Positions 1 through 64,000 of a stretch of DNA of 64,000 nucleotides are shown here, in pieces; the stretch's first letter is position 1; each line of letters opens with the position of its first letter. A program made the position numbers and the translations under genes. The notes beneath the pieces were generated by a model, which had not been told where the DNA came from, did not search any database, and saw nothing but the letters and a program-made list of their open reading frames with translations. Location: IMG/VR virus record IMGVR_UViG_3300044949_001245, positions 24,604-88,603 of that record. One strand, 5' to 3'. The DNA is from a virus.

Positions 1-80
1 GGTGGAATACCGCTTTTAACAATCGCATATACTCCAGGCTCAATTATTCTTTTGCCGCCAAAATTTACTATCGTTGCCAT
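1..80 (-). CDS. Probable tail sheath protein, N-terminal fragment (cut by window edge)
   Basis: Only the first 26 or so codons are present; the gene runs off the left edge. The ATG at base 80 opens a peptide beginning MATIVNFGGKRI and continuing IEPGVYAIVKSG. An EPGVY-type segment close to the N-terminus is characteristic of contractile-tail sheath subunits, where it belongs to the arm linking neighbouring subunits. The gene follows the capsid and neck genes, which is where the sheath lies in many myophages. The assignment rests on this short segment and on gene order, so it is likely rather than certain. Confidence 0.5.
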   Translation of the reverse strand, partial: MATIVNFGGKRIIEPGVYAIVKSGIP

Positions 81-93
81 TCAGTCTTAATTT

Positions 94-330
94 TTATTGT
101 TTGTTATTATTCTCTTCACTTTCTTTTGAAGCCTTGTTTTTCTTTGCCTTTTCTTGCACTTTTTCAAGTTTCTTTATTTTAAGATAGGCTGTATCATCAA
201 AGACATACTCAGTCTTCAACTTTTCGTACCATTCATCTTCTGTGAGTTCAATGTTTCCATAAACCTTTTTGGCAACTTCAACATCTTTACCCTTGAATGA
301 ATACTTTTTCGCAAATTCTACTACAGTCAT
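94..330 (-). CDS. Small Lys/Glu-rich hypothetical protein between neck and sheath genes
   Basis: A 78-residue protein with no recognised domain. The first 50 residues look folded, with an LTEDEWYEKL segment typical of short phage helix pairs. The last 25 residues are a highly charged Lys/Glu/Asn tail. It starts 4 bases inside the end of the upstream gene (ATGA overlap), so it is translationally coupled to the tail-completion candidate, and it precedes the probable sheath gene. Its function is unknown; a small structural or assembly role is suggested only by position. Confidence 0.7.
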   Translation of the reverse strand: MTVVEFAKKYSFKGKDVEVAKKVYGNIELTEDEWYEKLKTEYVFDDTAYLKIKKLEKVQEKAKKNKASKESEENNNKQ

Positions 331-1031
331 GTTGTTTCCGCATTGTTTGATTGAATAATACCTGTTACTTGGAAATCTTTTATCATCCTATTGCGCAAAA
401 TATCAGGCACGTGTACCTCATACTTAAAATTCAAACTCAACGACCTGTGGAATATATGAGGAGGCACTAAATCACCAGCCAACTGTATATCCTGACCTGA
501 TATTTTCGGCAATCTCAATCCAGAAAGTTCTATGTGAGTGTATAAACTTATCAAAGATGCTTTCAGCAAGTTGTAAATCAATAATACCTCCAATGTACTC
601 TCTGACGTTATTATCAAGTTGTAAGTTGCGTCAAACATTTCCGTAAAAATCGCTTGGTAGGTGTCTTGATGTTTGTTCTCTTGATATCCGATGTAGTTTT
701 CATCAGCCCCTATCCCCAGTGGTTGACCGCTTTCAGATGGGAGCAATATATGAATACAAGCAATATCAGACACCTCCATGTTGTATCCTAGATTGACTTG
801 AATTTTATTTTTGTGAACGAACAACTCTTTTGCCTGTTCAAAATAGTGGAATGTCTCCCACTTTACATCTTGTCCACATTCATTCTTTGCGAAATAATGG
901 TACAGGATTGTATCTTCCACCTGATGTGAATTGAAGTCATTTCTTACTATCTCCAATATGGAATTCAGCGTGTGGTAAAGTACGACCTCTGGCATTAGCA
1001 CCGCTGGTGAATCAATTATCTTAACTGCCAT
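327..1031 (-). CDS. Hypothetical neck/tail-completion protein
   Basis: A 234-residue protein without a motif I recognise. It lies between head-tail connector genes and the probable sheath gene, a position usually held by tail terminator or tail-completion proteins in myophages; that role is an inference from order only. The sequence is mixed alpha/beta without membrane segments or coiled coil. The start overlaps the upstream gene by 11 bases. Its 3' end contains one copy of the short word TAACAGGTATTA, which also occurs just after two other stop codons in the virion block. Confidence 0.75.
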   Translation of the reverse strand: MAVKIIDSPAVLMPEVVLYHTLNSILEIVRNDFNSHQVEDTILYHYFAKNECGQDVKWETFHYFEQAKELFVHKNKIQVNLGYNMEVSDIACIHILLPSESGQPLGIGADENYIGYQENKHQDTYQAIFTEMFDATYNLIITSESTLEVLLIYNLLKASLISLYTHIELSGLRLPKISGQDIQLAGDLVPPHIFHRSLSLNFKYEVHVPDILRNRMIKDFQVTGIIQSNNAETT

Positions 1032-1824
1032 AACCTAAATTTGCTAAAACTTCATCAACTTTATTTTCTACAACTGTATTCACATCGGTGCGACCTATTG
1101 CTCCACCTAACAAATTGTATGCCTTTATGCCTTGGTGAATCCAAGAAAGTGGGTCACTAGCAGCACCAACTCTCCTAAAAGTCATGTATGTATTTTGAGT
1201 TGTTTTTCCGTATGCTCCGACCTTTTTAACCATTCCCTCAAACATTCCTGACTTATGTTTGTACTCAGGTATGTCGATGTTTTGACTTGGAATCACTATT
1301 CGTTGTCTTGATTGTGGAATATCGTATGGCGATGGTGTTTCAGATTTTTTTAAGCCTTGATTTGCTGGTTTCGCTTTCATTATCTTGTGAATGCTTTTAG
1401 GCATTATGTTGCTGAAAGCAGCATTCTCCCCTACTATTCCTGGAGTTCCAATCCTAAATGGAATAGTCAAATACCACCTGTACTCAGTTTCGCCAGTTTC
1501 TTTGTTAAAAACAGGTGAATACTTTACATTCTTTGATTTTCTAAATCCCTCTTTCATGTCGAATGGACCAACGCCAGTTTCAATCATGTTATTCAAAACA
1601 CCCCTCAAAACTATCCGTTTGCTGTACCTAGAAACATCCTCTATGTCCAACCCCTCTACATAATTTGTTCTTGTGGATTTGAGCTTGTCTGATGCCTCTC
1701 TTTTCCAGCTCTCATAGATTGACTGGGTAACTTCCATTACACATTGCTCCACTATCGTATCAGCTACATTAGCAGGCAAATTCAGTTCCTGAATTAAGTC
1801 ATCTATGTTTAATTGGATATTCAT
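1021..1824 (-). CDS. Hypothetical neck protein
   Basis: A 267-residue protein. It begins with a hydrophilic helical segment, continues into a region rich in Lys/Pro/Gly (about residues 150-190) that looks extended, and ends in a short helical tail. No named family is recognised. The start lies in an ATGA overlap with the preceding zinc-ribbon-containing gene, so the two are coupled. Position downstream of the capsid and connector genes suggests a head-tail joining or neck role, which is inference. Confidence 0.7.
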   Translation of the reverse strand: MNIQLNIDDLIQELNLPANVADTIVEQCVMEVTQSIYESWKREASDKLKSTRTNYVEGLDIEDVSRYSKRIVLRGVLNNMIETGVGPFDMKEGFRKSKNVKYSPVFNKETGETEYRWYLTIPFRIGTPGIVGENAAFSNIMPKSIHKIMKAKPANQGLKKSETPSPYDIPQSRQRIVIPSQNIDIPEYKHKSGMFEGMVKKVGAYGKTTQNTYMTFRRVGAASDPLSWIHQGIKAYNLLGGAIGRTDVNTVVENKVDEVLANLGYGS

Positions 1825-2630
1825 TTCGTTGAATTTTCTATTAACCGCCCTTGTTCTTCATATTTCGTGTTATCGAATATGTAGTGTGCCTTTCTAGCCA
1901 AACCACCTATCGGCATATTGGCTAATTGTTCATAACTGTATGAGCAGTCTTTCTCTCTCACTTTCATGATATCCCTATTCATGTCAATCACGTGGTATGT
2001 AAGACAATGTCTATATCGTATTGATATGGATAAATCATTCATGGAGTTGTAATTGGAATCCAAAACAATCTTGAATCCATCTATGGTAAAATCACTACCC
2101 TCTTTTAATGGAAGTAAAGGTTGCTTATCATTCTGAAAAAGATATATTGATTCAATCTCTAAAACCTCGTAAATTGTAAAAGCAACTTGTTTGCCTCCGA
2201 CTTGTCTAGTGCGTATGACCTCATTGAAATATCCCTCTACTTCACGCAAAATTATCCTATCCATAAAAGCAAGTTTGTCAGTTGCTCTGGCTGTCACTTT
2301 AGCCATGCCTGTCGTAACTTGACTCCAATTCTCATACTTCACGTCAGCCTTTATCTGCTGAACCGCAATCCTTGTTTCTATTCTGTTTACAAAAATCCAA
2401 CCAAGTCCAACACAGTTGTTACAACTCACCAAAGGCTGTCCTGTTCCCTTAACAGTACAAGGACATCTGAGTGCTCTATCAATCCAAACTTCGTACCCTT
2501 TATCAAATACAAGACTATCAAACCTCCATGGTTGAAACCTAACCTGGTGCTCTGTAGTTTCGGGTGGCGTCACTGTCACAACAGGCTTGTTTCTTCCATC
2601 CGTTTTGATTATGTTCGCTTTCTTATTCAT
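1821..2630 (-). CDS. Neck-region protein with CxC-x11-CxxC zinc-binding-like cluster
   Basis: A 269-residue protein carrying cysteines at 56, 58, 70 and 73 (CPC, then CNNC), followed by a Gly-Trp-aromatic stretch. This arrangement looks like a small zinc ribbon or knuckle inserted in the N-terminal part of the protein. The remainder is beta-rich. It sits between the connector-like gene and two further neck candidates, with a 2-base gap upstream and an ATGA overlap downstream. Zinc binding is predicted from the cysteine spacing only. A structural role as a head-tail adaptor is inferred from gene order. Confidence 0.7.
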   Translation of the reverse strand: MNKKANIIKTDGRNKPVVTVTPPETTEHQVRFQPWRFDSLVFDKGYEVWIDRALRCPCTVKGTGQPLVSCNNCVGLGWIFVNRIETRIAVQQIKADVKYENWSQVTTGMAKVTARATDKLAFMDRIILREVEGYFNEVIRTRQVGGKQVAFTIYEVLEIESIYLFQNDKQPLLPLKEGSDFTIDGFKIVLDSNYNSMNDLSISIRYRHCLTYHVIDMNRDIMKVREKDCSYSYEQLANMPIGGLARKAHYIFDNTKYEEQGRLIENSTK

Positions 2631-2632
2631 TC

Positions 2633-3424
2633 TTACAGAACATTAAATCTGATTCCATAATACTCTGCTCTCAAATTTTGTAGTTGAACCCCTAGTTCAT
2701 CCGCATATTGCTTTATTCTACCTGAGAATGCTCCCCCTCCGCCACTTTTAGTGGTGGAATAAGACTGGCTAATACCATCTATGGATATACTCTGGTTTCC
2801 TACCCCCGCACCATATATCAAATCGCCAGTAATCGCCAGAATTTGGATGGCAGCAGCTTTGGCTACAGCGTCAACTAAATCCGCTGGGCATTTATCCCAA
2901 CCTGTACAATATTTCAATCTCCAATAGTTAGGTATAAAATCAGTTCCAAAAAATCCCAAGTGCGGTGTAATGCCCGAAAACACGAACGCATGTTGACTCA
3001 TTTGAGCACCGCCTTTCGTGTTTGGAATCAAATACAAGTTCCTGAACTTCGTTGGGTCATTGCCTCGCTTTATGCTCAACCATTCCTCTGGATAGCTCAC
3101 TTGCTTTATGTTGTTTATGTATCCCAAAAGTCCAAGTGGCTCTTTTATCGGGAACACAGTCTTGATGTAACCCCATCTGTAAAACTCATTCCGTATGAAA
3201 TCGTGATTTTCCCAGATTATTTGTTTCTTGAGCTTTATGGACAAAAAATTCTCTAGCTGCTTTTGCGCAACTTCAATTTTTTGTTTGATTGTTTCCATAC
3301 TCAATGTGCTTCCATCAGGATAGCAGAGTGGAATGCCTGTTAGGTACAACTCTATTAACGATGAAGGACTGATAACCAGCCCTTCATTTACGTTGTACTT
3401 TACTTTCAAAGTCATAGTACTCAT
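2633..3424 (-). CDS. Head-tail connector-like protein
   Basis: A 263-residue protein directly downstream of the capsid region. The C-terminal half has an Ala-rich helix (DAVAKAAAIQIL), then a Gly-rich loop with SISIDGISQSYSTTKSG and a final helix. This Ala-rich helix followed by an S-x-DG-x-SxS-x-S turn is a pattern I associate with gp6-like head completion/connector proteins of many tailed phages. No catalytic residues are expected. Met4 is an alternative start. The family call is moderate; the structural role is well supported by location. Confidence 0.55.
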   Translation of the reverse strand: MSTMTLKVKYNVNEGLVISPSSLIELYLTGIPLCYPDGSTLSMETIKQKIEVAQKQLENFLSIKLKKQIIWENHDFIRNEFYRWGYIKTVFPIKEPLGLLGYINNIKQVSYPEEWLSIKRGNDPTKFRNLYLIPNTKGGAQMSQHAFVFSGITPHLGFFGTDFIPNYWRLKYCTGWDKCPADLVDAVAKAAAIQILAITGDLIYGAGVGNQSISIDGISQSYSTTKSGGGGAFSGRIKQYADELGVQLQNLRAEYYGIRFNVL

Positions 3425-3446
3425 ATTCTCAAAATTTGGCTGCTAA

Positions 3447-3884
3447 TTACTTCGCATTTTTACGCAGAAAGTTTATCATGAGTTTTTTTGACTTGGCATA
3501 TTTTGAATAGTCCTCTTCAGTGAACCCTGCTTGTTCAGCAATCTCTTTTAGCTCACTCAAGGTCATTTCATCCAAGCCATCTTCCTCTTTAGTTTCCTGT
3601 TCTGACGTTTCCTCTTTAATAGATGTTACTTCTTGCTCCTTGACTTCTAAAACGACTTCCTCAGCAAGTTTATCAGCATACAGTTCTTCAGTCACTGTCG
3701 TTCCGTTGCCTTTAACTAACTGGTATGAGTCTGTCTTGGTAAGTAACAATGTTGCTACTGTGTCCTCTACCTCTAGGTTGCCATTTGCTTCCACGATTGT
3801 TTCTCCGATGGTTGGCAAAATTATTTTGCCGCCCCATAAATTTTTGTTTGTTGCTCTCAACAATACTTTTTCTGATTTTTGCAT
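3447..3884 (-). CDS. Capsid-adjacent protein with C-terminal HeH/SAP-like domain
   Basis: A 145-residue protein. Residues 1-75 form a small beta-rich domain, residues 76-105 are an acidic Glu/Val/Thr linker, and the last 40 residues (MTLSELKEIAEQAG, then KKLMINFLRK) resemble the HeH/LEM/SAP-type helix-extended-loop-helix fold often appended to phage head proteins. It is the first gene after the capsid-gene terminator, so it may be expressed at a different level from the capsid protein. A head decoration or head-tail role is inferred. Confidence 0.6.
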   Translation of the reverse strand: MQKSEKVLLRATNKNLWGGKIILPTIGETIVEANGNLEVEDTVATLLLTKTDSYQLVKGNGTTVTEELYADKLAEEVVLEVKEQEVTSIKEETSEQETKEEDGLDEMTLSELKEIAEQAGFTEEDYSKYAKSKKLMINFLRKNAK

Positions 3885-3904
3885 GACTTCGTTTTTAATT
3901 GTTA

Positions 3905-3946
3905 ATACTAAAAAGGGTGAGCAGATAAATACCCACCCACCCTTTT
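3905..3946 (-). terminator. Rho-independent terminator after the capsid gene
   Basis: On the minus strand AAAAGGGTG and CACCCTTTT form a 9-base-pair inverted repeat with an 18-base loop, followed by a T-run. It lies in the gap after the major capsid stop codon. It should end or attenuate the abundant capsid transcript before the neck genes. Confidence 0.75.
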
Positions 3947-3972
3947 AACTTTGTATCACAGTTGGTTTCCTA

Positions 3973-5469
3973 TTACAGTGAACCGATGTTAATGAAACGA
4001 ACCATTTTCTTTGGCGCATACAGGAAAGGTGTTCCGTACAGCAAAATCATAAATCGGTACGCTGGACTCAAGATAGCCAAATCCATTTTCATCAGCGGAG
4101 CAAGTTGAGCAAACTCTACAACTTCATTATCCATTTGGAAAAGGATTGCTTGGTCAGTGTTCGGCATAAATCGGTTGCGGTCACGAACTGTACCAGCAGA
4201 AGCACCATCGTAACCCGCAGTGTTCTCAGCTACTGAGACATCAAACAAAGGATAGAAAGTAGCACCCGCAAAAGTGGTAGCATTCTTATTTGACCTGTAA
4301 ATTCTGTACGATGTAGCTGGGGTTGTACCACCACCATCGGTAAAGTCAAGGTTAATTGAACCGCCAGCAACTACCGCAGCAGGAGCAGTTCCAATTTGTG
4401 TTAGGGCAGTTTCTCCGTATCTGTTCACGGCTGATACCGCATAGATGTAGTTTCCAGCGTCAGTTGTACTCCATTTAGAACTAGCATCAACAGCCACAGG
4501 GGTCAAAGATACTGAAGTCACTGGGTTTGGCGCACTAGGTGATGTTGCCGAAGATGTTGAAGTTTTTGAAGGCAACTTCTTGAAGAAAATATCGTAATTC
4601 AAACCAATTCGACCAAATTGTGAATCGAATGATTGAACACGCTGACCCATTACACCAGCTGAGGTCATTTCGGTGTTCGGCTGGATGAACTTGTTTCCAT
4701 AGAACCCTTTAACGAAATCAGACATCACTTTTGGCGGAGCAAAAAGCTGGTTACCCAAACCAAAGTTTTCAACGATGCCATTCGCACCTGTTTCGATGCT
4801 CTCCTCATCTAGTGCTGCGCCACGAAGGTCAACAACCACTTCTGAGTTCATGTATGAATCAAGGTTCAACCAGTTGTCGTTACGCTGATGTTGCGCCAAA
4901 AATCCGTTGAATTCTTGCGGAACCAAAGCCTCATCACCGAAATAAAGTGATTGGTTGATTTTACGCAAAATCCACATAGTTCCGTTCTTGATTTCACGCT
5001 CCACGATGTTACCAACCATGTTGTTAACAAGTGTCATCGGATGAGTAACACTTTTTGTTACACCCAAGAACTTCACTAATTGCGCACGTCTGATGTACAA
5101 TGAGTCCTCTTCATTCGGCAATTCGCCCTCGTTGTAGAAACCACCTCTGTTAGTACCATAAGAGGACAATTGGTTGTATTCTTCAACAGTGTTGAAAGCA
5201 GACTTTTTCGGCACAACTTTCCATAGTGCGATGTCGCTTTCCTTAAATGTGAGGTGTTTCAAAGTCTTGTCCAGACTTTCAACTTTTAACGGAGCACCCG
5301 ATGCTGTCGACAAGTCTGTTGTTTCACGACCTGTAATCTGACCAGCTTCAAGTGCTTTGTTCAACTGGTTCAATTCTTCCATGTTTGAACCACCGAAAAC
5401 TGCTCCCTGGCCGTTACCAGCATTCGCAGCAGCATTGGCATAATCTGCCAAATTTAATCCTAAACTCAT
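3973..5469 (-). CDS. Major capsid protein with inserted Ig/FN3-like domain
   Basis: A 498-residue HK97-fold-type major capsid protein. The call is based on the N-terminal segment, the SLYIRRAQLVKFLG and NQSLYFGDEALVPQ stretches typical of phage capsid subunits, and the place directly after the protease/scaffold gene. About residues 300-415 differ in character: Ser/Thr/Pro/Ala-rich, with YAVSAVNRYGE and SYRIYRSNKNA segments that match fibronectin III/Ig-like strands. This looks like an exposed decorative domain inserted near the C-terminus. The last 80 residues return to capsid-like sequence. A terminator follows, consistent with high expression. No obvious cleavage site for the protease could be assigned. 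Confidence 0.85.
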   Translation of the reverse strand: MSLGLNLADYANAAANAGNGQGAVFGGSNMEELNQLNKALEAGQITGRETTDLSTASGAPLKVESLDKTLKHLTFKESDIALWKVVPKKSAFNTVEEYNQLSSYGTNRGGFYNEGELPNEEDSLYIRRAQLVKFLGVTKSVTHPMTLVNNMVGNIVEREIKNGTMWILRKINQSLYFGDEALVPQEFNGFLAQHQRNDNWLNLDSYMNSEVVVDLRGAALDEESIETGANGIVENFGLGNQLFAPPKVMSDFVKGFYGNKFIQPNTEMTSAGVMGQRVQSFDSQFGRIGLNYDIFFKKLPSKTSTSSATSPSAPNPVTSVSLTPVAVDASSKWSTTDAGNYIYAVSAVNRYGETALTQIGTAPAAVVAGGSINLDFTDGGGTTPATSYRIYRSNKNATTFAGATFYPLFDVSVAENTAGYDGASAGTVRDRNRFMPNTDQAILFQMDNEVVEFAQLAPLMKMDLAILSPAYRFMILLYGTPFLYAPKKMVRFINIGSL

Positions 5470-5477
5470 AGCTCTGT

Positions 5478-5515
5478 TTTTTAATTGTTTGTTAAAACTC
5501 TTTAATTGTTTGTAT
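5478..5515 (-). repeat. Direct repeat in the leader of the capsid gene
   Basis: The gap upstream of the capsid start holds two copies of ACAAACAATTAAA, read on the minus strand, about 22 bases apart. No TTG-N19-TAnnTTTG promoter is present here, so the repeat may belong to a late promoter read by a phage sigma factor, or to an A-rich translation enhancer. Neither role can be decided from the sequence. Confidence 0.5.
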
Positions 5516-5523
5516 AATACCTG

Positions 5524-7104
5524 TTACTGTACAATGTTTACGTTATGCTCTGATTTTAATCTCGCAATCACATTGTTACTCAGCGGTGAACCAGCCTCAA
5601 AACTCATCAAGGCTTTGGCAAATTCTTCATCATAACCGCCTTTTGCGATTGTAGCAGCATCAAGTACATTAAGGATTGCCCCTCTGTGTTCGCTGGTATG
5701 AAGAGTGGCATTGCCGGCAGCACGACCTCCTTTTTCAAGATTGTCCGCTCCAAAGTTGCGCTCAACATAACCTTTAGTGATAGACTTGCGTCCAGTGGGC
5801 TGTGTAGAAAGTTCCTCTACTAATTCAAGTGCTTTTTGTAAGTCCTCTCTAGTAGCACGCAACTCTCTTTCTTGGCGCCACATTTTGCCTTTTAGCAATT
5901 CTGTAGCATCCATCTGTGCCTTTACTAATTGTGCAAGGGCACGTACATTTTGCGTATTTGAACTTGTTGACTCGTTGATAGCTTTGATAATGTCAGTTTG
6001 GAAAGATTTTTTCACATACTTCATCCCCTTTTCTTCATTGTCCTCATCTTCATCTTGCTCCCCCTCTTCAGAGTTCATTTCATCTTCATTGTGAGAATCA
6101 ACGTCAATGTGAATTTCTTTTTTCAGACCTTTGCCTTTTTTCATTTCGTCATCGGCAGCATCTTTTTTCTTTTTCTTGGCATCATAACCATACTGCTCTT
6201 TCATGACTTTTGCAGCAACCTCTTCATCTGACTCTTCGTCATCTTCATCGGCATCATTGCTTTTTGGCTTTCCCATGGACTTTTTCGCTTTCTCCAAAAA
6301 TGGATTTTCGTCCATATTTTCCAAACCCAGAGCACTCATGGCTTTCTGAAGGTCTTTGGTTTCGATTGTTTTTCCTTTTAACATTGCTTGTTCTATTTTA
6401 ATTAACAGATTGTTGAATTGTTCTGCTTTTTCAATACTAATACCTGGGAATGTGTCAAAAATTTTATCATACCTTTGCTCCTCAGTCATATTCTTCACCT
6501 TGTACCCATCTACGCTGGCGGGCATTAGCGCACGACCATCGCCTGTATCTAGTGTCTTTTTTGTATCAACATCATCCTCTTCATTCTTCTCCATATCGTA
6601 ATCACACCCCTTTCCTTTAATAATATCAGCGAATGTTTGAGGATTTTTAGGCATGTGTGTAATAGCCAATCCTGTTATCTTTGCTTGCTTTACTATTTTA
6701 GGATTGGTAACGTCACGCTCAATAACAGTTCCCTCAATACTGTACCCTAGTCTGCGTGTCTTTGAGTCTTTCTGGAGAACTTCCGCAAGTTGATAAACCT
6801 CTTTGGCTAAATCACTATTTGGATACAAATCAGTTTCTACATAAAACCCATCCTTGCGAATTTCTGCTTTGCATGGCTCACCTATGATTGTGGCTGGGCT
6901 GTTCTTGGCTTGGTGATGCCAATTCACAACTCCTGACTTTTTGAAATCTGAAATGTCAAACCCAGATGGGTCAAGAAATTCACCATCAGCATCTTTATCC
7001 ATAGTGGAGGCAATACCCCCTAGTCTCATCACTTCCTTTCCATTCTTGTCTTTCCCCTTACTTATTTCAACAGGGCACCAGAACTTAAATTTTTGCTCAG
7101 CCAT
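5524..7104 (-). CDS. XkdF-like prohead serine protease fused to scaffold-like region
   Basis: A 526-residue protein. Residues 1-165 match the XkdF/prohead-protease type: a variable N-terminus, GGIASTMDKDADGE, the candidate catalytic histidine in NWHHQ (63-64), the candidate nucleophile in GYSIEG (Ser122), and a closing ITGLAITHMPKNP strand. Residues about 200-375 are very acidic and Lys-rich, and 375-450 are coiled-coil-like, as expected of a scaffold. Such fusions cut themselves and other head proteins during maturation. It lies immediately upstream of the capsid gene. The third catalytic residue is not assigned. Confidence 0.8.
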   Translation of the reverse strand: MAEQKFKFWCPVEISKGKDKNGKEVMRLGGIASTMDKDADGEFLDPSGFDISDFKKSGVVNWHHQAKNSPATIIGEPCKAEIRKDGFYVETDLYPNSDLAKEVYQLAEVLQKDSKTRRLGYSIEGTVIERDVTNPKIVKQAKITGLAITHMPKNPQTFADIIKGKGCDYDMEKNEEDDVDTKKTLDTGDGRALMPASVDGYKVKNMTEEQRYDKIFDTFPGISIEKAEQFNNLLIKIEQAMLKGKTIETKDLQKAMSALGLENMDENPFLEKAKKSMGKPKSNDADEDDEESDEEVAAKVMKEQYGYDAKKKKKDAADDEMKKGKGLKKEIHIDVDSHNEDEMNSEEGEQDEDEDNEEKGMKYVKKSFQTDIIKAINESTSSNTQNVRALAQLVKAQMDATELLKGKMWRQERELRATREDLQKALELVEELSTQPTGRKSITKGYVERNFGADNLEKGGRAAGNATLHTSEHRGAILNVLDAATIAKGGYDEEFAKALMSFEAGSPLSNNVIARLKSEHNVNIVQ

Positions 7105-7115
7105 TTTGTTATTTA

Positions 7116-7526
7116 TTAAATTTCTAAAATTCCAATATCAAGTTTGTTGGCAAACAAGAAATCATAAAGTATGTCTTGCTTGGTCTTTGGATTTTTGCCC
7201 TTAAAATCTGCGTGGGACATCGCTATGGAAGCAAGATAGTCACAAAACGCATTATGAAAGAACAAAATCTTTTCAGCTTTTTTGGTAGTCAATTTTATAT
7301 CATCAGGACAATCTTTGAAATAATGTGCTTTCATAGTCCTATCTAAAAAATTCTTTTGGTCATTGACATCAACCAACGGAAATTTGCCTTTGAATGGTAA
7401 CAGCTCACTTGGCTTATTTTCATAAAGCACTGATGTTACCTTTCCAATTCTAATAGATGTGAACTGGTTTCTGTATAACTGCTCCTCAGCGTCACCGCCA
7501 GCTTTCTCTTGTATGAACCATTCCAT
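7116..7526 (-). CDS. Hypothetical protein between kinase/ART gene and protease
   Basis: A 136-residue protein with no recognised domain, signal or membrane segment. The C-terminal half (from about residue 80) is strongly helical with aromatic residues. It starts 2 bases after the stop of the kinase/ADP-ribosyltransferase-like gene and ends 11 bases before the protease start, so all three are probably made from one transcript. It could be a partner or immunity/chaperone protein of its large upstream neighbour, but nothing in the sequence proves it. Confidence 0.65.
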   Translation of the reverse strand: MEWFIQEKAGGDAEEQLYRNQFTSIRIGKVTSVLYENKPSELLPFKGKFPLVDVNDQKNFLDRTMKAHYFKDCPDDIKLTTKKAEKILFFHNAFCDYLASIAMSHADFKGKNPKTKQDILYDFLFANKLDIGILEI

Positions 7527-7528
7527 TA

Positions 7529-9775
7529 CTACTTACTTTTATTGTTTTTTCTAACTTTCAATTTGCTTCTGTTTAGCACAATCGCAAAATCCGTACTACC
7601 GCCCCAACCATTCTTTTGAATTATCATGTCGTAACCCTTTATTGCCGCATAAAACCCTCTGAACTCTCCATTAGGTCTTTTAGCAATGTCTGCCATTATA
7701 TGGTGTAGTGAAGAACTGCCCTGACCTCTCAACTTATTGACCTCGTCAGCTACAGCACGTAATTTATCTTGCGCATCTTTTGCTTCCTTTTTAACAGCTT
7801 CAATTTTGTCAGAATTTTTCAACTCTTTTTCAATCTCTTTATTTATCACACCATAGTGATTTTCTATCACGAAATCTCGCAACCTAGAATAGTGGTGATT
7901 GTATTTTTTAGTGTTTGAATTTTTCTGCTTTACACTCCTATCTGCCACACCCTCATTCAACATGAATTTTTCTGATGAGAGTGGCAACTCTATCTCTAAA
8001 GTTCTGCCATTATCATGTTCCGTAATTTTCGCCCCTAGTGATTTCACAAGTGCTTGATAGTACCTTTTAACCTTACCAAATGAGTGAACCTCTGGGTCAG
8101 CGTAAACTATATCAGCCCTTGAATTAAGTGCGTCCAAAGCCTTTTGATTCCAACCCATATTATCCTTTACATCTTGAGCAATAATTTTTTCGATGTTCCT
8201 AGCTTTATCATTTAGCTTATCAACCTCATTTTTCAGGTCATCATACTCTTTTTTCTTTTCCTTAAACTCTTCTCCAAAGAACTCCTCATTCATCATCTCA
8301 TCCAACTCTTGCGCATCAATTATGCGGACATCTTTATCTATGGCTATATCTATAACGTGACTTGAGTCTTGGCCAGCATAATCTAGTGCTATGCTGTAAT
8401 CTGAATTTGGCGGTGGAGGATTTTTCTTGGTCTTGTTTACAGCAGCGTAAATTCCAGCTCCATACATTCCAACCATTCCATAAAAGCAATCATCTTTCTC
8501 CTTGAAATTCCTTATCCAAGTTTGAGCACTCACTCCTGAAGTTCCTGTTAGTCCACGCTGGATTAACTTTACATCGTCATCTTCTAGCAATTTGTCGAAT
8601 TTTTTATCATCCAACAATTCAGGCTTTTTATCAAACCCACGCATCTTACAAATTTCAGACAAGAACATCCAACCAACCTTACTGTTTTGGTTAGTAATCT
8701 TGCCCCCAGCTTTCTTTAATGCTTTTTCAATTTCTTTTTCTGTTAATTCTCTGTATGGGTCTTCATTTTCATAGTCATCATCTTCCAACCTAGTTTGTAG
8801 GTCAAAAAATCTTTTGGCCATCTTTATTTTCAAGTCTTTGTCTTCAATCAAAGACAAAATGGCTTTCTCTTTACTCAACAAATCTTTTATTTGATTGTTG
8901 ATATCCTTTTGGGTCAAGTCATGAGTAATGGCTAAATTTTGCGACACCATTGAGTCCAATTCATCAACCTCATCGGTAAATGACGCCCCCTTATCACGAC
9001 CAGTGGCTGAGAACCTTAAAGAACCACCATTATCCACCCTATAAACCAGTCCGTCATCCTTATTGACTAGTATGTTATCATTCTTATACGCATCCCAATT
9101 AGCCAGCAAACAATCAGCAACGTACCCTTTAAGAATTTCTTGTTTGAGGTTGTCGTCCAAGATATTATTCGCTGCCTCTGTATTCTCCATGTACTCAGAC
9201 AGGATTGCTACGTTTGAAGTTCCCTTTTCGTAAATTTGCATTCTTGGAACAGTCAATCCAATCTCTTCATAGATTTTGGTAGCAAGATATTCCTCTTCAA
9301 CGTGAGCTGGTGACGCACCCCTCTTCATTACATACTTCTTGCCTGTTGCTGGGTCTTCCAATAGCTTTGCTCCTGTGGAACCACCTAGTGTTTTATTAAC
9401 AGGCACAAGTTTACTTATATCATCAGGAAAGTCATCGTAATCATCTGTTGCTTTTTTCTTTGGTTGTTTTACAGCTTTCCTCCAATCCAACTTCCCCCCT
9501 TTGGTCTTTTTTACGACATAAAGGACACCATTCTTTACTTTCTGTTCCCCCTCACGCAAAGCCTTAAAAAGATTTTCATCTGGCTCCAGTCCGTTGAGAT
9601 AGTCATTGAATGTTTTAGCCTTAATCAACTCATGTTGTGTGTCGGACACCCAGCCAGTCTTTTCCCTAACTGACTCAAGTGCCTTTACCAGCGTGAAATC
9701 GTCCAATAAGCCATCTTCATTAGCTTTAACAATTCGCTGGAACGAATTTTCAATATCAATGAAATTCTCCGACAT
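7529..9775 (-). CDS. Large virion-block protein: kinase-like domain plus ADP-ribosyltransferase-like domain
   Basis: A 748-residue multidomain protein. Residues 1-110 form a helical leader with a GGKLDWRK motif shared in form with the adjacent AAA+ protein. Residues about 125-310 look like an atypical (HipA/PI-kinase-like) kinase: Gly-rich loop at 131-136, lysine in KYVMKRG, candidate catalytic Asp228 with NWDAYKNDN, and candidate metal-binding Asp248 in VDNGG. Residues about 400-745 resemble an ADP-ribosyltransferase: Arg407 in QRGLTG, GAGIYAA (440-446), ALDYAG, and a C-terminal GYDMII then FAIVLNRSKLKV block. A coiled-coil insertion of about 150 residues interrupts it. It may be packaged and injected, like T4 Alt; that is inference. 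Activity of either domain is unproven. Confidence 0.65.
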   Translation of the reverse strand: MSENFIDIENSFQRIVKANEDGLLDDFTLVKALESVREKTGWVSDTQHELIKAKTFNDYLNGLEPDENLFKALREGEQKVKNGVLYVVKKTKGGKLDWRKAVKQPKKKATDDYDDFPDDISKLVPVNKTLGGSTGAKLLEDPATGKKYVMKRGASPAHVEEEYLATKIYEEIGLTVPRMQIYEKGTSNVAILSEYMENTEAANNILDDNLKQEILKGYVADCLLANWDAYKNDNILVNKDDGLVYRVDNGGSLRFSATGRDKGASFTDEVDELDSMVSQNLAITHDLTQKDINNQIKDLLSKEKAILSLIEDKDLKIKMAKRFFDLQTRLEDDDYENEDPYRELTEKEIEKALKKAGGKITNQNSKVGWMFLSEICKMRGFDKKPELLDDKKFDKLLEDDDVKLIQRGLTGTSGVSAQTWIRNFKEKDDCFYGMVGMYGAGIYAAVNKTKKNPPPPNSDYSIALDYAGQDSSHVIDIAIDKDVRIIDAQELDEMMNEEFFGEEFKEKKKEYDDLKNEVDKLNDKARNIEKIIAQDVKDNMGWNQKALDALNSRADIVYADPEVHSFGKVKRYYQALVKSLGAKITEHDNGRTLEIELPLSSEKFMLNEGVADRSVKQKNSNTKKYNHHYSRLRDFVIENHYGVINKEIEKELKNSDKIEAVKKEAKDAQDKLRAVADEVNKLRGQGSSSLHHIMADIAKRPNGEFRGFYAAIKGYDMIIQKNGWGGSTDFAIVLNRSKLKVRKNNKSK

Positions 9776-9783
9776 AGTTTTTA

Positions 9784-11298
9784 TTACATTAGGTCAAGAT
9801 GAGCCAAAGCCTTCATCAATTCATTACGCTCATCTTCTTTACGACCTTTGGTCAAAAATTTAGCAACCTCTGGCTCCCACTCTTTGACATCTCCAAATAG
9901 CAATCTAGCTGTCGTTGGGTCAGCTTCAATAAGCTCATTTGCGTTATCTATTGACCTTTTAATCTCTAGTGCCTCTTTGAAAGTCCTTGAGCTAAATTTA
10001 GCTGGGTCCATCTTACCAATGTTCTTTTTAATCAAATCGAACACCGCTTCACGTTCTGCTACATCGTCAGCCTTATTCTCCAATCTTGGAACACCTGTGA
10101 AGTTCATCTTGTGTTTAAGATGCTCCATCATGTCAAGTTTTTCTGACTTGGTGAATTGAATATCTTGTTTTAATGCTCTCGTGTAAACTGCGTTGATATG
10201 CTCATCTGCCGTCAAGTCATGTTGGTCCATGTTAGTCAAGAACAAAATCTTACCATTGAACTCAAATGGGTCTATATTGGCATTTTTGTTAGTGGATTTT
10301 TTACCGACTATTCTCTTGCCTGAAGATGCGGTTGCTTTCTTCATAATGCCCATTGTTTCATCTTTTTTAAGAACTTCATCGGCATCGTCAAATACAATGA
10401 TTTTTCCGTTATGCTCTTTCAAAATTTGCGCCAGCTGAACAGGTGAGGTGATTTCAGGTGCCTCTACATAATCATAATCACTATCTCCAGGCTCATCAGT
10501 TTCAGGATTGAATGCCTTCTTTCCTAAATGCTCCGCAATCATGTGCATATTGAATGTTTTACCGACACCAGCACCGCCTGAAGCAATCATTAATGGAGAG
10601 TCAGTCCTAAAAAATTGTGCGTAAGTTTTATTGAGGTTGAAGATGTGTTGTTGTGGCTCTTCATAATCAGCGTCAGATGTCTTCATCTTATGTATAAAGG
10701 CATCCGCATCAATACGTTGTTGTTTAGTTTTTAAGCCACCAAATTTCTTTTTAATATAGGCTGGATTGGTCCACTCTTTACCCTCTTCCACATCCCCATC
10801 TATTCCATCAAGTGTGTCACTTTCTCCATCGCCAGATGTATCGTCAGCATCGGTATCTGCAACTTGCTTTGTCTTTTTGTTGGCAGTTCCTGTTCCGAAC
10901 ATTTCTTTCATCTTCTTGAATTTTCCTGTATTCAAGTTGATGTCTGAAACATCTTCGCCACGTTTAACAAGCTCATCGTATGCCTCTTGTCGCAGCGTTG
11001 GGTCATTGTTAGGATTTTTAGCAAATGTCTTTATCTTATCTGCGTCTTGGGTCAACAAGAATGCTCTCAATTTTTGAACTTTGTTGCCATCGCCCTTACC
11101 AGCTACATTTCCTGTAGTTCCTGTAATCTGCTTTTTGCCTTGTTGTGGCTTTCCTTTTCGCCAATCGAATTTTCCTGGCTTGATTTCAGTCCAGTACCTA
11201 GTGATGCCGTCACTTCCGACTTTTGAATCACCGACTTGTCTAGCCTTGACCAAGTCTTCATTAAGTATGCTCTCTAAAACAGATGATGTCCTATTCAT
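9784..11298 (-). CDS. AAA+ ATPase with virion-block N-terminal module
   Basis: A 504-residue protein starting at the ATG one base after a strong stem-loop. Residues 33-50 hold TRYWTEIKPGKFDWRKGK, similar to the motif in the following kinase/ART gene. Residues 70-115 hold a helical repeat ending ELVKRGE, also present in the portal-adjacent acidic protein. Residues 140-175 are acidic linker. The AAA+ domain spans about 225-430: Walker A GGAGVGKT (241-248), Walker B IIVFDDADEV, sensor-1-like FLTNMD (Asn356). It is paralogous to the AAA+ protein at 27 kb. Possible roles are DNA or protein remodelling in the prohead or after injection. Confidence 0.7.
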   Translation of the reverse strand: MNRTSSVLESILNEDLVKARQVGDSKVGSDGITRYWTEIKPGKFDWRKGKPQQGKKQITGTTGNVAGKGDGNKVQKLRAFLLTQDADKIKTFAKNPNNDPTLRQEAYDELVKRGEDVSDINLNTGKFKKMKEMFGTGTANKKTKQVADTDADDTSGDGESDTLDGIDGDVEEGKEWTNPAYIKKKFGGLKTKQQRIDADAFIHKMKTSDADYEEPQQHIFNLNKTYAQFFRTDSPLMIASGGAGVGKTFNMHMIAEHLGKKAFNPETDEPGDSDYDYVEAPEITSPVQLAQILKEHNGKIIVFDDADEVLKKDETMGIMKKATASSGKRIVGKKSTNKNANIDPFEFNGKILFLTNMDQHDLTADEHINAVYTRALKQDIQFTKSEKLDMMEHLKHKMNFTGVPRLENKADDVAEREAVFDLIKKNIGKMDPAKFSSRTFKEALEIKRSIDNANELIEADPTTARLLFGDVKEWEPEVAKFLTKGRKEDERNELMKALAHLDLM

Positions 11299-11299
11299 A

Positions 11300-11325
11300 G
11301 TGATAAATTTGATTTCATTTATCAC
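11300..11325 (-). promoter_or_regulatory. Stem-loop abutting the AAA+ start codon
   Basis: GTGATAAAT and ATTTATCAC form a perfect 9-base-pair inverted repeat with an 8-base loop, ending one base before the ATG. A GTG at the 5' end of the stem would be an in-frame earlier start and would add 9 residues. The hairpin could occlude translation initiation or be a protein-binding operator. It has no T-run and so is not a terminator. Confidence 0.5.
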
Positions 11326-11348
11326 TTAATACCTGTTACATCATCATT

Positions 11349-12776
11349 TCATCGTTGCCATTTGATAGGCACAGAACATCCGAAAAATTCAGTCATCATT
11401 TTTTCACTTTCCTTAATGACTTCGCTTGAGTTTTCACCTTTGGCTAGTTTACTTAACCTCTTGTTATCCATAGAATTATCAATGACCCTCTTCATGTTTT
11501 TCACTGGGTCAAACAACAATTTTGCTAATTCAAAGTTATGTTTCACATCACGTAAATATTGAGAATTTTTCATTTTTAGCGCATCATTTAGGTATCCAGC
11601 GAACTGTTTTGGAGTAACATCCCATGGAACATAAATTGCCCGCAACTCATCACGAATTATATCGTCAATTTCACATTTTGGCTCAATAAGTCCTCTAGTA
11701 TCTCTCAAAACAGGATATGAACCATTGATGATTGCTTCGATGGTAAATCCATTAAGATGCGTGTTAGAATACTGCGCATAATGTTTACTGAACGATGGGT
11801 CAATACTAAACTTGGCATTTTTCTGAACCATATAGACATCTTCATTAGACATGAAGCCCATATGTTCCATTCCGTATTTCAAGGCACGCTCCCAAAGACT
11901 CATTCCTATATCACCCGCATCGCAATCTGGGTCAGTGCTTTTAGAAACAGTATATCTTGACTTAAACTTGTCTTTGTCTTGAGTGGTCATATAGTACAAC
12001 TCTATCCCTGACCCCCCTATCCACATGCTTGACCCCTTATCTAAATGAGGCATCAACGCCAACAAGTCCTCCATCTTTTTCATAGACTTGAAAACGTGAG
12101 CTGCGAAAAAGTCCACTGGTCTTTTCGTCATCGGTGTAAGGTGTAATTTCTCAGGTATGTATCTTGAGGCAAAATTTAATTGTCTAGGTATCGAAAAATT
12201 TTCGCAACAGTTGTAAGCTGACAAGTGTACACAATCTAACAACGTGATTTTATCCTCCAAATACCTTATCCAGCTGTTCCGAATGTCGAAATAACCATCA
12301 TGTACTGCCATGACTTGCTTGACGCTAGATGGTAGGTCAAAAAACTTGGGCCAAAAATCTAGTCCTTTTGCCTCTTTGGTTTTGGTTGGCGTAAAACTCC
12401 AGAACACTAAATCAACACCCTCCATAGCCTTGTGCCAAAGCTCAAGTGCATTATCCGCAAAAATCGGTATTCTGTTTGTATATGGAGGCAATATCCAACC
12501 ATAGTACGAATTTCTCCAATAGCCAGTAACCTCTGATTTTGTGTACCCCCCAGCTTGCGACCTGTTGTCTTGCTTACTTTGAAAATCTCCACTTTCAAGT
12601 TCCGCCAGTTTCTTTTCATATGAACCAGCTGGTATGGACTTATTGTAGGTGAGGAAAATGATGTCGACATCGTGACCCATTTCCTTAAACGCTTGAACTC
12701 TACTTTCGACATTTTTTACAATGCCTCCGTATTTTGCGATGTCAAACGTACAAATTCTGATTTTTAATTTCTTCAT
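11349..12776 (-). CDS. Glycosyltransferase, GT-B fold (GT4-like)
   Basis: A 475-residue enzyme. The N-terminus has a Rossmann strand followed by KYGGIVKNVESR and GHDVDIIFLTYN, typical of the acceptor-side domain of GT-B glycosyltransferases. The C-terminal half contains FTIEAIINGSYPVLRDTRG, which matches the sugar-nucleotide-binding E-x7-type region of family 4. No membrane segment is seen. Its start overlaps the stop of the upstream PIG-L-type deacetylase (ATGA), so the two act together. Targets could be virion proteins or modified DNA; the sequence does not tell. It is placed unusually, inside the head-gene block. Confidence 0.65.
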   Translation of the reverse strand: MKKLKIRICTFDIAKYGGIVKNVESRVQAFKEMGHDVDIIFLTYNKSIPAGSYEKKLAELESGDFQSKQDNRSQAGGYTKSEVTGYWRNSYYGWILPPYTNRIPIFADNALELWHKAMEGVDLVFWSFTPTKTKEAKGLDFWPKFFDLPSSVKQVMAVHDGYFDIRNSWIRYLEDKITLLDCVHLSAYNCCENFSIPRQLNFASRYIPEKLHLTPMTKRPVDFFAAHVFKSMKKMEDLLALMPHLDKGSSMWIGGSGIELYYMTTQDKDKFKSRYTVSKSTDPDCDAGDIGMSLWERALKYGMEHMGFMSNEDVYMVQKNAKFSIDPSFSKHYAQYSNTHLNGFTIEAIINGSYPVLRDTRGLIEPKCEIDDIIRDELRAIYVPWDVTPKQFAGYLNDALKMKNSQYLRDVKHNFELAKLLFDPVKNMKRVIDNSMDNKRLSKLAKGENSSEVIKESEKMMTEFFGCSVPIKWQR

Positions 12777-13420
12777 AACTTGATATAAAATTCTTCTGGT
12801 AACTGTTTATTGATATAACCTTGTTCAAAAAATAAAAAGCCACTTTGGGTCTTGTAATATTGTTTGAACAACGCAATTTTATCAACATGTTTCTCACCAA
12901 AGGTGAACTCCAGATTGAACTTTGAATTTACCAAGCCATTAAGATACGCTTGATTGCGTCTTTTATATGAATGAGGAAAATCTCTATAAAACACATCTGC
13001 GACATCCTCCGTAACTACTCTGGTGAGCCAGTGGAACGGATGACCCACCCCCAAGCAAGTCACAATCAAGTACCCCTTTTTCTTGTACTGACTCACTACA
13101 GTTTCCAATTCATCTACAACTGCTGCCAGATTTTCTTTCCCCATCATCCTTTGGCAGAACTTCATCGCTGTTTTGTCGTCCATCTCAGCGTGTTCCTTGT
13201 AGTACAACTTATGAAAATCCGTTGAGTCAGCCCTCGTTTCTAGCCTAGACAAACTTGCTCCGAAATGGTTACAAATTTCTTGGTCTTCAAGTAACCGCTT
13301 TGGATTGTTCTCTACTGTCAAAATGACCTTGTCACTGAAGTCCTTGCTATACAAATAGTGGCTAGCACTCAAAATTATGTCATCCGAATGAGGCTGGATG
13401 AGCAATACCTTTTTTCCCAT
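12773..13420 (-). CDS. PIG-L/LmbE-family deacetylase-like protein
   Basis: A 215-residue protein from the ATG three codons into the open frame. The opening VLLIQPHSDDIILSA is the PIG-L/LmbE signature, with His11, Asp13 and Asp14 as likely zinc-binding or catalytic residues. A second His-rich segment, GVGHPFHW near residue 120, could supply the remaining ligand. Family members remove N-acetyl groups from sugars such as GlcNAc conjugates. Coupling to the glycosyltransferase suggests a two-step sugar modification, in which a transferred or precursor sugar is deacetylated. The substrate is unknown. The sixth residue of the motif is Ile rather than Glu, so activity should be treated with caution. 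Confidence 0.6.
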   Translation of the reverse strand: MGKKVLLIQPHSDDIILSASHYLYSKDFSDKVILTVENNPKRLLEDQEICNHFGASLSRLETRADSTDFHKLYYKEHAEMDDKTAMKFCQRMMGKENLAAVVDELETVVSQYKKKGYLIVTCLGVGHPFHWLTRVVTEDVADVFYRDFPHSYKRRNQAYLNGLVNSKFNLEFTFGEKHVDKIALFKQYYKTQSGFLFFEQGYINKQLPEEFYIKL

Positions 13421-13433
13421 ATTCAAATTAAAT

Positions 13434-14342
13434 TTAAGGTGTTATGGTAACTTTAACTTTGGAAGTTCTCTTGACTCCATGCGTAACACGCTGAACCACG
13501 AAATCTTTTTTGTTATCATCCCATACACTATTTGGCGGAACAACATGAAGTATTGACCTTGCCCAAGGATGAGCTGGCCCAACGACTGGTAGTTGGTCTT
13601 TTCGCCCTATATTGTTTCCGTTTGCTATTAAATCCTGAATTTCATATATCACAGGCTTTTCACCAGGTGTTCCGTAATTCTTTTCACAATGCTTACAAAC
13701 TCCTGGAAAAGTTTGTTTATACACTTTAGCATCTGACCCATAGTCATCTAAAATTTGCTGTGCCCTCCCAAATCCATATGCTTCTTGTAAGGTGTAATCA
13801 GCAATCCTTGAAAAATCCCTAGCCCAGTCTTGTGTTAATTTTCTCAACTCACTAGCCAACCATTGTTTGCCTTTGTTTTTTTCAAAAGCCTCAATTGTCT
13901 TTTTGCTTATTATTTTACGAATTTTTGCTTGTTCAGCAGCACTCGCTGTTAATATGCGTTGACTGAAATTGTTCGCTATTTTATTGCCCAAGCCTGATAA
14001 GTCCGTATATGCCCTGTTTTTCAAAAATTGTAACCCCGCAATCCTAGTTTTACTCTGTGGCCTTACTAACTCATTAGCAAACCACTCATCAAAATCCTTT
14101 CTCTTTACCTTAAAAGATTTTTTGCCGCCTAGAATTTGAGCCATTATTCCGAAATAATACGCACGCTCAATCTCTCCAATCCCTCCAAAAAGAACTTTAT
14201 CATCAGGGTCAATCCCATGCGTTTGTAACAATATCTTGTCATATGGAGACAAATAAGACATACCCAATTGAGTTCCGATGAACAAAACTTGATTGAGTTT
14301 TATCATATCTATCATTTTCCATATGTCCTGTATGCTAAACAT
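13434..14342 (-). CDS. MuF-like minor head protein (SPP1 gp7 type)
   Basis: A 302-residue protein. The C-terminal part shows the MuF pattern: a helical region with LQEAYGFGRAQQ, then CKHCEKNYGTPGE, IYEIQDLIANGNN, and the closing VGPAHPWARSILHVVPP block, equivalent to the HP-xCR motif of the family. Such proteins are present in few copies in the head, contact the portal, and in some phages travel with the DNA. Here the usual cysteine in HPxCR is Ala. It lies in the head block downstream of portal and lysis genes. Confidence 0.75.
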   Translation of the reverse strand: MFSIQDIWKMIDMIKLNQVLFIGTQLGMSYLSPYDKILLQTHGIDPDDKVLFGGIGEIERAYYFGIMAQILGGKKSFKVKRKDFDEWFANELVRPQSKTRIAGLQFLKNRAYTDLSGLGNKIANNFSQRILTASAAEQAKIRKIISKKTIEAFEKNKGKQWLASELRKLTQDWARDFSRIADYTLQEAYGFGRAQQILDDYGSDAKVYKQTFPGVCKHCEKNYGTPGEKPVIYEIQDLIANGNNIGRKDQLPVVGPAHPWARSILHVVPPNSVWDDNKKDFVVQRVTHGVKRTSKVKVTITP

Positions 14343-14562
14343 TGTCTTTCAAAAATTTTAGGATATCAGTCATGGATTTGCCGACAACTTTCTTGGCGTA
14401 ATTGCTCTGGAACTCCGCTACAATCTCATCAAGTACAGGCTCATTTTTCTCCTTGACGTGTCGCTGTTCTTTTTCCTTTATGGTATTCTTTATGAACTTA
14501 CCATTGAAAATCTCAACTTGTTTTTGAGCTTTCTGAATTTCTTCATAATTACTTAACTCCAT
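14335..14562 (-). CDS. Small helical hypothetical protein
   Basis: A 75-residue, charged, mostly helical protein with a Lys/Glu-rich centre and no recognised family. It overlaps the start of the MuF-like gene by 8 bases and the end of the spanin-like gene by 14 bases, so it is embedded in a tightly coupled run. It could be a small head or lysis accessory protein. Confidence 0.6.
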   Translation of the reverse strand: MELSNYEEIQKAQKQVEIFNGKFIKNTIKEKEQRHVKEKNEPVLDEIVAEFQSNYAKKVVGKSMTDILKFLKDNV

Positions 14563-15274
14563 AAATCACTGCGGTTGTGAGAATGGAACCAGTGGCTGTA
14601 CCTAACAGGAAATTAAACCAAGGCTTGCTCCAAATACTCTTTTTCTCAATAACTTTGATATTGTTCAATCCGTTAATGGTAGTATATGGATTTTCACTTT
14701 GAACCTCAACGAATGATTTTAGTGGCTTAAATATGCCCTCTCTCCTTTCGCCCACAGTAATAGTAAACTTATTATTAAAACTCAAAGAGTCCATTGACAA
14801 ACCACCTTTTTCGATTGTTCCTGCAAAATTATACCACTGGTCATAAGCCTTCACCCTAGTTCCAAATCTGACTCCTATCGGAACAGGAATGGTGTCGTGG
14901 ATAGTATCGGTTGAATAAACATAAATTGGCTCTCCAGCCTTTGCTTCATATTCCGCAATTATGTTCTTTATTTTCGTTTCAAAATTTATTTTGATTTGTG
15001 AATTCAACTTTTTCAAATTAGAATTTTCCAAAAGCTGTTTCTCAATCTCTTTGTCTTTAGAAATAATCACTTGTTCTTGCTCCACTATCTGCCTACCTAG
15101 TTTATCACGCTCAGTCTTGAACTTTTGCGTTTCGCTCAAATATGTGTCAGCAAGTAACTTATTGTTTTGTGACTCTATTTGTGAATTTCTACAACTTCTG
15201 AAAGTCAATAAGATTATTACAATCAGCACCACCTGGCTACCGACTAGTAATTTTATGATTGAATTTTTATCCAT
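14549..15274 (-). CDS. Spanin-like membrane protein with coiled coil
   Basis: A 241-residue protein using the ATG two codons into the frame. It has an N-terminal membrane segment (LLVGSQVVLIVIILLTF), a long coiled coil (about residues 30-105), a beta-rich region with TDTIHDTIPVPIG, and a second hydrophobic segment near the C-terminus (about 215-240). An anchored coiled coil directly downstream of the endolysin is the layout of an inner-membrane spanin subunit, and similar proteins recur in lysis regions of Bacteroidota phages. The second membrane segment is unusual for a classical i-spanin. No separate lipoprotein o-spanin was seen. Confidence 0.5.
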   Translation of the reverse strand: MDKNSIIKLLVGSQVVLIVIILLTFRSCRNSQIESQNNKLLADTYLSETQKFKTERDKLGRQIVEQEQVIISKDKEIEKQLLENSNLKKLNSQIKINFETKIKNIIAEYEAKAGEPIYVYSTDTIHDTIPVPIGVRFGTRVKAYDQWYNFAGTIEKGGLSMDSLSFNNKFTITVGERREGIFKPLKSFVEVQSENPYTTINGLNNIKVIEKKSIWSKPWFNFLLGTATGSILTTAVIYGVK

Positions 15275-15291
15275 TTTCAATTTATTTTTTG

Positions 15292-16167
15292 TTAAAGTGA
15301 AAGTAACATGTCGATGAGTTCTTGTTGAGGGAACATATCAACTTTGTCCTTTCTAACATTAGTGTGGTTCCAAAGTCCTGGAGTGTTCTCGCACATTTTT
15401 ATGTCGAACACATCAAACGCATCAACCCCCTTTTGTCTTATCAAATCAGGCAACCCCTTGCGAACATCAATATTGTCTCTGTTCGCTATGAATAAAATCA
15501 AATCTTTCAACGCATCAATCTGCTTGTCCGAATATCTATGCCAAACGCTGAAACCTCTAAATGGCTTTTTCAAAGTAACTATTTGGCTTGGGTGTACCGC
15601 AGTTCCAACATACGTTTTTCCGCTCACCACTTGTCCGAAATTACAAACTTCAATCCCTACGCTATTTCTATGGATTGGAGCATTGCCTGTTCCTAAATGC
15701 CATGCGTAACCGCCAGCTGGAAATGCTTGTACTACTTCTCCATCATGCTTGGCATCACCATTAGTAACTTTTTGACCACCTAAAACAAACTCAGTCGCAA
15801 TAGCACCCCTCGTGTCTTTCGCCCAATTATTTACAGTGTTGTAAGGATTTTCCCAACCAGCTGTATGATGTAAAAACAACCAATTCTTTTTAGTTGGTCC
15901 ATCAAAATACTCCCCTTTTGGAAGATAGTGTTGTTTAATCATCACAGTATCAGAAATCTTACTTTGGTCTGACGCATCAGTTGTAGCCAATCCCATAGCA
16001 TTCCAAGTTTGTCTGCCTACGATGCCATCTACAACCAACCTATTTTCTTGTTGCCATTTTTTTACGGCAGCATCCGTTTTTGGACCAAAGACACCATCAT
16101 CATTCAATCCAAGAAATCTCTGGAGTTGCTTGACTTGCTCCCCCTTACTTCCAATTTTAAGTATCAT
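15292..16167 (-). CDS. Endolysin: peptidoglycan-binding domain plus N-acetylmuramoyl-L-alanine amidase
   Basis: A 291-residue enzyme. Residues 1-60 are a PG_binding_1 domain (GSKGEQVKQLQRFLGL, DGVFGPKTDAAVKKWQ, VDGIVGRQTW). Residues 90-290 are an Amidase_2-type zinc amidase: LFLHHTAG with His100/101, AWHLGTG with His157, NSVGIEVCNFG, VWHRYS, and the closing H-x-NVRKDKVDMFP block. It cleaves the bond between muramic acid and the stem peptide. There is no signal peptide, so release through a holin is expected, and a holin-like gene sits 13 bases upstream. The domain order (binding domain first) is less common but known. Confidence 0.9.
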   Translation of the reverse strand: MILKIGSKGEQVKQLQRFLGLNDDGVFGPKTDAAVKKWQQENRLVVDGIVGRQTWNAMGLATTDASDQSKISDTVMIKQHYLPKGEYFDGPTKKNWLFLHHTAGWENPYNTVNNWAKDTRGAIATEFVLGGQKVTNGDAKHDGEVVQAFPAGGYAWHLGTGNAPIHRNSVGIEVCNFGQVVSGKTYVGTAVHPSQIVTLKKPFRGFSVWHRYSDKQIDALKDLILFIANRDNIDVRKGLPDLIRQKGVDAFDVFDIKMCENTPGLWNHTNVRKDKVDMFPQQELIDMLLSL

Positions 16168-16180
16168 ATCAAAAACAAAT

Positions 16181-16357
16181 TTACTCTTTTGGTAATCCTA
16201 TCAAGCTGTCCTTGGAGCGCAATAACAATCCTGCCATTCCGAAAAATCCAATCAAACTGTCCCACTCAGCCCCTTTGTGGTGAGCATAAATAGTGTACCC
16301 CAAAATTGCTAATCCAAGCAAAGTGGTAACATAATTTTTGAAAAGCCTATTTTTCAT
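16181..16357 (-). CDS. Holin-like small membrane protein (58 aa)
   Basis: A 58-residue protein. It begins with a short basic N-terminus (MKNRLFKN), has a hydrophobic segment (YVTTLLGLAILGYTIYA), a charged turn (HHKGAEWD), a second hydrophobic segment (SLIGFFGMAGLLL) and a charged tail. Two short membrane segments, a basic end and a location directly upstream of the endolysin are the profile of a phage holin. Its ATG overlaps the stop of the upstream gene (ATGA). Confidence 0.65.
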   Translation of the reverse strand: MKNRLFKNYVTTLLGLAILGYTIYAHHKGAEWDSLIGFFGMAGLLLRSKDSLIGLPKE

Positions 16358-16737
16358 GATTTATTTTTTAATAGTTTAACAAGTTCAGAAATGGCAGCCA
16401 TTTCTTCATTTCTTGCGGCTGTTATCGCATTCTTAATTTCATCCAACGATGTCTTTTGATAGTTCATATGGATATTGACCGCTTCAAAATTTTTCCTAGT
16501 TTCTGCTGACAACAGTTCCAAGTCCTTTCGGAGCAATTCTGTTTCGCCTTTTCGCTTTCCTAGTTCCGCACGAATGTACGTCAAATCCTTTTCGGTGTCT
16601 TCCTTGTGCTTTTGGAAATCCGTTCTATTCTCCTTTTCAGCATCTTTGACTTGGCTAATCCACTGCTTAATAAAAAAGCTGGCCACCCCTAGTAATGTTG
16701 AATTCACGCCAAGTAATGCCCATGTTTCTACTGTCAT
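16354..16737 (-). CDS. Membrane-anchored coiled-coil protein of the lysis region
   Basis: A 127-residue protein. Residues 5-25 are a membrane segment (LLGVNSTLLGVASFFI), followed by a long charged heptad-like helix to the C-terminus. It is translationally coupled to the holin-like gene. A role in lysis, either as a second holin, an antiholin or a spanin-related scaffold, is plausible, but no specific family is recognised. Confidence 0.6.
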   Translation of the reverse strand: MTVETWALLGVNSTLLGVASFFIKQWISQVKDAEKENRTDFQKHKEDTEKDLTYIRAELGKRKGETELLRKDLELLSAETRKNFEAVNIHMNYQKTSLDEIKNAITAARNEEMAAISELVKLLKNKS

Positions 16738-16794
16738 ACTAACTAATTTTTTTACTTTTACACTCTATAACTGTAACAACTTAAAAATATGCAA

Positions 16795-17634
16795 TCACCT
16801 CTGATTGTTTACCACTTCCTCCATTAATTGTCTAATTGTAAATTTGCTATCTAAAGACATTTTAGAACGCAATAAAATTTCATCGGCTTTTGCTCGTGGT
16901 GCGTACCTATAATGATAAAATGTAGCGTTCATCAATAGCTGGCGAACTGCGAACCAAGGTTCAAGTTCAACATCACCACCAACAGATTGAGTCACCAAAG
17001 ATGCTCTGCGATATGTTGGTGAACTGAATACATAGCCATAGTCTTTGGGAAATCCACTCACAGGATTTGGCTCTACTGGCTCTACTGGCTTTGGTGGCTC
17101 TACTGGCGTAATTACGCCAATCGTGTCAGCCTCATCCATTTTATCCTTAACATTTTCATAAAATCCTCCTATGAAAATTACTAATAAATTATCTTCACCA
17201 TTGTAAACAAACATCTCTTCACTAGTGAAATCAAAATATGTTTGCGTTTCTCCCCCACCGCCCTTGTTTAAGATGAATGGCTCTTGTTTATGTACCCAAG
17301 TCAAATCCTTTATTTCAAGTTCCATATCTGGGGTGAATGGGTCAGGAAATTCCGACTCACTTATGTGTCCTAGTGCAATTTGAACAAAATCGAATTGATA
17401 ATCAGCAACGTATTCATACAAATTTAACTCCATTCCAACCATGTACTTCTCACCAGCAAAATCTTTAGAAAGTTCTGCCCTGTCGTATAAATTGGCGGAA
17501 AGTGTTTGTGGTCTAAACTCACCATAAATAGGCATTGCGTAATCACGGACAGTTCCTGTTCCTATTGAAGTTGCTCCAGTGAATACCTTTATTGTAGGTG
17601 AATCATTTAATGCTCTGAAAATGGATGTCTTCAT
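16795..17634 (-). CDS. Hypothetical structural protein with Pro-rich linker
   Basis: A 279-residue protein. The first 155 residues are beta-rich; residues about 185-205 are a proline hinge (PVEPPKPVEPVEPNP); the last 70 residues are helical with many basic residues. A Gly-rich loop (NKGGGGE) lies near residue 125. A beta domain, rigid linker and helical domain suggest a virion surface or baseplate component. It is placed directly after two fibre-like genes that share a domain with each other. No family was recognised. Confidence 0.65.
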   Translation of the reverse strand: MKTSIFRALNDSPTIKVFTGATSIGTGTVRDYAMPIYGEFRPQTLSANLYDRAELSKDFAGEKYMVGMELNLYEYVADYQFDFVQIALGHISESEFPDPFTPDMELEIKDLTWVHKQEPFILNKGGGGETQTYFDFTSEEMFVYNGEDNLLVIFIGGFYENVKDKMDEADTIGVITPVEPPKPVEPVEPNPVSGFPKDYGYVFSSPTYRRASLVTQSVGGDVELEPWFAVRQLLMNATFYHYRYAPRAKADEILLRSKMSLDSKFTIRQLMEEVVNNQR

Positions 17635-17636
17635 AA

Positions 17637-18365
17637 TTACCCCTTTACTATTGGAATTACACTGCTACCTCCTAATGGTTCATAAAACTGTCCGTAAGTC
17701 CAATAAAATGTATTGCCATCAAAAACCCAAGTCCAAATATCTACTGATTGTGGTGACGTTGGAATAAATGAAATCTTGGAAACGGCTTGCTCCACCGCTG
17801 CTTTCTGAAGATTGTCAACTTCTTGTTCCAGTAAATTTTCAAATTGAAACCGCCTGTTACCATTTATTACACGACTGTTTATTGGTGGGGAAATACTGTA
17901 TGTGTCACCTTTAGTTTGTCTCCCATCAATTATCAAGGTTCCATAGTCCCCATCCGATGCGTTGTTTATGTCAAGCTGGTAGTTGAAAATCTCATCATCA
18001 TCTTGAAAAATAATTTTAGCATTGTACCCTAGATAGTAACTCCAAGTGTATAAACCAACTCTATCTACATTTATTGACTGGAGTTGTAGTATCTGGAAAG
18101 CCTTTGGTATGACTGCCGGCACTTGTGACTCACAAACATTAAACCACTTACCAATAAACATACCCTGAAACGACATTGATGTTTCATCCATCGGTGCGGC
18201 AGTTGTAATTATTGCTTGATAGCATCTACTCAACCCCTCAGTATTTCGCACGGCTGAAAAATTTGAACCATTAATATCAGTGGCCCATCTTATGTAGGTG
18301 AATGCTTGTTTAACTACAGTTTCCGTACAAGGACAACCACAATCCTTTTGTCTAGTTTCTGCCAT
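17637..18365 (-). CDS. Fibre-related protein sharing a domain with the next upstream gene
   Basis: A 242-residue protein. Residues about 25-90 (TYIRWATDINGSNFS, then CYQAIITT and GKWFNVC) are clearly similar to residues about 70-130 of the larger coiled-coil protein encoded just upstream. That block is followed by a beta-rich region and a Gly-rich C-terminus. The shared ATD-x-x-GS-x-F motif suggests a repeated surface domain in a tail fibre, baseplate or capsid fibre. It has N-terminal CGCPC cysteines that may bind metal or form disulfides. Confidence 0.6.
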   Translation of the reverse strand: MAETRQKDCGCPCTETVVKQAFTYIRWATDINGSNFSAVRNTEGLSRCYQAIITTAAPMDETSMSFQGMFIGKWFNVCESQVPAVIPKAFQILQLQSINVDRVGLYTWSYYLGYNAKIIFQDDDEIFNYQLDINNASDGDYGTLIIDGRQTKGDTYSISPPINSRVINGNRRFQFENLLEQEVDNLQKAAVEQAVSKISFIPTSPQSVDIWTWVFDGNTFYWTYGQFYEPLGGSSVIPIVKG

Positions 18366-18393
18366 ATATTTTGTTTTTATCTAGTTTTGTTTT

Positions 18394-19965
18394 TTAATCT
18401 AGTGGTCTGCCCTCTAGTGCAGTAATTCTCGCCTCATGCTCAATTATGACTGCTTTTGTTTCATTCAAATCTTCATTAAACGCATCTATATTTGATTCCA
18501 CTGTTGCAAACCCTTCGTTCATTTTCTGTTTTATTTGATTATCTCCTGTCTCAATAACTACCAAAGTGCTATCTTTGTCAGGCTGATAAACTTCTACCAC
18601 CCACTTATCTATCTCATCACGCACAATATCTGATACGACAGGCTCAAGACCACCAGGTGTCGTTGCTTCGCAACATTGCTCCAATTTATTCTCCAACGCT
18701 AGCAACCTAGTGTCGTAATAAGTCTGCATTTGAGTTATTGCAGTATTCAAAGTGGCATTTTGTTTTATCAATTCTTGAATTTGAAGAGTCATTGATGTAC
18801 AACACCTCTCCGCATAATCTTTCAGCTCTTGATAATTAAATGTTAATTGTTCAATCTGAAGTGTCACCTTGCTTTCTAGTTGAGCAATGATTTCATAAAG
18901 GCTTGATATTTGCGCTTCAAGTTGTTTACAGCAATCATCCGTTCCTCCTGAAGTTCCTCCGCAACCACAATCGCAAGAAATTGGTAACCAAAGCCTTTTT
19001 GAACAAATGTAGTCAGCAAGTTGCTCTTCATTTAGTTCTACATCGCTGACTACTATGCTCCAATACTTTCTACATTTCCAACAAACTTCTCCAATAGTTC
19101 CTGAGGCACAACCTGGTGTTCCTAGCTTTATACTTATCACACCGCTGATGGTTTCCGCTACACCAGTGGAATCAACTCGCAATCTAATGAGGTTGTCTGG
19201 ATTGGAATTTATATGGGTTGAGAAATTATCAACCATCCCTCCCACTATGGATAAACTGTCGACATCATTCCCTAAATCCAGCGAAATCACCCCCTGTGAC
19301 AATACTGATGTTACCTTTACTGCGTAAGTTGCGAGTGGAGTGAGTGAGTTTGAGTTTATTTTAGGTTCAATGAAATAAACCTCTCCAGCAGATGCGTTTG
19401 ATATTGTAACATCTATTCCACCATCGGCATTTGGTGCGTAACTTATTACATTAGATTGACTTTGGGGCTGATACGCATCTGCCCAAGTACAGTCAGCACA
19501 AGGCACTTCATATTTTGGGTCTGTAAATATATCCCCCTCACAATCGCAATCATCAGCAAAACGCAAATAAACAAATTGAGGCTTTCCTTTCTCATCACAT
19601 CTACAGAACTCAGTCCATAAGTCCGTAAATAACTCTGGCCTCAATTGTACATTAGGTATTGCTACACTAGATGTTATCACCGCCCAATAGCAATGTATTG
19701 AAGCATCGAAATTCATTGTGAACCCCGAACCGCTACAATCAGTAGCAAATGCTATGTACGTGTACCCTCCAGCAGAACTCGCTGCTCCGATGAGTGGATA
19801 CCAGTCCGCCAATATAACGTCATAGTAATAATGAACCTTTGCTGGTCCAGTTGTATATGGCGTATTAGCATCGTTGTACCAAAGTATTTTCGTATTCAGT
19901 GGAGGATTGACGCCCACGTGAATAGCTTTGATTAGTCCTAGATTTTTTGTTCCAATTATTGGCAT
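18394..19965 (-). CDS. Cys-rich trimeric coiled-coil fibre-like protein
   Basis: A 523-residue protein. The N-terminal part carries the YIAFATDCSGSGF domain shared with the downstream gene. The middle contains numerous cysteine pairs (CRCDEKG, DDCDCEGD, CADC, CWKC, CDCGCGG, DDCCK), dense enough to suggest metal binding or an extensively cross-linked stalk. From about residue 345 a long coiled coil runs through QISSLYEIIAQLESKV, and a second coiled coil ends the chain. This is the architecture of a trimeric phage fibre or stalk. The receptor-binding role is inference. Confidence 0.65.
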   Translation of the reverse strand: MPIIGTKNLGLIKAIHVGVNPPLNTKILWYNDANTPYTTGPAKVHYYYDVILADWYPLIGAASSAGGYTYIAFATDCSGSGFTMNFDASIHCYWAVITSSVAIPNVQLRPELFTDLWTEFCRCDEKGKPQFVYLRFADDCDCEGDIFTDPKYEVPCADCTWADAYQPQSQSNVISYAPNADGGIDVTISNASAGEVYFIEPKINSNSLTPLATYAVKVTSVLSQGVISLDLGNDVDSLSIVGGMVDNFSTHINSNPDNLIRLRVDSTGVAETISGVISIKLGTPGCASGTIGEVCWKCRKYWSIVVSDVELNEEQLADYICSKRLWLPISCDCGCGGTSGGTDDCCKQLEAQISSLYEIIAQLESKVTLQIEQLTFNYQELKDYAERCCTSMTLQIQELIKQNATLNTAITQMQTYYDTRLLALENKLEQCCEATTPGGLEPVVSDIVRDEIDKWVVEVYQPDKDSTLVVIETGDNQIKQKMNEGFATVESNIDAFNEDLNETKAVIIEHEARITALEGRPLD

Positions 19966-19967
19966 TT

Positions 19968-21602
19968 CTATCTTTTTAACATGTTATTCAAAAACGACTT
20001 TACAAATGGATTGTCATCTGACTCCCCCGACATAAATGGATTTTCCTCATCCATTGGCTCTCCTAGAAATTGGTTTATGTCGAAATCCTCATCACCGCCC
20101 CCCTCTTGACCAGACATCCCCATCCCTCCAGCTTGTTGTGCCTGTTGTTGCTTCATCATCAGCTGTTGTGAATAGGTTGGGTTCAAAATTATATCACCGC
20201 CCTCTACTGGCTCCAATGCGTACTTTTTACGAATTTCGTTCACAGTTTGGAAATTGGCTAATTTCTTAACCTCAACGTCAAGTTCCTCTTGAATCGTCAT
20301 ACCATTTAAGCCCACGAAACAAAACTCATAGTCTGGGTCTATTTGCGCTATGATGTACTTGTTTATCTTTCTCTGGATGAACTTCAAAAGTGGATATAAA
20401 CCCTTGTCTTTTGAGTGCTTCAACTGCCCCTCGTTATTACTCTCAAACAATGACTTCGTTCCTGGTGTAGTGGAAATGTTAAACCCAATTTCATTTGGGT
20501 CAATCGCATAGATTGCGCAAGACAACTTGATGAGATATTCAGTCCATGAGTTGTACTCCATATCTCTATTCGACTTTTGTAAGTCAATCCAATCTATATC
20601 CGCATCAACTATCGGTGTTTTCCAAGATTGCTGAACGCCAGTAATCATAGACAACCATTCCTGTCTAAATGCCTGTAGTTGCTTTTCGTTTACATTCCCC
20701 TTTACTCTTAATAAACCCTTTGGAGCTGACCCCTGACTGAAGAAACGCTTGTTGTATTCGTCAGCCCATAGCATGGATGTTACTGTGCTCACTAGTTCCT
20801 CCAACTCACTCATTCCGTACCCTTGATTGTGTAGGTTGGTGGATGGGTTGCGAACTCCGAAACACAACTCCCATGGATAAAAGACACTTTTGACACTTCC
20901 TTGGTATATCTGTACATAAGATGGGTAATGGCCATTAACCATTTCCCTCTCATCACCTTGGTACATGTCGTCATCGTATGAGTCAGCCAGTCTGAAAGTA
21001 GCAGCATCCGTTGCGAAAAATTCATACAACTTTCCTTTCCTATCTCTTACAATCTCAAAGGTCATTTGGTCATATATGAGTGAGTCTTCAACCATTTTTC
21101 GGATGAATGTTTCAAAGTCATCTGTATGCCATCCTGAAGTAACTCCGCAATTCAAAATTGTGTCTTGAAGTTCTTCAATCTTTGTCCATTCCTCTGGAGT
21201 ATTGTCACGCTCTGGTTCGCCCAACTTTCTCTTTTTGCGAATGATGAACCCAGTTGAGTATTTGTCCGCTTGCGGTTCAGCAAAGTCAGCAATCTGATTT
21301 TTCCTAGTCTTCAGGATTGCGTTGATAATCGGTGTTTTGGACATCCGCTTGAGTGTAGTGTAACTCAGTGAAAATGGTTTGTCCTTGTAGCCAAAGTTGT
21401 GATTGAATTCAAGTGGGTCTATCAAAAAACTCTTTTTCTTACCAGAGTTGACTGCGTCATTTTCCTCTAGTATCTGCTTTGCTCTTATTAAATCCCCAGG
21501 TGAATTACCAGTCATGGCTTTTTCCAAAAGCATCATCTTTTTCACCGCTAGTTTTTGTTCTAGCGATGAAATTGAATCTAGCTTATTTTTGATTGAACCC
21601 AT
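19968..21602 (-). CDS. Portal protein
   Basis: A 544-residue protein with the recognisable portal pattern: an N-terminal region with LSYTTLKRMSKTPIINAIL and TRKNQIADF, a central region with DQMTFEIVRDRKGK and FYPWELCFGVRNP, the long stem helices with GYGMSELEELVSTVTSML, and the wing region with SSAYAIDPNEIGF-like sequence (here CAIYAIDPNEIGFN). The C-terminal 80 residues are a Gln/Met/Gly-rich, acidic tail. It forms the dodecameric DNA gate at one capsid vertex. Unlike many phages, the portal lies far (about 14 kb) from the capsid gene and 10 kb from the terminase. Confidence 0.9.
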   Translation of the reverse strand: MGSIKNKLDSISSLEQKLAVKKMMLLEKAMTGNSPGDLIRAKQILEENDAVNSGKKKSFLIDPLEFNHNFGYKDKPFSLSYTTLKRMSKTPIINAILKTRKNQIADFAEPQADKYSTGFIIRKKRKLGEPERDNTPEEWTKIEELQDTILNCGVTSGWHTDDFETFIRKMVEDSLIYDQMTFEIVRDRKGKLYEFFATDAATFRLADSYDDDMYQGDEREMVNGHYPSYVQIYQGSVKSVFYPWELCFGVRNPSTNLHNQGYGMSELEELVSTVTSMLWADEYNKRFFSQGSAPKGLLRVKGNVNEKQLQAFRQEWLSMITGVQQSWKTPIVDADIDWIDLQKSNRDMEYNSWTEYLIKLSCAIYAIDPNEIGFNISTTPGTKSLFESNNEGQLKHSKDKGLYPLLKFIQRKINKYIIAQIDPDYEFCFVGLNGMTIQEELDVEVKKLANFQTVNEIRKKYALEPVEGGDIILNPTYSQQLMMKQQQAQQAGGMGMSGQEGGGDEDFDINQFLGEPMDEENPFMSGESDDNPFVKSFLNNMLKR

Positions 21603-21624
21603 ATCTAATTATTCACAGTTTGAA

Positions 21625-22989
21625 TTATTGTCCTTTTTGATATCTAGTGAATGAATCAAATGCTTCTTTCATCATTGCAACTAGTGTCTTTTTATGTTTT
21701 GGACTTAATGAATTAAATTCTTGTTCTTGGTCTCTGCCATCCATTCCTAAATCATTCTCCATAATGTAATCATTTATGTCCTCTACAAATCCATCACCAC
21801 CCTCTTCATACATCTGGTAGTACGCATCGAAAAAGTCATCGCCATTTGAGAAATCCTTTTGACTTTCTTTGGAATCAACTTTGTTATCTGCACTTTCTTG
21901 CTCCGTTTCTTCAGAGTCATTAAATGATGCTCTGTCTTGTGCTTGCTCTTTAGTATTTCCAGGATTGATAAAATCATCTTCCTCAGAGTCATTAGATGAT
22001 GCTCTGTCTTCACCTAGAATTGCTTCCATGGCATAATCCCAATCCTCTTTCATCCCCTCTTTTTCTTCATCGCTCATATTAGGAAATTCCCAAGCACTTG
22101 GAGCAACTTTATCCTCAATATCTTTATCAGACATTCCTAAATCTTTCAGAGCCATGTATTTTTTGAAAAGTTCTGCAGTGTCCATTTTGCCTTGAGAATT
22201 GAATATGCCTTCAGCAAGGTCATCAATCATAGCATCTACATCTGAATCATCGCCTGAAAAATCTCCCCCATCATCCTCGTTTCTCTGTTGTGTTTCTGGG
22301 TGACCAGTTTTTTCTTTCAAAGAATTGAGTGAGTTTTGAGCCTCATCAATCGCAGCATGAGTTTCCGAATTATCTTGTTTTGTAGCATCGTGTAGCTTCA
22401 TAGCTTGTCCAATTGGAACTCCGTGAGTGATTGCGAAATCAATAATCGCATCCTTGTCTGCGTGAGCATCTAAAGCAAACTTTACGCTATCTGGGTTGTC
22501 ATAATCCATTGGCTCTTCATAATCGCCATCCAACTCACCTCTTTTTTGTAACTCTTCACGGGCAGCTTGAGCCATCTCATCATCGCCATCTACGAATTTC
22601 ATCAATACAGATGACTCAGTCTTGGAAGCATGGTTTGCTAGTTTTTCCAAATTGCTATCTTTAGCATATTTCTCAACCTCTTGTTTACCCTCTTCACCTG
22701 GCTTTGTTCCGACCTCTTTTTTATCCTCTTGTTCCTCTGGTTTAGATGAGTCCTTACTGCCTTTCTCATCTTCTCCTTGGCGTACCCAACGACTAGTTTT
22801 GCGCCCCATCTTATCGGTGATTTGCTTTTTTACCAATCCTTGCTTTCCACCACCACCGCCTGATGAAGCATCAGGTCTTTGGTCTCCAAAGTCCATATGA
22901 CCCTTTGTTACTTCTTCTACTTCTTTGAAGCCTTTGAGGATTGTTAATTTTCTGAGCGCAATCTGCTCTTGTATTTTCTTATCAATCAT
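21625..22989 (-). CDS. Acidic portal-adjacent protein sharing modules with the AAA+ head protein
   Basis: A 454-residue, very acidic protein. Residues about 50-75 contain a Gly-rich stretch and KKQITDKMGRKTSRWVRQG, similar in form to the motif of the AAA+ and kinase/ART proteins. Residues about 112-150 hold a helical repeat ending REELQKRGE, matching the AAA+ protein. The C-terminal half contains an internal duplication (DRASSNDSEE and DRASFNDSEE). It ends 22 bases before the portal start. It may be an internal head protein or scaffold-like cargo. No enzyme domain was seen. Confidence 0.6.
   Translation of the reverse strand: MIDKKIQEQIALRKLTILKGFKEVEEVTKGHMDFGDQRPDASSGGGGGKQGLVKKQITDKMGRKTSRWVRQGEDEKGSKDSSKPEEQEDKKEVGTKPGEEGKQEVEKYAKDSNLEKLANHASKTESSVLMKFVDGDDEMAQAAREELQKRGELDGDYEEPMDYDNPDSVKFALDAHADKDAIIDFAITHGVPIGQAMKLHDATKQDNSETHAAIDEAQNSLNSLKEKTGHPETQQRNEDDGGDFSGDDSDVDAMIDDLAEGIFNSQGKMDTAELFKKYMALKDLGMSDKDIEDKVAPSAWEFPNMSDEEKEGMKEDWDYAMEAILGEDRASSNDSEEDDFINPGNTKEQAQDRASFNDSEETEQESADNKVDSKESQKDFSNGDDFFDAYYQMYEEGGDGFVEDINDYIMENDLGMDGRDQEQEFNSLSPKHKKTLVAMMKEAFDSFTRYQKGQ
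21911..22010 (-). repeat. Internal 28-base direct duplication in the acidic protein gene
   Basis: Bases 21911-21938 and 21983-22010 are near-identical (one difference), encoding the repeated peptide DRAS-x-NDSEE. It is a recent tandem-type duplication within a low-complexity acidic segment. Confidence 0.7.
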
Positions 22990-23010
22990 AATTAATGACT
23001 TTTGGATTTT

Positions 23011-23439
23011 TCAATTTTGTTTATCTAATAACTGTCGCTTGAACTTATTTATGTGCTTGTTGATGAAAGTTATTTCGATGTCGTCATCAGATGAATGATG
23101 AATGAAAATGCGCCATGATTTCATTTTCACTATCATTTCATTTTCACCGCCTGAACTATCTGGTATTGAGTACGTTTCAGATGATTTTGATGAGTAAATG
23201 AAATTGACTACATCCATGAAACACTCTACATCATCTTGCTCCGAAAATGAAAAAGTGACTAAACTGTTAACATCAGTGTTCAACAATTCAGCCACTCTAG
23301 TGTAATGTTCTACTTCCGTATTGGTCAGACTAAATTCACTTACTGCTTTGTAACGTAAACTTCTGTTGTTTGCGGACTGAACACACTCCGTTGCTTTCCC
23401 TCTCCAATTTTCATCTTCCAATACTTCTGGAACTCGCAT
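23011..23439 (-). CDS. Hypothetical protein with an unusually long overlap with its upstream gene
   Basis: A 142-residue protein of unknown function. The only ATG upstream of its conserved-looking core lies 100 bases inside the end of the kinase-family gene; a GTG two codons earlier is also possible. The first 35 residues are therefore read in a different frame across the neighbour's C-terminus. Either the overlap is real or translation begins at an undetected non-ATG codon nearer the neighbour's stop. The C-terminal part has a Ser/Asp-rich strand region and a basic helix. Confidence 0.55.
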   Translation of the reverse strand: MRVPEVLEDENWRGKATECVQSANNRSLRYKAVSEFSLTNTEVEHYTRVAELLNTDVNSLVTFSFSEQDDVECFMDVVNFIYSSKSSETYSIPDSSGGENEMIVKMKSWRIFIHHSSDDDIEITFINKHINKFKRQLLDKQN

Positions 23440-24380
23440 AGCCACATTTCTATTTGGTGTAATGTAATTTTACCCTCTTTTGGTGTAACTATTTTATATT
23501 TGTTATTTTCTTTATCCCAATCCAAGTATTTGAAATCACCTATCTCAGCAAGTTTAGCCTTGGCCATGTCACGCAACATGTAAATTCCTTTTATCTGTTC
23601 GCCCTTACTTAATGACGGAAAAATTAACCGAATGCCGATGGAAGCACCTGGTCCAACATTCGTAAAATCATCTTGGTCAAACTTCATCAGTTGTATTCCT
23701 GAATATCTTGGCGCATATGTAAAGTCCTGATAAAATTCATGAGCAATAAAATCAGCAACTGCCGGCAATGTTTTCAAATAGCTTATTAACTCCTTTGGCT
23801 CTTTTGCGCTCAATAGCAGTTTGTTTATTTTTGGGATAGCAGAATGTATTGACGGAACAACTACTTGCGTGTAGCACCAATCTCTTTTCGCACCAGGACA
23901 AGCCTGTGAATTTATCAGATACGCATTTGTATAAGGATTGTTTCCAGTTTCTCTGTATCCGTATATCAACTCAGCCCACTCACCCTTATCGTACTGGTCA
24001 TAGCTTGGAAACATACCATCAAAAGATTTTTTCTGGCTACCTATCCACTCAAATGTTTCAGGGCAGTTAAATATCCTAAAAAGCATGATTTTCCAAACCA
24101 AGTCCTTTCGACTATTTGGCTCCATCAAAACGTGCTTTATTTGCCACTGCGAATGTCTGTCCAGTTCCCGAAAAACATTTGTGAATTTATGATTGGACAT
24201 AAATGGGTCTTGGCTCCATGGTCTTGATTCATTCTTTACAAATCTGCGGTGCCATATTTCTTGTCGCTCAAACATGGTTTGAAAAAATAAACCTAGATTT
24301 TCATCATCCACTTCCTTGTCCGATGATGGTAGGGCATTCCCCCAAGACTTCATACCATAAGCTGTTCTAAATTCTTCCAT
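23340..24380 (-). CDS. 5-hydroxymethyl-dU DNA kinase family protein (HMUDK_hel)
   Basis: A 346-residue protein matching the 5-hmdU DNA kinase helical family, formerly called alpha-glutamyl/putrescinyl thymine pyrophosphorylase. Diagnostic stretches are FERQEIWHRR (37-46), PWSQDP (54-59), FTNVFRELDR (66-75), HSQWQIKH, MLFRIFN (99-105), LPAVADFIAHEF and DDFTNVGPGAS (237-247). Characterised members phosphorylate 5-hydroxymethyluracil in DNA, the first step towards amino-acid or polyamine thymidine hypermodification. It sits far from the nucleotide genes, among virion genes between the glucosaminidase and portal. The thymidylate-synthase homologue at 61 kb may supply the substrate. Family is confident; activity in this phage is inferred. 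Confidence 0.8.
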   Translation of the reverse strand: MEEFRTAYGMKSWGNALPSSDKEVDDENLGLFFQTMFERQEIWHRRFVKNESRPWSQDPFMSNHKFTNVFRELDRHSQWQIKHVLMEPNSRKDLVWKIMLFRIFNCPETFEWIGSQKKSFDGMFPSYDQYDKGEWAELIYGYRETGNNPYTNAYLINSQACPGAKRDWCYTQVVVPSIHSAIPKINKLLLSAKEPKELISYLKTLPAVADFIAHEFYQDFTYAPRYSGIQLMKFDQDDFTNVGPGASIGIRLIFPSLSKGEQIKGIYMLRDMAKAKLAEIGDFKYLDWDKENNKYKIVTPKEGKITLHQIEMWLCEFQKYWKMKIGEGKQRSVFSPQTTEVYVTKQ

Positions 24381-24858
24381 TGATGATTTTTTTTAATTTC
24401 TCCACATAAACTTTGTCAGAGGCATATACAGATTGTAGCTTTCCGAAATACTCATCTTGAGTCAACCCTTTGGCGTACCTACATTGCCAAATAAGATAGT
24501 CCATCATACATTCTTTCCAGCTAGTATAAATCGCATAGCCATCTTTCTTACCAATAGCTGTAGTTGGTCTTTGAGCAGCCAATCTCATCCCGACTAAATT
24601 GTTGTTGTTTTTAGCAACAGATGATTTCAAGTTTCCGCTTTCTAGCATAACCTGAGCTACAACTACCTCTGGGTGCTCAAACTTACAACGCTTTACAAAC
24701 TTTTCTACATTCTCTATCGTCAAGGTGTCTTCATCGCAAGTGATGTTGAGTTCATAACTTACATTTTGCTTTACTGTCTTTCTCAACTTTAGCGAAACGC
24801 CAAGCGCAACAACAGCAAGTATCAAGGCTGTGATGCTAGTTACATTTTTGAAATTCAT
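24367..24858 (-). CDS. Membrane-anchored glucosaminidase-type peptidoglycan hydrolase
   Basis: A 163-residue protein. Residues 7-24 are a hydrophobic N-terminal anchor or uncleaved signal. Residues 60-160 match the glucosaminidase/FlgJ-Bax fold: VVVAQVMLESGN with a probable catalytic Glu, NNNLVGMR, DGYAIYTSWKECMMDYL and a closing YASDKVYVEKLKKII. It cleaves peptidoglycan glycan strands. A second wall-degrading enzyme besides the amidase suggests a role in virion entry or in finishing lysis from the periplasm. It overlaps the next gene by 14 bases. Confidence 0.75.
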   Translation of the reverse strand: MNFKNVTSITALILAVVALGVSLKLRKTVKQNVSYELNITCDEDTLTIENVEKFVKRCKFEHPEVVVAQVMLESGNLKSSVAKNNNNLVGMRLAAQRPTTAIGKKDGYAIYTSWKECMMDYLIWQCRYAKGLTQDEYFGKLQSVYASDKVYVEKLKKIINGRI

Positions 24859-24861
24859 AAT

Positions 24862-25110
24862 TTACAATTTTAGAAAGTTTAACAATTTCGCTCCATAGTT
24901 AATCAGTATCAACCTCGTGGTTTCTTTACCGACTTTCTGAGGAACAAATCTCACTCTAGTGTACTGCGCTCTACCTGATGAGTACACTAACTTAAACTCT
25001 GTATCTCCATCCAAAAGAATGTTACAAAGTTCCTTCAAGTTGCTTCCTATACAATGTTGTTTAGTTGCTTCCTTGAGTTGCTTCTGAATTGCTAGTTTCC
25101 ACGTTTCCAT
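24862..25110 (-). CDS. Small hypothetical protein
   Basis: An 82-residue basic protein starting at the ATG two codons inside the open frame. No domain was recognised; the sequence is compatible with a small alpha/beta fold. Its first 50 bases overlap the end of the zinc-finger gene upstream, and it ends 4 bases before the glucosaminidase gene. Confidence 0.55.
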   Translation of the reverse strand: METWKLAIQKQLKEATKQHCIGSNLKELCNILLDGDTEFKLVYSSGRAQYTRVRFVPQKVGKETTRLILINYGAKLLNFLKL

Positions 25111-25549
25111 CTTCAAACTTTATTTTATATTCATACAAATAGCGGAAAATGGTTCGTCCATCCTCCGCTTTATTCTCATCATTTACATTCACCACCAACT
25201 CAACCTTAATTCCCTCAGGCAAATTCATAGACTTGATTTGCTGTTCTGTCAGTTGTTTGAAATCTAGGTATCTGAGAGTGACGAAATAGTCCTCATCATC
25301 CAGCGTCAGTTTACAATCAGACCACGCCATTCTGGAGTAATCTTTAATACACCTCTCCACCAACTCATACAGGTCTATGTCGCCAGCATCTACATCCTTA
25401 TATCCATCCCCTCCGCATTCCTCACATTCGTGAGTTTCATAACATCCGCCACAACACATAGACATCGGCTTGAAGCATGTTGGTCCAACTTCTACTTTTC
25501 CCTCACCGCCACATTCAGGGCAGTCTAGCCTTATATTCATTTGTGCCAT
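25061..25549 (-). CDS. DnaJ-type zinc-finger protein
   Basis: A 162-residue protein. The first 45 residues hold a DnaJ-like zinc-binding repeat: CPECGGEG, then CCGGCYE and CEECGGDG. Characterised proteins with this cysteine-rich module bind unfolded polypeptides or partner proteins. The rest is acidic alpha/beta without a J domain, so this is not a full co-chaperone. The start is the ATG two bases after the neighbour's stop. Confidence 0.65.
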   Translation of the reverse strand: MAQMNIRLDCPECGGEGKVEVGPTCFKPMSMCCGGCYETHECEECGGDGYKDVDAGDIDLYELVERCIKDYSRMAWSDCKLTLDDEDYFVTLRYLDFKQLTEQQIKSMNLPEGIKVELVVNVNDENKAEDGRTIFRYLYEYKIKFEDGNVETSNSEATQGSN

Positions 25550-25551
25550 GG

Positions 25552-25902
25552 TTACCAAGTTTTGGGATATTTGTCTAAAATGTGTTGAGGATACAATCTG
25601 CCCCCTCCGTTACCAAGCACATCTTCCCACCATCTTATTCCAGCCTGAAGTCTTGGTACGGCAAACTTCGTTACATCCTCATCATGCACAAAGAAAAATA
25701 AATCATTTCGGTTGCCTGTATCGGGCACCGCCACTCCGTACATATCTTGGTCAGGCAAGGTCTTAACTTCCTCTGCCATCTTGATACGAACTCCGTTAAA
25801 TTTTTCCGCAATCCAGTTCTCAAATTCTTGGAAACTGAACTGTCCATCTTCATCAGCCAGTATTACACCAGGCCATACGCAAAGCTGCTTAAAATTTTCC
25901 AT
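25552..25902 (-). CDS. Hypothetical protein
   Basis: A 116-residue protein with no recognised family. It contains a hydrophobic core (LFFFVHDEDV) and a Gly-rich C-terminal loop (LGNGGGRLYPQHIL). The start is the ATG two codons inside the frame, preceded by an A-rich leader, directly downstream of a terminator. Confidence 0.6.
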   Translation of the reverse strand: MENFKQLCVWPGVILADEDGQFSFQEFENWIAEKFNGVRIKMAEEVKTLPDQDMYGVAVPDTGNRNDLFFFVHDEDVTKFAVPRLQAGIRWWEDVLGNGGGRLYPQHILDKYPKTW

Positions 25903-25932
25903 TTTCAAATTGTTTTAGTTATTAACTTTGTT

Positions 25933-25960
25933 AAAAAAAATGGGGGGCATTTCACCCCCC
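25933..25960 (-). terminator. Rho-independent terminator
   Basis: On the minus strand GGGGGG and CCCCCC pair around a 7-base loop and are followed by A then eight T residues. It lies after the gene that starts from the 26.4-kb promoter and so defines a short single-gene unit. Confidence 0.85.
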
Positions 25961-25966
25961 TTTGTT

Positions 25967-26329
25967 TTATTCTTGTTCGTTGTTACTTGGTAGTAACTCC
26001 CTGATTGCGCTGTAGCATTCTACATTAGTCAGCGTGGGAAATCTCCTACTCATGAAGTCATAGGTCTTGCAAGATAGCTTCCAAACCATAGTATCGTCAC
26101 AAGGAACATCCGTGCGCCCTAGCTGTCTAGCAACCCATCCCTTAACTAATGAGATGTTGTCAAGGTGAGCTACAAATCCTTGCTCCACTATATCCTTGTG
26201 GAACTTTCTTTTACCCAGTTGTTCCATTTCTAGTACAACAAGGTCATTTTCCAATCCTAGAAAGGTTGCCATTCTTCCATCCTTTTTACTCTGGATTGCT
26301 TTTGCGGTGATTAAGTCTGCTAGTGTCAT
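25967..26329 (-). CDS. Hypothetical protein expressed as a single-gene unit
   Basis: A 120-residue protein. An earlier in-frame TTG lies in the conserved leader, but the ATG used here gives a clean start after the A-rich sequence. It has no known domain. It is flanked by a Bacteroidota-type promoter 41 bases upstream and a strong terminator 7 bases downstream, so it is transcribed alone. Isolated expression from a host-type promoter suggests an early or constitutive product. Confidence 0.65.
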   Translation of the reverse strand: MTLADLITAKAIQSKKDGRMATFLGLENDLVVLEMEQLGKRKFHKDIVEQGFVAHLDNISLVKGWVARQLGRTDVPCDDTMVWKLSCKTYDFMSRRFPTLTNVECYSAIRELLPSNNEQE

Positions 26330-26347
26330 GTTTTTGAAATTTTTTAA

Positions 26348-26401
26348 GTTTAACAATCAATTCTGAAGTAAAGGTAAATGTAAATTTACAATCTACAAAA
26401 T
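26348..26401 (-). promoter_or_regulatory. Bacteroidota vegetative promoter with conserved leader, copy 1
   Basis: The sequence reads TTTTG, 19 bases, TACCTTTA on the minus strand (-33 at 26397-26399, -7 at 26370-26377), matching the TTG-N19-TAnnTTTG consensus. The following 20 or so leader bases (CTTCAGAATTGATTGTTA and on) are nearly identical to copies at 31.4 and 40.9 kb. Confidence 0.8.
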
Positions 26402-26426
26402 TTTTTTCAAACTTTTTTTGAAAAAA

Positions 26427-26678
26427 TCATGAAATAATTTTTTTCAGCTCATTTTTAACACGTTTCGCAACTTCCCCTCTCCAAGTTGCTGCGTTGGATA
26501 GGAAATATCTCACGATGGAATCACCTGTGTCCATTCCGTAATTATCCCCGACCTGATTCAAACTAGACATCGCATCTAGGTATGGTTCAGCGCCAAAATA
26601 TACCTTTTTCCAATCCGACCTGACTTCAGCCGCAATTTCGTAAAGTGGTCTGTGTGGTTTACTTTCGTTTCTAGCCAT
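26427..26678 (-). CDS. Conserved phage hypothetical protein (RPLYEIA family)
   Basis: An 83-residue protein. The sequence RPLYEIAAEVRSDWKKVYFG, then PYLDAM and YFLSNAATWRGEVA, resembles a small protein I recall from many phages of aquatic bacteria. No function is known for it. It is helical and contains no cysteines. It is the last gene before the 26.4-kb promoter. Confidence 0.7.
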   Translation of the reverse strand: MARNESKPHRPLYEIAAEVRSDWKKVYFGAEPYLDAMSSLNQVGDNYGMDTGDSIVRYFLSNAATWRGEVAKRVKNELKKIIS

Positions 26679-26691
26679 TTTTATTCCGTTT

Positions 26692-27636
26692 TTAATTAAC
26701 TGTACTAGTCATAGCATAAACAGCCATATCTCGCCAATCCTCTCCATTCTCTGGGTCAACTCGCATACTAATGACTTTTATCAAAGTCCTAAAATTCAAG
26801 TCACCACAACTTTTATGATATTCCTCTATCAAATCAAGACATTCCTCTTTCTCTTCAATCGACACATCTGGTCTGATGTGTCCTAGTATTGCCCTCATCC
26901 TTTCAATTTTAACAGGATTGGTCATCGTCAAATCAATACTCATTGACCTAGATAGAATTGCTTGGTCAATTTTCTCTTGCGGTAAATTGCTGATGAAGAT
27001 TATTCGCCCCTCAAATACAAAATCAGATGGCAAATCAGGCAACTCTTTACTAGTTATCCAATGTATTCTGCGCTCATCGTATGAGTCCAGAGCACCTTTC
27101 AATAAATTTTTTGCCGTTGGGTCTTTCAAAACTTCATCGCAATCATCAAAAACAATCAGCTTGTCTGAATTTTCATAAAGTGTTCTATACAATCCACGTG
27201 GCGTTGAGTACCCTTTGACGATGATGAAATCATAGTCCTCAACTAATTGCTTTTTGAGAATTTCTTGTTTTACAGTGTAGGATTTTCCCAAACCGCCCTC
27301 GCCAGTGATTATCATAGACACGGCTGTCTTCTTGATTACCATTTTAATCATGTTCTCAAGAAATCTAAACTTGTCATTGATGTTGAATTGACTTGGTGGC
27401 GTCAAAGGAACAACTTGCTCTCCGATGTCAGTTGTTGTTTGATTGCCTACCACTTGAATATCATCTGGAGAAACAAATTTGATTTTGTTCATTTGTCGGT
27501 CAAACTTCCGACCATCCGCTGTTTCAATGGTGTGATATCCGTTTCTGCCAGCCTTGACATATTTTCCGAATAAAACTTCACCATCCCTTGACCTGATTGA
27601 TACAGGTGTTCCTGCTTTAATAGCAATGTCCATCAT
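26692..27636 (-). CDS. AAA+ ATPase with N-terminal SH3/Tudor-like domain
   Basis: A 314-residue ATPase. Residues 8-55 form a small beta-barrel-like domain (GTPVSIRSRDGEVLFGKYV). The AAA+ core has Walker A GEGGLGKS (about 111-118), Walker B LIVFDDCDEVL and sensor-1-like IIFISNLP, with a SRSMSIDL arginine-finger-like segment. The core is paralogous to the head-block AAA+ protein, which has the same FDD-x-DEVL box but a different N-terminus. It is compact and probably acts as a DNA or protein remodeller. Its partner is unknown. Confidence 0.75.
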   Translation of the reverse strand: MMDIAIKAGTPVSIRSRDGEVLFGKYVKAGRNGYHTIETADGRKFDRQMNKIKFVSPDDIQVVGNQTTTDIGEQVVPLTPPSQFNINDKFRFLENMIKMVIKKTAVSMIITGEGGLGKSYTVKQEILKKQLVEDYDFIIVKGYSTPRGLYRTLYENSDKLIVFDDCDEVLKDPTAKNLLKGALDSYDERRIHWITSKELPDLPSDFVFEGRIIFISNLPQEKIDQAILSRSMSIDLTMTNPVKIERMRAILGHIRPDVSIEEKEECLDLIEEYHKSCGDLNFRTLIKVISMRVDPENGEDWRDMAVYAMTSTVN

Positions 27637-27665
27637 AATTTTGAAATGTTTACAATTTTGAAAGT

Positions 27666-27696
27666 AACATACTAAACTTTGTAAATTTAGTATGTT
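27666..27696. promoter_or_regulatory. 11-base-pair palindrome in the intergenic region after the fibre gene
   Basis: AACATACTAAA and TTTAGTATGTT form a perfect 11-base-pair inverted repeat around a 9-base loop. It spans the stop codon of the fibre-like gene. There is no T-run, so a protein-binding operator is as likely as a weak terminator. It contains the 16-base word AAACTTTGTAAATTTA, also found in the promoter at 63.03 kb. Confidence 0.55.
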
Positions 27697-28706
27697 CTAT
27701 GAAGTGTAAAATTCTTACATTGGATTGAGTCATGTATTTCAGTCTGACCCCATTGCGCTGTTATTGACAAGGTATTTGGAATTGTTGTATCCAAAGCTTC
27801 AACGCTGCTAAACATCATCCCTTTTAGTTGTCCTTGGTTATCGGTGTATAATATAGAACCAAAACAACTGATTTTCCCAGACACACCTAATTCATTGATT
27901 GTAAATGACATTCTAATCTGAAATGTTCCATTAGTGGCATGACTCATTGACATTTCACCACTACTAGCCAAAAGTTGCGTGCCCGATGTTATGTTTATTT
28001 TAAGTAAATGTCCGTTTTGAGTTGACAATATTCCGCTCAAAATTGCTTCAAATGAATCACCGACCTTAAATCCATCTGCCCGCACGTACAAACTCCCTAC
28101 CCCTGCCCCAATCAGTTCGCCCGCAACTGTAGTGTTAGCAATTATTTGACCATCTGTTGTTTGAGCAAAAAGTCCTGTGTTTAGTGAGTTCAGAAAATGC
28201 CAACCCTTATTTCCAAAAGCATCGGTTGAATATACTTTATTTGGGTCTGGCAATTCCTCATCAGCAACCAGCTGTATGTACCCTCCATCATCCTGAATAG
28301 AATTTTTTTGAGCAGTGACGTCACGCTTGTTTTGCCACAAATCTGTAATGTCGGCTACAATTTGACTTATCAAACGCTCATCAGGAATGTATGGCTTATT
28401 AAAAACTTGATTATTTCCATCTGTTGAATTCCAATCAACAGGCTGCTCTTTTAATGAATATCCAACACCTAGACTGCGCCAATAACTTGCGTCTGTTGGT
28501 GGTATTGAATCATTGTTCGCTATACAAACATAAATCTGTCCTCTGTACCAAACTAAATCCCCGATGAGATATGGGTTGCCAGTAGCATCTGAATGGTCAG
28601 CTGAAAATGGAAGTGCGGTCAGAACGACAGTACCACCGCCACCGCCACCGCCATCTGACTCATCTTTTAATCGCAATCTGTTTAACAGATAGTCAAAAAA
28701 TATCAT
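27687..28706 (-). CDS. Tail-fibre-like protein with carbohydrate-binding-module segment
   Basis: A 339-residue protein. Residues 17-25 are a poly-Gly linker. Residues about 40-75 (YLIGDLVWYRGQIYVCIAN then ASYWRSLG) match the small CBM5/12-type chitin-binding fold that is often part of phage fibres. A coiled-coil-like helix follows, then a beta-rich C-terminal half (about 175-339). This is the architecture of a host-binding fibre or baseplate wedge. It is coupled to the small gene upstream by a 4-base overlap. Confidence 0.65.
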   Translation of the reverse strand: MIFFDYLLNRLRLKDESDGGGGGGGTVVLTALPFSADHSDATGNPYLIGDLVWYRGQIYVCIANNDSIPPTDASYWRSLGVGYSLKEQPVDWNSTDGNNQVFNKPYIPDERLISQIVADITDLWQNKRDVTAQKNSIQDDGGYIQLVADEELPDPNKVYSTDAFGNKGWHFLNSLNTGLFAQTTDGQIIANTTVAGELIGAGVGSLYVRADGFKVGDSFEAILSGILSTQNGHLLKINITSGTQLLASSGEMSMSHATNGTFQIRMSFTINELGVSGKISCFGSILYTDNQGQLKGMMFSSVEALDTTIPNTLSITAQWGQTEIHDSIQCKNFTLHRTY

Positions 28707-28957
28707 CGTGAATATGTTAATGAAGTCCTATTTGACCATGCGCTTTCAAATGTTGATTTTCCGTTGGCATACTCTGGTCTAGTCAGACCACCAACTACAG
28801 TGATACGAATGATTAACCATTTCGGCTCACTCTCTCTCACTCCTAAATCCTCTGTGTATCCTACATAAGTAACTCCGCCACCGACATCATCCGTAATCGG
28901 CATAGGTAATGAGTTCAGATATTCTTGAACTACAGCTGCTCTTTTGCTAGCAATCAT
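28703..28957 (-). CDS. Small hypothetical protein upstream of the fibre-like gene
   Basis: An 84-residue protein beginning MIASKRAAVVQEYL, with a beta-rich C-terminal half (WLIIRITVVGGLTRP). It is coupled to the fibre-like gene (ATGA overlap) and could be an attachment or assembly factor. No family was recognised. Confidence 0.6.
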   Translation of the reverse strand: MIASKRAAVVQEYLNSLPMPITDDVGGGVTYVGYTEDLGVRESEPKWLIIRITVVGGLTRPEYANGKSTFESAWSNRTSLTYSR

Positions 28958-28978
28958 CGCTTTATCTTTTGTTAGTTA

Positions 28979-29785
28979 TTAAAATTTCAAAGCCAACATT
29001 TGGTCTGGCGTCAACTCATACGTTTTGTTCTCTTGGATGTGATTTTCGTACAATTCCAGAGTCAAAATTTCAGCACAGTTATCAATCCAATCGTGAACCA
29101 GTCTGTTGTATTTTGCGTTGGTATCTGCTTCCTCTTGACTATTACAAGGTTGACAATCAGAGCCTGACTCTCCACAGATTGTTGCTTTGCCCTCGCCAGT
29201 CTGGTTTGAGTAATAAGTTTGGTTCCAGTTAAACAACTTGTATGGCACCTTAACACGTTCCTTTACTCCGTACAAATATGGCTTTTCTGTCGGCATGGTT
29301 GTGAAGTGTTCCTGACACTCCGAAATTTGTTTTTCAATACCCATGTTCTCTTTTTCAATTCTGTTTTTTTCATCCATCACTTTCATGATGATGTCTTTTC
29401 CAGATTTTGAAAATTTGAAAGCATTCGTTCCGTATGAAAACGCATCAGTCACATGAGACTTCTCCAAAACGTAAACATGCTTGAAAGAACCAAGTCCATC
29501 AGCCACCTTTACTTTCGCCATCTGGCTCATAGTTTCTTTAGCCTTTAGAACAAGGTCATTTGCTTCTTGTGTGTCGTTGAAACCGCCTTTGACGATGGTT
29601 CCACCAACAGTGTCGTTCACTTTCTTAATGTAGGCTTCAATAGAACTTTTTTCAAAAACCAAATATGCCTCAGATGGATATTTCTTTTGAAAATCCTTCA
29701 TCGTCATTCCCTTTTCGATATTGGTAAAACCAGACAAATTTATTTTGCCGTCAAAGTCCTCTGCTGTTAGAAATTCTTTTGTCAT
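28979..29785 (-). CDS. Hypothetical 268-residue protein
   Basis: The ATG at 29785 is preferred because earlier in-frame starts lie inside the terminator of the upstream unit. The protein is mixed, with a Met/Lys-rich helix in the middle and a Cys pair (CGESGSDCQPC) near residue 210. No family was recognised. It begins a new unit after the terminator, although no host-type promoter was found in the 46-base gap. Confidence 0.65.
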   Translation of the reverse strand: MTKEFLTAEDFDGKINLSGFTNIEKGMTMKDFQKKYPSEAYLVFEKSSIEAYIKKVNDTVGGTIVKGGFNDTQEANDLVLKAKETMSQMAKVKVADGLGSFKHVYVLEKSHVTDAFSYGTNAFKFSKSGKDIIMKVMDEKNRIEKENMGIEKQISECQEHFTTMPTEKPYLYGVKERVKVPYKLFNWNQTYYSNQTGEGKATICGESGSDCQPCNSQEEADTNAKYNRLVHDWIDNCAEILTLELYENHIQENKTYELTPDQMLALKF

Positions 29786-29830
29786 ATTTTCTAAATGTTT
29801 TTGCTTTATCAAGTAATAGCTGTTAATCAT

Positions 29831-29864
29831 AAAAAAGATAGGGTGACCTTTCAGCCACCCTATC
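29831..29864 (-). terminator. Rho-independent terminator
   Basis: GATAGGGTG and CACCCTATC pair perfectly (9 base pairs) around a 10-base loop and are followed by six T residues on the minus strand. It ends the unit containing the DUF2786 gene. Confidence 0.9.
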
Positions 29865-29899
29865 ACCGCAGAATTGATTGAAACTAAAATGTTCCAAGC

Positions 29900-30631
29900 T
29901 CAGTTGAGCATCTTTCTAGTAACTGGTTTTGAAGTTCCTGTTACCGCTTTATTTATTGTCACGCTTTTGCCAGTTTCCTTTCCTGAACTATATGCGCCAC
30001 CCGCACTTGAATAGTTAGTTTTACGACCAGTTCCGCTACCACCCCAAGTCATAGTGACGTAATCGGAAATCACCACCTCATTCGTTCTGATAATAGCTGT
30101 AGAACTCTCATTAGCTTTTTCAAACTCTTCACGCTCTGATTTGAATTTTGAATAAAGCCCATCCGCACAACCTTTCAAGAAAGTTCTCATAAAGGTATCT
30201 TGACCGACCGCAGTTGGATTATGTCTAGCATATTCCTTGTACTTTTCCTTTCCGACCTTTAGGAACACAGGCATCACAACTGTGTGAATGTATTTACATA
30301 CTTCGATGTTATCTGGACTGCCTACAATAATCATTTTGTTTTCGCTAGCATTCCCCATCGTGTAAGCCTTACACCAATTAAACTTGGCTACAACGCTCAT
30401 TACGTCAAAACTACTCCGACCTCCAATTCCAGGCACTTTCAGAGGCATCGTGTCGTGTATTATTTCAGCACGCACTTCATCCTCCGTCAAATCTGCTTTA
30501 CTCAGATTGTATTCGTTGAGCAACTGTTGTACCTTTCTGGCGTAAATTTCTGCCTCTGCTATTGAGCCCATTGCTCTAGCTGACTCCGCATGAGCCAATA
30601 CTTTTCTGATTTTGTCAATTACTTTTTCCAT
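29900..30631 (-). CDS. DUF2786-family protein
   Basis: A 243-residue protein. The N-terminus IDKIRKVLAHAESARA, then EAEIYARKVQQLLNEYNL, is the DUF2786 signature. The centre has a hydrophobic core with FNWCKAYTM, and the C-terminus is Ser/Thr/Gly-rich and probably disordered (residues 190-243). The family is common in phages and mobile elements, but its biochemical function is not established. It is followed by a strong terminator. Confidence 0.75.
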   Translation of the reverse strand: MEKVIDKIRKVLAHAESARAMGSIAEAEIYARKVQQLLNEYNLSKADLTEDEVRAEIIHDTMPLKVPGIGGRSSFDVMSVVAKFNWCKAYTMGNASENKMIIVGSPDNIEVCKYIHTVVMPVFLKVGKEKYKEYARHNPTAVGQDTFMRTFLKGCADGLYSKFKSEREEFEKANESSTAIIRTNEVVISDYVTMTWGGSGTGRKTNYSSAGGAYSSGKETGKSVTINKAVTGTSKPVTRKMLN

Positions 30632-30635
30632 GTTC

Positions 30636-30854
30636 TTAATTTTTTACAGTTTCATAATTACCCTCTGGATTGAAGTTCTTCATCCATAAAGACACGATGC
30701 GTCTTGCCTCACCTTTATTGAGTCCGAACTCATCCTCAACATATGGTGCTGCTCCGAACATATTAGTCACTCCTGACTCTCTCAAGTCATTCAAATACTC
30801 ACAAACATTTTTTTCTAGTTCTGTGGTTGGTCTTGTTTCTTGTGTTGTTTCCAT
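30636..30854 (-). CDS. Small hypothetical protein
   Basis: A 72-residue acidic protein with helices and an NMFGAAPYVEDEFG segment. It ends with the same TVKN stop context as its upstream neighbour (ACTGTAAAAAATTAA), so the leader of each next gene is a near-repeat. Confidence 0.6.
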   Translation of the reverse strand: METTQETRPTTELEKNVCEYLNDLRESGVTNMFGAAPYVEDEFGLNKGEARRIVSLWMKNFNPEGNYETVKN

Positions 30855-30857
30855 CTT

Positions 30858-31115
30858 TTAATTTTTTACAGTTAAATAAAAATACAAATAATCATAACGC
30901 TGAATAAAGTGGGTCAGCTGTTCCCTTAACTCTTGCGGTGTTTTTTCCGATGTTACCCATAGGCTAAAAATCCTTGCTCTGTTGTCCCAATGCTTCTCAT
31001 AGTGTTGGAACGCTGACTTATCAAACCTCTTGATAACTCTGAAGGCAGCATCTATGGTGTTCCCCGAAATCATCCCAAAGTTGCTCTTGAATTCTATGTG
31101 CATTCTTCTACTCAT
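30858..31115 (-). CDS. Small hypothetical protein
   Basis: An 85-residue basic protein (MSRRMHIEFKS) with an aromatic C-terminal strand (YDYLYFYLTVKN). It is coupled to the upstream small gene by a 4-base overlap. No family is recognised. Confidence 0.6.
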   Translation of the reverse strand: MSRRMHIEFKSNFGMISGNTIDAAFRVIKRFDKSAFQHYEKHWDNRARIFSLWVTSEKTPQELREQLTHFIQRYDYLYFYLTVKN

Positions 31116-31327
31116 AACACCGCCCTCCTTACTGAATACCCATTACTACTGTAATCATCCATTACTACTCTGTAGCCATATATCACACTGCCTACAAGTT
31201 CCCCTAGATAGTCCACCCAACTGATTACATCCTCAGCGTGAGCTTTACTGTTCCACTTGGACCAGTCCTGTCTTGCCATTTGATACCACTCTTGGGCATC
31301 TTTTGCGATTTTTTTCTTGGTTGCCAT
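31112..31327 (-). CDS. Small hypothetical protein, first gene of the 31.4-kb promoter unit
   Basis: A 71-residue protein from the ATG at 31327; an in-frame TTG lies further up in the conserved leader. It is Lys-rich at the N-terminus and has a hydrophobic GELVGSVIYGYRVV segment. It follows a Bacteroidota-type promoter and leader shared with two other units. Confidence 0.6.
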   Translation of the reverse strand: MATKKKIAKDAQEWYQMARQDWSKWNSKAHAEDVISWVDYLGELVGSVIYGYRVVMDDYSSNGYSVRRAVL

Positions 31328-31341
31328 TTGTCGTTTTTTTA

Positions 31342-31395
31342 AGTTTAACAATCAATTCTGAAGTAAAGGTATGTAAAAATTTACAAACGACAAAA
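31342..31395 (-). promoter_or_regulatory. Bacteroidota vegetative promoter with conserved leader, copy 2
   Basis: The sequence is TTTTG, 19 bases, TACCTTTA (-33 at 31391-31393, -7 at 31364-31371). The transcribed leader is nearly identical to those at 26.4 and 40.9 kb. It should drive the three small genes and DUF2786 gene to the terminator at 29.85 kb. Confidence 0.8.
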
Positions 31396-31399
31396 TTTT

Positions 31400-31633
31400 T
31401 TAACAATTTTCTTTGAAAAATTTTGAGTTGGGCTGGTGCGAATTTATGAAATCCTCCAGTTTTTTCTGGGAAATCTCCAGTGTTTTTATGTGATTTTCAA
31501 GTTCCTTTTCGACCTCTTCCAGCCTTTCTTTCAGCTCAATAGCCTTTCTCATAGCATTTTCAACATTGCTTTCAGCTATAATTTTGGTCAATTTTAGCTT
31601 TTGATATAGTTCCTCTCCATGAGATAGCTTCAT
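31400..31633 (-). CDS. Small coiled-coil protein
   Basis: A 77-residue protein, almost entirely a charged coiled coil (about residues 15-65, IELKERLEEVEKELENH). No other feature is present. It follows the terminase gene and may be a small assembly factor or regulator. Confidence 0.6.
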   Translation of the reverse strand: MKLSHGEELYQKLKLTKIIAESNVENAMRKAIELKERLEEVEKELENHIKTLEISQKKLEDFINSHQPNSKFFKENC

Positions 31634-31658
31634 GAACTAATTAACTATGAAATACTTA

Positions 31659-33341
31659 CTAAAGAAATTTGAACTTGAATCCAGTGGTGACTTTTTTCGC
31701 TGCTATTGATGTAAGCCATAACGCCATAGCTTGGTCATCGTGTTCTCCGACACCCTCCAATCCTTTATCAGTCCATGTAACAGATGAAAGTTCCATAGCA
31801 AGTGAATCAGAAATGTCTATTGACTCCTGATTGCCTCTTGGTATCCGTATTTTGCCACGCTCAAACAAAATTGCTAGTCCAGGCAATCCTGCCTTTAGGT
31901 CATATTTGTTGCTTCCTGTCGTATGACCCTCGACAGGCAATCCAGCCCTCTCTGACTCTTGTACAAAAATCTGTTGGAATACGTTATTCTCCATTACCAT
32001 TATATCAGGCTGAAACGATGCGTTGATTTGTTTTATGACTGCTAGTTGTTCAGCAAAAGACTTGCCCCGAAATCTAGTAACATTCATCAACCACATATTC
32101 TCATTCTCATCTACTCCAGCGGTGATGATGACTGTGTAGTCAGCCCCAACTGAGCTGGAAATCGAAAAGTCAATACCAGTCACCACCCTATCGAATTTCA
32201 TTTTGTAAGCTGTTCTAGCACGTACAAATGTGTAGTCCTCCATCCTCACATATGCCCTTTCAATTACATCTTGAGGGAAAATTGATGACTCATTGGTAAC
32301 TGGCCTACATAAATTTTCCCTTGAAAAGATTATGTTGCCCTGTGTTGACCTCTTTTCCATCAACTCCTTAAATCCCCAACGCTCACGCCATAGTATGACT
32401 CCATTCGGAAATATGGCTGGATATTCCCTCACGTGCCACCCCTCCTTGCTTTTCAAATCTCCATATAGGTCATTAGCGTGGAATGGAGTTCCAACCACTA
32501 TAACTTGACCTTTGGGCACAATCATATTCATGATTACAGCGTGAAAATAATCTATGGACTTTTTTCTTTGAACCGAACTGTAAATCACGTTGTCCTTTAA
32601 TCCATCATCAACCACAATATATCCAGGGTGAGCACCACGTACTGATGAACCAAAGCCTTTGGTTGTTATCCTTGCTCCGTTTTTACAAACTATATCAGTT
32701 TTTGCCCATCCATCGTTCCGACCTGGAAATAATCTTTCACGCAAATCATCATTTTCTTCAATCGTGCTTTTCAAAATATCCAAAAGGTCAACCGCCTGTT
32801 GTAATGAAAATGAAAATAGAAATCCACGCTTGGATAATGCTAAATCATGGCGTGGTCTGGAGAACCCTGTGACTGGCTGGTATCGGTATAACTTCCAAGC
32901 CAGATACGCATTACTCCAATAGAATGATTTTCCGTGGTCACGTGCGGCAATTACGTTGAGTTTGTTGTAACGCATCGCCATATCTCCCCATTCCAGATGG
33001 TGCCAGTTCATTTCAAACTGCGGCATTTTACTCAAAATGAAATAGGTCAGATTTTCAATACACAAAGTTTCCTCTATGGTCTTTGTGAGTGTATCGAAAT
33101 AGCCTAGTTTGAGCTGTAGTTGGTTTTGCTTTCCGTAAATTACATTGAAAACCTCTTCCAAGATTATGGAATAAATCTCATCCACATCCTTTTCGTAACC
33201 TCCAAACAACTCCTTGGTGCCGGCATCATCCAAGTTGTTGATAATCTCATCCACAATACGAAATGCCTCATCAATTTTTTCAAACGACAAGGCATTTTGG
33301 TATTTGGAAATGATTTTTAAGTCCTCTTGTGATATGTTCAT
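31659..33341 (-). CDS. terL: Terminase large subunit
   Basis: A 560-residue packaging motor. The ATPase half has a Walker A variant (AARDHGKSF), Walker B with the catalytic acidic pair (YIVVDDGLKD), and a coupling motif (IVVGTPFHANDLY). The nuclease half has RNase H-like acidic residues (GIDFSISSS, GADYTVI, and EHDDQAMALW near the C-terminus). It cuts concatemeric DNA and pumps it through the portal. Its start overlaps the stop of a candidate small subunit gene (ATGA). Confidence 0.93.
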   Translation of the reverse strand: MNISQEDLKIISKYQNALSFEKIDEAFRIVDEIINNLDDAGTKELFGGYEKDVDEIYSIILEEVFNVIYGKQNQLQLKLGYFDTLTKTIEETLCIENLTYFILSKMPQFEMNWHHLEWGDMAMRYNKLNVIAARDHGKSFYWSNAYLAWKLYRYQPVTGFSRPRHDLALSKRGFLFSFSLQQAVDLLDILKSTIEENDDLRERLFPGRNDGWAKTDIVCKNGARITTKGFGSSVRGAHPGYIVVDDGLKDNVIYSSVQRKKSIDYFHAVIMNMIVPKGQVIVVGTPFHANDLYGDLKSKEGWHVREYPAIFPNGVILWRERWGFKELMEKRSTQGNIIFSRENLCRPVTNESSIFPQDVIERAYVRMEDYTFVRARTAYKMKFDRVVTGIDFSISSSVGADYTVIITAGVDENENMWLMNVTRFRGKSFAEQLAVIKQINASFQPDIMVMENNVFQQIFVQESERAGLPVEGHTTGSNKYDLKAGLPGLAILFERGKIRIPRGNQESIDISDSLAMELSSVTWTDKGLEGVGEHDDQAMALWLTSIAAKKVTTGFKFKFL

Positions 33342-33892
33342 ACGCTGATAACCATTCGTTTTTTCATCGTTTCCAACTTGTCGATGTCTTTTTGATTGGT
33401 TAGAAATTTCTGATAATCAATCAACTTCCCCTTTATTACATCAAGGTGTAGTTGTATTTCACGTCTTTTGTTCGCCTTTATTTCACTTTGGTCCATGATG
33501 ACCTTTAATGCCTTTCTTTGCTCATCTTCCCAAGAAATGAACCCGAACATATCCAGCGTTGCGATTATGTTGTTAAACTTGCTCCAACTGAAGTTTGTCA
33601 TTTTCTTCATTTCGCTAATTTTAACAAATCCCTCGCTGAACTCTTGCTCCCAACGGATGAAGAACTGGCGGGCAATCTCTTTAGCCTGTGCCTTGTTCTG
33701 CTCATCCTCAAGAAATCCTACCACTACCTCATCGCTGACTTTGTCTGCTCGCCTTCCAGCTAGATAGGACATTTCATTGTTGTCCAATTCGTAAATTATG
33801 GCCTCAGGTGCTTTTTCTTGTAATGCTTCCATTACCGCCTTGGCCATTTCTGGGTCATTGCCCCCAATCATGATGTACTTTTTACTGTCCAT
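33338..33892 (-). CDS. Candidate terminase small subunit (winged-helix-like)
   Basis: A 184-residue protein translationally coupled to the large terminase. Residues about 100-145 (FVKISEMKKMTNFSWSKFN, then LDMFGFISW) look like a winged-helix DNA-binding unit, and the C-terminal 50 residues are a basic helical segment. Small terminases recognise packaging sites and usually lie next to the large subunit. The call is based on position and the DNA-binding-like region, since small terminases are poorly conserved. The protein at 41.9 kb is a competing candidate. Confidence 0.45.
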   Translation of the reverse strand: MDSKKYIMIGGNDPEMAKAVMEALQEKAPEAIIYELDNNEMSYLAGRRADKVSDEVVVGFLEDEQNKAQAKEIARQFFIRWEQEFSEGFVKISEMKKMTNFSWSKFNNIIATLDMFGFISWEDEQRKALKVIMDQSEIKANKRREIQLHLDVIKGKLIDYQKFLTNQKDIDKLETMKKRMVISV

Positions 33893-33895
33893 ATA

Positions 33896-34525
33896 TTAAA
33901 ATTGAAATTTTACTCTTGATTTTACCACTTTATCTTTGGCAGAACTGCCTGAACTCTTTTCCGAACTCCGTAACATCGACACATACTGCTTCAGCAAATC
34001 TGTGGTGGCTATAACGTCAGGCATTGCGCTGTGCGCATTCTTTAGGACTATCCCAAACTCAGCACAAGCAATCTCCAACTTCAGCCTTTCCGTTTTTCCG
34101 TACATCTTCGTCAAAGCCATCGTATCAATCTGCGTTGGATTAACATAATCAAAAACATTTTTCGACAACGTGTTAAAAATGTAGTTCAAAAATCCCATGT
34201 CGAACTGAACATTGTGTCCTACCAAGACTGGTCTGTTCTCTGGTCGGCTGTTCGGTGCTGACTCCTTAAAATAAGTTATCAAACTATTCACCAAATCCTT
34301 TTTACTCAACCCCGCATTTATATCCGCCATTTTTAAGCCTGTAGTGTTCAATGCCTCTTTCGTAATTTCTAGGTCATCATAAGGCTTGACGAATGTTTCC
34401 CATCTGTTAATTTCTTTCAGGCTGTCTCCATCAACAGTCAACAAAGCTATCTGAGTGATGGGATTTTTCATTGGCTCCAGACCGCCTGTCTCGCAATCAA
34501 AAACAATATAGTGAGCATTCTTCAT
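33896..34525 (-). CDS. DnaQ-like 3'-5' exonuclease (DEDDh)
   Basis: A 209-residue exonuclease of the RNase T/DnaQ superfamily. Motifs are IVFDCETGG (Exo I), GHNVQFDMGFL (Exo II) and NAHSAMPDVIAT (Exo III, DEDDh type). It could proofread for the phage PolC/DnaE-type polymerase, whose own PHP site looks damaged. The C-terminal 25 residues are basic and Ser-rich. It lies in a unit with dUTPase and unknown genes, 23 kb from the polymerase. Confidence 0.85.
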   Translation of the reverse strand: MKNAHYIVFDCETGGLEPMKNPITQIALLTVDGDSLKEINRWETFVKPYDDLEITKEALNTTGLKMADINAGLSKKDLVNSLITYFKESAPNSRPENRPVLVGHNVQFDMGFLNYIFNTLSKNVFDYVNPTQIDTMALTKMYGKTERLKLEIACAEFGIVLKNAHSAMPDVIATTDLLKQYVSMLRSSEKSSGSSAKDKVVKSRVKFQF

Positions 34526-35059
34526 TTACGCATCTTTTTTTCTTATCGAAATAAACGCTGTACTGTAGTCCAATAGATTGTCCGAAAATGCTCCTGAGTT
34601 TGGAATTTTTACTTTTTGCTTTGTCCAAATCTGTTCCAACTCCCTTTCGGAAAAAAATCCATCTGGGAACATATCCACTGAAAGGTGAAAGCATGTAACG
34701 TGAGTAATGGATTTTTCTCTACATTTGTAAGCTATGAATGTTGCGTACATGACCGCCCTTGCTGGCGTGGACAATGTAGTTGCTAGGAACAATGACGCAG
34801 ATTTTGAAAGTGTTATTCCGAACTCCGACAACCTCTGCTCTAGTATCATCAAACCTAGCGAATGCGACCTCATTCTAGCATAGAAATCATCCAGCTCTTT
34901 ATTTGGCTCAATTTCTTTCTCTTCCAAAAGTCCGATGATAAGATATTTGGACTGAACTTCAGTCATTTTGTAATCCATGCTACAAGCCAGCATAGCTTTT
35001 ATTACATATTGCTCTACAGCGTCAGGTTGTTCCGTAACTTCGTATGGTAAATAATCCAT
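34526..35059 (-). CDS. Hypothetical protein upstream of the exonuclease
   Basis: A 177-residue, largely helical protein with no recognised family. It has a hydrophobic helix (LGLMILEQRLSEFGI) and an Ala/Thr-rich stretch (LATTLSTPARAVMYATF). It directly abuts the exonuclease start with no gap, suggesting joint expression. Confidence 0.65.
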   Translation of the reverse strand: MDYLPYEVTEQPDAVEQYVIKAMLACSMDYKMTEVQSKYLIIGLLEEKEIEPNKELDDFYARMRSHSLGLMILEQRLSEFGITLSKSASLFLATTLSTPARAVMYATFIAYKCREKSITHVTCFHLSVDMFPDGFFSERELEQIWTKQKVKIPNSGAFSDNLLDYSTAFISIRKKDA

Positions 35060-35060
35060 T

Positions 35061-35570
35061 TTAGTATGATGTGTTTGTCATGATTATGTATCTAGCCTTA
35101 TTTGCCAAGTCAGCCAGACTTTCCTCTGCTGTCATAAATGTCTTTCCTTGTAGCTTAATCACCCCCAAGTCATATTTTCTGTAATTGTATTCCTTAATCT
35201 TTTGAATGAACATTTTGGCTATATCAGAAAATGTTGGTTGAGTTGACTGGACGTGCCTCCGATGCGCTACAAATTGATTGTTGGTTTTGTCCTCACGAAT
35301 TACCAAGTGTGGAGTGGACATTTTTTCAACCACTGTTCCGAATTTCGTTTCACGCATTCCCTCGTCATAAAATGACACGTGAGTTCCATCGGTGATTTTT
35401 CCGTTTTGTTCTAGCAAATCGTGCGTTGCCCCCGAAAAGATAATGTCTGATACATCTTGGTGCATCAACTCATCTACGTCAGACTCAAAAATTGCCTTAT
35501 CATCGTACAAGTAAATGTCGAAATGTTGACCTGAGTGACTGTTTGTTCTTAATCTGATTGGATTTTTCAT
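35061..35570 (-). CDS. Hypothetical protein
   Basis: A 169-residue protein from the ATG two codons inside the frame. Its first half is beta-rich and includes SGATHDLLEQNG; its second half is basic and helical. No domain is recognised. Confidence 0.6.
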   Translation of the reverse strand: MKNPIRLRTNSHSGQHFDIYLYDDKAIFESDVDELMHQDVSDIIFSGATHDLLEQNGKITDGTHVSFYDEGMRETKFGTVVEKMSTPHLVIREDKTNNQFVAHRRHVQSTQPTFSDIAKMFIQKIKEYNYRKYDLGVIKLQGKTFMTAEESLADLANKARYIIMTNTSY

Positions 35571-35572
35571 TT

Positions 35573-35791
35573 TCAAAAAACTTTTATTACATTAAATGGA
35601 TTCAGACAAAAACAATCGCCATCATCCTTGCGTATTAAATAGATGTCTTGTGGCGAAACAAATAGCACATCTCCATTTTTATCAAATACTCTGTCTGTTG
35701 ATTGTACTTTGTCTAACACTACACCTGTTCCCTCTACTCTTTCATTTTCAATGTAGTATGAAAATGCTATTTTCTTTCCGATGATGCTCAT
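35573..35791 (-). CDS. Small hypothetical protein
   Basis: A 72-residue protein resembling a small beta-barrel (IGKKIAFSYYIENERVEG, then VLDKVQSTDRVF). It overlaps the dUTPase end by 4 bases, so it is coupled to dut. No family is recognised. Confidence 0.6.
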   Translation of the reverse strand: MSIIGKKIAFSYYIENERVEGTGVVLDKVQSTDRVFDKNGDVLFVSPQDIYLIRKDDGDCFCLNPFNVIKVF

Positions 35792-36255
35792 ATGTTTGAT
35801 GTTTTAGTTTGTTGTTCCGTATTGGTATCAGTGCTTCCAAATCCACCCTCACCTCTTTCGCTTTCCTCTAGTTCTTCAACTTCCTCAAGCTCAATAAATG
35901 GTATCGGTTGGATGATTATTTGACCGACTTTCTCCCCTACCTTGTAGATGTCTTTACCATGTAGGTTTGCTCCTGTGACTTGAAAGCGCAAGCAAATTTC
36001 TCCCCTATATCCTGAGTCAATTACTCCTACGCAGTTTTTCAAAATCAAATCTTTTTTTGTTACTGAACTTCTTGCGTAAAGCAACCCAACATACCCCTCT
36101 GGAATTTCCATAGCCAGACCAGTGTGGTACTGAACGAACTTTCCGTTTGAGTCCATATGAATTTGGATAGCTGTTAAGTCCATGCCGGCATCGCCCTTTT
36201 TAGCATAGGTTGGTATCACCGCCCTATCATCTAGTTTTTTAATTTTTATTTTCAT
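35788..36255 (-). CDS. dut: Deoxyuridine 5'-triphosphate nucleotidohydrolase (dUTPase)
   Basis: A 155-residue trimeric-type dUTPase. The ATG at 36255 overlaps the upstream stop (ATGA) and gives a normal family length. Motif 1 is GDAGMDLTA, motif 2 is ARSSV, motif 3 is GVIDSGYRGEI, motif 4 is VGQIIIQPIP and motif 5 is ERGEGGFGST. It converts dUTP to dUMP. In a phage with a thymidylate-synthase homologue, the product could feed dTMP or hydroxymethyl-dUMP synthesis while keeping plain uracil out of DNA. All five motifs are intact. Confidence 0.93.
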   Translation of the reverse strand: MKIKIKKLDDRAVIPTYAKKGDAGMDLTAIQIHMDSNGKFVQYHTGLAMEIPEGYVGLLYARSSVTKKDLILKNCVGVIDSGYRGEICLRFQVTGANLHGKDIYKVGEKVGQIIIQPIPFIELEEVEELEESERGEGGFGSTDTNTEQQTKTSNI

Positions 36256-36527
36256 CTCAGATATTTTTTGTCTAACACTACCGCATTGCCTACAATACAA
36301 TCATTGAACCTCCGTGTCTTTTCATAGAACACTTGCGTGGCTATTTCATTGAGTGGTTTGTTCAACAATTTTCCCTCTTCATTAACCACCATTAGGGTGT
36401 TCTCATCAAGCCAAACTATTTCGATGTATCCATCGACAGCCTTTTGAAGAAATTCCAGTGATGCTTCTTTGTCGTCATTTTTTACGACCTCGACACTTCC
36501 GTCAGTTTTGATAATTTTTGCTTCCAT
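36252..36527 (-). CDS. Small hypothetical protein coupled to dut
   Basis: A 91-residue protein with a strand-rich first half and FYEKTRRFNDCIVGNAVV near the end. It is coupled to dUTPase by an ATGA overlap. The function is unknown. Confidence 0.6.
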   Translation of the reverse strand: MEAKIIKTDGSVEVVKNDDKEASLEFLQKAVDGYIEIVWLDENTLMVVNEEGKLLNKPLNEIATQVFYEKTRRFNDCIVGNAVVLDKKYLR

Positions 36528-36529
36528 TT

Positions 36530-36781
36530 TCAGAGAATGTTTATGTGTTCTAATTGCGCCATTTTGTTTTTTAGTTCAGCAAATTTCTTATCTCTCAACT
36601 CCTGTGTCCTGAACGGAAACACCCAATCTTTCAAAACGAACTTCTCAGGCAAATCCTCATTCAGCACTATACAAAAATCTATTTGCTCAGATTGTTCGTT
36701 CCAAATCTGTTTCCTAGTAACTCTGAAAACTGCCATAACGTCAAACAGTTCCCCTTCAAACTCCAAAAGTGTCTTTGCCAT
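36530..36781 (-). CDS. Small hypothetical protein
   Basis: An 83-residue protein, beta-rich with a charged C-terminal helix (ELRDKKFAELKNK). Its start overlaps the upstream zinc-binding-like gene by 26 bases. No family is recognised. Confidence 0.6.
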   Translation of the reverse strand: MAKTLLEFEGELFDVMAVFRVTRKQIWNEQSEQIDFCIVLNEDLPEKFVLKDWVFPFRTQELRDKKFAELKNKMAQLEHINIL

Positions 36782-37100
36782 CTTGATTGTTTTTTATTTG
36801 TTCTTTAGAATTTTTGTTGAAATCATCGGTATGATTTTTATTGAAAGTATCAACAAACCAAGCGCAATCCTTTTTGTCGCTTTGGTCACAACCGCTATGC
36901 TGGTCTGGGCCAGTTTGTCTATTACAACGCTTACAAATTTTATTCATGTTATCGGTATTTTTTTCATGTATCATAGAAATCCTTGCCGGCAAAACTTCGA
37001 TTAAATTACATTCATCGCAACATTCACCCTCTTCCATAACTGGCTCTGGGTTGTTCCCATATCCACTCATTTCCTTATTACAAATACAGCACTTATACAT
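36756..37100 (-). CDS. Small Cys-rich zinc-binding-like protein
   Basis: A 114-residue protein with two cysteine clusters: CCICNKE with CCDEC (about residues 4-31), and CKRCNRQ followed by later cysteines (about 57-80). The second half is Asn/Lys/Asp-rich and hydrophilic. It is probably a zinc-binding adaptor. It overlaps the HNH gene by 8 bases. Confidence 0.6.
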   Translation of the reverse strand: MYKCCICNKEMSGYGNNPEPVMEEGECCDECNLIEVLPARISMIHEKNTDNMNKICKRCNRQTGPDQHSGCDQSDKKDCAWFVDTFNKNHTDDFNKNSKEQIKNNQDGKDTFGV

Positions 37101-37443
37101 TTGATTTTGTTTTTCGGTTTCTCTTTAATAATTCTGCCCTAGTTATTGCTTCCAGATTGGAAATATCGTCATTGTATCTATTTCCATCTATATGATACAA
37201 CACATATCCTTTCGGCAACTTTCCGTTTGTTTTTTCCCAAATTACCTTTGGTCTGCGCTGCCTTTCTTTGTTTCCTATCCATACGTGTACGCAATCATTT
37301 TTTATGACTTGTACTCCACCTTTCCATGATGGATGATTTTCGCCAACATGATTTTCTCCGCTTTTGAATTGTGTTTGTGGTGATGGATTGAATCCACTCA
37401 AACCCTTATTCCAAGGAACATCGCCTTTGTTAAATTTTCCCAT
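37093..37443 (-). CDS. HNH endonuclease (homing type)
   Basis: A 116-residue protein. The N-terminus (FNKGDVPWNKG, then HPSWKGG) is a NUMOD-type DNA-binding pattern. The C-terminus (GYVLYHIDGNRYNDDISNLEAI) is an HNH_3-type core with His/Asn/Asn metal and catalytic positions. Free-standing HNH genes of this form are common phage homing endonucleases. It fits the surrounding frame without disrupting a gene. Confidence 0.8.
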   Translation of the reverse strand: MGKFNKGDVPWNKGLSGFNPSPQTQFKSGENHVGENHPSWKGGVQVIKNDCVHVWIGNKERQRRPKVIWEKTNGKLPKGYVLYHIDGNRYNDDISNLEAITRAELLKRNRKTKSNV

Positions 37444-37444
37444 A

Positions 37445-37849
37445 TCAATAAAATTTGAACTTTAATACTTTATCAGGCATACGTTCAACCTCTTCCAATT
37501 TACGCATCCGCAACCTTGGCAGACTGCTTATGTTATCTCTCCTAGAACAATCTGATATCATTCCGTTCCCCTCGTAAATTGCAAAATGAACCCTAGCCCA
37601 AACATCCATTATTGTAAGCAATCCGTTTTTGTCTATGGCAACCGCCATTTCGGCTTGATGAGCATTAGCATCCCATAGAACTATGTCGCCATATTCCAAT
37701 TTATCTATGGAGGAAAATGATGATATATCAAATCCCTTATCTATGTTCTCATACTGGTACAAAGATGGACTAATGCCCGACCTCTTTAGAACATAGGTCA
37801 GGCACGTGTCTGTTTTGTTAATCTGAACTTGGCAAAGCCTCACTATCAT
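37445..37849 (-). CDS. NlpC/P60-like or related hydrolase candidate
   Basis: A 134-residue protein. The features compatible with NlpC/P60 peptidases are an N-terminal TDTCLTYVL helix with a candidate nucleophile Cys, a YGDIVLWDA strand, and HFAIYEGNGMISDCS, reminiscent of the catalytic-His strand (HVGIY-x-GNG). The order and spacing are acceptable but short for a full domain, so this is tentative. Such enzymes cut wall peptides. Confidence 0.35.
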   Translation of the reverse strand: MIVRLCQVQINKTDTCLTYVLKRSGISPSLYQYENIDKGFDISSFSSIDKLEYGDIVLWDANAHQAEMAVAIDKNGLLTIMDVWARVHFAIYEGNGMISDCSRRDNISSLPRLRMRKLEEVERMPDKVLKFKFY

Positions 37850-37858
37850 AATTTTAAT

Positions 37859-38107
37859 TTATTCTCCAAAAACACTTTCTTTAGGATAAACCCACATGGC
37901 TCCATCACCGCTGACAATAACTCTGTACTCATCTATTCCATCAATGACTTCTATGGTTGTGCCCTCGCTAGTTTTGTACATTTTTGAGGACACTGACTTG
38001 TACTGATTTTCCGACTTGGCTTTGATGTCGTATCTACTCGTGATGTAAACATATCCCATGATGGTGATGATGAATGTTATTAATGCTACAAAAATTTTGC
38101 TCCACAT
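37859..38107 (-). CDS. Small single-pass membrane protein
   Basis: An 82-residue protein with an N-terminal membrane segment (IFVALITFIITIMGYVYI) and a hydrophilic beta-rich tail, which should lie outside the cytoplasm. Possible superinfection exclusion or lysis accessory protein; no family is recognised. Confidence 0.6.
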   Translation of the reverse strand: MWSKIFVALITFIITIMGYVYITSRYDIKAKSENQYKSVSSKMYKTSEGTTIEVIDGIDEYRVIVSGDGAMWVYPKESVFGE

Positions 38108-38112
38108 GACTC

Positions 38113-38868
38113 TTAATTTTTATTCAAGTTGATAATTACTTCCCAAAACGATGCCGGCAATTTTACGTTGCTCATCACAATACAATCCCTAAACATCGGT
38201 GCTATTTGTTCTGGCGTGTATCCAGCTATTCCGCAGCCTATCGCTGTGACTAGAAATGTCTTGCCTGTATTGGTTCTGGCGAACTCCTTAAACCTATGCA
38301 CGAACACCGAAATGTCCTCCAGAGACATTTGATTTTTGGTAGTCAAATCTACAGTGGGTATGGCGTATGTGTTTCCAGACATCCCCTCTTCCAAACCCCA
38401 TTCTGCTCCGAAATCTTCATGCGCTATTCTTGCCGCTCCACCTAGATGATGACCTTGAAGATTGGAGCCAAAAACGAATACCTCATTAACATCCAACTCC
38501 GTAATTTCATCAGAAACAATCCTGTCGTCATTAGCGAACAAATTCAAATCCATCTTCCGTAAATTGTACGGAACAGCATCCAAGTACCAGTCTATGGTGT
38601 AACCGACCTTTTCCAATTCCTTTTGAAGTTTGGCGCATCCCTCATAGGTTTCTATGTCCTCTTCACTGAACCGCTCCAGAACTTTACTAACCACGTCAGG
38701 TATGGCCTCAGGGCACTCAAATAAATCGTGCCCTATGACCTTGAAATCTACATTCGTCAAATCGTAAACTTGACCCTCAATAACTTCGCCCTCCACGTGC
38801 GTTACCACTTCTGTTTCTGTCCTGCCATCTAGGCTGAACTCAACTATATCTCCGACTTGTGCTCTCAT
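38113..38868 (-). CDS. Macro-domain-like protein (A1S_2505-like family)
   Basis: A 251-residue protein. Residues 1-115 are a beta/alpha region of unknown type. Residues about 120-245 match the A1S_2505-like phage family that resembles macro domains: VFVFGSNLQGHHLGGAA, then GNTYAIPTVDL, FLVTAIGCGIAGYTPEQIAPMF and ASFWEVI. Related macro folds bind or cleave ADP-ribose, but activity has not been shown for this family to my knowledge. It is notable because the phage also encodes an ADP-ribosyltransferase-like protein. The upstream gene overlaps by 4 bases. Confidence 0.65.
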   Translation of the reverse strand: MRAQVGDIVEFSLDGRTETEVVTHVEGEVIEGQVYDLTNVDFKVIGHDLFECPEAIPDVVSKVLERFSEEDIETYEGCAKLQKELEKVGYTIDWYLDAVPYNLRKMDLNLFANDDRIVSDEITELDVNEVFVFGSNLQGHHLGGAARIAHEDFGAEWGLEEGMSGNTYAIPTVDLTTKNQMSLEDISVFVHRFKEFARTNTGKTFLVTAIGCGIAGYTPEQIAPMFRDCIVMSNVKLPASFWEVIINLNKN

Positions 38869-39203
38869 GATTTTTTGAAAATTTTATTAAACAATTGGTC
38901 AACATCAAAACCATCTACGTGGTACTCCAGTCCGTTCAGGAAATATCTACAGTTGACATCCCCTCCGTTGTAATTTGATAGTCCGTGACCGACCTGAATC
39001 AATGTCTTTCCGAAATCCTTTTTGTTCGGTATGTATAACTCATACATTGATGCGCCATAATACCCTCCTGACCTATCGGTATGCCCCGAACCACTCACGT
39101 GTAGGGCAAGAACTTTAGTTGTGTTCTTTATCTCAAATTGCGTTCCGTAATAGTTTATGACGTACTCATTCGCCTTTAGTGTCTTTACTTGTGTCGTTTC
39201 CAT
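38865..39203 (-). CDS. Hypothetical protein coupled to the macro-like gene
   Basis: A 112-residue, beta-rich protein with a Gly/Ser/His-rich region (HVSGSGHTDRSGGYYGAS) and aromatic strands. It overlaps the macro-like gene by 4 bases and may be its partner. No family is recognised. Confidence 0.6.
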   Translation of the reverse strand: METTQVKTLKANEYVINYYGTQFEIKNTTKVLALHVSGSGHTDRSGGYYGASMYELYIPNKKDFGKTLIQVGHGLSNYNGGDVNCRYFLNGLEYHVDGFDVDQLFNKIFKKS

Positions 39204-39210
39204 GGCTATT

Positions 39211-40014
39211 TTAGTTTTTAGTGGTTGATAACTGCTCTCCTAGTATAACGCTGGCTAATTCAGGATACCATCCTCTAATGAGCTGTAAAGCACGCTCAAC
39301 ATCTATCACCTGAACATCTACCATCGCCTTGCGTCTGGTCCAATTCTTGTCGATGAACTCCCGACCCATGGTCACCCCTCGTTTCTCAACCCTCTGGCCC
39401 AGCTCATACTTTCTTGTTCCGTTGCCTGTCGACACTCCGCCAAAGTTGTTATTGTAATGGTCAATTGTACAGTGAGAGTCAAACGAACATCTTACAGTTA
39501 AATCCTTATTGAGCCTCAACTCAACATCCGTTCCTTGAGTTGCTACAAAACATCTGTAACCGCCCGCAGTTTCATAACAATCAGAGTCACCATCTTCATA
39601 GTCCTCTTCCAATGTCGCAACTCCGATGAACCTCTCATCGCCATTATCAGTTTCCAAGAACTGAACACCCTGACGTTCAAAATGCCCTTTATTGCCTTTC
39701 GGCTCATTTAGGCTTTTCCAGAACTTAATGCGGTCAACTATCTCAGCAACTTCCTCAACCGCCTCATAAAGATAGTTGATGTGTATCACTCCGCTATCTT
39801 GCGACTTGTCGTAACAATTTCTGACGATGTTGTTCACGGCTGGCCAGATGTCGTTTTTTCCGAAAAATCTGAAATCAGCATTCTTGTGTTTCATGGCTTG
39901 TGAAATGTAGCCAATCAGTTCCTCCGCTTTTGGATAGAACAGGGTGTGGTGTAATTTTCTGCCCGCATCTGAGTCAGATAAATTCGTTTCTGCGTTGTAC
40001 TTGAAATTTTCCAT
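39211..40014 (-). CDS. Hypothetical protein
   Basis: A 267-residue protein. The first 100 residues are helical; residues 100-200 are beta-rich with RFIGVATLEEDYEDGD and a TAGGYRCF segment; the last 50 residues are helical. It contains several Cys/His residues that could bind a metal, but there is no known motif. Confidence 0.65.
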   Translation of the reverse strand: MENFKYNAETNLSDSDAGRKLHHTLFYPKAEELIGYISQAMKHKNADFRFFGKNDIWPAVNNIVRNCYDKSQDSGVIHINYLYEAVEEVAEIVDRIKFWKSLNEPKGNKGHFERQGVQFLETDNGDERFIGVATLEEDYEDGDSDCYETAGGYRCFVATQGTDVELRLNKDLTVRCSFDSHCTIDHYNNNFGGVSTGNGTRKYELGQRVEKRGVTMGREFIDKNWTRRKAMVDVQVIDVERALQLIRGWYPELASVILGEQLSTTKN

Positions 40015-40050
40015 TTTTGAAATTTTTTACAGTTTAGAAATTGGGGTGCG

Positions 40051-40347
40051 TTACCACCCCTTTACTTCGTGAATGATAGTTTCATCAGAGTGGTAACGCA
40101 CTCCGCTTTCTTGCTTTTTTCTTTCGATGCCTTTTACTTCGGCATAACGATGTAAGAAATTCATCGCTGAACTCAGCTGGGCAAATCGTACTACGAACCC
40201 ACTGAACTCATCACCAGGCATTTCGCTAGGTTTGATGTTTCGATAAAACCACAGACTGCCTTTGACCTGTGGATAGAACCAGCTGGCTTTCTCACCATTG
40301 CTGCTCACTCTTTCGTTTTTTGCTTCCTTAATTCTGAACTTGTCCAT
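40051..40347 (-). CDS. Small hypothetical protein
   Basis: A 98-residue basic protein with several aromatic residues (ASWFYPQVKGSLWFYRN). Its end contains the GGGGTG/CACCCC inverted repeat, a weak terminator-like hairpin lacking a T-run. The function is unknown. Confidence 0.6.
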   Translation of the reverse strand: MDKFRIKEAKNERVSSNGEKASWFYPQVKGSLWFYRNIKPSEMPGDEFSGFVVRFAQLSSAMNFLHRYAEVKGIERKKQESGVRYHSDETIIHEVKGW

Positions 40348-40365
40348 TTTATGAAATTTAATAGG

Positions 40366-40626
40366 TTATTGTAATTCAAATCCGCACACACAATTCGTTC
40401 CGTCAAGAACAGGCTCATACTCGCCATGCTCCGCAGTCATATCCTCCGTGTCCCAAAAGTCCGACTCAAACGCAAGTTTGTCATCGGGAAACACTACCAG
40501 AACAGGTGCCTCATCCCCTCTAGTTGGGTGCTCGCACAGTTGAACCTTTTTTCCTTGAGAGTTCACGAACTCAGTGTAAACTGTAGGCTCAAACGCCATC
40601 AGCTTGTCGAAATTTAGCTTTTTCAT
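40366..40626 (-). CDS. Small acidic hypothetical protein
   Basis: An 86-residue acidic protein with a beta-rich core (APVLVVFPDDKLAFESDFW) and a C-terminal NCVCGFEL pair of cysteines. No family is recognised. Confidence 0.6.
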   Translation of the reverse strand: MKKLNFDKLMAFEPTVYTEFVNSQGKKVQLCEHPTRGDEAPVLVVFPDDKLAFESDFWDTEDMTAEHGEYEPVLDGTNCVCGFELQ

Positions 40627-40637
40627 GACTTTATAGA

Positions 40638-40847
40638 TTAAAATTGATAATATGAAAACATTGATTGCGCTTTCTTTACATCCTCTTCATTCCCCTTTCC
40701 TTGATACAGTATTGTGTAACTATCTGGGTAGTTCCTTGCGCCATTCAATACCTGTTTAACATCTAGTGCTCCTGTCGCAGTGTATGCTCTATTCGTCACA
40801 TTGTTAGGGTTGGTGTACAGTAAAAATTTTAGTTTCGTTGACTTCAT
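40638..40847 (-). CDS. Small hypothetical protein, first gene of the 40.9-kb promoter unit
   Basis: A 69-residue basic protein. The ATG at 40847 is chosen because the longer frame would run back through the promoter and terminator. It contains a strand-rich LKFLLYTNPNN start and ends YYQF. It is likely the first product of the unit driven by the conserved promoter cassette. Confidence 0.65.
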   Translation of the reverse strand: MKSTKLKFLLYTNPNNVTNRAYTATGALDVKQVLNGARNYPDSYTILYQGKGNEEDVKKAQSMFSYYQF

Positions 40848-40866
40848 CTTTTTTTGTTTTTTAATT

Positions 40867-40920
40867 AGTTTAACAATCAATTCTGAAGTAAAGGTACGTG
40901 TTAATTTACAAACGGCAAAA
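40867..40920 (-). promoter_or_regulatory. Bacteroidota vegetative promoter with conserved leader, copy 3
   Basis: The sequence is TTTTG, 19 bases, TACCTTTA (-33 at 40916-40918, -7 at 40889-40896), directly downstream of a terminator. The leader CTTCAGAATTGATTGTTA is shared with the copies at 31.4 and 26.4 kb. It probably drives the small-gene unit from 40.8 kb downward. Confidence 0.8.
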
Positions 40921-40940
40921 TTTTTTTCAATCTTTTTTGT

Positions 40941-40968
40941 AAAAAAAATGTCCTCACTATGGAGGACA
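40941..40968 (-). terminator. Rho-independent terminator
   Basis: TGTCCTC and GAGGACA pair around a 6-base loop and are followed by eight T residues on the minus strand. It ends the unit containing the small basic protein and precedes the 40.9-kb promoter by about 20 bases. Confidence 0.9.
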
Positions 40969-40996
40969 CTTGGAAACACTGGGAAATGGATGCGCA

Positions 40997-41140
40997 CTAC
41001 CTCCCCTGCCCCCTATATGGCTTTTTGTAGTTTTTGCTGGTTTTGCTTCCGCTGGACTTACTTTTAGCATGAACTCCAGGATTGCTTTTCTTGGAACTTG
41101 GTGTCCACTTTTCGGCTGTTGTTTGTTTTTTAGCTGCCAT
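40997..41140 (-). CDS. Small basic protein of Bacteroidota phage type (47 aa)
   Basis: A 47-residue, Lys/Ser-rich protein starting MAAKKQTTAEKW, with SNPGVHAKSK and ending SKNYKKPYRGQGR. This PGVHAK...NYKK-YRGQGR pattern is one I recall from very small proteins that recur in Bacteroidota phages and genomes; its function is not known to me. High basic charge and small size suggest DNA or RNA binding. Confidence 0.65.
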   Translation of the reverse strand: MAAKKQTTAEKWTPSSKKSNPGVHAKSKSSGSKTSKNYKKPYRGQGR

Positions 41141-41160
41141 CTTTCTATGTTATTTTATTT

Positions 41161-41544
41161 TTACCACTTAACTTTATCAGCCCAATATGCGGCAGACATT
41201 TTTCCCCTCGCAATGTTCTTTGCGTGTCGTGCCTTGAATGATGCTCTTTTTTTCTTCATTCTTTCACTTTCGCCCTCTTTTGGGTCACCAGCAGTTTCTG
41301 CCCCCTGTTCTCCAAATCTGATTGTTTTCACTTTATCACCCTCTTTGGCTACCACAACGTGTGATTTGGTAGGGTGACTTGGTGTTCTTTTCGGTTTGTT
41401 GTAACCCTCGACACCTGCTCTTTCAAGTCTTGGGTCTTTCTCTTTAGCCTTCATCAAGGCATCCTCGCCACCGACTATGCCCTTGAATATTGCTTCGATG
41501 CGATTTTGATTATGTTGGTGAATTTCTCTCATCCAGTCTTCCAT
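41161..41544 (-). CDS. Conserved phage hypothetical protein (FKARHxxN-type)
   Basis: A 127-residue basic protein. Its C-terminal half (KTIRFGEQG, then KKKRASFKARHAKNIARG and SAAYWADKVKW) belongs to a pattern seen in many phages, in which R-x-x-F-x-ARH is followed by a Trp-rich end. No biochemical role is established to my knowledge. It is downstream of a hypothetical acidic gene and upstream of the small basic protein. Confidence 0.65.
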   Translation of the reverse strand: MEDWMREIHQHNQNRIEAIFKGIVGGEDALMKAKEKDPRLERAGVEGYNKPKRTPSHPTKSHVVVAKEGDKVKTIRFGEQGAETAGDPKEGESERMKKKRASFKARHAKNIARGKMSAAYWADKVKW

Positions 41545-41552
41545 GTTGCTTT

Positions 41553-41858
41553 TTATTCCGTAATATCTGTATCATCCAAGACATAGAAATAAAACATACA
41601 TCCTCCATCGGCATAGTATGATACGAACTTGTGCTCATCGTGAATGCGCAATTCGTATTTTGGTATTACATCTGAATTAACCGCCATCATTGCGTTCCAC
41701 TCTAGTAATGTTGACTTTGGCATCTTTTTTCTGTAATACCAATACAACCATTCTTTTTCCTCATCCTCATCTTCGCTACAAACCACCCCTACTCTATCCA
41801 CGGACACTTCTAGCAATCTAGCCACATCAGCTTTCATTTCATCCCAAATCTCATTCAT
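41553..41858 (-). CDS. Hypothetical protein
   Basis: A 101-residue protein from the ATG that lies directly after the upstream stop; a longer frame would overlap the neighbour. It is helical then strand-rich with an acidic centre (CSEDEDEEKEWLYWYYRK). No family is recognised. Confidence 0.55.
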   Translation of the reverse strand: MNEIWDEMKADVARLLEVSVDRVGVVCSEDEDEEKEWLYWYYRKKMPKSTLLEWNAMMAVNSDVIPKYELRIHDEHKFVSYYADGGCMFYFYVLDDTDITE

Positions 41859-41859
41859 G

Positions 41860-42975
41860 TTACTTTCTTTTATTTTTGCCCTTAATTTCGGTTTCAGCAT
41901 TTATGTTGGCTTTGGTTTCTTTCATCGCCTCACGTTTCATTTTCAATTTTTCTATCATCTTGGCTTTAGCATCGGTTGCTTTTGCCTCATCCTTTTTATC
42001 CGAACTCTCTTCAACAATGACGGCATCCTGAACCTCTTGGTCACGCTGTTCCTGATACTTTTGTATCTTTTCAAAGTTGTAGTTCATCTGGCTTGGGTAA
42101 ATCAACTCACCCTGACTTTCATCATCATATGTACCTAGAACATTACTGAACTTCGCATAGAATGATTGGTTGAGTGAAAATATCAACTTGACTGGATTAA
42201 CATTCATTCTAGCGGACACCCTACCCAAAATAATTTCTTTCAAGTTCATTGACTTGAAAACTTCATCCCTCAGGTGTGCGTGAATAGTTGCTTCGTAATT
42301 TACATCAATCTTTCCATCAATGGTCAATCTGTCGCCCTCTGCCTCTTTGCGAATTTGTTCCAGAGTGACTAGCAATAGTTTGTAATCTTCACGTGACCGA
42401 CTGTTCTCATACTTTTCCTTTTGCTTACTGTAAAGCCAAACTAGTTCCTCCAGCCTACTGCGTTTCACCCCTAGCCTGATGTCTGAGTATGATGCCTTAA
42501 ACTTTTCAACCCTTGATTCAATCTCACTCGCATATTCTTTTCTGAAGTTCATCACCGACTGTTTATTCATCGGTATGCCCCACTCTGTGTTTACAATCTT
42601 CAGAACCTCGTCAACTGTAAACATCCTCCCGAAATACTCCAACATTTCCTCACGCTTGGAATCAAGCAGTCCTGAGCCTTTCTCTTGTCGCCCTTGCTTG
42701 AGCCCGAATGCTGCCCGCTTTAATGCCGTTGCTTTGTTGTTGATTTTGTAGTACAGGTCTTTTTTCGCCATCACACTTGTTTGTTCCTTTACAGGCAAGT
42801 GCTGTATTCGTTTCTGTATAATATGCGGAAATGACGCCAAGTTTACCACCTCTCCATCCGACAGCTCAACCACACGCTTTGTAGTCAATATCGGGTGTTT
42901 AGACAATTTTAACCATTCATCATATGCCTCCCTATCGGTAACACCCTCTGGTACATCTTTCAATTCTTTTTCCAT
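41860..42975 (-). CDS. HTH/coiled-coil protein, alternative terminase small-subunit candidate
   Basis: A 371-residue, mostly helical protein. Residues about 115-165 (MFTVDEVLKIVNTEWGIPMNK, then NFRKEYASEI) look like a helix-turn-helix unit. The following segment (LGVKRSRLEELVWLYSKQ, then LLVTLEQIRKEAEGD) is the coiled-coil pattern found in several phage small terminase and terminase-like DNA-binding proteins. The C-terminal 60 residues are a Lys/Glu-rich low-complexity tail. It is 8 kb upstream of the large terminase, so it is a competing candidate rather than a firm call. Confidence 0.4.
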   Translation of the reverse strand: MEKELKDVPEGVTDREAYDEWLKLSKHPILTTKRVVELSDGEVVNLASFPHIIQKRIQHLPVKEQTSVMAKKDLYYKINNKATALKRAAFGLKQGRQEKGSGLLDSKREEMLEYFGRMFTVDEVLKIVNTEWGIPMNKQSVMNFRKEYASEIESRVEKFKASYSDIRLGVKRSRLEELVWLYSKQKEKYENSRSREDYKLLLVTLEQIRKEAEGDRLTIDGKIDVNYEATIHAHLRDEVFKSMNLKEIILGRVSARMNVNPVKLIFSLNQSFYAKFSNVLGTYDDESQGELIYPSQMNYNFEKIQKYQEQRDQEVQDAVIVEESSDKKDEAKATDAKAKMIEKLKMKREAMKETKANINAETEIKGKNKRK

Positions 42976-43063
42976 ATTAAATCAATTTTCCGTTTACATA
43001 TACAAACGCATCTAGTATAATACTTGTATGTTACACTTCCGACTTGTTATTGCTATGATTATG

Positions 43064-43543
43064 CTAATTTGTATATCCAGAAATAATTACCCCAATCAAT
43101 ATGCCGGCAACCGCCCCTACGATGAACCCCCATACCATACCCTGTAGAAATCTATCACTGAACGTGCCCTTATCATCTTCTATAATTTTTATCACCTCCA
43201 TCGTTTCCTCTTCAGCCCAACTTATGACTTGTTCTTCATTTACATCGTCAAGCAGCGAACCATTGATGTCTTTCGACAAATGTAGCATTTCATGAAATAC
43301 CAGCGTTGCCGTTTCCTTTTCTCTCCAGCATCTTTTCAGGTTGATGAATACGAATGGCTCATGATTGATTGGCGACAAATTACAAAGTCCTGCTATGTAC
43401 GAACTATATTTTGTATTTTCATGGGCCAGACAATCATGAATGTTTAGTCCGAACATTTCATCTACATCGAAATATCGGAACAACTCCGATGGGTCATCGC
43501 TTAAAAACAGCGTGTATCCGTTTCTTGGGTATATTACCATCAT
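43064..43543 (-). CDS. HExxH zinc metalloprotease-like protein with C-terminal membrane anchor
   Basis: A 159-residue protein. The LVFHEMLHLS segment (about residue 81 on) is an HExxH zinc-protease motif. The following Glu-rich helix (ISWAEEETMEVI) could supply a third ligand. Residues about 130-157 form a membrane segment (GFIVGAVAGILIGVIISG), so the domain is anchored by its C-terminus. The short length matches ImmA/IrrE-like or minimal metallopeptidases of phages and mobile elements. The substrate is unknown. Confidence 0.55.
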   Translation of the reverse strand: MMVIYPRNGYTLFLSDDPSELFRYFDVDEMFGLNIHDCLAHENTKYSSYIAGLCNLSPINHEPFVFINLKRCWREKETATLVFHEMLHLSKDINGSLLDDVNEEQVISWAEEETMEVIKIIEDDKGTFSDRFLQGMVWGFIVGAVAGILIGVIISGYTN

Positions 43544-43737
43544 CTTATCAAATTTTTTCTTATTTTTCTTGTTTTTCTAAATTGCCAAATATAGACACCC
43601 TCTCTCAATAAAATTCTTTCAAATATTGCCAATACATTATATTCAGGTATTTCAACTGAATATGTAGAACTCTCAAGGTATGTCCTCACAATAGGCAACT
43701 TTGCGCCTGCTCTGCGTATATGTGTTGAAAGTTTCAA
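43540..43737 (-). CDS. Small hypothetical protein with a TTG start
   Basis: A 65-residue basic protein. The frame contains no internal ATG, and the only start is a TTG that overlaps the upstream stop codon (TTGA). It is thus probably translated by coupling. It ends in a basic tail (RKTRKIRKNLIR) and overlaps the metalloprotease-like start by 4 bases. Confidence 0.5.
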   Translation of the reverse strand: MKLSTHIRRAGAKLPIVRTYLESSTYSVEIPEYNVLAIFERILLREGVYIWQFRKTRKIRKNLIR

Positions 43738-43991
43738 ATTTTGCTATAATCTATATCAACGCTGTATAACCTCGCCAGTTCATCCAACCTCTCTCTTTTT
43801 ATTCCCTCTAAAAATCCCTCATCCTCAATCAATCCTTGTCCTGTGGGGTCATTCTCGACATCCTCTGGCTCATTACTAAATGCTTGGAAGAAAAATCCAG
43901 GCTCAAATCCTGGTACTTCATCCCATCCGTAACATACTTGGACTGGCTCTCCAGTCAGTGGGTGTAACCCTGTCGTGTTTATTCTGCTCAT
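43734..43991 (-). CDS. Small hypothetical protein
   Basis: An 85-residue acidic protein with GLHPLTGEPVQV at the start and a central acidic segment (NEPEDVENDPTGQG). It is coupled to both neighbours by short overlaps. No family is recognised. Confidence 0.6.
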   Translation of the reverse strand: MSRINTTGLHPLTGEPVQVCYGWDEVPGFEPGFFFQAFSNEPEDVENDPTGQGLIEDEGFLEGIKRERLDELARLYSVDIDYSKI

Positions 43992-44554
43992 CTTCTTGTT
44001 CTAGCTTTAATTACATACTGAATTTGTTCTATGGTATCATAAATCTTGCCCTCAGCTATTTTTAAGACTGCTCGCAAGTCCTCCAAATCGTAACCCGAAA
44101 TAAATTCCTCAGGCAGCCCTGCCACCTGTATTGACCAAACTCCGTTCCCTTTCCACAACACACTAGCCAAGTCCGCATCTTTCTCGTCATCTAGCACTAT
44201 TCTGTACCAAACTACATTGCCTTCGACCTTATCCCATACGAACTTTACATCATTAACATCTACCAGACTTTTGAAGATTGAGTCTGGGACATCCTCATTT
44301 AGAACTTCTATCACTAATTCAAAGGCAACGTCACCTCCAATTGGGAAATCCAGATTGCGTTTTTTTATGTAACGCTTCAAAATTATTTTCCTATTCCGAA
44401 TGTCAATGAACAAATCTGTTTGTTTGTCATCTTCAATCTTAACCATTTTTACATCGGCTAATGTAAGGTGTCTGCTAATCATCTCCATTTTCAGATAATG
44501 CTCTGTCTTGGATACAATTTTTTCGATAAATGCTTGCGTCAGTTGTTCTACCAT
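43988..44554 (-). CDS. Hypothetical protein
   Basis: A 188-residue protein. The first 55 residues are helical with an acidic centre, the middle is beta-rich, and the C-terminal 40 residues are helical and end in basic residues. No family or catalytic motif is recognised. Confidence 0.65.
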   Translation of the reverse strand: MVEQLTQAFIEKIVSKTEHYLKMEMISRHLTLADVKMVKIEDDKQTDLFIDIRNRKIILKRYIKKRNLDFPIGGDVAFELVIEVLNEDVPDSIFKSLVDVNDVKFVWDKVEGNVVWYRIVLDDEKDADLASVLWKGNGVWSIQVAGLPEEFISGYDLEDLRAVLKIAEGKIYDTIEQIQYVIKARTRR

Positions 44555-44567
44555 TTTATTTTGTTTT

Positions 44568-44864
44568 TTAATTTTCTACATGTTCTTCAAAGATAGGTAT
44601 GAACCATGAGTTGAAGTTATCAAAAACCCATATTGGAACTGATGGAATCAACCCTAGCTTCAGTATGCCTGTGTGATTATTGTAATTCATAATCTCCCAG
44701 CGGACATCCTCCAGAAATATATCCTCCAGCGTCAATCTATCCTCTTCACAATTCTTAACTATGGCTAATCCAAGAGTTGACTTGCCGGCAAAATGTTCGT
44801 CAAAATCATTTTGTCTTCCCTCTCCGTAATAAAGAAACAAAGCCTTCACTTTTCTTTCAGTCAT
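44568..44864 (-). CDS. Hypothetical protein
   Basis: A 98-residue protein with a FLYYGEGRQNDFDEHFAG start and a C-terminal aromatic region (WVFDNFNSWFIPIFEE). It is the gene directly downstream of the Pyr_excise-like gene. No family is recognised. Confidence 0.6.
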   Translation of the reverse strand: MTERKVKALFLYYGEGRQNDFDEHFAGKSTLGLAIVKNCEEDRLTLEDIFLEDVRWEIMNYNNHTGILKLGLIPSVPIWVFDNFNSWFIPIFEEHVEN

Positions 44865-44879
44865 GATATTCTCTAATTT

Positions 44880-45341
44880 TTAGAACCACCAATCTGGAGC
44901 ACCACGCTTGCCCCAATCAGCTAAATGTCTTTTGTCGAACATGTAATAATTTCGGTATGCTTCAATAGCATCTTCACATTTGTAATTATCAGGCATCGCC
45001 TGTGCGAATGGAGTCAAGTCATTAGCATCGAATTTCGGAACATTCCGTAAACAAAACAGCATTACATCTTTTGTCTTGTGCTTTTTTTCGTATCGGTATT
45101 CAAACTCCGAACAAAGCTGTAAGCCCAGCTTACATAACCAAAGATAGTTTTGTTTAGATTGACGAACCCATACGCCACAAGGGTGATTAACGTGCGTTGA
45201 TTTGTATGGGGCTTGACCGCCTAGTTGCCAATGAGCAGTACAAAGTAATTGTGCTGACTCTAAAATCATTTTGACTACATGTGCGTTGTTGTGATACTCA
45301 GCACACTTACGAATGTCGTTATCAAGTACAAATATATTCAT
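44880..45341 (-). CDS. Pyr_excise-like phage protein (pyrimidine-dimer-glycosylase-related annotation)
   Basis: A 153-residue protein. Diagnostic segments are MNIFVLDND, CAEYHNNAHVVKMILESAQLL, THVNHPCGVWVRQS, LTPFAQAMPD and AIEAYRNYYMFDKRHLADW. Phage proteins with this pattern are often annotated as pyrimidine-dimer DNA glycosylase-like (Pyr_excise), but the activity is not certain. It is the only gene here whose promoter places the transcript start within a few bases of the ATG. If DNA thymidines are modified, a base-recognition enzyme of this kind would be of interest. Confidence 0.55.
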   Translation of the reverse strand: MNIFVLDNDIRKCAEYHNNAHVVKMILESAQLLCTAHWQLGGQAPYKSTHVNHPCGVWVRQSKQNYLWLCKLGLQLCSEFEYRYEKKHKTKDVMLFCLRNVPKFDANDLTPFAQAMPDNYKCEDAIEAYRNYYMFDKRHLADWGKRGAPDWWF

Positions 45342-45376
45342 GGTACAAAATTACTTCGTTTTTTTATCTTTACAAA
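45342..45376 (-). promoter_or_regulatory. Bacteroidota vegetative promoter giving a nearly leaderless mRNA
   Basis: The minus strand reads TTTG, 19 bases, TAATTTTG (-33 at 45373-45375, -7 at 45346-45353), a perfect -7 box. Only 4 bases separate the -7 box from the ATG of the downstream gene, so the transcript is expected to start at or next to the start codon. Confidence 0.8.
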
Positions 45377-45392
45377 GTAACTCTGTAAAAAG

Positions 45393-45680
45393 TTACAATT
45401 TGCCTTTCTCTTTTAATGTCAAATAAATAGAACATAAGTCACTAATTGTTTCTGGTGTACAAAATTTAGACTCAGCTTTCATTCGCCAAATCTCCAGACT
45501 AACCAAATGTAACTTTTTTTCAGGCAAGGTATGAATGTTAAAATACCTCTCATCTATTCCAGTGAATGAATATGAGAACTTCAAGGTCATTTTCTCCTTT
45601 GCCATTTTTATTATGTCTGCCCTTTCTATGCTCCTAATCTCGTCATGAAAAACTCCTATCTCAAATTTTGCCTGTTCCAT
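45393..45680 (-). CDS. Hypothetical protein
   Basis: A 95-residue protein from the ATG; an earlier in-frame TTG lies inside the upstream gene. It is mixed alpha/beta, with a basic C-terminus. No family is recognised. It is the last gene before the 45.35-kb promoter. Confidence 0.6.
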   Translation of the reverse strand: MEQAKFEIGVFHDEIRSIERADIIKMAKEKMTLKFSYSFTGIDERYFNIHTLPEKKLHLVSLEIWRMKAESKFCTPETISDLCSIYLTLKEKGKL

Positions 45681-45684
45681 ATGA

Positions 45685-45891
45685 TTAAAATTTTTTGTAC
45701 GCAAAGAAAAACTTGATGTTTTTGTATTTTTTTCTGAGTATGGCTTTCCAAGTCATGAACTTTTTGTCCGTTCTGTAAAAGTCATAGTCATTTACTAAAA
45801 CACAATATTGCTTCAAACCCTCATCATAATTCGCTTGCCATTTGACATCCGCAAATTTATCCCTCAAAATATGTAAAACTTCTTCAATCAT
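45685..45891 (-). CDS. Small hypothetical protein
   Basis: A 68-residue basic protein, with helices at the start and a C-terminal Lys/aromatic tail (RKKYKNIKFFFAYKKF). It overlaps the RNase HI stop by 4 bases. No family is recognised. Confidence 0.6.
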   Translation of the reverse strand: MIEEVLHILRDKFADVKWQANYDEGLKQYCVLVNDYDFYRTDKKFMTWKAILRKKYKNIKFFFAYKKF

Positions 45892-46355
45892 AAATCTTCA
45901 ATAGCATATTTTCTAGCCATTCCCGCCAAGAAATCTGCCCTCTCATTATTCTTAATTCCTTTATGCCCAGCAACTTTCTTGAACTTTACTCTTAATAACT
46001 TTGAATGATAAAGTTCCAAAAGTTTCTTCCAAAGGTCTGAATTTTTCACGTCATCCCAATCCATTTCTATCCATCTCAGATACCACCTTTCCAAAAAACA
46101 ATTAACAACATAGGCACTATCTGAATGAACTACAAATCTGGACTTCGACTTATTTTTCACAGCCCACTCTAGTGACTTAATAACTGCGGTCATTTCCATC
46201 CTATTTGAGCTGGTGTTCCTCTCATACCCTAAATCTTCATAAATTACTCTTCCATCTTTCTCTACCACAAAAGCCCAACCGCCAATACCATAGGTGCTAT
46301 GTTTGGGATTGTTGTTACAAGAACCATCAGTCCATATGTTATATTCTTTCTCCAT
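45888..46355 (-). CDS. rnhA: Ribonuclease HI
   Basis: A 155-residue RNase HI. The catalytic acidic residues are in IWTDGSCNN (Asp10), NRMEMTAV (Glu), HSDSAYV (Asp) and NNERADFLA (Asp), with the GHKG loop at AGHKGIKNN. It removes RNA primers and R-loops during phage DNA replication. It lies directly downstream of a terminator, with no promoter visible in the 26-base gap. Confidence 0.93.
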   Translation of the reverse strand: MEKEYNIWTDGSCNNNPKHSTYGIGGWAFVVEKDGRVIYEDLGYERNTSSNRMEMTAVIKSLEWAVKNKSKSRFVVHSDSAYVVNCFLERWYLRWIEMDWDDVKNSDLWKKLLELYHSKLLRVKFKKVAGHKGIKNNERADFLAGMARKYAIEDL

Positions 46356-46361
46356 CGGTAT

Positions 46362-46396
46362 AAAAAGAATGGGGGCATTTTATTGCCCCCTTTTTT
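46362..46396 (-). terminator. Rho-independent terminator
   Basis: GGGGGCA and TGCCCCC pair around a 6-base loop, followed by ATTCTTTTT on the minus strand. It ends the helicase-containing unit before RNase HI. Confidence 0.85.
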
Positions 46397-46417
46397 GAGA
46401 GTGTAGAAAATGACAAC

Positions 46418-46687
46418 TTAATCTCCAAAAACCTCTATTGACTCTTGCTCTGCTTTGAATATGCCGCCTGCCTCAAAGGATGGTTTCTGTATCACTCTCA
46501 TGCCTTTATATTCCTTCAAAATCACTCCGACATTATCAATGTTATCAACCATCTGTTTAGGCAATCCTATTTTTAATGTATAATAGGACATGGAACCCAT
46601 TACGATGATTTTTGGAGTGATACCTTTTTTTGTAAGTTGGTTAGTTCTTTCCTCAATTTCCAACTCAATGTCTTTCAGCTTTTTCAT
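46418..46687 (-). CDS. Small hypothetical protein coupled to the helicase
   Basis: An 89-residue protein. Its ATG overlaps the helicase stop (ATGA). It has a helical N-terminus (LEIEERTNQLTKKG) and a beta-rich end. No family is recognised. Confidence 0.6.
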   Translation of the reverse strand: MKKLKDIELEIEERTNQLTKKGITPKIIVMGSMSYYTLKIGLPKQMVDNIDNVGVILKEYKGMRVIQKPSFEAGGIFKAEQESIEVFGD

Positions 46688-48171
46688 ACAACTTCATCTA
46701 AATTTAACAACTTCTTTACTTCTCTGGTTGCTGTTTCATAATCGTTCAAGTAAACTAACTTTGATTTTGCTCTAGTTATTGCTACATACTTGAGATTTTC
46801 CTCTTGTTTTAACTCCCATTCCTGTTCGGCAAATTTACTGGGTATGAGTTCAGGACACAAGATATGAACAGCCTCATTTTCCAATCCTTTCGCTTTATGA
46901 ATAGTTGATAAACAAACTCCCTTTCCCGCATCCTTGAATATGTCCTTTATTCGCTGCTTCAAATCTTTAGTGTAAATCAAGTCATATGATAGTATCGTCA
47001 ACACATCTATCCTATTCCTCAATGAGTCAATTTTATCCGTGTTATCAGGATTTTTGACACCCAGATTTTTTAACTTTCTACGCTCACCCATCAACGTTGC
47101 GACTAGTTTAGCCTTCATGGTCTTGATATTGGTGCTAGCAGTCTTGTTTACCATCGAAATCAACCCCATTCCTATATCGTCACCCCTCACATACGACTTA
47201 ATATCATTTGCTAACAAATAAAGGTTCATTATGACCAGTGGCTTTACATTTCTACATAAAACCCAATCACCATCCTTGATATCCGCTATGAAGCCTGATT
47301 TGACTTCTCCATCATCTTTATCTTCAAATGCTTCTATTTGAGGATTGATTTTTTTAGCTTCAGCAATAATTCTCTTTCCACATCTGTAATTAACCGACAA
47401 GGGCAACTCTTTGGTGTTCGGGAAAAGATTTTTCAAGTTATCATAACTATCAACATCAGCACCCGCAAATCCGTAAATTGCTTGATTTGGGTCTCCAACC
47501 GCTATCATCCGACCTCTTTTTGTTTTTATCTTTGATACAATCATCTGCTGTATTTTGGATAAATCCTGACTTTCATCGACAAAAACTAAATCGAATTTGT
47601 TCAAGGTGACGCCATCTTTTATTGTCCTGTATATCATGTCTGTAAAGTCAAATGTCTTTTTATCCTTATTCATCAAAGACAATATCTCCAGAATGTATTT
47701 TCCATCATCCTCAGACAGCAAGAACGAATGTTTGTCGCCTAACTTAATGACGCCATCGACATCTTCTATGTAATTCTGTCTAATCAAGTCTAGCATATTG
47801 GAATAAACATACATGTAAAAGTTCAGTTTCTCTTTTTCTATTCCTTTACTCAGACAAACCTTTTCAATCAACTTTATGGACTTATTTGGTCTCAACTCGC
47901 ACTTAAATCCGTAATGAGTCATTAAGGCTTTCCAACAGAATGAATGCATGGTTGTCACATTGACGCCCTCCCTTTTTACTCTATTCCTCAACTCATCCAC
48001 TATGGCGTTGTTAAACGCTAAAAACACGCTGGTATAACTCTCATCAACTCTGTTCAAACACTCTACCAGAGTGGTTGTCTTTCCTGAACCCGCAACGGCA
48101 GAAATGACCAGACTTGTCCTACCACTCTCAACTTCTTTGAAAATGGATTTTTGATATTTTGAGTATTCCAT
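46684..48171 (-). CDS. UvrD/PcrA-like SF1 helicase
   Basis: A 495-residue superfamily 1 helicase from the ATG at 48171; a longer frame would extend into the upstream gene. Motifs are ISAVAGSGKTTTL (I), AFNNAIVDEL (Ia), LVFVDESQDL (II), IAVGDPNQAIYGFAGA (III), LSVNYRCGKRI (IV), STIHKAKGLENEAV (V) and YVAITRAKSKLVYL (VI). It unwinds DNA 3'-5', in replication, repair or recombination. It is more compact than cellular UvrD, lacking much of the 2B subdomain. Confidence 0.9.
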   Translation of the reverse strand: MEYSKYQKSIFKEVESGRTSLVISAVAGSGKTTTLVECLNRVDESYTSVFLAFNNAIVDELRNRVKREGVNVTTMHSFCWKALMTHYGFKCELRPNKSIKLIEKVCLSKGIEKEKLNFYMYVYSNMLDLIRQNYIEDVDGVIKLGDKHSFLLSEDDGKYILEILSLMNKDKKTFDFTDMIYRTIKDGVTLNKFDLVFVDESQDLSKIQQMIVSKIKTKRGRMIAVGDPNQAIYGFAGADVDSYDNLKNLFPNTKELPLSVNYRCGKRIIAEAKKINPQIEAFEDKDDGEVKSGFIADIKDGDWVLCRNVKPLVIMNLYLLANDIKSYVRGDDIGMGLISMVNKTASTNIKTMKAKLVATLMGERRKLKNLGVKNPDNTDKIDSLRNRIDVLTILSYDLIYTKDLKQRIKDIFKDAGKGVCLSTIHKAKGLENEAVHILCPELIPSKFAEQEWELKQEENLKYVAITRAKSKLVYLNDYETATREVKKLLNLDEVV

Positions 48172-48172
48172 A

Positions 48173-48487
48173 CTATGAAAAATATCTCCAAATATGATTT
48201 TCTGAAAACATGAAAGATTTTTCTTGCTGGTTCTGAAACTTGAAGTCAAACCTAGCCAAGTAATTATGTACATCAGCCTCAGAAAAGACATCGGCAAGTA
48301 CAAACTCCGTCACGTCAATTCCTGTGAATGTCATGTAGGGCAAGGCTGAAACCGAACCACCCACTGGTGGCTCAAAAGAAATCACTTTGAAAAACCTAGA
48401 CTCACCCGCAATTTCAATTTCCAAAATGTTTTTTCCGCTATTGACCAAAGCTAGTATGGCCAATCTTTTGCTACTATAATTCCCCAT
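48173..48487 (-). CDS. Hypothetical protein between sigma-like gene and helicase
   Basis: A 104-residue protein, from the ATG that overlaps the sigma-like gene by 14 bases. It has a beta-rich middle (FKVISFEPPVGGSVSALPY) and a charged C-terminus. It ends one base before the helicase ATG. No family is recognised. Confidence 0.55.
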   Translation of the reverse strand: MGNYSSKRLAILALVNSGKNILEIEIAGESRFFKVISFEPPVGGSVSALPYMTFTGIDVTEFVLADVFSEADVHNYLARFDFKFQNQQEKSFMFSENHIWRYFS

Positions 48488-49100
48488 TGTCAATCAATTT
48501 TTTTAGTTTCTCTTTTATTTTCCTGATGGAGCTGTAATACTTACTCACAGTCGCATCTTCGTTATTAACTATGAACTCATCCTTTTTTTCGTACTTCAAC
48601 TTGGATTCAAGAACTCTTTTATCAAATTCATCCAAGCCTAGATTGTTAATAGTCAAACTTAAACTTTCATAATCAAAATCATTTGTGACAAAGGTATCCA
48701 TGGCGAACAATTCATAATCTTTTTGAACCTCCAGCTTGCGAACTTCCTTGTAAAACATTCTGTAGAAATTCCTAGACAACGACTTATTGAAATAGAAATA
48801 GAAACAATTTCTCTTTGACACTTGAAAATTTTCAACGCACTTCATCATTACAATAAATGCTTCGGCATACATTTCATCTTCTTCAAAGCACTGTTCCGTG
48901 ACCGCTGAGTTCCTAGACAAACTTGCGTAATTCTTTACATTCTTGACTATGATGCGCTTCATCAATTTGAATAAATTGACTTTGGCAGCATCGGTTGCGC
49001 TGCCAATCCCATTACCCCTCTTTATCATCAAAACGTATCTTGATGCTAGTTTCCTATTGAATTTCGGGTCATCGTAATCAAAAATTTGAAAGTATCTCAC
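48474..49100 (-). CDS. Sigma-70-like RNA polymerase factor
   Basis: A 208-residue protein, apparently with a GTG start, immediately after the previous stop. The middle region (EDEMYAEAFIVMMKCVENFQV, then FYFYFNKSLSRNF) resembles sigma region 2. The C-terminus (LDEFDKRVLESKLKYEK, then VSKYYSSIRKIKEKL) resembles region 4. It may redirect host RNA polymerase to phage promoters that lack the TTG-N19-TAnnTTTG pattern. It is in the same unit as recombination genes. Confidence 0.55.
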   Translation of the reverse strand: MRYFQIFDYDDPKFNRKLASRYVLMIKRGNGIGSATDAAKVNLFKLMKRIIVKNVKNYASLSRNSAVTEQCFEEDEMYAEAFIVMMKCVENFQVSKRNCFYFYFNKSLSRNFYRMFYKEVRKLEVQKDYELFAMDTFVTNDFDYESLSLTINNLGLDEFDKRVLESKLKYEKKDEFIVNNEDATVSKYYSSIRKIKEKLKKLIDNGEL

Positions 49101-49102
49101 AT

Positions 49103-49444
49103 TTATTCGCCTTTGTATTTTTTTATTAAATCCTTATTTTTTTCATATTTCTGTTCCTTAATTTCCTTTTGATAATGCTGTTTCGACCTCTGCTTTAATT
49201 GTTCCTGTCTTTTAGCAATACCACTCTTGCCCGTTCCTGTTCCAAAATAAATTGTTGCGTCAGTCCAATCTATTTTACGCTCAATCCAAACCAACGGCAC
49301 GTTATTTTTAGGATTGACCAACACTTTATTGTACTTGTCCTTATACACTATCCCTGAACCAGAAATAACACTTTTGTATTCCACAATATGGAACTCTTCA
49401 TCGGTTTCTGGGCACTTGAAATTTGGCTCTCTCATATTACACAT
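49103..49444 (-). CDS. Hypothetical protein coupled to the resolvase
   Basis: A 113-residue basic protein with a CNMREPNFKCPETDE opening that could bind metal. The second half is a very basic charged helix (QLKQRSKQHYQKEIKEQK). Its ATG overlaps the resolvase stop by 8 bases; Met4 is an alternative start directly after that stop. Confidence 0.6.
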   Translation of the reverse strand: MCNMREPNFKCPETDEEFHIVEYKSVISGSGIVYKDKYNKVLVNPKNNVPLVWIERKIDWTDATIYFGTGTGKSGIAKRQEQLKQRSKQHYQKEIKEQKYEKNKDLIKKYKGE

Positions 49445-49988
49445 TTATTTTTGATTTCAACAAGTGAAGAATATGAATAGCATCAGCTTCATTATCATCC
49501 TCCCCTTGATATCCCCATAAACTTTTGGCATATTCAATCATAACCTCTTTATTGGCATTCCCCTTACTAGTAGCAAATTTCTTAATCTCTGAGGCAGCAA
49601 ACTCAATATACTCCACCTCATTCTCCACGCACACTTTCTCAATAATCGCTATCAGTTTTGATGAATGTATTATTGGGTTGATATTCCTACCTGACGGCAA
49701 CTCATAGGCAATTATTTCTATGTTATTCTGCTGGATAAATTTAAGCAATCTAGCTTCAAAACGTATCCATTTCATGCCCTGACTCTCTTTACTACCTATC
49801 TTCAAATCCCACAGCTCAACTTTGAATTCATCGGTGTTTGAAGCCTGATATGCCACTCCGCACTTCGTTGCTTGGTCAAAGGCTGCGATATTCATCAAAG
49901 GTTGTTTTTTAGACAACTTTAATTGTTTGGCTCTGCCGACCTTATCATCAATCAACTTTTGCTTCGCTTTACTTCTAGTTTTTGTCAT
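49437..49988 (-). CDS. RuvC-like Holliday-junction resolvase
   Basis: A 183-residue RNase H-fold nuclease. Acidic motifs are NIAAFDQATKCGVAY (Asp), IIAYELPSGRN (Glu) and DDNEADAIHILHL (two Asp) near the C-terminus, with a FATSKGNANKEVM segment matching the RuvC K/N-rich loop. A basic N-terminal helix (residues 1-25) is extra. It is placed directly downstream of SbcC, SbcD and recombinase genes, consistent with resolving recombination intermediates before packaging. Confidence 0.8.
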   Translation of the reverse strand: MTKTRSKAKQKLIDDKVGRAKQLKLSKKQPLMNIAAFDQATKCGVAYQASNTDEFKVELWDLKIGSKESQGMKWIRFEARLLKFIQQNNIEIIAYELPSGRNINPIIHSSKLIAIIEKVCVENEVEYIEFAASEIKKFATSKGNANKEVMIEYAKSLWGYQGEDDNEADAIHILHLLKSKINV

Positions 49989-51849
49989 ATCTCATCAGTG
50001 TACTAACACCATTTATTTTTTCTACATAAATTTCATTCTCTGCTCCTATCGGGTCATTCCTGTGACTAACAACCATCGTGGTTACCCCCAAAGTCTCAAG
50101 TATGTTCAGTACATCTTTTTGTCCTGTAGTGTCTAGTCCTTCAAAAACTTCATCCAACCCTAGAAAATTAAACCCACCATTCTTGGCAGACATATTCATC
50201 AGTTTTTGAAGTCCTGCTATACAAGCCAAATTGACTCTCCCCTTTTCCCCACCGCTGTATCGTTCAAAACTTCCGCTGTTTATTCCATTACGAACTATCC
50301 AGATGGTTATTTTTTCCCGAACATCATTATTTTTGAGAACTTTGTAACCTTCAATTTTCACTTCCAAATTGGTATTAAATTTCTTTAGATATGAATTAGT
50401 GATGGTTTCGATGGTTTTGATAGACTGGTTGGTCAGATACGTCATAAACCCCTTTTTTGAGAAATGATATATCCAATAATCCAAATCTTGTGACTTTCCA
50501 ATAGCCATATCCAGCTTGGTCTGTTCCTCTTTCAGTGAGGCTTGGTAATTTTCCTTTTTGGTTTTCAGACTTTGTAGCACTGCTTTATTTTTTGAGTCAT
50601 CAACCATTTCCCTTATTTTATCCTTTAGCTCAGTGATGCTTGATTGCGCTAATTTAATCTTTTTTTCATAACTCCGAATTTCTAACAAACAGTTATCAAT
50701 AGTTTGTTTCAAATTGCGTATCTCCCGATGGATTGATTCACTCTTTTTAAGTTGCTCCTGTTGTTCACTCAAAGCATCATTGTATTTTTCTAACAACTTT
50801 CTTTTCTTGGCTATGTGTTGTTTAGCATCCTCAATGAATCCAGGTATTTTTTTAACATCTACATCCTCACCCTCTTTCCACTCATGGCTACATTTTGGAC
50901 AAGTTGTTTTTCCTTTCAAAATCCTATTCATCTGCTCTATCAAATCCAACGCTTCATCAATCTCAGATTTTTCCTTTCTCGCTTTCTTTCGGCTTTCCTC
51001 TATATTTGACTCAATTTCGCTGGTATCCTCCAGTTTCTTATCCAAGCTCAATACTTTACTCTCCGCTGCTTTAATCTCATCCTGCAGCTCATTCTTTGAG
51101 TTTTCAAAACGCTTTATTTTTGCCTTTTCATCCTCAATTTGATATTCAATACGTTCTATTTTTTCATCAATCCTTTTTTGTCCATTTTCAATCTCATCCT
51201 GAATTTGGCTATCAGTCAACTCAATAAAGTTCTCAAACCTCTGAACCGACTTCTCAAGCTCAGTGACTACGGCATCGAACTTCTTTTTGTTCTGCTTTAG
51301 ATTTTCTATTTTACTTTCAATCAAATCGGCATTAGTCAGCCTTGAAATAATTTTCTTTTGTTCGGCATCGCCAGCGGTCAAAAATGAATAATTCGTATCT
51401 TGTCCGACTATGAAAAAATGAAGCAAATCCTCCCTAGATATTCCTATCAGTTGATATATTGCGTCATTGGCTTCATTGACTGAAGTAATCTGTCTATCCA
51501 ACTCGCCATCTTTCCAAATTTCTACTCTAGCAGATTTTGTTCTGTGAATCCATCTTTTGATGACTAGATTTTTCACGTTGGACACTCCGTTCTCCAACTC
51601 CATTTCTACATAGCACTCATCCTCGCCATCGTGAATGAATTCCTCTCTATTTACATCACGACAGGTCTTACCAGTCATGGCTAGTGTTATTCCCTCAATC
51701 AATCCACTTTTACCACTACCATTACTATCAGCCCCTTGGTCAGTGTGATTTTTTCCGAAAATCATCACGCACTTATTCCGCAAGAACTTGTACTCTGTAT
51801 CTACGTGGGAGAACAGGTTTTGAATCTTTATTTTGTTTGGTTGCCACAT
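49975..51849 (-). CDS. sbcC: SbcC/gp46-like recombination ATPase
   Basis: A 624-residue SMC-like ATPase. The N-terminal domain has a Walker A variant (NGSGKSGLI); a central coiled coil contains a zinc hook (TTCPKCSHEW), and the C-terminus has SGGEKGRVNLACIAG (signature), LDEVFEGLDTTGQ (Walker B) and VVSHRND. Together with the SbcD-like nuclease it processes DNA ends for recombination, as T4 gp46/gp47 do. The region is shorter than cellular SbcC because the coiled coil is reduced. Confidence 0.9.
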   Translation of the reverse strand: MWQPNKIKIQNLFSHVDTEYKFLRNKCVMIFGKNHTDQGADSNGSGKSGLIEGITLAMTGKTCRDVNREEFIHDGEDECYVEMELENGVSNVKNLVIKRWIHRTKSARVEIWKDGELDRQITSVNEANDAIYQLIGISREDLLHFFIVGQDTNYSFLTAGDAEQKKIISRLTNADLIESKIENLKQNKKKFDAVVTELEKSVQRFENFIELTDSQIQDEIENGQKRIDEKIERIEYQIEDEKAKIKRFENSKNELQDEIKAAESKVLSLDKKLEDTSEIESNIEESRKKARKEKSEIDEALDLIEQMNRILKGKTTCPKCSHEWKEGEDVDVKKIPGFIEDAKQHIAKKRKLLEKYNDALSEQQEQLKKSESIHREIRNLKQTIDNCLLEIRSYEKKIKLAQSSITELKDKIREMVDDSKNKAVLQSLKTKKENYQASLKEEQTKLDMAIGKSQDLDYWIYHFSKKGFMTYLTNQSIKTIETITNSYLKKFNTNLEVKIEGYKVLKNNDVREKITIWIVRNGINSGSFERYSGGEKGRVNLACIAGLQKLMNMSAKNGGFNFLGLDEVFEGLDTTGQKDVLNILETLGVTTMVVSHRNDPIGAENEIYVEKINGVSTLMRYDKN

Positions 51850-52210
51850 ATCTTATTCTGTTTGGACTTACTACAAATCGGTATCTTGGAGAAATCATTT
51901 TATGATTAACCAACTCCTTTATTTTTAACTCTGCCTTTGATGGTCCAGCCTTGCTTAAAACTTCATCGGCATGTTGAATGGCTTCCTTGGGTGATTTGAA
52001 AAAATCTGACACCCTTGCGCCCGAAATCCCCTCTGAAACCACCCAAACCACTTCGCCATCCTTAATCATTTTATGAAGAAAAAAATCGAACTTGTCAAAG
52101 CCTTTGATTTTCACTTTCATGGCTTTCAGCACTTCTTCAAAATAGTCCGACTTCCTGAGCCAAAAGGCATTGTTTATTTGTACGAATGAATTAAATCTCA
52201 CTATAATCAT
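51773..52210 (-). CDS. Hypothetical protein between SbcC-like and SbcD-like genes
   Basis: A 145-residue basic protein, overlapping the SbcC-like gene by 77 bases and the SbcD-like gene by 20 bases. Such long overlaps make this an unusually compact arrangement. It has helical and beta segments (YEEVLKAMKVKIKGF-like) and no known domain. Its place within the nuclease operon suggests an accessory role. Confidence 0.55.
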   Translation of the reverse strand: MIIVRFNSFVQINNAFWLRKSDYFEEVLKAMKVKIKGFDKFDFFLHKMIKDGEVVWVVSEGISGARVSDFFKSPKEAIQHADEVLSKAGPSKAELKIKELVNHKMISPRYRFVVSPNRIRYVATKQNKDSKPVLPRRYRVQVLAE

Positions 52211-53237
52211 CTTTCAAAATTTTGAGCCCCACACTTCGCTTATCAGCTGGTATTTCTTGTACCTTACAATATTGTAGAAAATGCTTCAAAATAGTTTTCA
52301 TATCGAATTGAGTAAAATTATCACCATCTACTTCTACAATGCCGGCAGATGAGTCTTCATTTTCAAACTTACAATCTATTCCTACATCGGTGAACCTACT
52401 CAATGTTATTTTGTCTAAATCAGTTTTTTTACCTACAAAAATAAATCTTACATGGTCTTTGGAATTTGAATGTACCTCCAGCTCATTTTCAATCGCAGTG
52501 GCATCTGACGCATCAATCCGTACTTTTTTGTATTTTGGAAATTCTGACTCCCTGAATTTTATCGAACCATCGCTGTACAATATCGTGAAGCCTTTGTCTG
52601 TGATATTCTCTCCATAGTTTGCTTGATACGCTGACCCTATGTAGAATATGTTATCACCGACCTCGCTAGCATCATGGTAGTGTCCCACCAGAACTTTATC
52701 CCAGAACTTCATTCTTGACGGAGCAATTCCATCCTCCACTATGCTACCATCGTTGTTACGAACTCCGTTGAAAGACTTGTGAGTGATGAGTATGTTTTTC
52801 TTGGCTTTCTTTTTACCTACTTGTGCTTCAAGTTGCTCTAGCCTATCGGTATATGAAGCAGTAAAATACGGCAGAAATGCCACGCATACATCGCCAAATT
52901 GCTCATAGCCTTGCGAACTGAATAACTGGAGAACTCCGAACTGTGAGAACACATCCAGATAGCTTGCTTCTGCGTCTTGGTCTGTTTTGTCGTGATTGCC
53001 TGGTATTCCATGAATCATCACTCCATTTTCTTCAGCATGTTCCAAAACACGTTTCATAGAAAGCAAGGTGGATAGATTTTGACCTATTCTGTTAGTGAAC
53101 CAATCGCCAGCGTGAAAAATTCTCCTACACCCCAGCTCCACTGATAGCAAAACGGCTTGTCTAAATATGTCCTCAACCAAGTTCAAATTATCTTTGTTCT
53201 TGTGAGTATCTGTTAAAATTACAGCTACAGGCTTCAT
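52191..53237 (-). CDS. sbcD: SbcD/gp47-like metallophosphoesterase nuclease
   Basis: A 348-residue calcineurin-type nuclease. Motifs are LTDTHKNKDN (I), FHAGDWFTNR (II), IHGIPGNHDKTD (III), LITHKSFNG (IV) and LVGHYHDASE (V). It is the exonuclease partner of the SbcC-like ATPase downstream. Its start overlaps the recombinase gene by 4 bases. Confidence 0.9.
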   Translation of the reverse strand: MKPVAVILTDTHKNKDNLNLVEDIFRQAVLLSVELGCRRIFHAGDWFTNRIGQNLSTLLSMKRVLEHAEENGVMIHGIPGNHDKTDQDAEASYLDVFSQFGVLQLFSSQGYEQFGDVCVAFLPYFTASYTDRLEQLEAQVGKKKAKKNILITHKSFNGVRNNDGSIVEDGIAPSRMKFWDKVLVGHYHDASEVGDNIFYIGSAYQANYGENITDKGFTILYSDGSIKFRESEFPKYKKVRIDASDATAIENELEVHSNSKDHVRFIFVGKKTDLDKITLSRFTDVGIDCKFENEDSSAGIVEVDGDNFTQFDMKTILKHFLQYCKVQEIPADKRSVGLKILKDDYSEI

Positions 53238-54310
53238 ACGTTTCTTTCTTCAATCAATTGCTTATGTCTGGCTTTCATAATCATCTTGGTCATCAACCCT
53301 AACAACTTCTGGTCGCCACTTTCATAAAGTTCAAAAAATGTTCTTTTACTTCTCCATTCTAGTTTGTCCTTGAAAGAAAAAACTGTTTTTGTCTTTTGTT
53401 GTATTATTCCTTGCTTAATTCCGAAATCAATATCGTCATCAGACAAAATTATTCCCCTACCTAGCAAGATAGTCAGCTTGGTCTTTTTCCTAGAACCAAA
53501 GTCATTTTTAATAACTTTGACCTCACTTATTTGAGCCACTTCTACCTCGTCAATTTTTTCGTGACCTATGACGCCCATTTGAAGTCTGAGGCAAGGGAAA
53601 AACTCAACCCATTTACCGCCAGTGGAAGACTTGCCTCCCATTCCCCCCATTTTATCATAAACGTGGTTCAGCATCACGAAATGGATAGTGGTGCTGTACA
53701 TTTCGGCTGTAATGTATTTCGCAAACATTTTAGCTTGTTTAGCAAACGCACCCATCTGGGCATGCTTCAAGTCTGCCTCTTTGTCCTTTTCCATAGCCTT
53801 TTCCATAGCCTTGGTATTTTCTTCCATGGTGTCTAGTTCCGCTTTCGCTAGTGTGGCTCCAAGTGAGTCCCAGAGAAAGTAAAACAAAGGTGTTCCCCAT
53901 TCTTCTTCAATAAAAATCTCTTTGGAATCATTTATGATTTTCTTCACTTTCATAAACATGTCCTCCACGTATCTGATTTTCAAAATAACAACTCGCTCAG
54001 GATTGATACCCAGTTTGGTCGCATACTCCTTGTTATCTCTATTCTCTGATGATAGAATGACAGCCACTCCGTTCTCATTAACATCTAAAAAATGTTTCAT
54101 GCCTAGCAATCCCAATGTAGTTTTGCCCGACCTAGATGGACCAGCTATCTCCACCATACCAGTTGGTATTCCTAAAACACCCAAGTTGTATTCAAGTTCT
54201 GGACTTCCAGTGAATGCCCAACTTTTAATATCCTTGAAGTTGTCCTTGTCTGAGAACTTGATTATGTCCTCGTTGTCAAATTTCTTGACTAGTCTGTCTG
54301 CAATTCCCAT
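53234..54310 (-). CDS. RecA/UvsX-like recombinase
   Basis: A 358-residue RecA-fold ATPase. Walker A is GPSRSGKTTL; the following strand VAVILSSENRD holds a Glu typical of the family; Walker B lies at FYFLWDSLGA; a Gly-rich loop (MGGMGGKSSTGGKWVEFFP) matches the L2-like DNA-binding loop. It promotes strand exchange in recombination-dependent replication. The start follows a terminator with no identifiable host-type promoter. Confidence 0.88.
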   Translation of the reverse strand: MGIADRLVKKFDNEDIIKFSDKDNFKDIKSWAFTGSPELEYNLGVLGIPTGMVEIAGPSRSGKTTLGLLGMKHFLDVNENGVAVILSSENRDNKEYATKLGINPERVVILKIRYVEDMFMKVKKIINDSKEIFIEEEWGTPLFYFLWDSLGATLAKAELDTMEENTKAMEKAMEKDKEADLKHAQMGAFAKQAKMFAKYITAEMYSTTIHFVMLNHVYDKMGGMGGKSSTGGKWVEFFPCLRLQMGVIGHEKIDEVEVAQISEVKVIKNDFGSRKKTKLTILLGRGIILSDDDIDFGIKQGIIQQKTKTVFSFKDKLEWRSKRTFFELYESGDQKLLGLMTKMIMKARHKQLIEERNV

Positions 54311-54323
54311 ATTTCTTTAGAAT

Positions 54324-54355
54324 TAAAAAATGGGTGTCATTTTCACAACACCCAT
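54324..54355 (-). terminator. Rho-independent terminator
   Basis: ATGGGTGT and ACACCCAT pair around a 10-base loop and are followed by TTTTTT on the minus strand. It lies between the ssDNA-binding protein and recombinase genes. Part of the transcription must read through to make the recombinase, since no promoter is obvious in the 14 bases beyond. Confidence 0.88.
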
Positions 54356-54367
54356 CTTGGTTTTGAA

Positions 54368-55558
54368 TTATTTATTACCTTTTAATCGTGCTCTGATATC
54401 AGCCATAGACAATGAGCCATCGTTGTCGTCATCCTCATCCTCCTCATCATCCGTATCATCGGATGAGCTTTCGGCTTTACGGATGGCATCACGAATGTCG
54501 TCATCTTCCATAGATTTTTTGACAACCACATCAAGCTCATTCTCTTGAATATACTTTTTCAAACCAATCCTGTCTAGCTTGGAAAGTTTATCTGCTGGCT
54601 TCACATCTTCATCTTCATCATCCTCTTCATCTTCATCATCCTCTTCTGGCTCTGGCTTCGCTGTCTTTTTAGCAGCTGGCTTTGAAGTTGCTTTGTTTGA
54701 CTTTTTAGGTTTCTCATCCTCTTCATCCTCTTCACCACCCTCGTATTGAGCCTTGACTTCTTCAACTATGGCTAACCAACTGTCGTCATCAAACGCATCC
54801 ACTTCGTGTTTTGCGTCAAAATACTTGAGCCCCTCCAGAGCAGTTTCAAACTGAGACATTCCGTAAACATTCGTGTAAAGTTCCGCCAATGGCTTTGCTT
54901 TATCGAACTGCTCCAACTCAGCATCAGTCAGTGGTATGGCTTTTTTACCTACCTGAACATCATAGAAATCTTCACCTTTTTTCTTGTTAGGCTTTGGATT
55001 GAACTTAATCAATAAAGGCAATCCCTCATCTGGGTCAGTGAATGGGTCAACTTCAATAGGCTCATCCTCATCTTCTACAAAGGTTGCCTTATTTATGGCA
55101 TCACGAACAGTCTTTTTGAAAGCTAAAAGTCCGAACTCATTACTGTCCTTTTCAATTTTCAGAGCATAAGCAATAAAGTGGTGCTGTGCGCTCAACCCAT
55201 CTTTCCAATGCGTGATTGCGTCAAGTGTTTCCTTATCGGTTACATTTTTCTTACACCAATTAACATACTCTTGGATGATGTCTTTTTTAGTTCCACCATG
55301 AACCTTTGAATCCAATACAGTTCTGCGAACTTCCTCACCCTCATCGTTCTCCATGGTCAACCAATAACGCTTTCGCATTAAATAGTAATCCACTCCGTCA
55401 TGAGGTGGGAACAATCTGAACTTGTTTGTCTTGTTCTCCTCAATTTCTAAAAATTCAGAGCCACCGCCAGAACTTCCGACAATAGCATCTTCCTGCTGGA
55501 CTTTTTTCTTCAGGTCTTCCAGCTTAACTGGTTTGTACTTGTCTCTCAATGTTGCCAT
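54368..55558 (-). CDS. gp32-like ssDNA-binding protein
   Basis: A 396-residue protein. The N-terminus (ATLRDKYKPVKLEDLKKKV) and core (KTNKFRLFPPHDGVDYYLMRK) resemble phage T4 gp32-type OB-fold proteins. A long acidic, Lys-rich C-terminal extension (about residues 275-396), ending in SMADIRARLKGNK, is the usual partner-interaction tail and is unusually long here. It coats ssDNA in replication and recombination. A terminator follows, consistent with high expression. Confidence 0.75.
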   Translation of the reverse strand: MATLRDKYKPVKLEDLKKKVQQEDAIVGSSGGGSEFLEIEENKTNKFRLFPPHDGVDYYLMRKRYWLTMENDEGEEVRRTVLDSKVHGGTKKDIIQEYVNWCKKNVTDKETLDAITHWKDGLSAQHHFIAYALKIEKDSNEFGLLAFKKTVRDAINKATFVEDEDEPIEVDPFTDPDEGLPLLIKFNPKPNKKKGEDFYDVQVGKKAIPLTDAELEQFDKAKPLAELYTNVYGMSQFETALEGLKYFDAKHEVDAFDDDSWLAIVEEVKAQYEGGEEDEEDEKPKKSNKATSKPAAKKTAKPEPEEDDEDEEDDEDEDVKPADKLSKLDRIGLKKYIQENELDVVVKKSMEDDDIRDAIRKAESSSDDTDDEEDEDDDNDGSLSMADIRARLKGNK

Positions 55559-55593
55559 TTTACTTGTTTTTTAATTTATTATCATTAACTATG

Positions 55594-56139
55594 TTATTCC
55601 AAGTCACCCTTGATGCGCCCCTCTTTTATTTTGAAGTACACATTGTTTAGTTGCTGCTGAATTATCTTGTCGTCAATATCGCCAGTACGCAAAGTCATAC
55701 TCAGTTTATCTAGCTTATTGGACTTATCTTTAGCAGCCTGATAAATCGTGTACATGTACTCTTTTTCTTTTTGTATTTTCAAAAATACTTTCTTTTTGAC
55801 TTTCCATTTCGGGTCACTCAACAAAGCTGAATCCACTTCGTCAATTGTAGGCTTTTTTGACTTTCCTTTCTCATCGCTGATTTCCATTTCTTCACGCAAC
55901 TCCTTTTTTCGTTTCGCTTCAAAAATAGATAAATCCAACTTTGCCTCTTGAAGCTCATTATCCATATCAACGGCAAGCAATCCTAGCCTATTAACCACCA
56001 CTGGAAAGGTGACCAGTTCCGCCACTAGATTATCATAATCAATCCTCAAAAGTTTGTCCAAATCTAAATCTTCAAACTCTTGTACTTTGAAGACTAACAC
56101 TTTGTCTCCAATCGTGAATGTAAGTTCTCTTTTGCTCAT
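55594..56139 (-). CDS. Hypothetical charged helical protein
   Basis: A 181-residue protein. It has a beta-rich start (RELTFTIGDKVLVFKVQEF) then long charged helices. Its ATG overlaps the preceding stop by one base (TAATG). No family is recognised. It lies between the DNA polymerase unit and the ssDNA-binding protein, so a replication accessory role is possible. Confidence 0.6.
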   Translation of the reverse strand: MSKRELTFTIGDKVLVFKVQEFEDLDLDKLLRIDYDNLVAELVTFPVVVNRLGLLAVDMDNELQEAKLDLSIFEAKRKKELREEMEISDEKGKSKKPTIDEVDSALLSDPKWKVKKKVFLKIQKEKEYMYTIYQAAKDKSNKLDKLSMTLRTGDIDDKIIQQQLNNVYFKIKEGRIKGDLE

Positions 56140-56408
56140 TACTCAATTATTTCTTTGTTAATAGAATTTCCAGCAACTTCGTTATGCTCAATCATCCGCT
56201 GTAGATAGTCTTGAGCCTTTAATAAATCCGTCATGTTGTTCCCCTTACTTGAACCAGGTCTTGTAAACCTATCCAAATACCTCTTAACATTTTCGGCACA
56301 CCAGATGTCACCTCTTTCTTTGGACACCCTGTAATTGGTCGAAATTTGGTCATACTCTTTTGCTCCGTACTTCGACCTGTTTGATTGTTCTAGTTGTTTA
56401 ACGTCCAT
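56139..56408 (-). CDS. DUF3310-like small protein
   Basis: An 89-residue protein. The DIWCAENVKRYLDRFTR segment, then MTDLLKAQDYLQRMIEHNE, resembles the DUF3310 family of phage and mobile-element proteins (pattern GN-x-KY-x-R-x-x-K, leDLkKA-x-YL). It has been linked by annotation to nucleotide metabolism; no function is proven to my knowledge. It overlaps the HD gene by 11 bases. Confidence 0.5.
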   Translation of the reverse strand: MDVKQLEQSNRSKYGAKEYDQISTNYRVSKERGDIWCAENVKRYLDRFTRPGSSKGNNMTDLLKAQDYLQRMIEHNEVAGNSINKEIIE

Positions 56409-57033
56409 ATTTTGCGAAATTTAGTTTTTTGATATCATTCAATACTTTATCCTTAAACTCTGGATAATTGGTCTTCATCGTGGCCAAGCAATTACAGGCT
56501 GACTCCTTCACTTTGAAGGAACAATAATCATATTCTACAAATAGATTTTGGTTCCCCAATCGTATTTCTTTCTGAACGTAATACGACATGGACAGCCAGT
56601 CAGCCAATTTAACTATTGTTTTTGTAACTTCACTAACATCGCCCAACAAATTTTTTCTCAACATCAGATTGGTTGGAGTATTTTCCTTGAACTTCTCCCT
56701 AGTCATATTGTCGCAAAATTCATCAATCAATTTCTTTATTTTTTCTCCGTTAAATTCATTGTACTTAACAGTGTGACCTATATCACCCGAAAACATTTCA
56801 TCAAAGTCATGAAATAAGGCATACGTCACGACCTCCAATTTAAGGTGGTCATCATTGCTCTCCAATAGTTCCTCCACTAGTATTCTTGAGAACCAAGATA
56901 CAATAAAGGAATGGTGGGCAACAGACTCATTATTTATGCGCCCTAGTCCGTTCCATCGAATTAAATTATTGAGTTGGTCAAAGTCTGGGTCAGTGAATAT
57001 CCTGTCGAATATATTTTCCATATTATTTATCAT
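56398..57033 (-). CDS. HD-domain 5'-deoxynucleotidase (YfbR-like)
   Basis: A 211-residue HD phosphohydrolase. Motifs are RWNGLGRINNESVAHHSF (first His), ALFHDFDEMFSGDIGHTV (His-Asp) and KLADWLSM (later Asp). The pattern fits YfbR-type 5'-deoxynucleotidases, which dephosphorylate dNMPs. In phages that replace a standard base, such enzymes help drain the unwanted nucleotide. It overlaps the polymerase stop; the second Met, directly after that stop, is an alternative start. Confidence 0.75.
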   Translation of the reverse strand: MINNMENIFDRIFTDPDFDQLNNLIRWNGLGRINNESVAHHSFIVSWFSRILVEELLESNDDHLKLEVVTYALFHDFDEMFSGDIGHTVKYNEFNGEKIKKLIDEFCDNMTREKFKENTPTNLMLRKNLLGDVSEVTKTIVKLADWLSMSYYVQKEIRLGNQNLFVEYDYCSFKVKESACNCLATMKTNYPEFKDKVLNDIKKLNFAKYGR

Positions 57034-60000
57034 TTAATGCTATTAACTTTGATTGCTTCGTGAGCCAAAGGTGATTATTGCCTGAACCTTTAGCATGCTT
57101 ACTTTTCTGATACTTGTTAGAAAGTGCGTATCCATTTACAGCAAACAGTAATTTCTTTTCACTTAAATGCTCAAAATCTTCACTAATGGTTTCCCAAAGG
57201 TCACCAAACACTCCTATAAATATCAATACATTATTGCTCTCAACTGTTATCACAACCCTGTAGTTTCCGTTTGCTTTAGTTCTGTAAACCTTTATTCCGT
57301 GGACTGACCCAGCTATGGTAAATGGCTTTCCATTCAACTCAGGTTTCCAAGGCTTTCCCTCTTTGAAGTCCATAGTTTCAAAATCCTTTGCAGTCACATA
57401 TGGGTACTTCTTCAGTTTGTTATCCTTTTTTCGTATCATCGGCAAAAAATCAACAAAACCAAACCCAGTCAACTCACGTTGCTTTATTGACCAAAACCAA
57501 TTACTATTCTCTACATCAGTATTGGGAAATCCCTCTATGTAATCACAATCGGTTATGGAGCAATGCTTTTTCAAAATATACATTCTCTGCTTAACTTCGG
57601 AAATCGGTGTGCCGGCATCGCCACCTATTTCATCAAATGCTCCCGCAATTATCAAGGCTTGAATTACTCTCTTATTCACCTTTGACTTTGGAACTCTTTT
57701 AATAAAATCTTCCAAATCAAAAAATTGTCCTCTCGCACTGCGTTCCTCTAGTATGTGCTGAACCGCAACTTGACCTACGTTTTTAATTTTAGTGAGTGAC
57801 CAGTATATTGAGTTGCTAGATGGGTCAGCGGTGAACTGAATATCCGACTTGTTGACATCAGGTTGTCGTACATTTATTCCTGAACCTATCTTTTCAATCT
57901 CAGAAAGTCTGTTTGGTATCTCAACTTTTTCATCAGCAAAGTTCAATGACGCTGTCCAAAACTCTAATGGATACATCACTTTCAAATACTGACACCAATA
58001 TCCCATAAGTGAGTAAGCAGCAGAGTGTGACCTGTTAAATCCATAGGCTGAGAACGCATTTAGCTTGTCCCAGATTGCCTCCGCTTCAGATTTTGGACAA
58101 CCATTTTCCATAGCACCATTCAAAAACTTTTCTTTAGCACTATTCATTTTCGCATGGTCGAACTTCTTTATTGCCGTTCTCAATTCATCCGCTTCAGCCA
58201 ATGTCAATTTACCTAGAACATTAACAGCTTGCATGATTTGCTCTTGGTAAATATACAATCCAAACGTATTTTCAGTCACGACCTCTAATTTGTAGTCATA
58301 CGCTGGTTCCAATTTACCATGTTTAATCTCAACAAATTTCTCGTGAGCCTTACTATCCATTGGACCAGGTCTGAATAACGCATTCATAGAAATCAAATCT
58401 TCAATTCCATCTGGTCGTACCTTTTTTGAGTAATTCTTCAATCCTGATGTTCCGAACTGAAACACATCCTCATTCCAACCCCTCTTAAAATACTTCATCA
58501 CTTCAGGCTTGTCCATGGGTATCTTATTCAGGTTCACTCTCTTTTCTTTGTTCTTGCGTATCTCGCTGAGAATGTACTTGAACTTATCAAGTTGGGCAAT
58601 CCCTAAAATATCCTCCTTTAGAAATCCAGCGGCATCAATGTATTTTCCCTCCCATTCAGATACAAGTTGACCATCCATCAACTTAACAGGCATCCAATCG
58701 TGTATTTTCATCGGCTTTCCGTTTGAATCCGTTTTTGGAACTATCAGAACAGCTGATGGGTGAATGGAGCCAGACCTTGGCTGACCCATCGGTGCCTTTA
58801 TCACTTCGCAAATATCTACATTACTTTGAACGAATTTTTTCAAACTTTGCTTCACTATCGCATAGCTGAAAATCTCTTTCCAATCAGGGTCATGTGAGTC
58901 TTCCAAATCCCTTGTAGCATCATTAACTTCCTGAAATGTCAATCCTTTTACTCTTGAGAAATCCTTTATGGCACTTTTTGGTTTCAACCTCGTGTACGTT
59001 CCGATGGAACAAACATAATCAAATCCATATTTCTCTTCAATGTAACGCTTCACATCTTGTCTTCTTGCGCCTTCAAAGTCCACATCTATATCGGGCAACG
59101 CATCGGCTGACTTCGCACGTTCCCCAGACACCCTAGCTTTATTCAAAAATCTCTCAAAAAGCAGCTTGTATTGGATTGGGTCAATCTCCGTTATTCCTAG
59201 TAAATAAGCAACCAAAGAACCGCCAGCAGAACCCCTAGCTGGCCCAACTAGAATGTCTTGCGACTTGGCCCACTCTATGATATCCCAAAGTATCAAAAAG
59301 TAATGAATAAATCCAGCCCCCTTTATTACACTATTTTCTTCATCCACTCTATCCAAATACTCAACTATCTTTGATTCATCGGCAAACTTGCTCAAAACTT
59401 TTTTCTTGAACCCGATGGCAATTAAATCATCATACAATTTCTCTGGGTCATCAACTTCAAATTTTGGCAACTTGTGGTTACCAGTATCCACTTGGTAGGT
59501 ACAAGCATCAGCGATGATTTTTGTATTCTCTGCGCCCTTCAATATCAAGTCAAACAATTTAGGATTTTTCTCAAAGTGTGGAACGAACTTATCAAAAAAA
59601 TCATCCACATCTTTGTAATACTGTTCTACGCTATATGGATGAGCTTTCCTATCTACTTTGTTCAAATACTCTTTCACTTTGTAATCGAACTTTTCAACAT
59701 AGTAAGTATCACTGATTAGAACAGGCTTCAAAAGTTTAGAAAAGTCATTCAAGTATGTGCCGATGTTCTTCAATATCTTCAAGTCATAACCATCATCGTC
59801 ATATTCCGAACAATCTATTTGATAAAATAAATCTTCACCAAAACATCTTTTATACTTTTTAATGTACTTCAAGGCTGATGCTTTATCAGAAATCAATCGG
59901 TTGAAATACCCCTCTGTTGCGAATACACAAATCAATCCCTCTGTTCTTTCCAATAGCATTTCCTCTGGGATGAACCCCGCATAATCGACATTGACTAGCT

Positions 60001-60637
60001 TTGAAATGTTCAATAAATTCCTCCAACCGACTTCATCCTTGACGTACAGTTTCAAATCAAACAAATTTTGATTTTCTGAGCTGGCGTCATAGTCTATGGC
60101 TATGGAAATCGTAACTCCGTGTACACACCTCAATCCACCTTTCTTACAAGCCATCTGTAGCGGCAATGTTCCAGCAAGTGTATTTTTCTCACAAATGCCT
60201 ACCGCCCCATGTCTCATAAACTTCGCCTTTTGAACCCACTTCGATGGCTCACCACTTCCGTTCAATAATTCGTACCCAGTGTGAACTCCTAGATTGACAA
60301 ACCCTATGGATTCAAATTTTGATTGATACTCTCCTAGATTGACTAAATCATTGAATACAGGCTCATAAACCACATCACCTTGCTCATCCCTCTTTTCCTC
60401 CAACGTGGAATAATAAAATTTTGTACCCCACTTAAAAACCACATGATTCAAATCATCATCTTGGTATAGCAAATCATCTTCTTCATCCGTGAGTAAGAAC
60501 TCAAAATTTTCTCCTATCAACTTTCCATCAACCCCCTCTATGTAAAGCAACCGACCAAAAGATGGAATGTTTACAATATGCCCGGCAAATTTGTAAATCA
60601 GCCCTCTAGCATCTAACCATTCTTTTAATTCATTCAT
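57023..60637 (-). CDS. dnaE: DNA polymerase III alpha subunit (C-family replicase)
   Basis: A 1204-residue polymerase. The N-terminus (about 110-180) is PHP-like, but the normal HxH is lost: VNLGVHTGYELLNG instead of HxHxEYSLLDG. The polymerase core contains GPARGSAGGSLVAYLLG (about 464-480), PDIDVDF (about 515-521), RRQDVKRYIEEKYG and a tHHH/OB-like C-terminus with HGIKVYRTKANG. A stand-alone DnaQ-like exonuclease elsewhere may proofread. Its start overlaps the stop of the thymidylate-synthase-like gene by 4 bases, joining replication to nucleotide supply. Confidence 0.93.
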   Translation of the reverse strand: MNELKEWLDARGLIYKFAGHIVNIPSFGRLLYIEGVDGKLIGENFEFLLTDEEDDLLYQDDDLNHVVFKWGTKFYYSTLEEKRDEQGDVVYEPVFNDLVNLGEYQSKFESIGFVNLGVHTGYELLNGSGEPSKWVQKAKFMRHGAVGICEKNTLAGTLPLQMACKKGGLRCVHGVTISIAIDYDASSENQNLFDLKLYVKDEVGWRNLLNISKLVNVDYAGFIPEEMLLERTEGLICVFATEGYFNRLISDKASALKYIKKYKRCFGEDLFYQIDCSEYDDDGYDLKILKNIGTYLNDFSKLLKPVLISDTYYVEKFDYKVKEYLNKVDRKAHPYSVEQYYKDVDDFFDKFVPHFEKNPKLFDLILKGAENTKIIADACTYQVDTGNHKLPKFEVDDPEKLYDDLIAIGFKKKVLSKFADESKIVEYLDRVDEENSVIKGAGFIHYFLILWDIIEWAKSQDILVGPARGSAGGSLVAYLLGITEIDPIQYKLLFERFLNKARVSGERAKSADALPDIDVDFEGARRQDVKRYIEEKYGFDYVCSIGTYTRLKPKSAIKDFSRVKGLTFQEVNDATRDLEDSHDPDWKEIFSYAIVKQSLKKFVQSNVDICEVIKAPMGQPRSGSIHPSAVLIVPKTDSNGKPMKIHDWMPVKLMDGQLVSEWEGKYIDAAGFLKEDILGIAQLDKFKYILSEIRKNKEKRVNLNKIPMDKPEVMKYFKRGWNEDVFQFGTSGLKNYSKKVRPDGIEDLISMNALFRPGPMDSKAHEKFVEIKHGKLEPAYDYKLEVVTENTFGLYIYQEQIMQAVNVLGKLTLAEADELRTAIKKFDHAKMNSAKEKFLNGAMENGCPKSEAEAIWDKLNAFSAYGFNRSHSAAYSLMGYWCQYLKVMYPLEFWTASLNFADEKVEIPNRLSEIEKIGSGINVRQPDVNKSDIQFTADPSSNSIYWSLTKIKNVGQVAVQHILEERSARGQFFDLEDFIKRVPKSKVNKRVIQALIIAGAFDEIGGDAGTPISEVKQRMYILKKHCSITDCDYIEGFPNTDVENSNWFWSIKQRELTGFGFVDFLPMIRKKDNKLKKYPYVTAKDFETMDFKEGKPWKPELNGKPFTIAGSVHGIKVYRTKANGNYRVVITVESNNVLIFIGVFGDLWETISEDFEHLSEKKLLFAVNGYALSNKYQKSKHAKGSGNNHLWLTKQSKLIALNDK

Positions 60638-61887
60638 AACTTTCCTATTGGTGACAAATACTCATTCCTTAACTCTGGACTTTTTATCCTAGCCACAAAG
60701 AAATTCGCAGCCAAAGCTAAAATATCCAGCGATGGATAGTATTGCCCCAAATCAGACAGCTCTTTAGTTTTTTGATACCTAAACTCATCTTTGGGGATGA
60801 TGCGTTTTTCATCATCATTTAACAATTCTTTGTAGTGGGTGTAAACTTCCAAGATATCATAAACCAAAGCCAAGTATTTTGAAAACTCAGTCAGCTCAGC
60901 GAAATCAGCATTACTCATCCTCTCCCCAGACTTGAGTGTGTTGATGATTAACTCCAGATATGAGTCAACCTCATGAAGCCTTGCTTCGATATTTTCCGAA
61001 CTGAATTTCATATCCATCCTAGCTGGAAAATAGTTATCATACAGGTCAGGCAACTCTGCTCCATTAGCAAACTGCGTGTGTTCATACATTCTCATAGCTA
61101 TGTCGTTGTCTGTATAGAAATGAAGACTTTGAGAATTATGAGTTTGAGTACCTAGTTGTATATCTAGTATGTTAGCCATTATCTCAGTTATGAAACTGAA
61201 CTGAAATACGTTTGTAGGCAACCCCCAATGTAAGTCATTACTCCTATTCGCTATGGTAGTGTGTAACTTCCCATTACGAATTTTCAAGAACACCATATCA
61301 TTACAAGGTATGTCTTTACTGTTCTTTGCTAAATCTAAATCAACATTCCAAATAGACATCACCGCACGTCTGTCGAAATGATTATTTTTTAACATCTTCA
61401 GGCACTCCAATACTTGGTCTGTTCCCTCCGACATCTGTTGTAAATAGTGTCCGTGATGCTCTGGTTGTACTATATCTAGTTTGAGCTCAAGTTGTAAACT
61501 TTTTTTGAAAGACTCAAAGTTGTAATTTGAATCCACTCCATAATGTCTCAATCGAAATCCGTATGGAGCATGAAAAACTTTTCCGTTGTCAGAAAATTCA
61601 CGCATCCTTTCGTTAAACATAGATAAAAATTCAACATCACGCTCACCTTTGAAAATCCAAATGGCTTCAGCCAACAAAAAGAAAATGTTAATATCACGAC
61701 CACAACCGCCCACGCAACGATGATATGGACTAGTCAATGTGGTCTTGAAATTTAGAATTTCTTTTGTGTGTCCATACCTACTATCAACTGACTCTCCGTT
61801 CTCAATAAGATATTTGTTTATCAAAGGATAAACCCCCGAAAATGCTTTGGTGACTACGCTGTCATTCACAATTAAATCTTTTCTCAT
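60634..61887 (-). CDS. Thymidylate synthase family enzyme, candidate dUMP hydroxymethyltransferase
   Basis: A 417-residue member of the thymidylate synthase fold. Key segments are DRRAVMSIWNV (phosphate-binding Arg173/174), DIPCN with catalytic Cys195, RSNDLHWGLPTN with Arg215, Asp218 and Asn226, and LHFYTDN with His256/Tyr258. Asn226, aligned to the Asn that distinguishes uracil from cytosine in the family, argues for dUMP as substrate. The usual PCH is PCN. It is about 100-150 residues longer than normal ThyA, mostly a C-terminal helical extension. With the 5-hmdU DNA kinase-family protein in this genome, hydroxymethylation of dUMP is a reasonable inference, but ordinary dTMP synthesis cannot be excluded. 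Confidence 0.75.
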   Translation of the reverse strand: MRKDLIVNDSVVTKAFSGVYPLINKYLIENGESVDSRYGHTKEILNFKTTLTSPYHRCVGGCGRDINIFFLLAEAIWIFKGERDVEFLSMFNERMREFSDNGKVFHAPYGFRLRHYGVDSNYNFESFKKSLQLELKLDIVQPEHHGHYLQQMSEGTDQVLECLKMLKNNHFDRRAVMSIWNVDLDLAKNSKDIPCNDMVFLKIRNGKLHTTIANRSNDLHWGLPTNVFQFSFITEIMANILDIQLGTQTHNSQSLHFYTDNDIAMRMYEHTQFANGAELPDLYDNYFPARMDMKFSSENIEARLHEVDSYLELIINTLKSGERMSNADFAELTEFSKYLALVYDILEVYTHYKELLNDDEKRIIPKDEFRYQKTKELSDLGQYYPSLDILALAANFFVARIKSPELRNEYLSPIGKL

Positions 61888-61923
61888 TTTTCGCTTTTAT
61901 TAGTTTTTATTAAATAACTATGA

Positions 61924-61952
61924 TAAAAAAAGCCACCCATTACTGAGTGGCT
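61924..61952 (-). terminator. Rho-independent terminator
   Basis: AGCCAC and GTGGCT pair with the intervening bases CTCAGTAATGG as loop, followed by TTTTTTT on the minus strand. It ends the single-gene unit of the acidic/basic protein. Confidence 0.85.
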
Positions 61953-61984
61953 GTTTTTCTGCTTTTTTATTTTACCTCAAAACA

Positions 61985-62986
61985 TTATTTCGCAGACTTT
62001 TTACTAGCTTTCTTGGCAGGTGCCTGTGTTTCCTCTACTTCTTCAACATCCTTGGCTTTGGTTGTCTTACCAGCCTTGGTTGCTTTCTCCGCATTTTCTC
62101 GCTTTAACTCAGCCTCCATTTTTTCTCTGTTCTTTCCTAGCTTTTCATCTTTTTTAGACAGGCTGGACAGAACTTCGTTGAACGCTTTTTTATTTTTCTT
62201 CAGAGCAGCGGCAAGGTCAGTCACGCTCATTCCTACTACAAGGATGTTTCCAGACCATGATTTTTTAGTTTCGATATCATCCCCGAAAAGATTTTTCAAA
62301 ACTTCCTCATCCTTCACTGAAGACAAGTAAACACGACCTACAACTTCACCCTCTTTAGTCACCTTTGGACTATCGAATGACAAGAACACTTTTTTGCTAT
62401 TTTTTCCGCAGTACTTAACAGACACCCCTCCGTTCGCAATAAAGTTGAATTCAAATTCATCCCCCTCTAGTGCCGACTTCAGTGGAGCATATCTTTCAGC
62501 ATCCTCATCGTTCTGGAGTGGGTTCAACCTCTTACTAGGTTTCTTGTCAGCAGTTTGCTTGGCTTTCTTTTCGGCTTTCTTTTCTACTTTAGCCTGTTTC
62601 TTGTCGTTGGCTTTACTCTCATTTTTAGCCTTTTTCACGATGGGCTCATCATCTTCCTCCTCATCATCTTCCTCTTCATCGTCATCCTCTTCATCATCTT
62701 CCTCTTCATCGTTGTCCACATCGGTTTCTTCAACCTCATCATCTAACTCATCGGCAGCAGCATCCAATGCTTCCTCCGTGTCGTCATAGATGGCGTCAAC
62801 CATGTCATACAATTCTTGGAAAGACTCATCCTCGACATCATCAATGTCTTGTTTTTTAAGATAGTCAATCATCTTGGTTCGTGCCTCTTCCATAGTGGAA
62901 GCAGTGATACCAACTTTCGCTAAATCCTTAACCTGCGCAGGACTCAGTTTTTCGCTTTGGCTTTCGCCTTTCTTTTTTGTTGCCAT
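61985..62986 (-). CDS. Acidic/basic low-complexity protein with a small folded core
   Basis: A 333-residue protein. Residues 1-75 are helical, 76-115 are almost pure Asp/Glu, 116-150 are almost pure Lys/Ala/Asp, 175-255 form the only likely folded core (FNFIANGGVSVKYCG, then VFLSFDSPKV and GNILVVGMSV), and 256-333 are a Lys/Ala/Glu-rich tail. It lies in its own unit between a promoter and a terminator, so it is probably abundant. It may be a nucleoid- or DNA-binding protein; the mirror-image charge blocks are notable. No family is recognised. Confidence 0.65.
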   Translation of the reverse strand: MATKKKGESQSEKLSPAQVKDLAKVGITASTMEEARTKMIDYLKKQDIDDVEDESFQELYDMVDAIYDDTEEALDAAADELDDEVEETDVDNDEEEDDEEDDDEEEDDEEEDDEPIVKKAKNESKANDKKQAKVEKKAEKKAKQTADKKPSKRLNPLQNDEDAERYAPLKSALEGDEFEFNFIANGGVSVKYCGKNSKKVFLSFDSPKVTKEGEVVGRVYLSSVKDEEVLKNLFGDDIETKKSWSGNILVVGMSVTDLAAALKKNKKAFNEVLSSLSKKDEKLGKNREKMEAELKRENAEKATKAGKTTKAKDVEEVEETQAPAKKASKKSAK

Positions 62987-63021
62987 TTTCTGTAATTTTT
63001 ACAATTTAACATTTAACATTG

Positions 63022-63053
63022 TACGAAGATAAACTTTGTAAATTTAATCGCAA
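63022..63053 (-). promoter_or_regulatory. Bacteroidota vegetative promoter overlapping a gene end
   Basis: The minus strand reads ATTG, 19 bases, TATCTTCG (-33 at 63051-63053, -7 at 63024-63031), with the -33 element lying in the last codons of the sigma-like gene. It contains AAACTTTGTAAATTTA, found also in the 27.7-kb palindrome. It drives the acidic/basic gene. Confidence 0.7.
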
Positions 63054-63628
63054 TGGGTAACCACTTTGTAAATTTTTGCTTCTTCCAATAATTCTGGAAC
63101 CCACTTGCGCATTTTCTCAATATTGCGCTTTATACTATTTTTAGCACTTTTTCCGCTTTTATTGATTTTGTTGATTTTACTGATTGGAAATCCTTTTAGA
63201 TACAACATGAAAAACTTTTTCTCATCTTCTGGGACATCGTGAAGAATGTCGGTCAACCCGACCATCACACGCTTATTTCGGAAATCAACTTCCACATTGA
63301 AGTCCTCTTGTCCGTAATCGAACTCCAAGTCAGACATCGACATTGTTGCCGGCACCGCATTTATCTCCCGAATGAAATCTTTGACCTTGTTAATCATTAC
63401 TGTCTTCAAATAATACTTCAAGGGCACAGGCTTTCCATATCCTGTAGTCTTGTATTGCTTGTAGTTTCTCAGATAGGTTTCTATGGCTGTCCATAGCCTT
63501 ATCCGTAATTCTTGAACAATGTCATCCCTTTCCATCGAAATCTGATGCTCATTAAAAATCTTGCTGGCGTAATACTTCGCCAAGTGTTCGTTTTTCTCGT
63601 ACAGTCTGAGAATTTTGTCTTTTACCAT
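63044..63628 (-). CDS. Sigma-70-like RNA polymerase factor
   Basis: A 194-residue protein. The ERDDIVQELRIRLWTAIETYL segment, then PLKYYLKTVMINKVKDFIRE, matches sigma-70 region 2. The C-terminus (EKKFFMLYLKGFPISKINK, then SAKNSIKRNIEKMRKWV) resembles region 4 with its helix-turn-helix. The length is typical of ECF-like or phage sigma factors. Together with the 49-kb homologue it may define temporal transcription classes. The start is two bases after a 41-codon reading frame containing a strong hairpin. Confidence 0.65.
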   Translation of the reverse strand: MVKDKILRLYEKNEHLAKYYASKIFNEHQISMERDDIVQELRIRLWTAIETYLRNYKQYKTTGYGKPVPLKYYLKTVMINKVKDFIREINAVPATMSMSDLEFDYGQEDFNVEVDFRNKRVMVGLTDILHDVPEDEKKFFMLYLKGFPISKINKINKSGKSAKNSIKRNIEKMRKWVPELLEEAKIYKVVTHCD

Positions 63629-63629
63629 T

Positions 63630-63755
63630 TTAGAAATTGTTTTGAGGTGTATAAAAAGTTAGTGCCTCTTGGTCAGGTGTTCTGAATGGAGAGGCACTAA
63701 TATAGTGAAGAGTGAGTTCCGTTTTTAAGTACATTTCCATTTTCAAACAATCCAT
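63630..63755 (-). CDS. Small open reading frame ahead of the sigma-like gene (41 aa)
   Basis: A 41-codon frame starting 9 bases after a -7 promoter box and stopping two bases before the sigma-like ATG. The peptide begins MDCLKMEMYLKTELT and contains SASPFRTPDQEALTF. The frame contains a 10-base-pair inverted repeat. The precise spacing to the next gene suggests it is translated, possibly as a leader peptide coupled to the sigma-like gene. Internal Met6 or Met8 could also be the start. Confidence 0.5.
   Translation of the reverse strand: MDCLKMEMYLKTELTLHYISASPFRTPDQEALTFYTPQNNF
63651..63700 (-). terminator. Terminator-like hairpin inside the small leader frame (candidate attenuator)
   Basis: TTAGTGCCTC and GAGGCACTAA form a perfect 10-base-pair stem with a 22-base loop, followed by CTTTTTATA on the minus strand. 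It lies about 60 bases after a promoter and inside a reading frame that leads into the sigma-like gene. This is consistent with an attenuator or a short RNA of about 105 bases. It could also be a fortuitous coding palindrome. Confidence 0.55.
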
Positions 63756-63762
63756 TTGGCAC

Positions 63763-63796
63763 AGCTAAATTACTGTGTAAAAATGAAACGGCAAAA
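63763..63796 (-). promoter_or_regulatory. Bacteroidota vegetative promoter
   Basis: The minus strand reads TTTTG, 19 bases, TAATTTAG (-33 at 63792-63794, -7 at 63765-63772). The spacing is exact and the -33 context (TTTTGCCGTTT) is identical to the 40.9-kb copy; the -7 box deviates at one or two places. The 216-base stretch between genes at 63629-63844 holds this promoter and the 41-codon frame. Confidence 0.65.
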
Positions 63797-63844
63797 TTTT
63801 TCACCAAAAAGTTTTAACTTTTTTTTAACGACCTACTTACAACC

Positions 63845-64000
63845 CTATAATATCCTGGAAATCTGTGACAGAGCAGTTTGAACCATGTCGCCTGTATCTA
63901 GCTGAACGATGGCTGTTTTTTTGTCCAAATCGTACTTTTTCAACTTGACGCCCTCCCCCATATATGAAAAGTCAGCATCAATCTTGTAATAGAAATACCA
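63845..64000 (-). CDS. C-terminal fragment of an unknown protein (cut by window edge)
   Basis: The last 51 codons of a gene entering from the right edge. The peptide ends TALSQISRIL and includes a mixed strand/loop segment (YKIDADFSYMGEGVKL). Nothing can be said about the family. Confidence 0.5.
   Translation of the reverse strand, partial: WYFYYKIDADFSYMGEGVKLKKYDLDKKTAIVQLDTGDMVQTALSQISRIL

What the first reader, a model, noticed from the sequence alone, without database searches (positions are those of the whole stretch)
23340..61887. Thymidine hypermodification gene set in a Bacteroidota phage
Seen: a 5-hmdU DNA kinase-family protein (23.3-24.4 kb), a thymidylate-synthase homologue keeping the uracil-selecting Asn (60.6-61.9 kb), a full-motif dUTPase and an HD deoxynucleotidase. 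Known: in SPO1-, SP10- and ViI-like phages hydroxymethyl-dUMP is made by a thymidylate synthase homologue, and DNA hmdU is then phosphorylated and replaced by amino acid or polyamine groups. Inferred: this phage has thymidines modified after replication. No second-step transferase was found in the window; the missing genes may lie outside. The kinase-family gene is placed in the virion block, which is unusual.
Basis: partly seen in the sequence, partly recalled or inferred. Interest (0 to 1): 0.8.

Follow-up and report, generated by a model that had tools for sequence, protein, structure and literature searches.

The report
Thymidine-modifying phage lacking its kinase
This virus of Bacteroidota-type bacteria carries the enzyme that makes an unusual DNA letter (5-hydroxymethyluracil) and a conserved protein that handles that letter in DNA, but its essentially complete genome lacks the kinase and transferases that normally decorate it further, which suggests that the handling protein has a role of its own.

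Summary
The genes are there, but the reading needs correcting. The thymidylate-synthase homologue (60634-61887) falls outside ThyA and carries the sequence signature of dUMP hydroxymethylases (SPO1 gp29 type), so 5-hydroxymethyl-dU is the likely precursor. The 23340-24380 protein is a strong HMUDK_hel (PF18723) member that keeps every strictly invariant residue of the family. It has no P-loop: it is the helical half of 5-hmdU DNA kinase, not a kinase. The record is a circularly permuted genome missing only about 72 bp. The absence of P-loop kinase, ADDT transferase, TAGT glycosyltransferase and radical SAM is therefore real at profile sensitivity, and "missing genes outside" is refuted. The gene is one of about 48 IMG/VR homologues, nearly always just upstream of the portal. 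All ten records of at least 86 kb with it also encode a hydroxymethylase-type TS; none of six control Bacteroidota phages does. In relatives its partner varies: P-loop kinase (with or without ADDT), TAGT glycosyltransferase (overlapping gene in G002, independently in Brevibacterium phage LuckyBarnes), or nothing recognisable. Best reading: a 5hmdU-DNA base-flipping module of HhH-glycosylase/ADDT-like fold, used by exchangeable tailoring enzymes, here retained without one. Virion DNA probably contains 5hmdU; a hypermodified base is not shown.

The parts
23340..24380 (-). HMUDK_hel (PF18723; aGPT-Pplase2 / 5-hmdU DNA kinase helical domain) protein, 346 aa, no P-loop
   Evidence: Pfam 173 bits; all strictly invariant family residues kept; AlphaFold pLDDT 87, top viral fold hit SP10 5-hmdU DNA kinase E 2.9e-15; ~48 IMG/VR relatives
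60634..61887 (-). dUMP hydroxymethylase-type thymidylate synthase homologue, 417 aa (C195 catalytic, N226 uracil-selecting)
   Evidence: PF00303 83.5 bits, PHROG 5131 E 3.9e-69; tree outside ThyA; signature D192, N196, N217, no Trp80 equivalent
35788..36300 (-). dUTPase
   Evidence: PHROG 135 E 4.7e-53; TIGR00576 above cut-off
56398..57033 (-). HD-domain YfbR-like 5'-deoxynucleotidase
   Evidence: PF12917 63.8 bits, PHROG 7076 E 3e-22
57023..60637 (-). DNA polymerase III alpha, in the same run of genes as the TS homologue
   Evidence: PF07733/PF17657, PHROG 405 E 3.4e-229
24367..24858 (-). Probable membrane-anchored glucosaminidase-like protein, overlapping the HMUDK_hel start; it sits where relative G002 has a TAGT glycosyltransferase
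   Evidence: one PF01832 match among members of A4 assigned to this ORF by its sequence; slot comparison
19968..21602 (-). Portal protein, downstream neighbour of HMUDK_hel in the whole clade
   Evidence: PF04860 and PHROG 12 among members of A1/A4, 51-79% identity in relatives
31659..33341 (-). Terminase large subunit; upstream border of the terminase-HMUDK_hel-portal block
   Evidence: tblastn to annotated terminase large subunits; 55-89% identity in relatives
26692..27636 (-). AAA ATPase between terminase and HMUDK_hel; a P-loop protein but not a 5-hmdU kinase
   Evidence: one PF00004 match, E 2.3e-4, among members of A4, assigned by its Walker A GEGGLGKS; no match to the kinase profile

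Best explanation
The phage makes 5-hydroxymethyl-dUMP with a thymidylate-synthase-type dUMP hydroxymethylase, keeps dUTP low with a dUTPase, and puts 5hmdU into its DNA (the synthase class is shown by sequence; incorporation is inferred). The HMUDK_hel protein P0002 is a functional 5hmdU-DNA-handling module of HhH-glycosylase/ADDT-like fold that probably binds duplex DNA and flips out 5hmdU. It is not a kinase. In related phages the same module is paired with exchangeable tailoring enzymes: a P-loop 5-hmdU kinase with or without ADDT, or a TAGT glycosyltransferase. In this phage lineage it is kept, with the hydroxymethylase, without any recognisable partner. So it either acts alone on 5hmdU DNA (binding, protection or marking) or serves a partner too divergent to be recognised. 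Shown: gene identities, conserved residues, near-complete genome, absence of known partners, partner exchange in relatives, portal linkage. Inferred: 5hmdU in the DNA, base flipping, action without a kinase.
For: TS homologue: best phage relatives by coverage and identity are the SPO1 gp29 group; ThyA is separated by a 100/100 branch, and holding this clade with the SPO1/M6 hydroxymethylases is not rejected (p-AU 0.27); L143D, H147N and C168N exchanges, loss of Trp80 and of the ThyA C-terminal tail, with Cys and uracil-selecting Asn kept. P0002: all residues identical in 12/12 outside HMUDK_hel proteins are identical in this clade too; fold like the SP10 5-hmdU DNA kinase (E 2.9e-15), with ADDT proteins next; in the PDB the highest-probability match is the PaMx11 5-PmdU glycinyltransferase (prob 0.89), with OGG1-type glycosylases among the rest, none significant by E-value. 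Linkage: 10/10 HMUDK_hel-bearing records of >=86 kb have hydroxymethylase-type TS; of 6 control Bacteroidota phages without HMUDK_hel, 2 have full-length ThyA and 4 no TS. Absences in a near-complete genome. Exchangeable partners.
Against: No chemistry has been measured. 12 of 13 HMUDK_hel phages outside this clade do carry a P-loop kinase-1 homologue, two of them only weakly, so a divergent kinase could have been missed. PDB fold matches are weak (best E 0.14, TM <0.5). The records compared are related, so co-occurrence counts are not independent. Inside the non-ThyA TS branch the join of this clade to the biochemically proven SPO1 enzyme is unresolved.
Confidence: 0.55

Rival explanations
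1. Full thymidine hypermodification: a kinase and transferase exist in the genome but are too divergent or non-homologous to be recognised.
For: HMUDK_hel keeps all invariant residues; relatives G018, G022, G023, G026 and G004 do encode P-loop kinases, two with ADDT; the clade's kinases are divergent (L069 scores only 39 bits against profile A5).
Against: A kinase profile extended with two divergent clade members still finds nothing in G000 (best E 0.39); Walker A proteins in G000 are accounted for as AAA ATPase, RecA, a virion-block protein and an endolysin; no ADDT, TAGT or radical SAM.
Confidence: 0.2
2. P0002 itself is a catalytic transferase or lyase on 5hmdU DNA (ADDT-like fold) and needs no kinase.
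For: Closest solved fold by probability is the PaMx11 5-PmdU glycinyltransferase; ADDT models match in BFVD at E 1e-6 to 7e-4; many polar invariants (R39, N68, R71, D74, R102, N105, D219, E316, K319, Y320).
Against: In SP10-type proteins the same domain is fused to a P-loop kinase domain (Goe26 636-aa protein; SP10 entry named 5-hmdU DNA kinase), pointing to an accessory or DNA-binding role; the fold match to the PDB is not significant by E-value.
Confidence: 0.12
3. P0002 has been recruited to packaging or the virion: it reads 5hmdU during DNA packaging, which is why it sits between terminase and portal.
For: Upstream of the portal on the same strand in all clade loci that show both genes.
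Against: Position may reflect only the ancestral place of a modification island: in G018 and G023 the same place holds kinase, ADDT and other tailoring genes. The 'terminase small subunit' labels on HMUDK_hel and kinase genes in Abidjanvirus-type phages and PHROG 800 look like mis-annotation.
Confidence: 0.1
4. P0002 is a relic of a lost pathway.
For: Kinase and transferases are absent; relative G004 has an in-frame stop in the GPG motif of its HMUDK_hel.
Against: Strong conservation (83% to G001; invariants kept in long records without kinase, ADDT or TAGT).
Confidence: 0.03

Closest known systems
Thymidine hypermodification pathways of Pseudomonas phage M6/PaMx11, Salmonella phage ViI, Bacillus phage SP10 and Delftia phage phiW-14
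   Same: Hydroxymethylase-type TS plus HMUDK_hel/aGPT-Pplase2 protein; same invariant residues and fold
   Different: No P-loop 5-hmdU kinase, no ADDT, no radical SAM or other recognised tailoring enzyme in a near-complete genome; the HMUDK_hel gene lies before the portal and about 37 kb from the TS gene instead of close to it
SPO1-type 5hmdU phages (SPO1 gp29 dUMP hydroxymethylase)
   Same: Same class of TS homologue (28% identity over 345 columns, NRSNDLHWG motif identical) and no 5-hmdU kinase
   Different: HMUDK_hel protein present; polymerase III replication; a Bacteroidota-type phage
Brevibacterium phage LuckyBarnes and relative G002: TAGT glycosyltransferase overlapping the HMUDK_hel gene
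   Same: TS homologue plus HMUDK_hel without P-loop kinase
   Different: They have TAGT glycosyltransferases immediately upstream; in G000 that place is taken by a glucosaminidase-like gene

Membership tests
dUMP 5-hydroxymethylase (SPO1 gp29 type) within the TS superfamily | Catalytic Cys and uracil-selecting Asn kept | tested here: met
   C195 and N226 align with E. coli C146 and N177
dUMP 5-hydroxymethylase (SPO1 gp29 type) within the TS superfamily | Groups away from ThyA and shares hydroxymethylase active-site exchanges | tested here: met
   ThyA branch 100/100, AU test does not reject grouping with SPO1/M6; L143D, H147N, C168N, Trp80 lost
dUMP 5-hydroxymethylase (SPO1 gp29 type) within the TS superfamily | Makes 5hmdUMP from dUMP | not testable with these tools
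   Needs enzyme assay
HMUDK_hel / aGPT-Pplase2 (PF18723) | Profile score above the curated cut-off, full-length match, invariant residues | tested here: met
   173.2 bits against 25, profile 5-279/281; invariants; fold
5-hmdU DNA kinase | P-loop kinase domain (fused or adjacent gene, motif INIRG-x-x-G-x-GK[ST]) | tested here: not met
   No Walker A in P0002; none in the genome by profile
Thymidine hypermodification system (M6/ViI/SP10/phiW-14) | Hydroxymethylase-type TS | tested here: met
Thymidine hypermodification system (M6/ViI/SP10/phiW-14) | Amino acid:DNA transferase ADDT (PF18724) | tested here: not met
   No match at E<=1 in G000
Thymidine hypermodification system (M6/ViI/SP10/phiW-14) | Radical SAM, PLP or FAD tailoring enzymes | tested here: not met
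   No PF04055 in G000; no PLP or FAD enzyme in Pfam scans of nearly all G000 proteins
Thymidine hypermodification system (M6/ViI/SP10/phiW-14) | Hypermodified thymidine in virion DNA | not testable with these tools
   Needs LC-MS of DNA from an isolate
TAGT glycosylated-hydroxymethylpyrimidine systems | TAGT glycosyltransferase (PF20691) | tested here: not met
   None in G000; present in G002, G006, G007, G009, G015 and LuckyBarnes

The most novel reading that the evidence does not exclude
HMUDK_hel is not a kinase subunit as such but a general 5hmdU-DNA base-flipping adaptor that lends substrate access to unrelated enzymes (P-loop kinase, ADDT pathway, TAGT glycosyltransferase), and in a widespread Bacteroidota phage clade it works alone on 5hmdU DNA, encoded next to the portal.
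Probability: 0.3. Interest if true: 0.75.

Novelty: new variant of a known kind. Interest (0 to 1): 0.55.

Why it matters
The name '5-hmdU DNA kinase, helical domain' is being propagated to genes that carry no kinase. This clade separates the domain from the kinase in near-complete genomes while all its invariant residues stay, so the domain's own function becomes testable. It also extends thymidine-type DNA modification to a widespread group of Bacteroidota-type phages and gives compact gene sets (kinase + GATase + ADDT + FkbM in G018; FAD oxidase + ADDT + kinase in G023; TAGT + HMUDK_hel in G002) that predict modified bases not yet described in such phages. The paper searches made here (limited to open-licence papers) found no description of them.

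Tried and rejected
Kinase hidden in a neighbouring gene: rejected; P-loop proteins in the genome are an AAA ATPase, RecA, a virion-block protein and an endolysin, and none matches the kinase profile. Truncated genome: rejected. Relatives of the TS protein in IMG/VR by peptide pattern: 7 pattern hits, none confirmed, a limit of that method; TS genes were found by whole-record profile search instead. Conserved unknowns next to TS as transferases: the 333-aa upstream protein is an acidic/lysine-rich low-complexity protein, the 371-aa and 295-aa ones show no enzyme motif by eye. PDB sequence search for P0002: nothing. The L166 389-aa gene looked glycosyltransferase-like by eye but was not confirmed by Pfam, NCBIfam or PDB sequence. 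Lee 2018, Lee 2021 and Iyer 2013 are not in the paper library. Similarity of the HD protein to the PaMx11 HD protein next to its TS: not detectable. A 5-hmdU-phage dNMP kinase homologue: none found.

Full report
WHAT WAS CHECKED. The window is bases 24604-88603 of an 88,603-bp virus record, G000. All four reported features are real. The 23340-24380 product (P0002) matches PF18723 HMUDK_hel at 173.2 bits over nearly its whole length. The 60634-61887 product (P0001) matches PF00303 at 83.5 bits. There is a full dUTPase (35788-36300) and an HD YfbR-like deoxynucleotidase (56398-57033). DNA polymerase III and terminase have their best phage matches in Chryseobacterium, Cellulophaga and Bacteroides phages, so 'Bacteroidota phage' is a fair inference; the host is not known.

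THE RECORD IS ESSENTIALLY COMPLETE. The first 211 bases and the last 153 bases of G000 encode the two ends of one protein that is a single 143-aa gene in the 83%-identity relative G001. Comparing the pieces, 24 residues (about 72 bp) are missing between them. G000 is therefore a circularly permuted genome with a tiny gap.

THE THYMIDYLATE SYNTHASE HOMOLOGUE. Its nearest phage relatives by coverage and identity are the SPO1 gp29 dUMP hydroxymethylase group. In a tree without the two longest branches, ThyA proteins (E. coli and four phages) are cut off by a 100/100 branch; P0001 and its seven clade mates lie on the other side with SPO1, M6-type and Ackermannviridae-type enzymes. Holding the clade with the SPO1/M6 group is not rejected (p-AU 0.27), though it is not positively resolved. 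Residue mapping gives C195 for C146, N226 for N177, E74 for E58, R215, S216, D218, H256 and Y258 kept, and the hydroxymethylase-type exchanges D192 (ThyA L143), N196 (H147) and N217 (C168). Trp80 and the ThyA C-terminal tail are lost. D192 and N217 are also shared by T4 dCMP hydroxymethylase. Production of 5hmdUMP is therefore well supported by sequence, not shown.

THE HMUDK_HEL PROTEIN IS NOT A KINASE. P0002 has no Walker A motif. In known systems the P-loop kinase is an adjacent gene (Stenotrophomonas phage Sonora, M6, PaMx11, PAKlein3) or an N-terminal fusion (Bacillus phage Goe26, 636 aa). Every position identical in all 12 outside HMUDK_hel proteins is also identical in the clade: R39, F66, N68, R71, D74, F211, D219, G243-P244-G245, G249, C315, E316, K319, Y320, G328. 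The main difference is Y214 to H, clade-wide. AlphaFold gives mean pLDDT 87.0 and pTM 0.84. In BFVD the top match is the SP10 5-hmdU DNA kinase (E 2.9e-15), followed by other HMUDK_hel proteins and then ADDT/Pplase1 proteins. In the PDB no match is significant by E-value; the one with the highest probability (0.89) is the PaMx11 gp46 5-PmdU glycinyltransferase, and most of the rest are OGG1-type glycosylases. The domain thus looks like a member of an HhH-glycosylase/ADDT-like group of base-flipping proteins (inference).

WHAT IS ABSENT. A profile of eight P-loop 5-hmdU kinases finds nothing in G000 (best E 0.77), while it recovers a divergent clade member it had not been built from at 4e-11. 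A profile extended with two clade members still finds nothing (best E 0.39), and the tool search agrees. ADDT, TAGT and radical SAM are also absent, and Pfam scans of nearly all G000 proteins show no other modification enzyme.

A WIDESPREAD CLADE WITH A FIXED POSITION. Two IMG/VR scans find about 48 homologues, most of them at 41-83% identity, plus one on a contig of a Sulfuricurvum MAG. In every locus that shows both genes, HMUDK_hel lies upstream of the portal on the same strand, within about 5 kb. All ten records of at least 86 kb (G000-G004, G012, G013, G016, G020, G021) encode a TS homologue that matches only the first ~214-219 positions of the profile, like P0001. Of six control Bacteroidota phages without HMUDK_hel, two have full-length ordinary ThyA (299 and 189 bits) and four have no TS. 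If the records were independent this split would be very unlikely by chance, but they are related, so no probability is claimed.

PARTNERS ARE EXCHANGED. Among about 22 clade records searched for each, five have a P-loop kinase (G004, G018, G022, G023, G026) and five a TAGT glycosyltransferase (G002, G006, G007, G009, G015). None has both, although many records are fragments. G018 has kinase, glutamine amidotransferase, ADDT and FkbM methyltransferase before HMUDK_hel and portal. G023 has kinase, FAD oxidoreductase and ADDT. In G002 the TAGT gene overlaps the start of HMUDK_hel; in G000, G001 and G003 the same place, after a conserved 80-85-aa gene, holds a glucosaminidase-like membrane protein. 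Independently, Brevibacterium phage LuckyBarnes has TS homologue, two TAGT genes and HMUDK_hel with no kinase. TAGT is linked to the second glucosylation of hydroxymethylcytosine in T6-like phages (PMC13390438). On the HMUDK_hel tree the partner label changes at least eight times where two would suffice (several forks are weak and long branches meet). So the domain is not tied to a kinase.

MECHANISM. Most likely 5hmdUMP is made, raised to the triphosphate by host or unrecognised kinases (no phage dNMP kinase homologue found) and put into DNA; P0002 then binds and flips 5hmdU in duplex DNA. In relatives that would present the base to a kinase or glycosyltransferase; in G000 the partner is lost or unrecognised. 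The final base is therefore most likely 5hmdU itself, with a hidden tailoring step as the main rival. Confidence: TS is a dUMP hydroxymethylase 0.85; 5hmdU in DNA 0.75; P0002 a 5hmdU-handling module independent of a kinase 0.5.

NOVELTY. The parts are known (dUMP hydroxymethylase, HMUDK_hel). The arrangement is a new variant: kinase-free HMUDK_hel with a hydroxymethylase in near-complete genomes, portal-linked in a wide phage clade, with kinase or TAGT as alternative partners in relatives. The primary papers (Lee 2018, Lee 2021, Iyer 2013) could not be read here, so whether parts of this were noted there is open.

Noticed in passing
L047 (G018) 1807-6960: Before the portal: P-loop kinase, class II glutamine amidotransferase, ADDT, FkbM-type methyltransferase, HMUDK_hel. 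A gene set not seen in the other phages examined here; it may predict a thymidine modification not yet described.
   Followed up: partly
L161 (G023) 4205-8978, kinase near L180: FAD oxidoreductase + ADDT + HMUDK_hel + P-loop kinase, resembling the PaMx11 set, in a phage with this clade's portal order.
   Followed up: partly
L133 7171-8992 (G002 10898-12720) and L063 4378-6840: TAGT glycosyltransferase gene overlapping the HMUDK_hel start in two unrelated phages.
   Followed up: yes
L012 / G004 7149-8132: HMUDK_hel has an in-frame stop exactly at the first G of the GPG motif, in a phage that also has a P-loop kinase next to RNase H; sequencing error, decay or recoding not decided.
   Followed up: no
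PHROG 800; PAKlein3 and Abidjanvirus-type records: P-loop kinase and HMUDK_hel genes are labelled 'terminase small subunit', probably a propagated mis-annotation.
   Followed up: partly
one protein within window 28979-46687: A Pfam match to pyrimidine dimer DNA glycosylase (PF03013, E 5e-5) among the proteins of alignment A2; the gene was not pinned down.
   Followed up: no
L166 4309-5475: 389-aa gene upstream of HMUDK_hel in G020 that looks like a GT4 glycosyltransferase by eye but has no profile support.
   Followed up: partly
L131 (DZBD01000005.1): A contig binned in a Sulfuricurvum MAG carries this clade's HMUDK_hel and portal; probably a phage contig, host assignment uncertain.
   Followed up: no
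PMC13092281 figure legend: A bacterial defence study lists TS, dNMP kinase and 5-hmdU DNA kinase domains among its systems: the same protein families occur on the host side.
   Followed up: no
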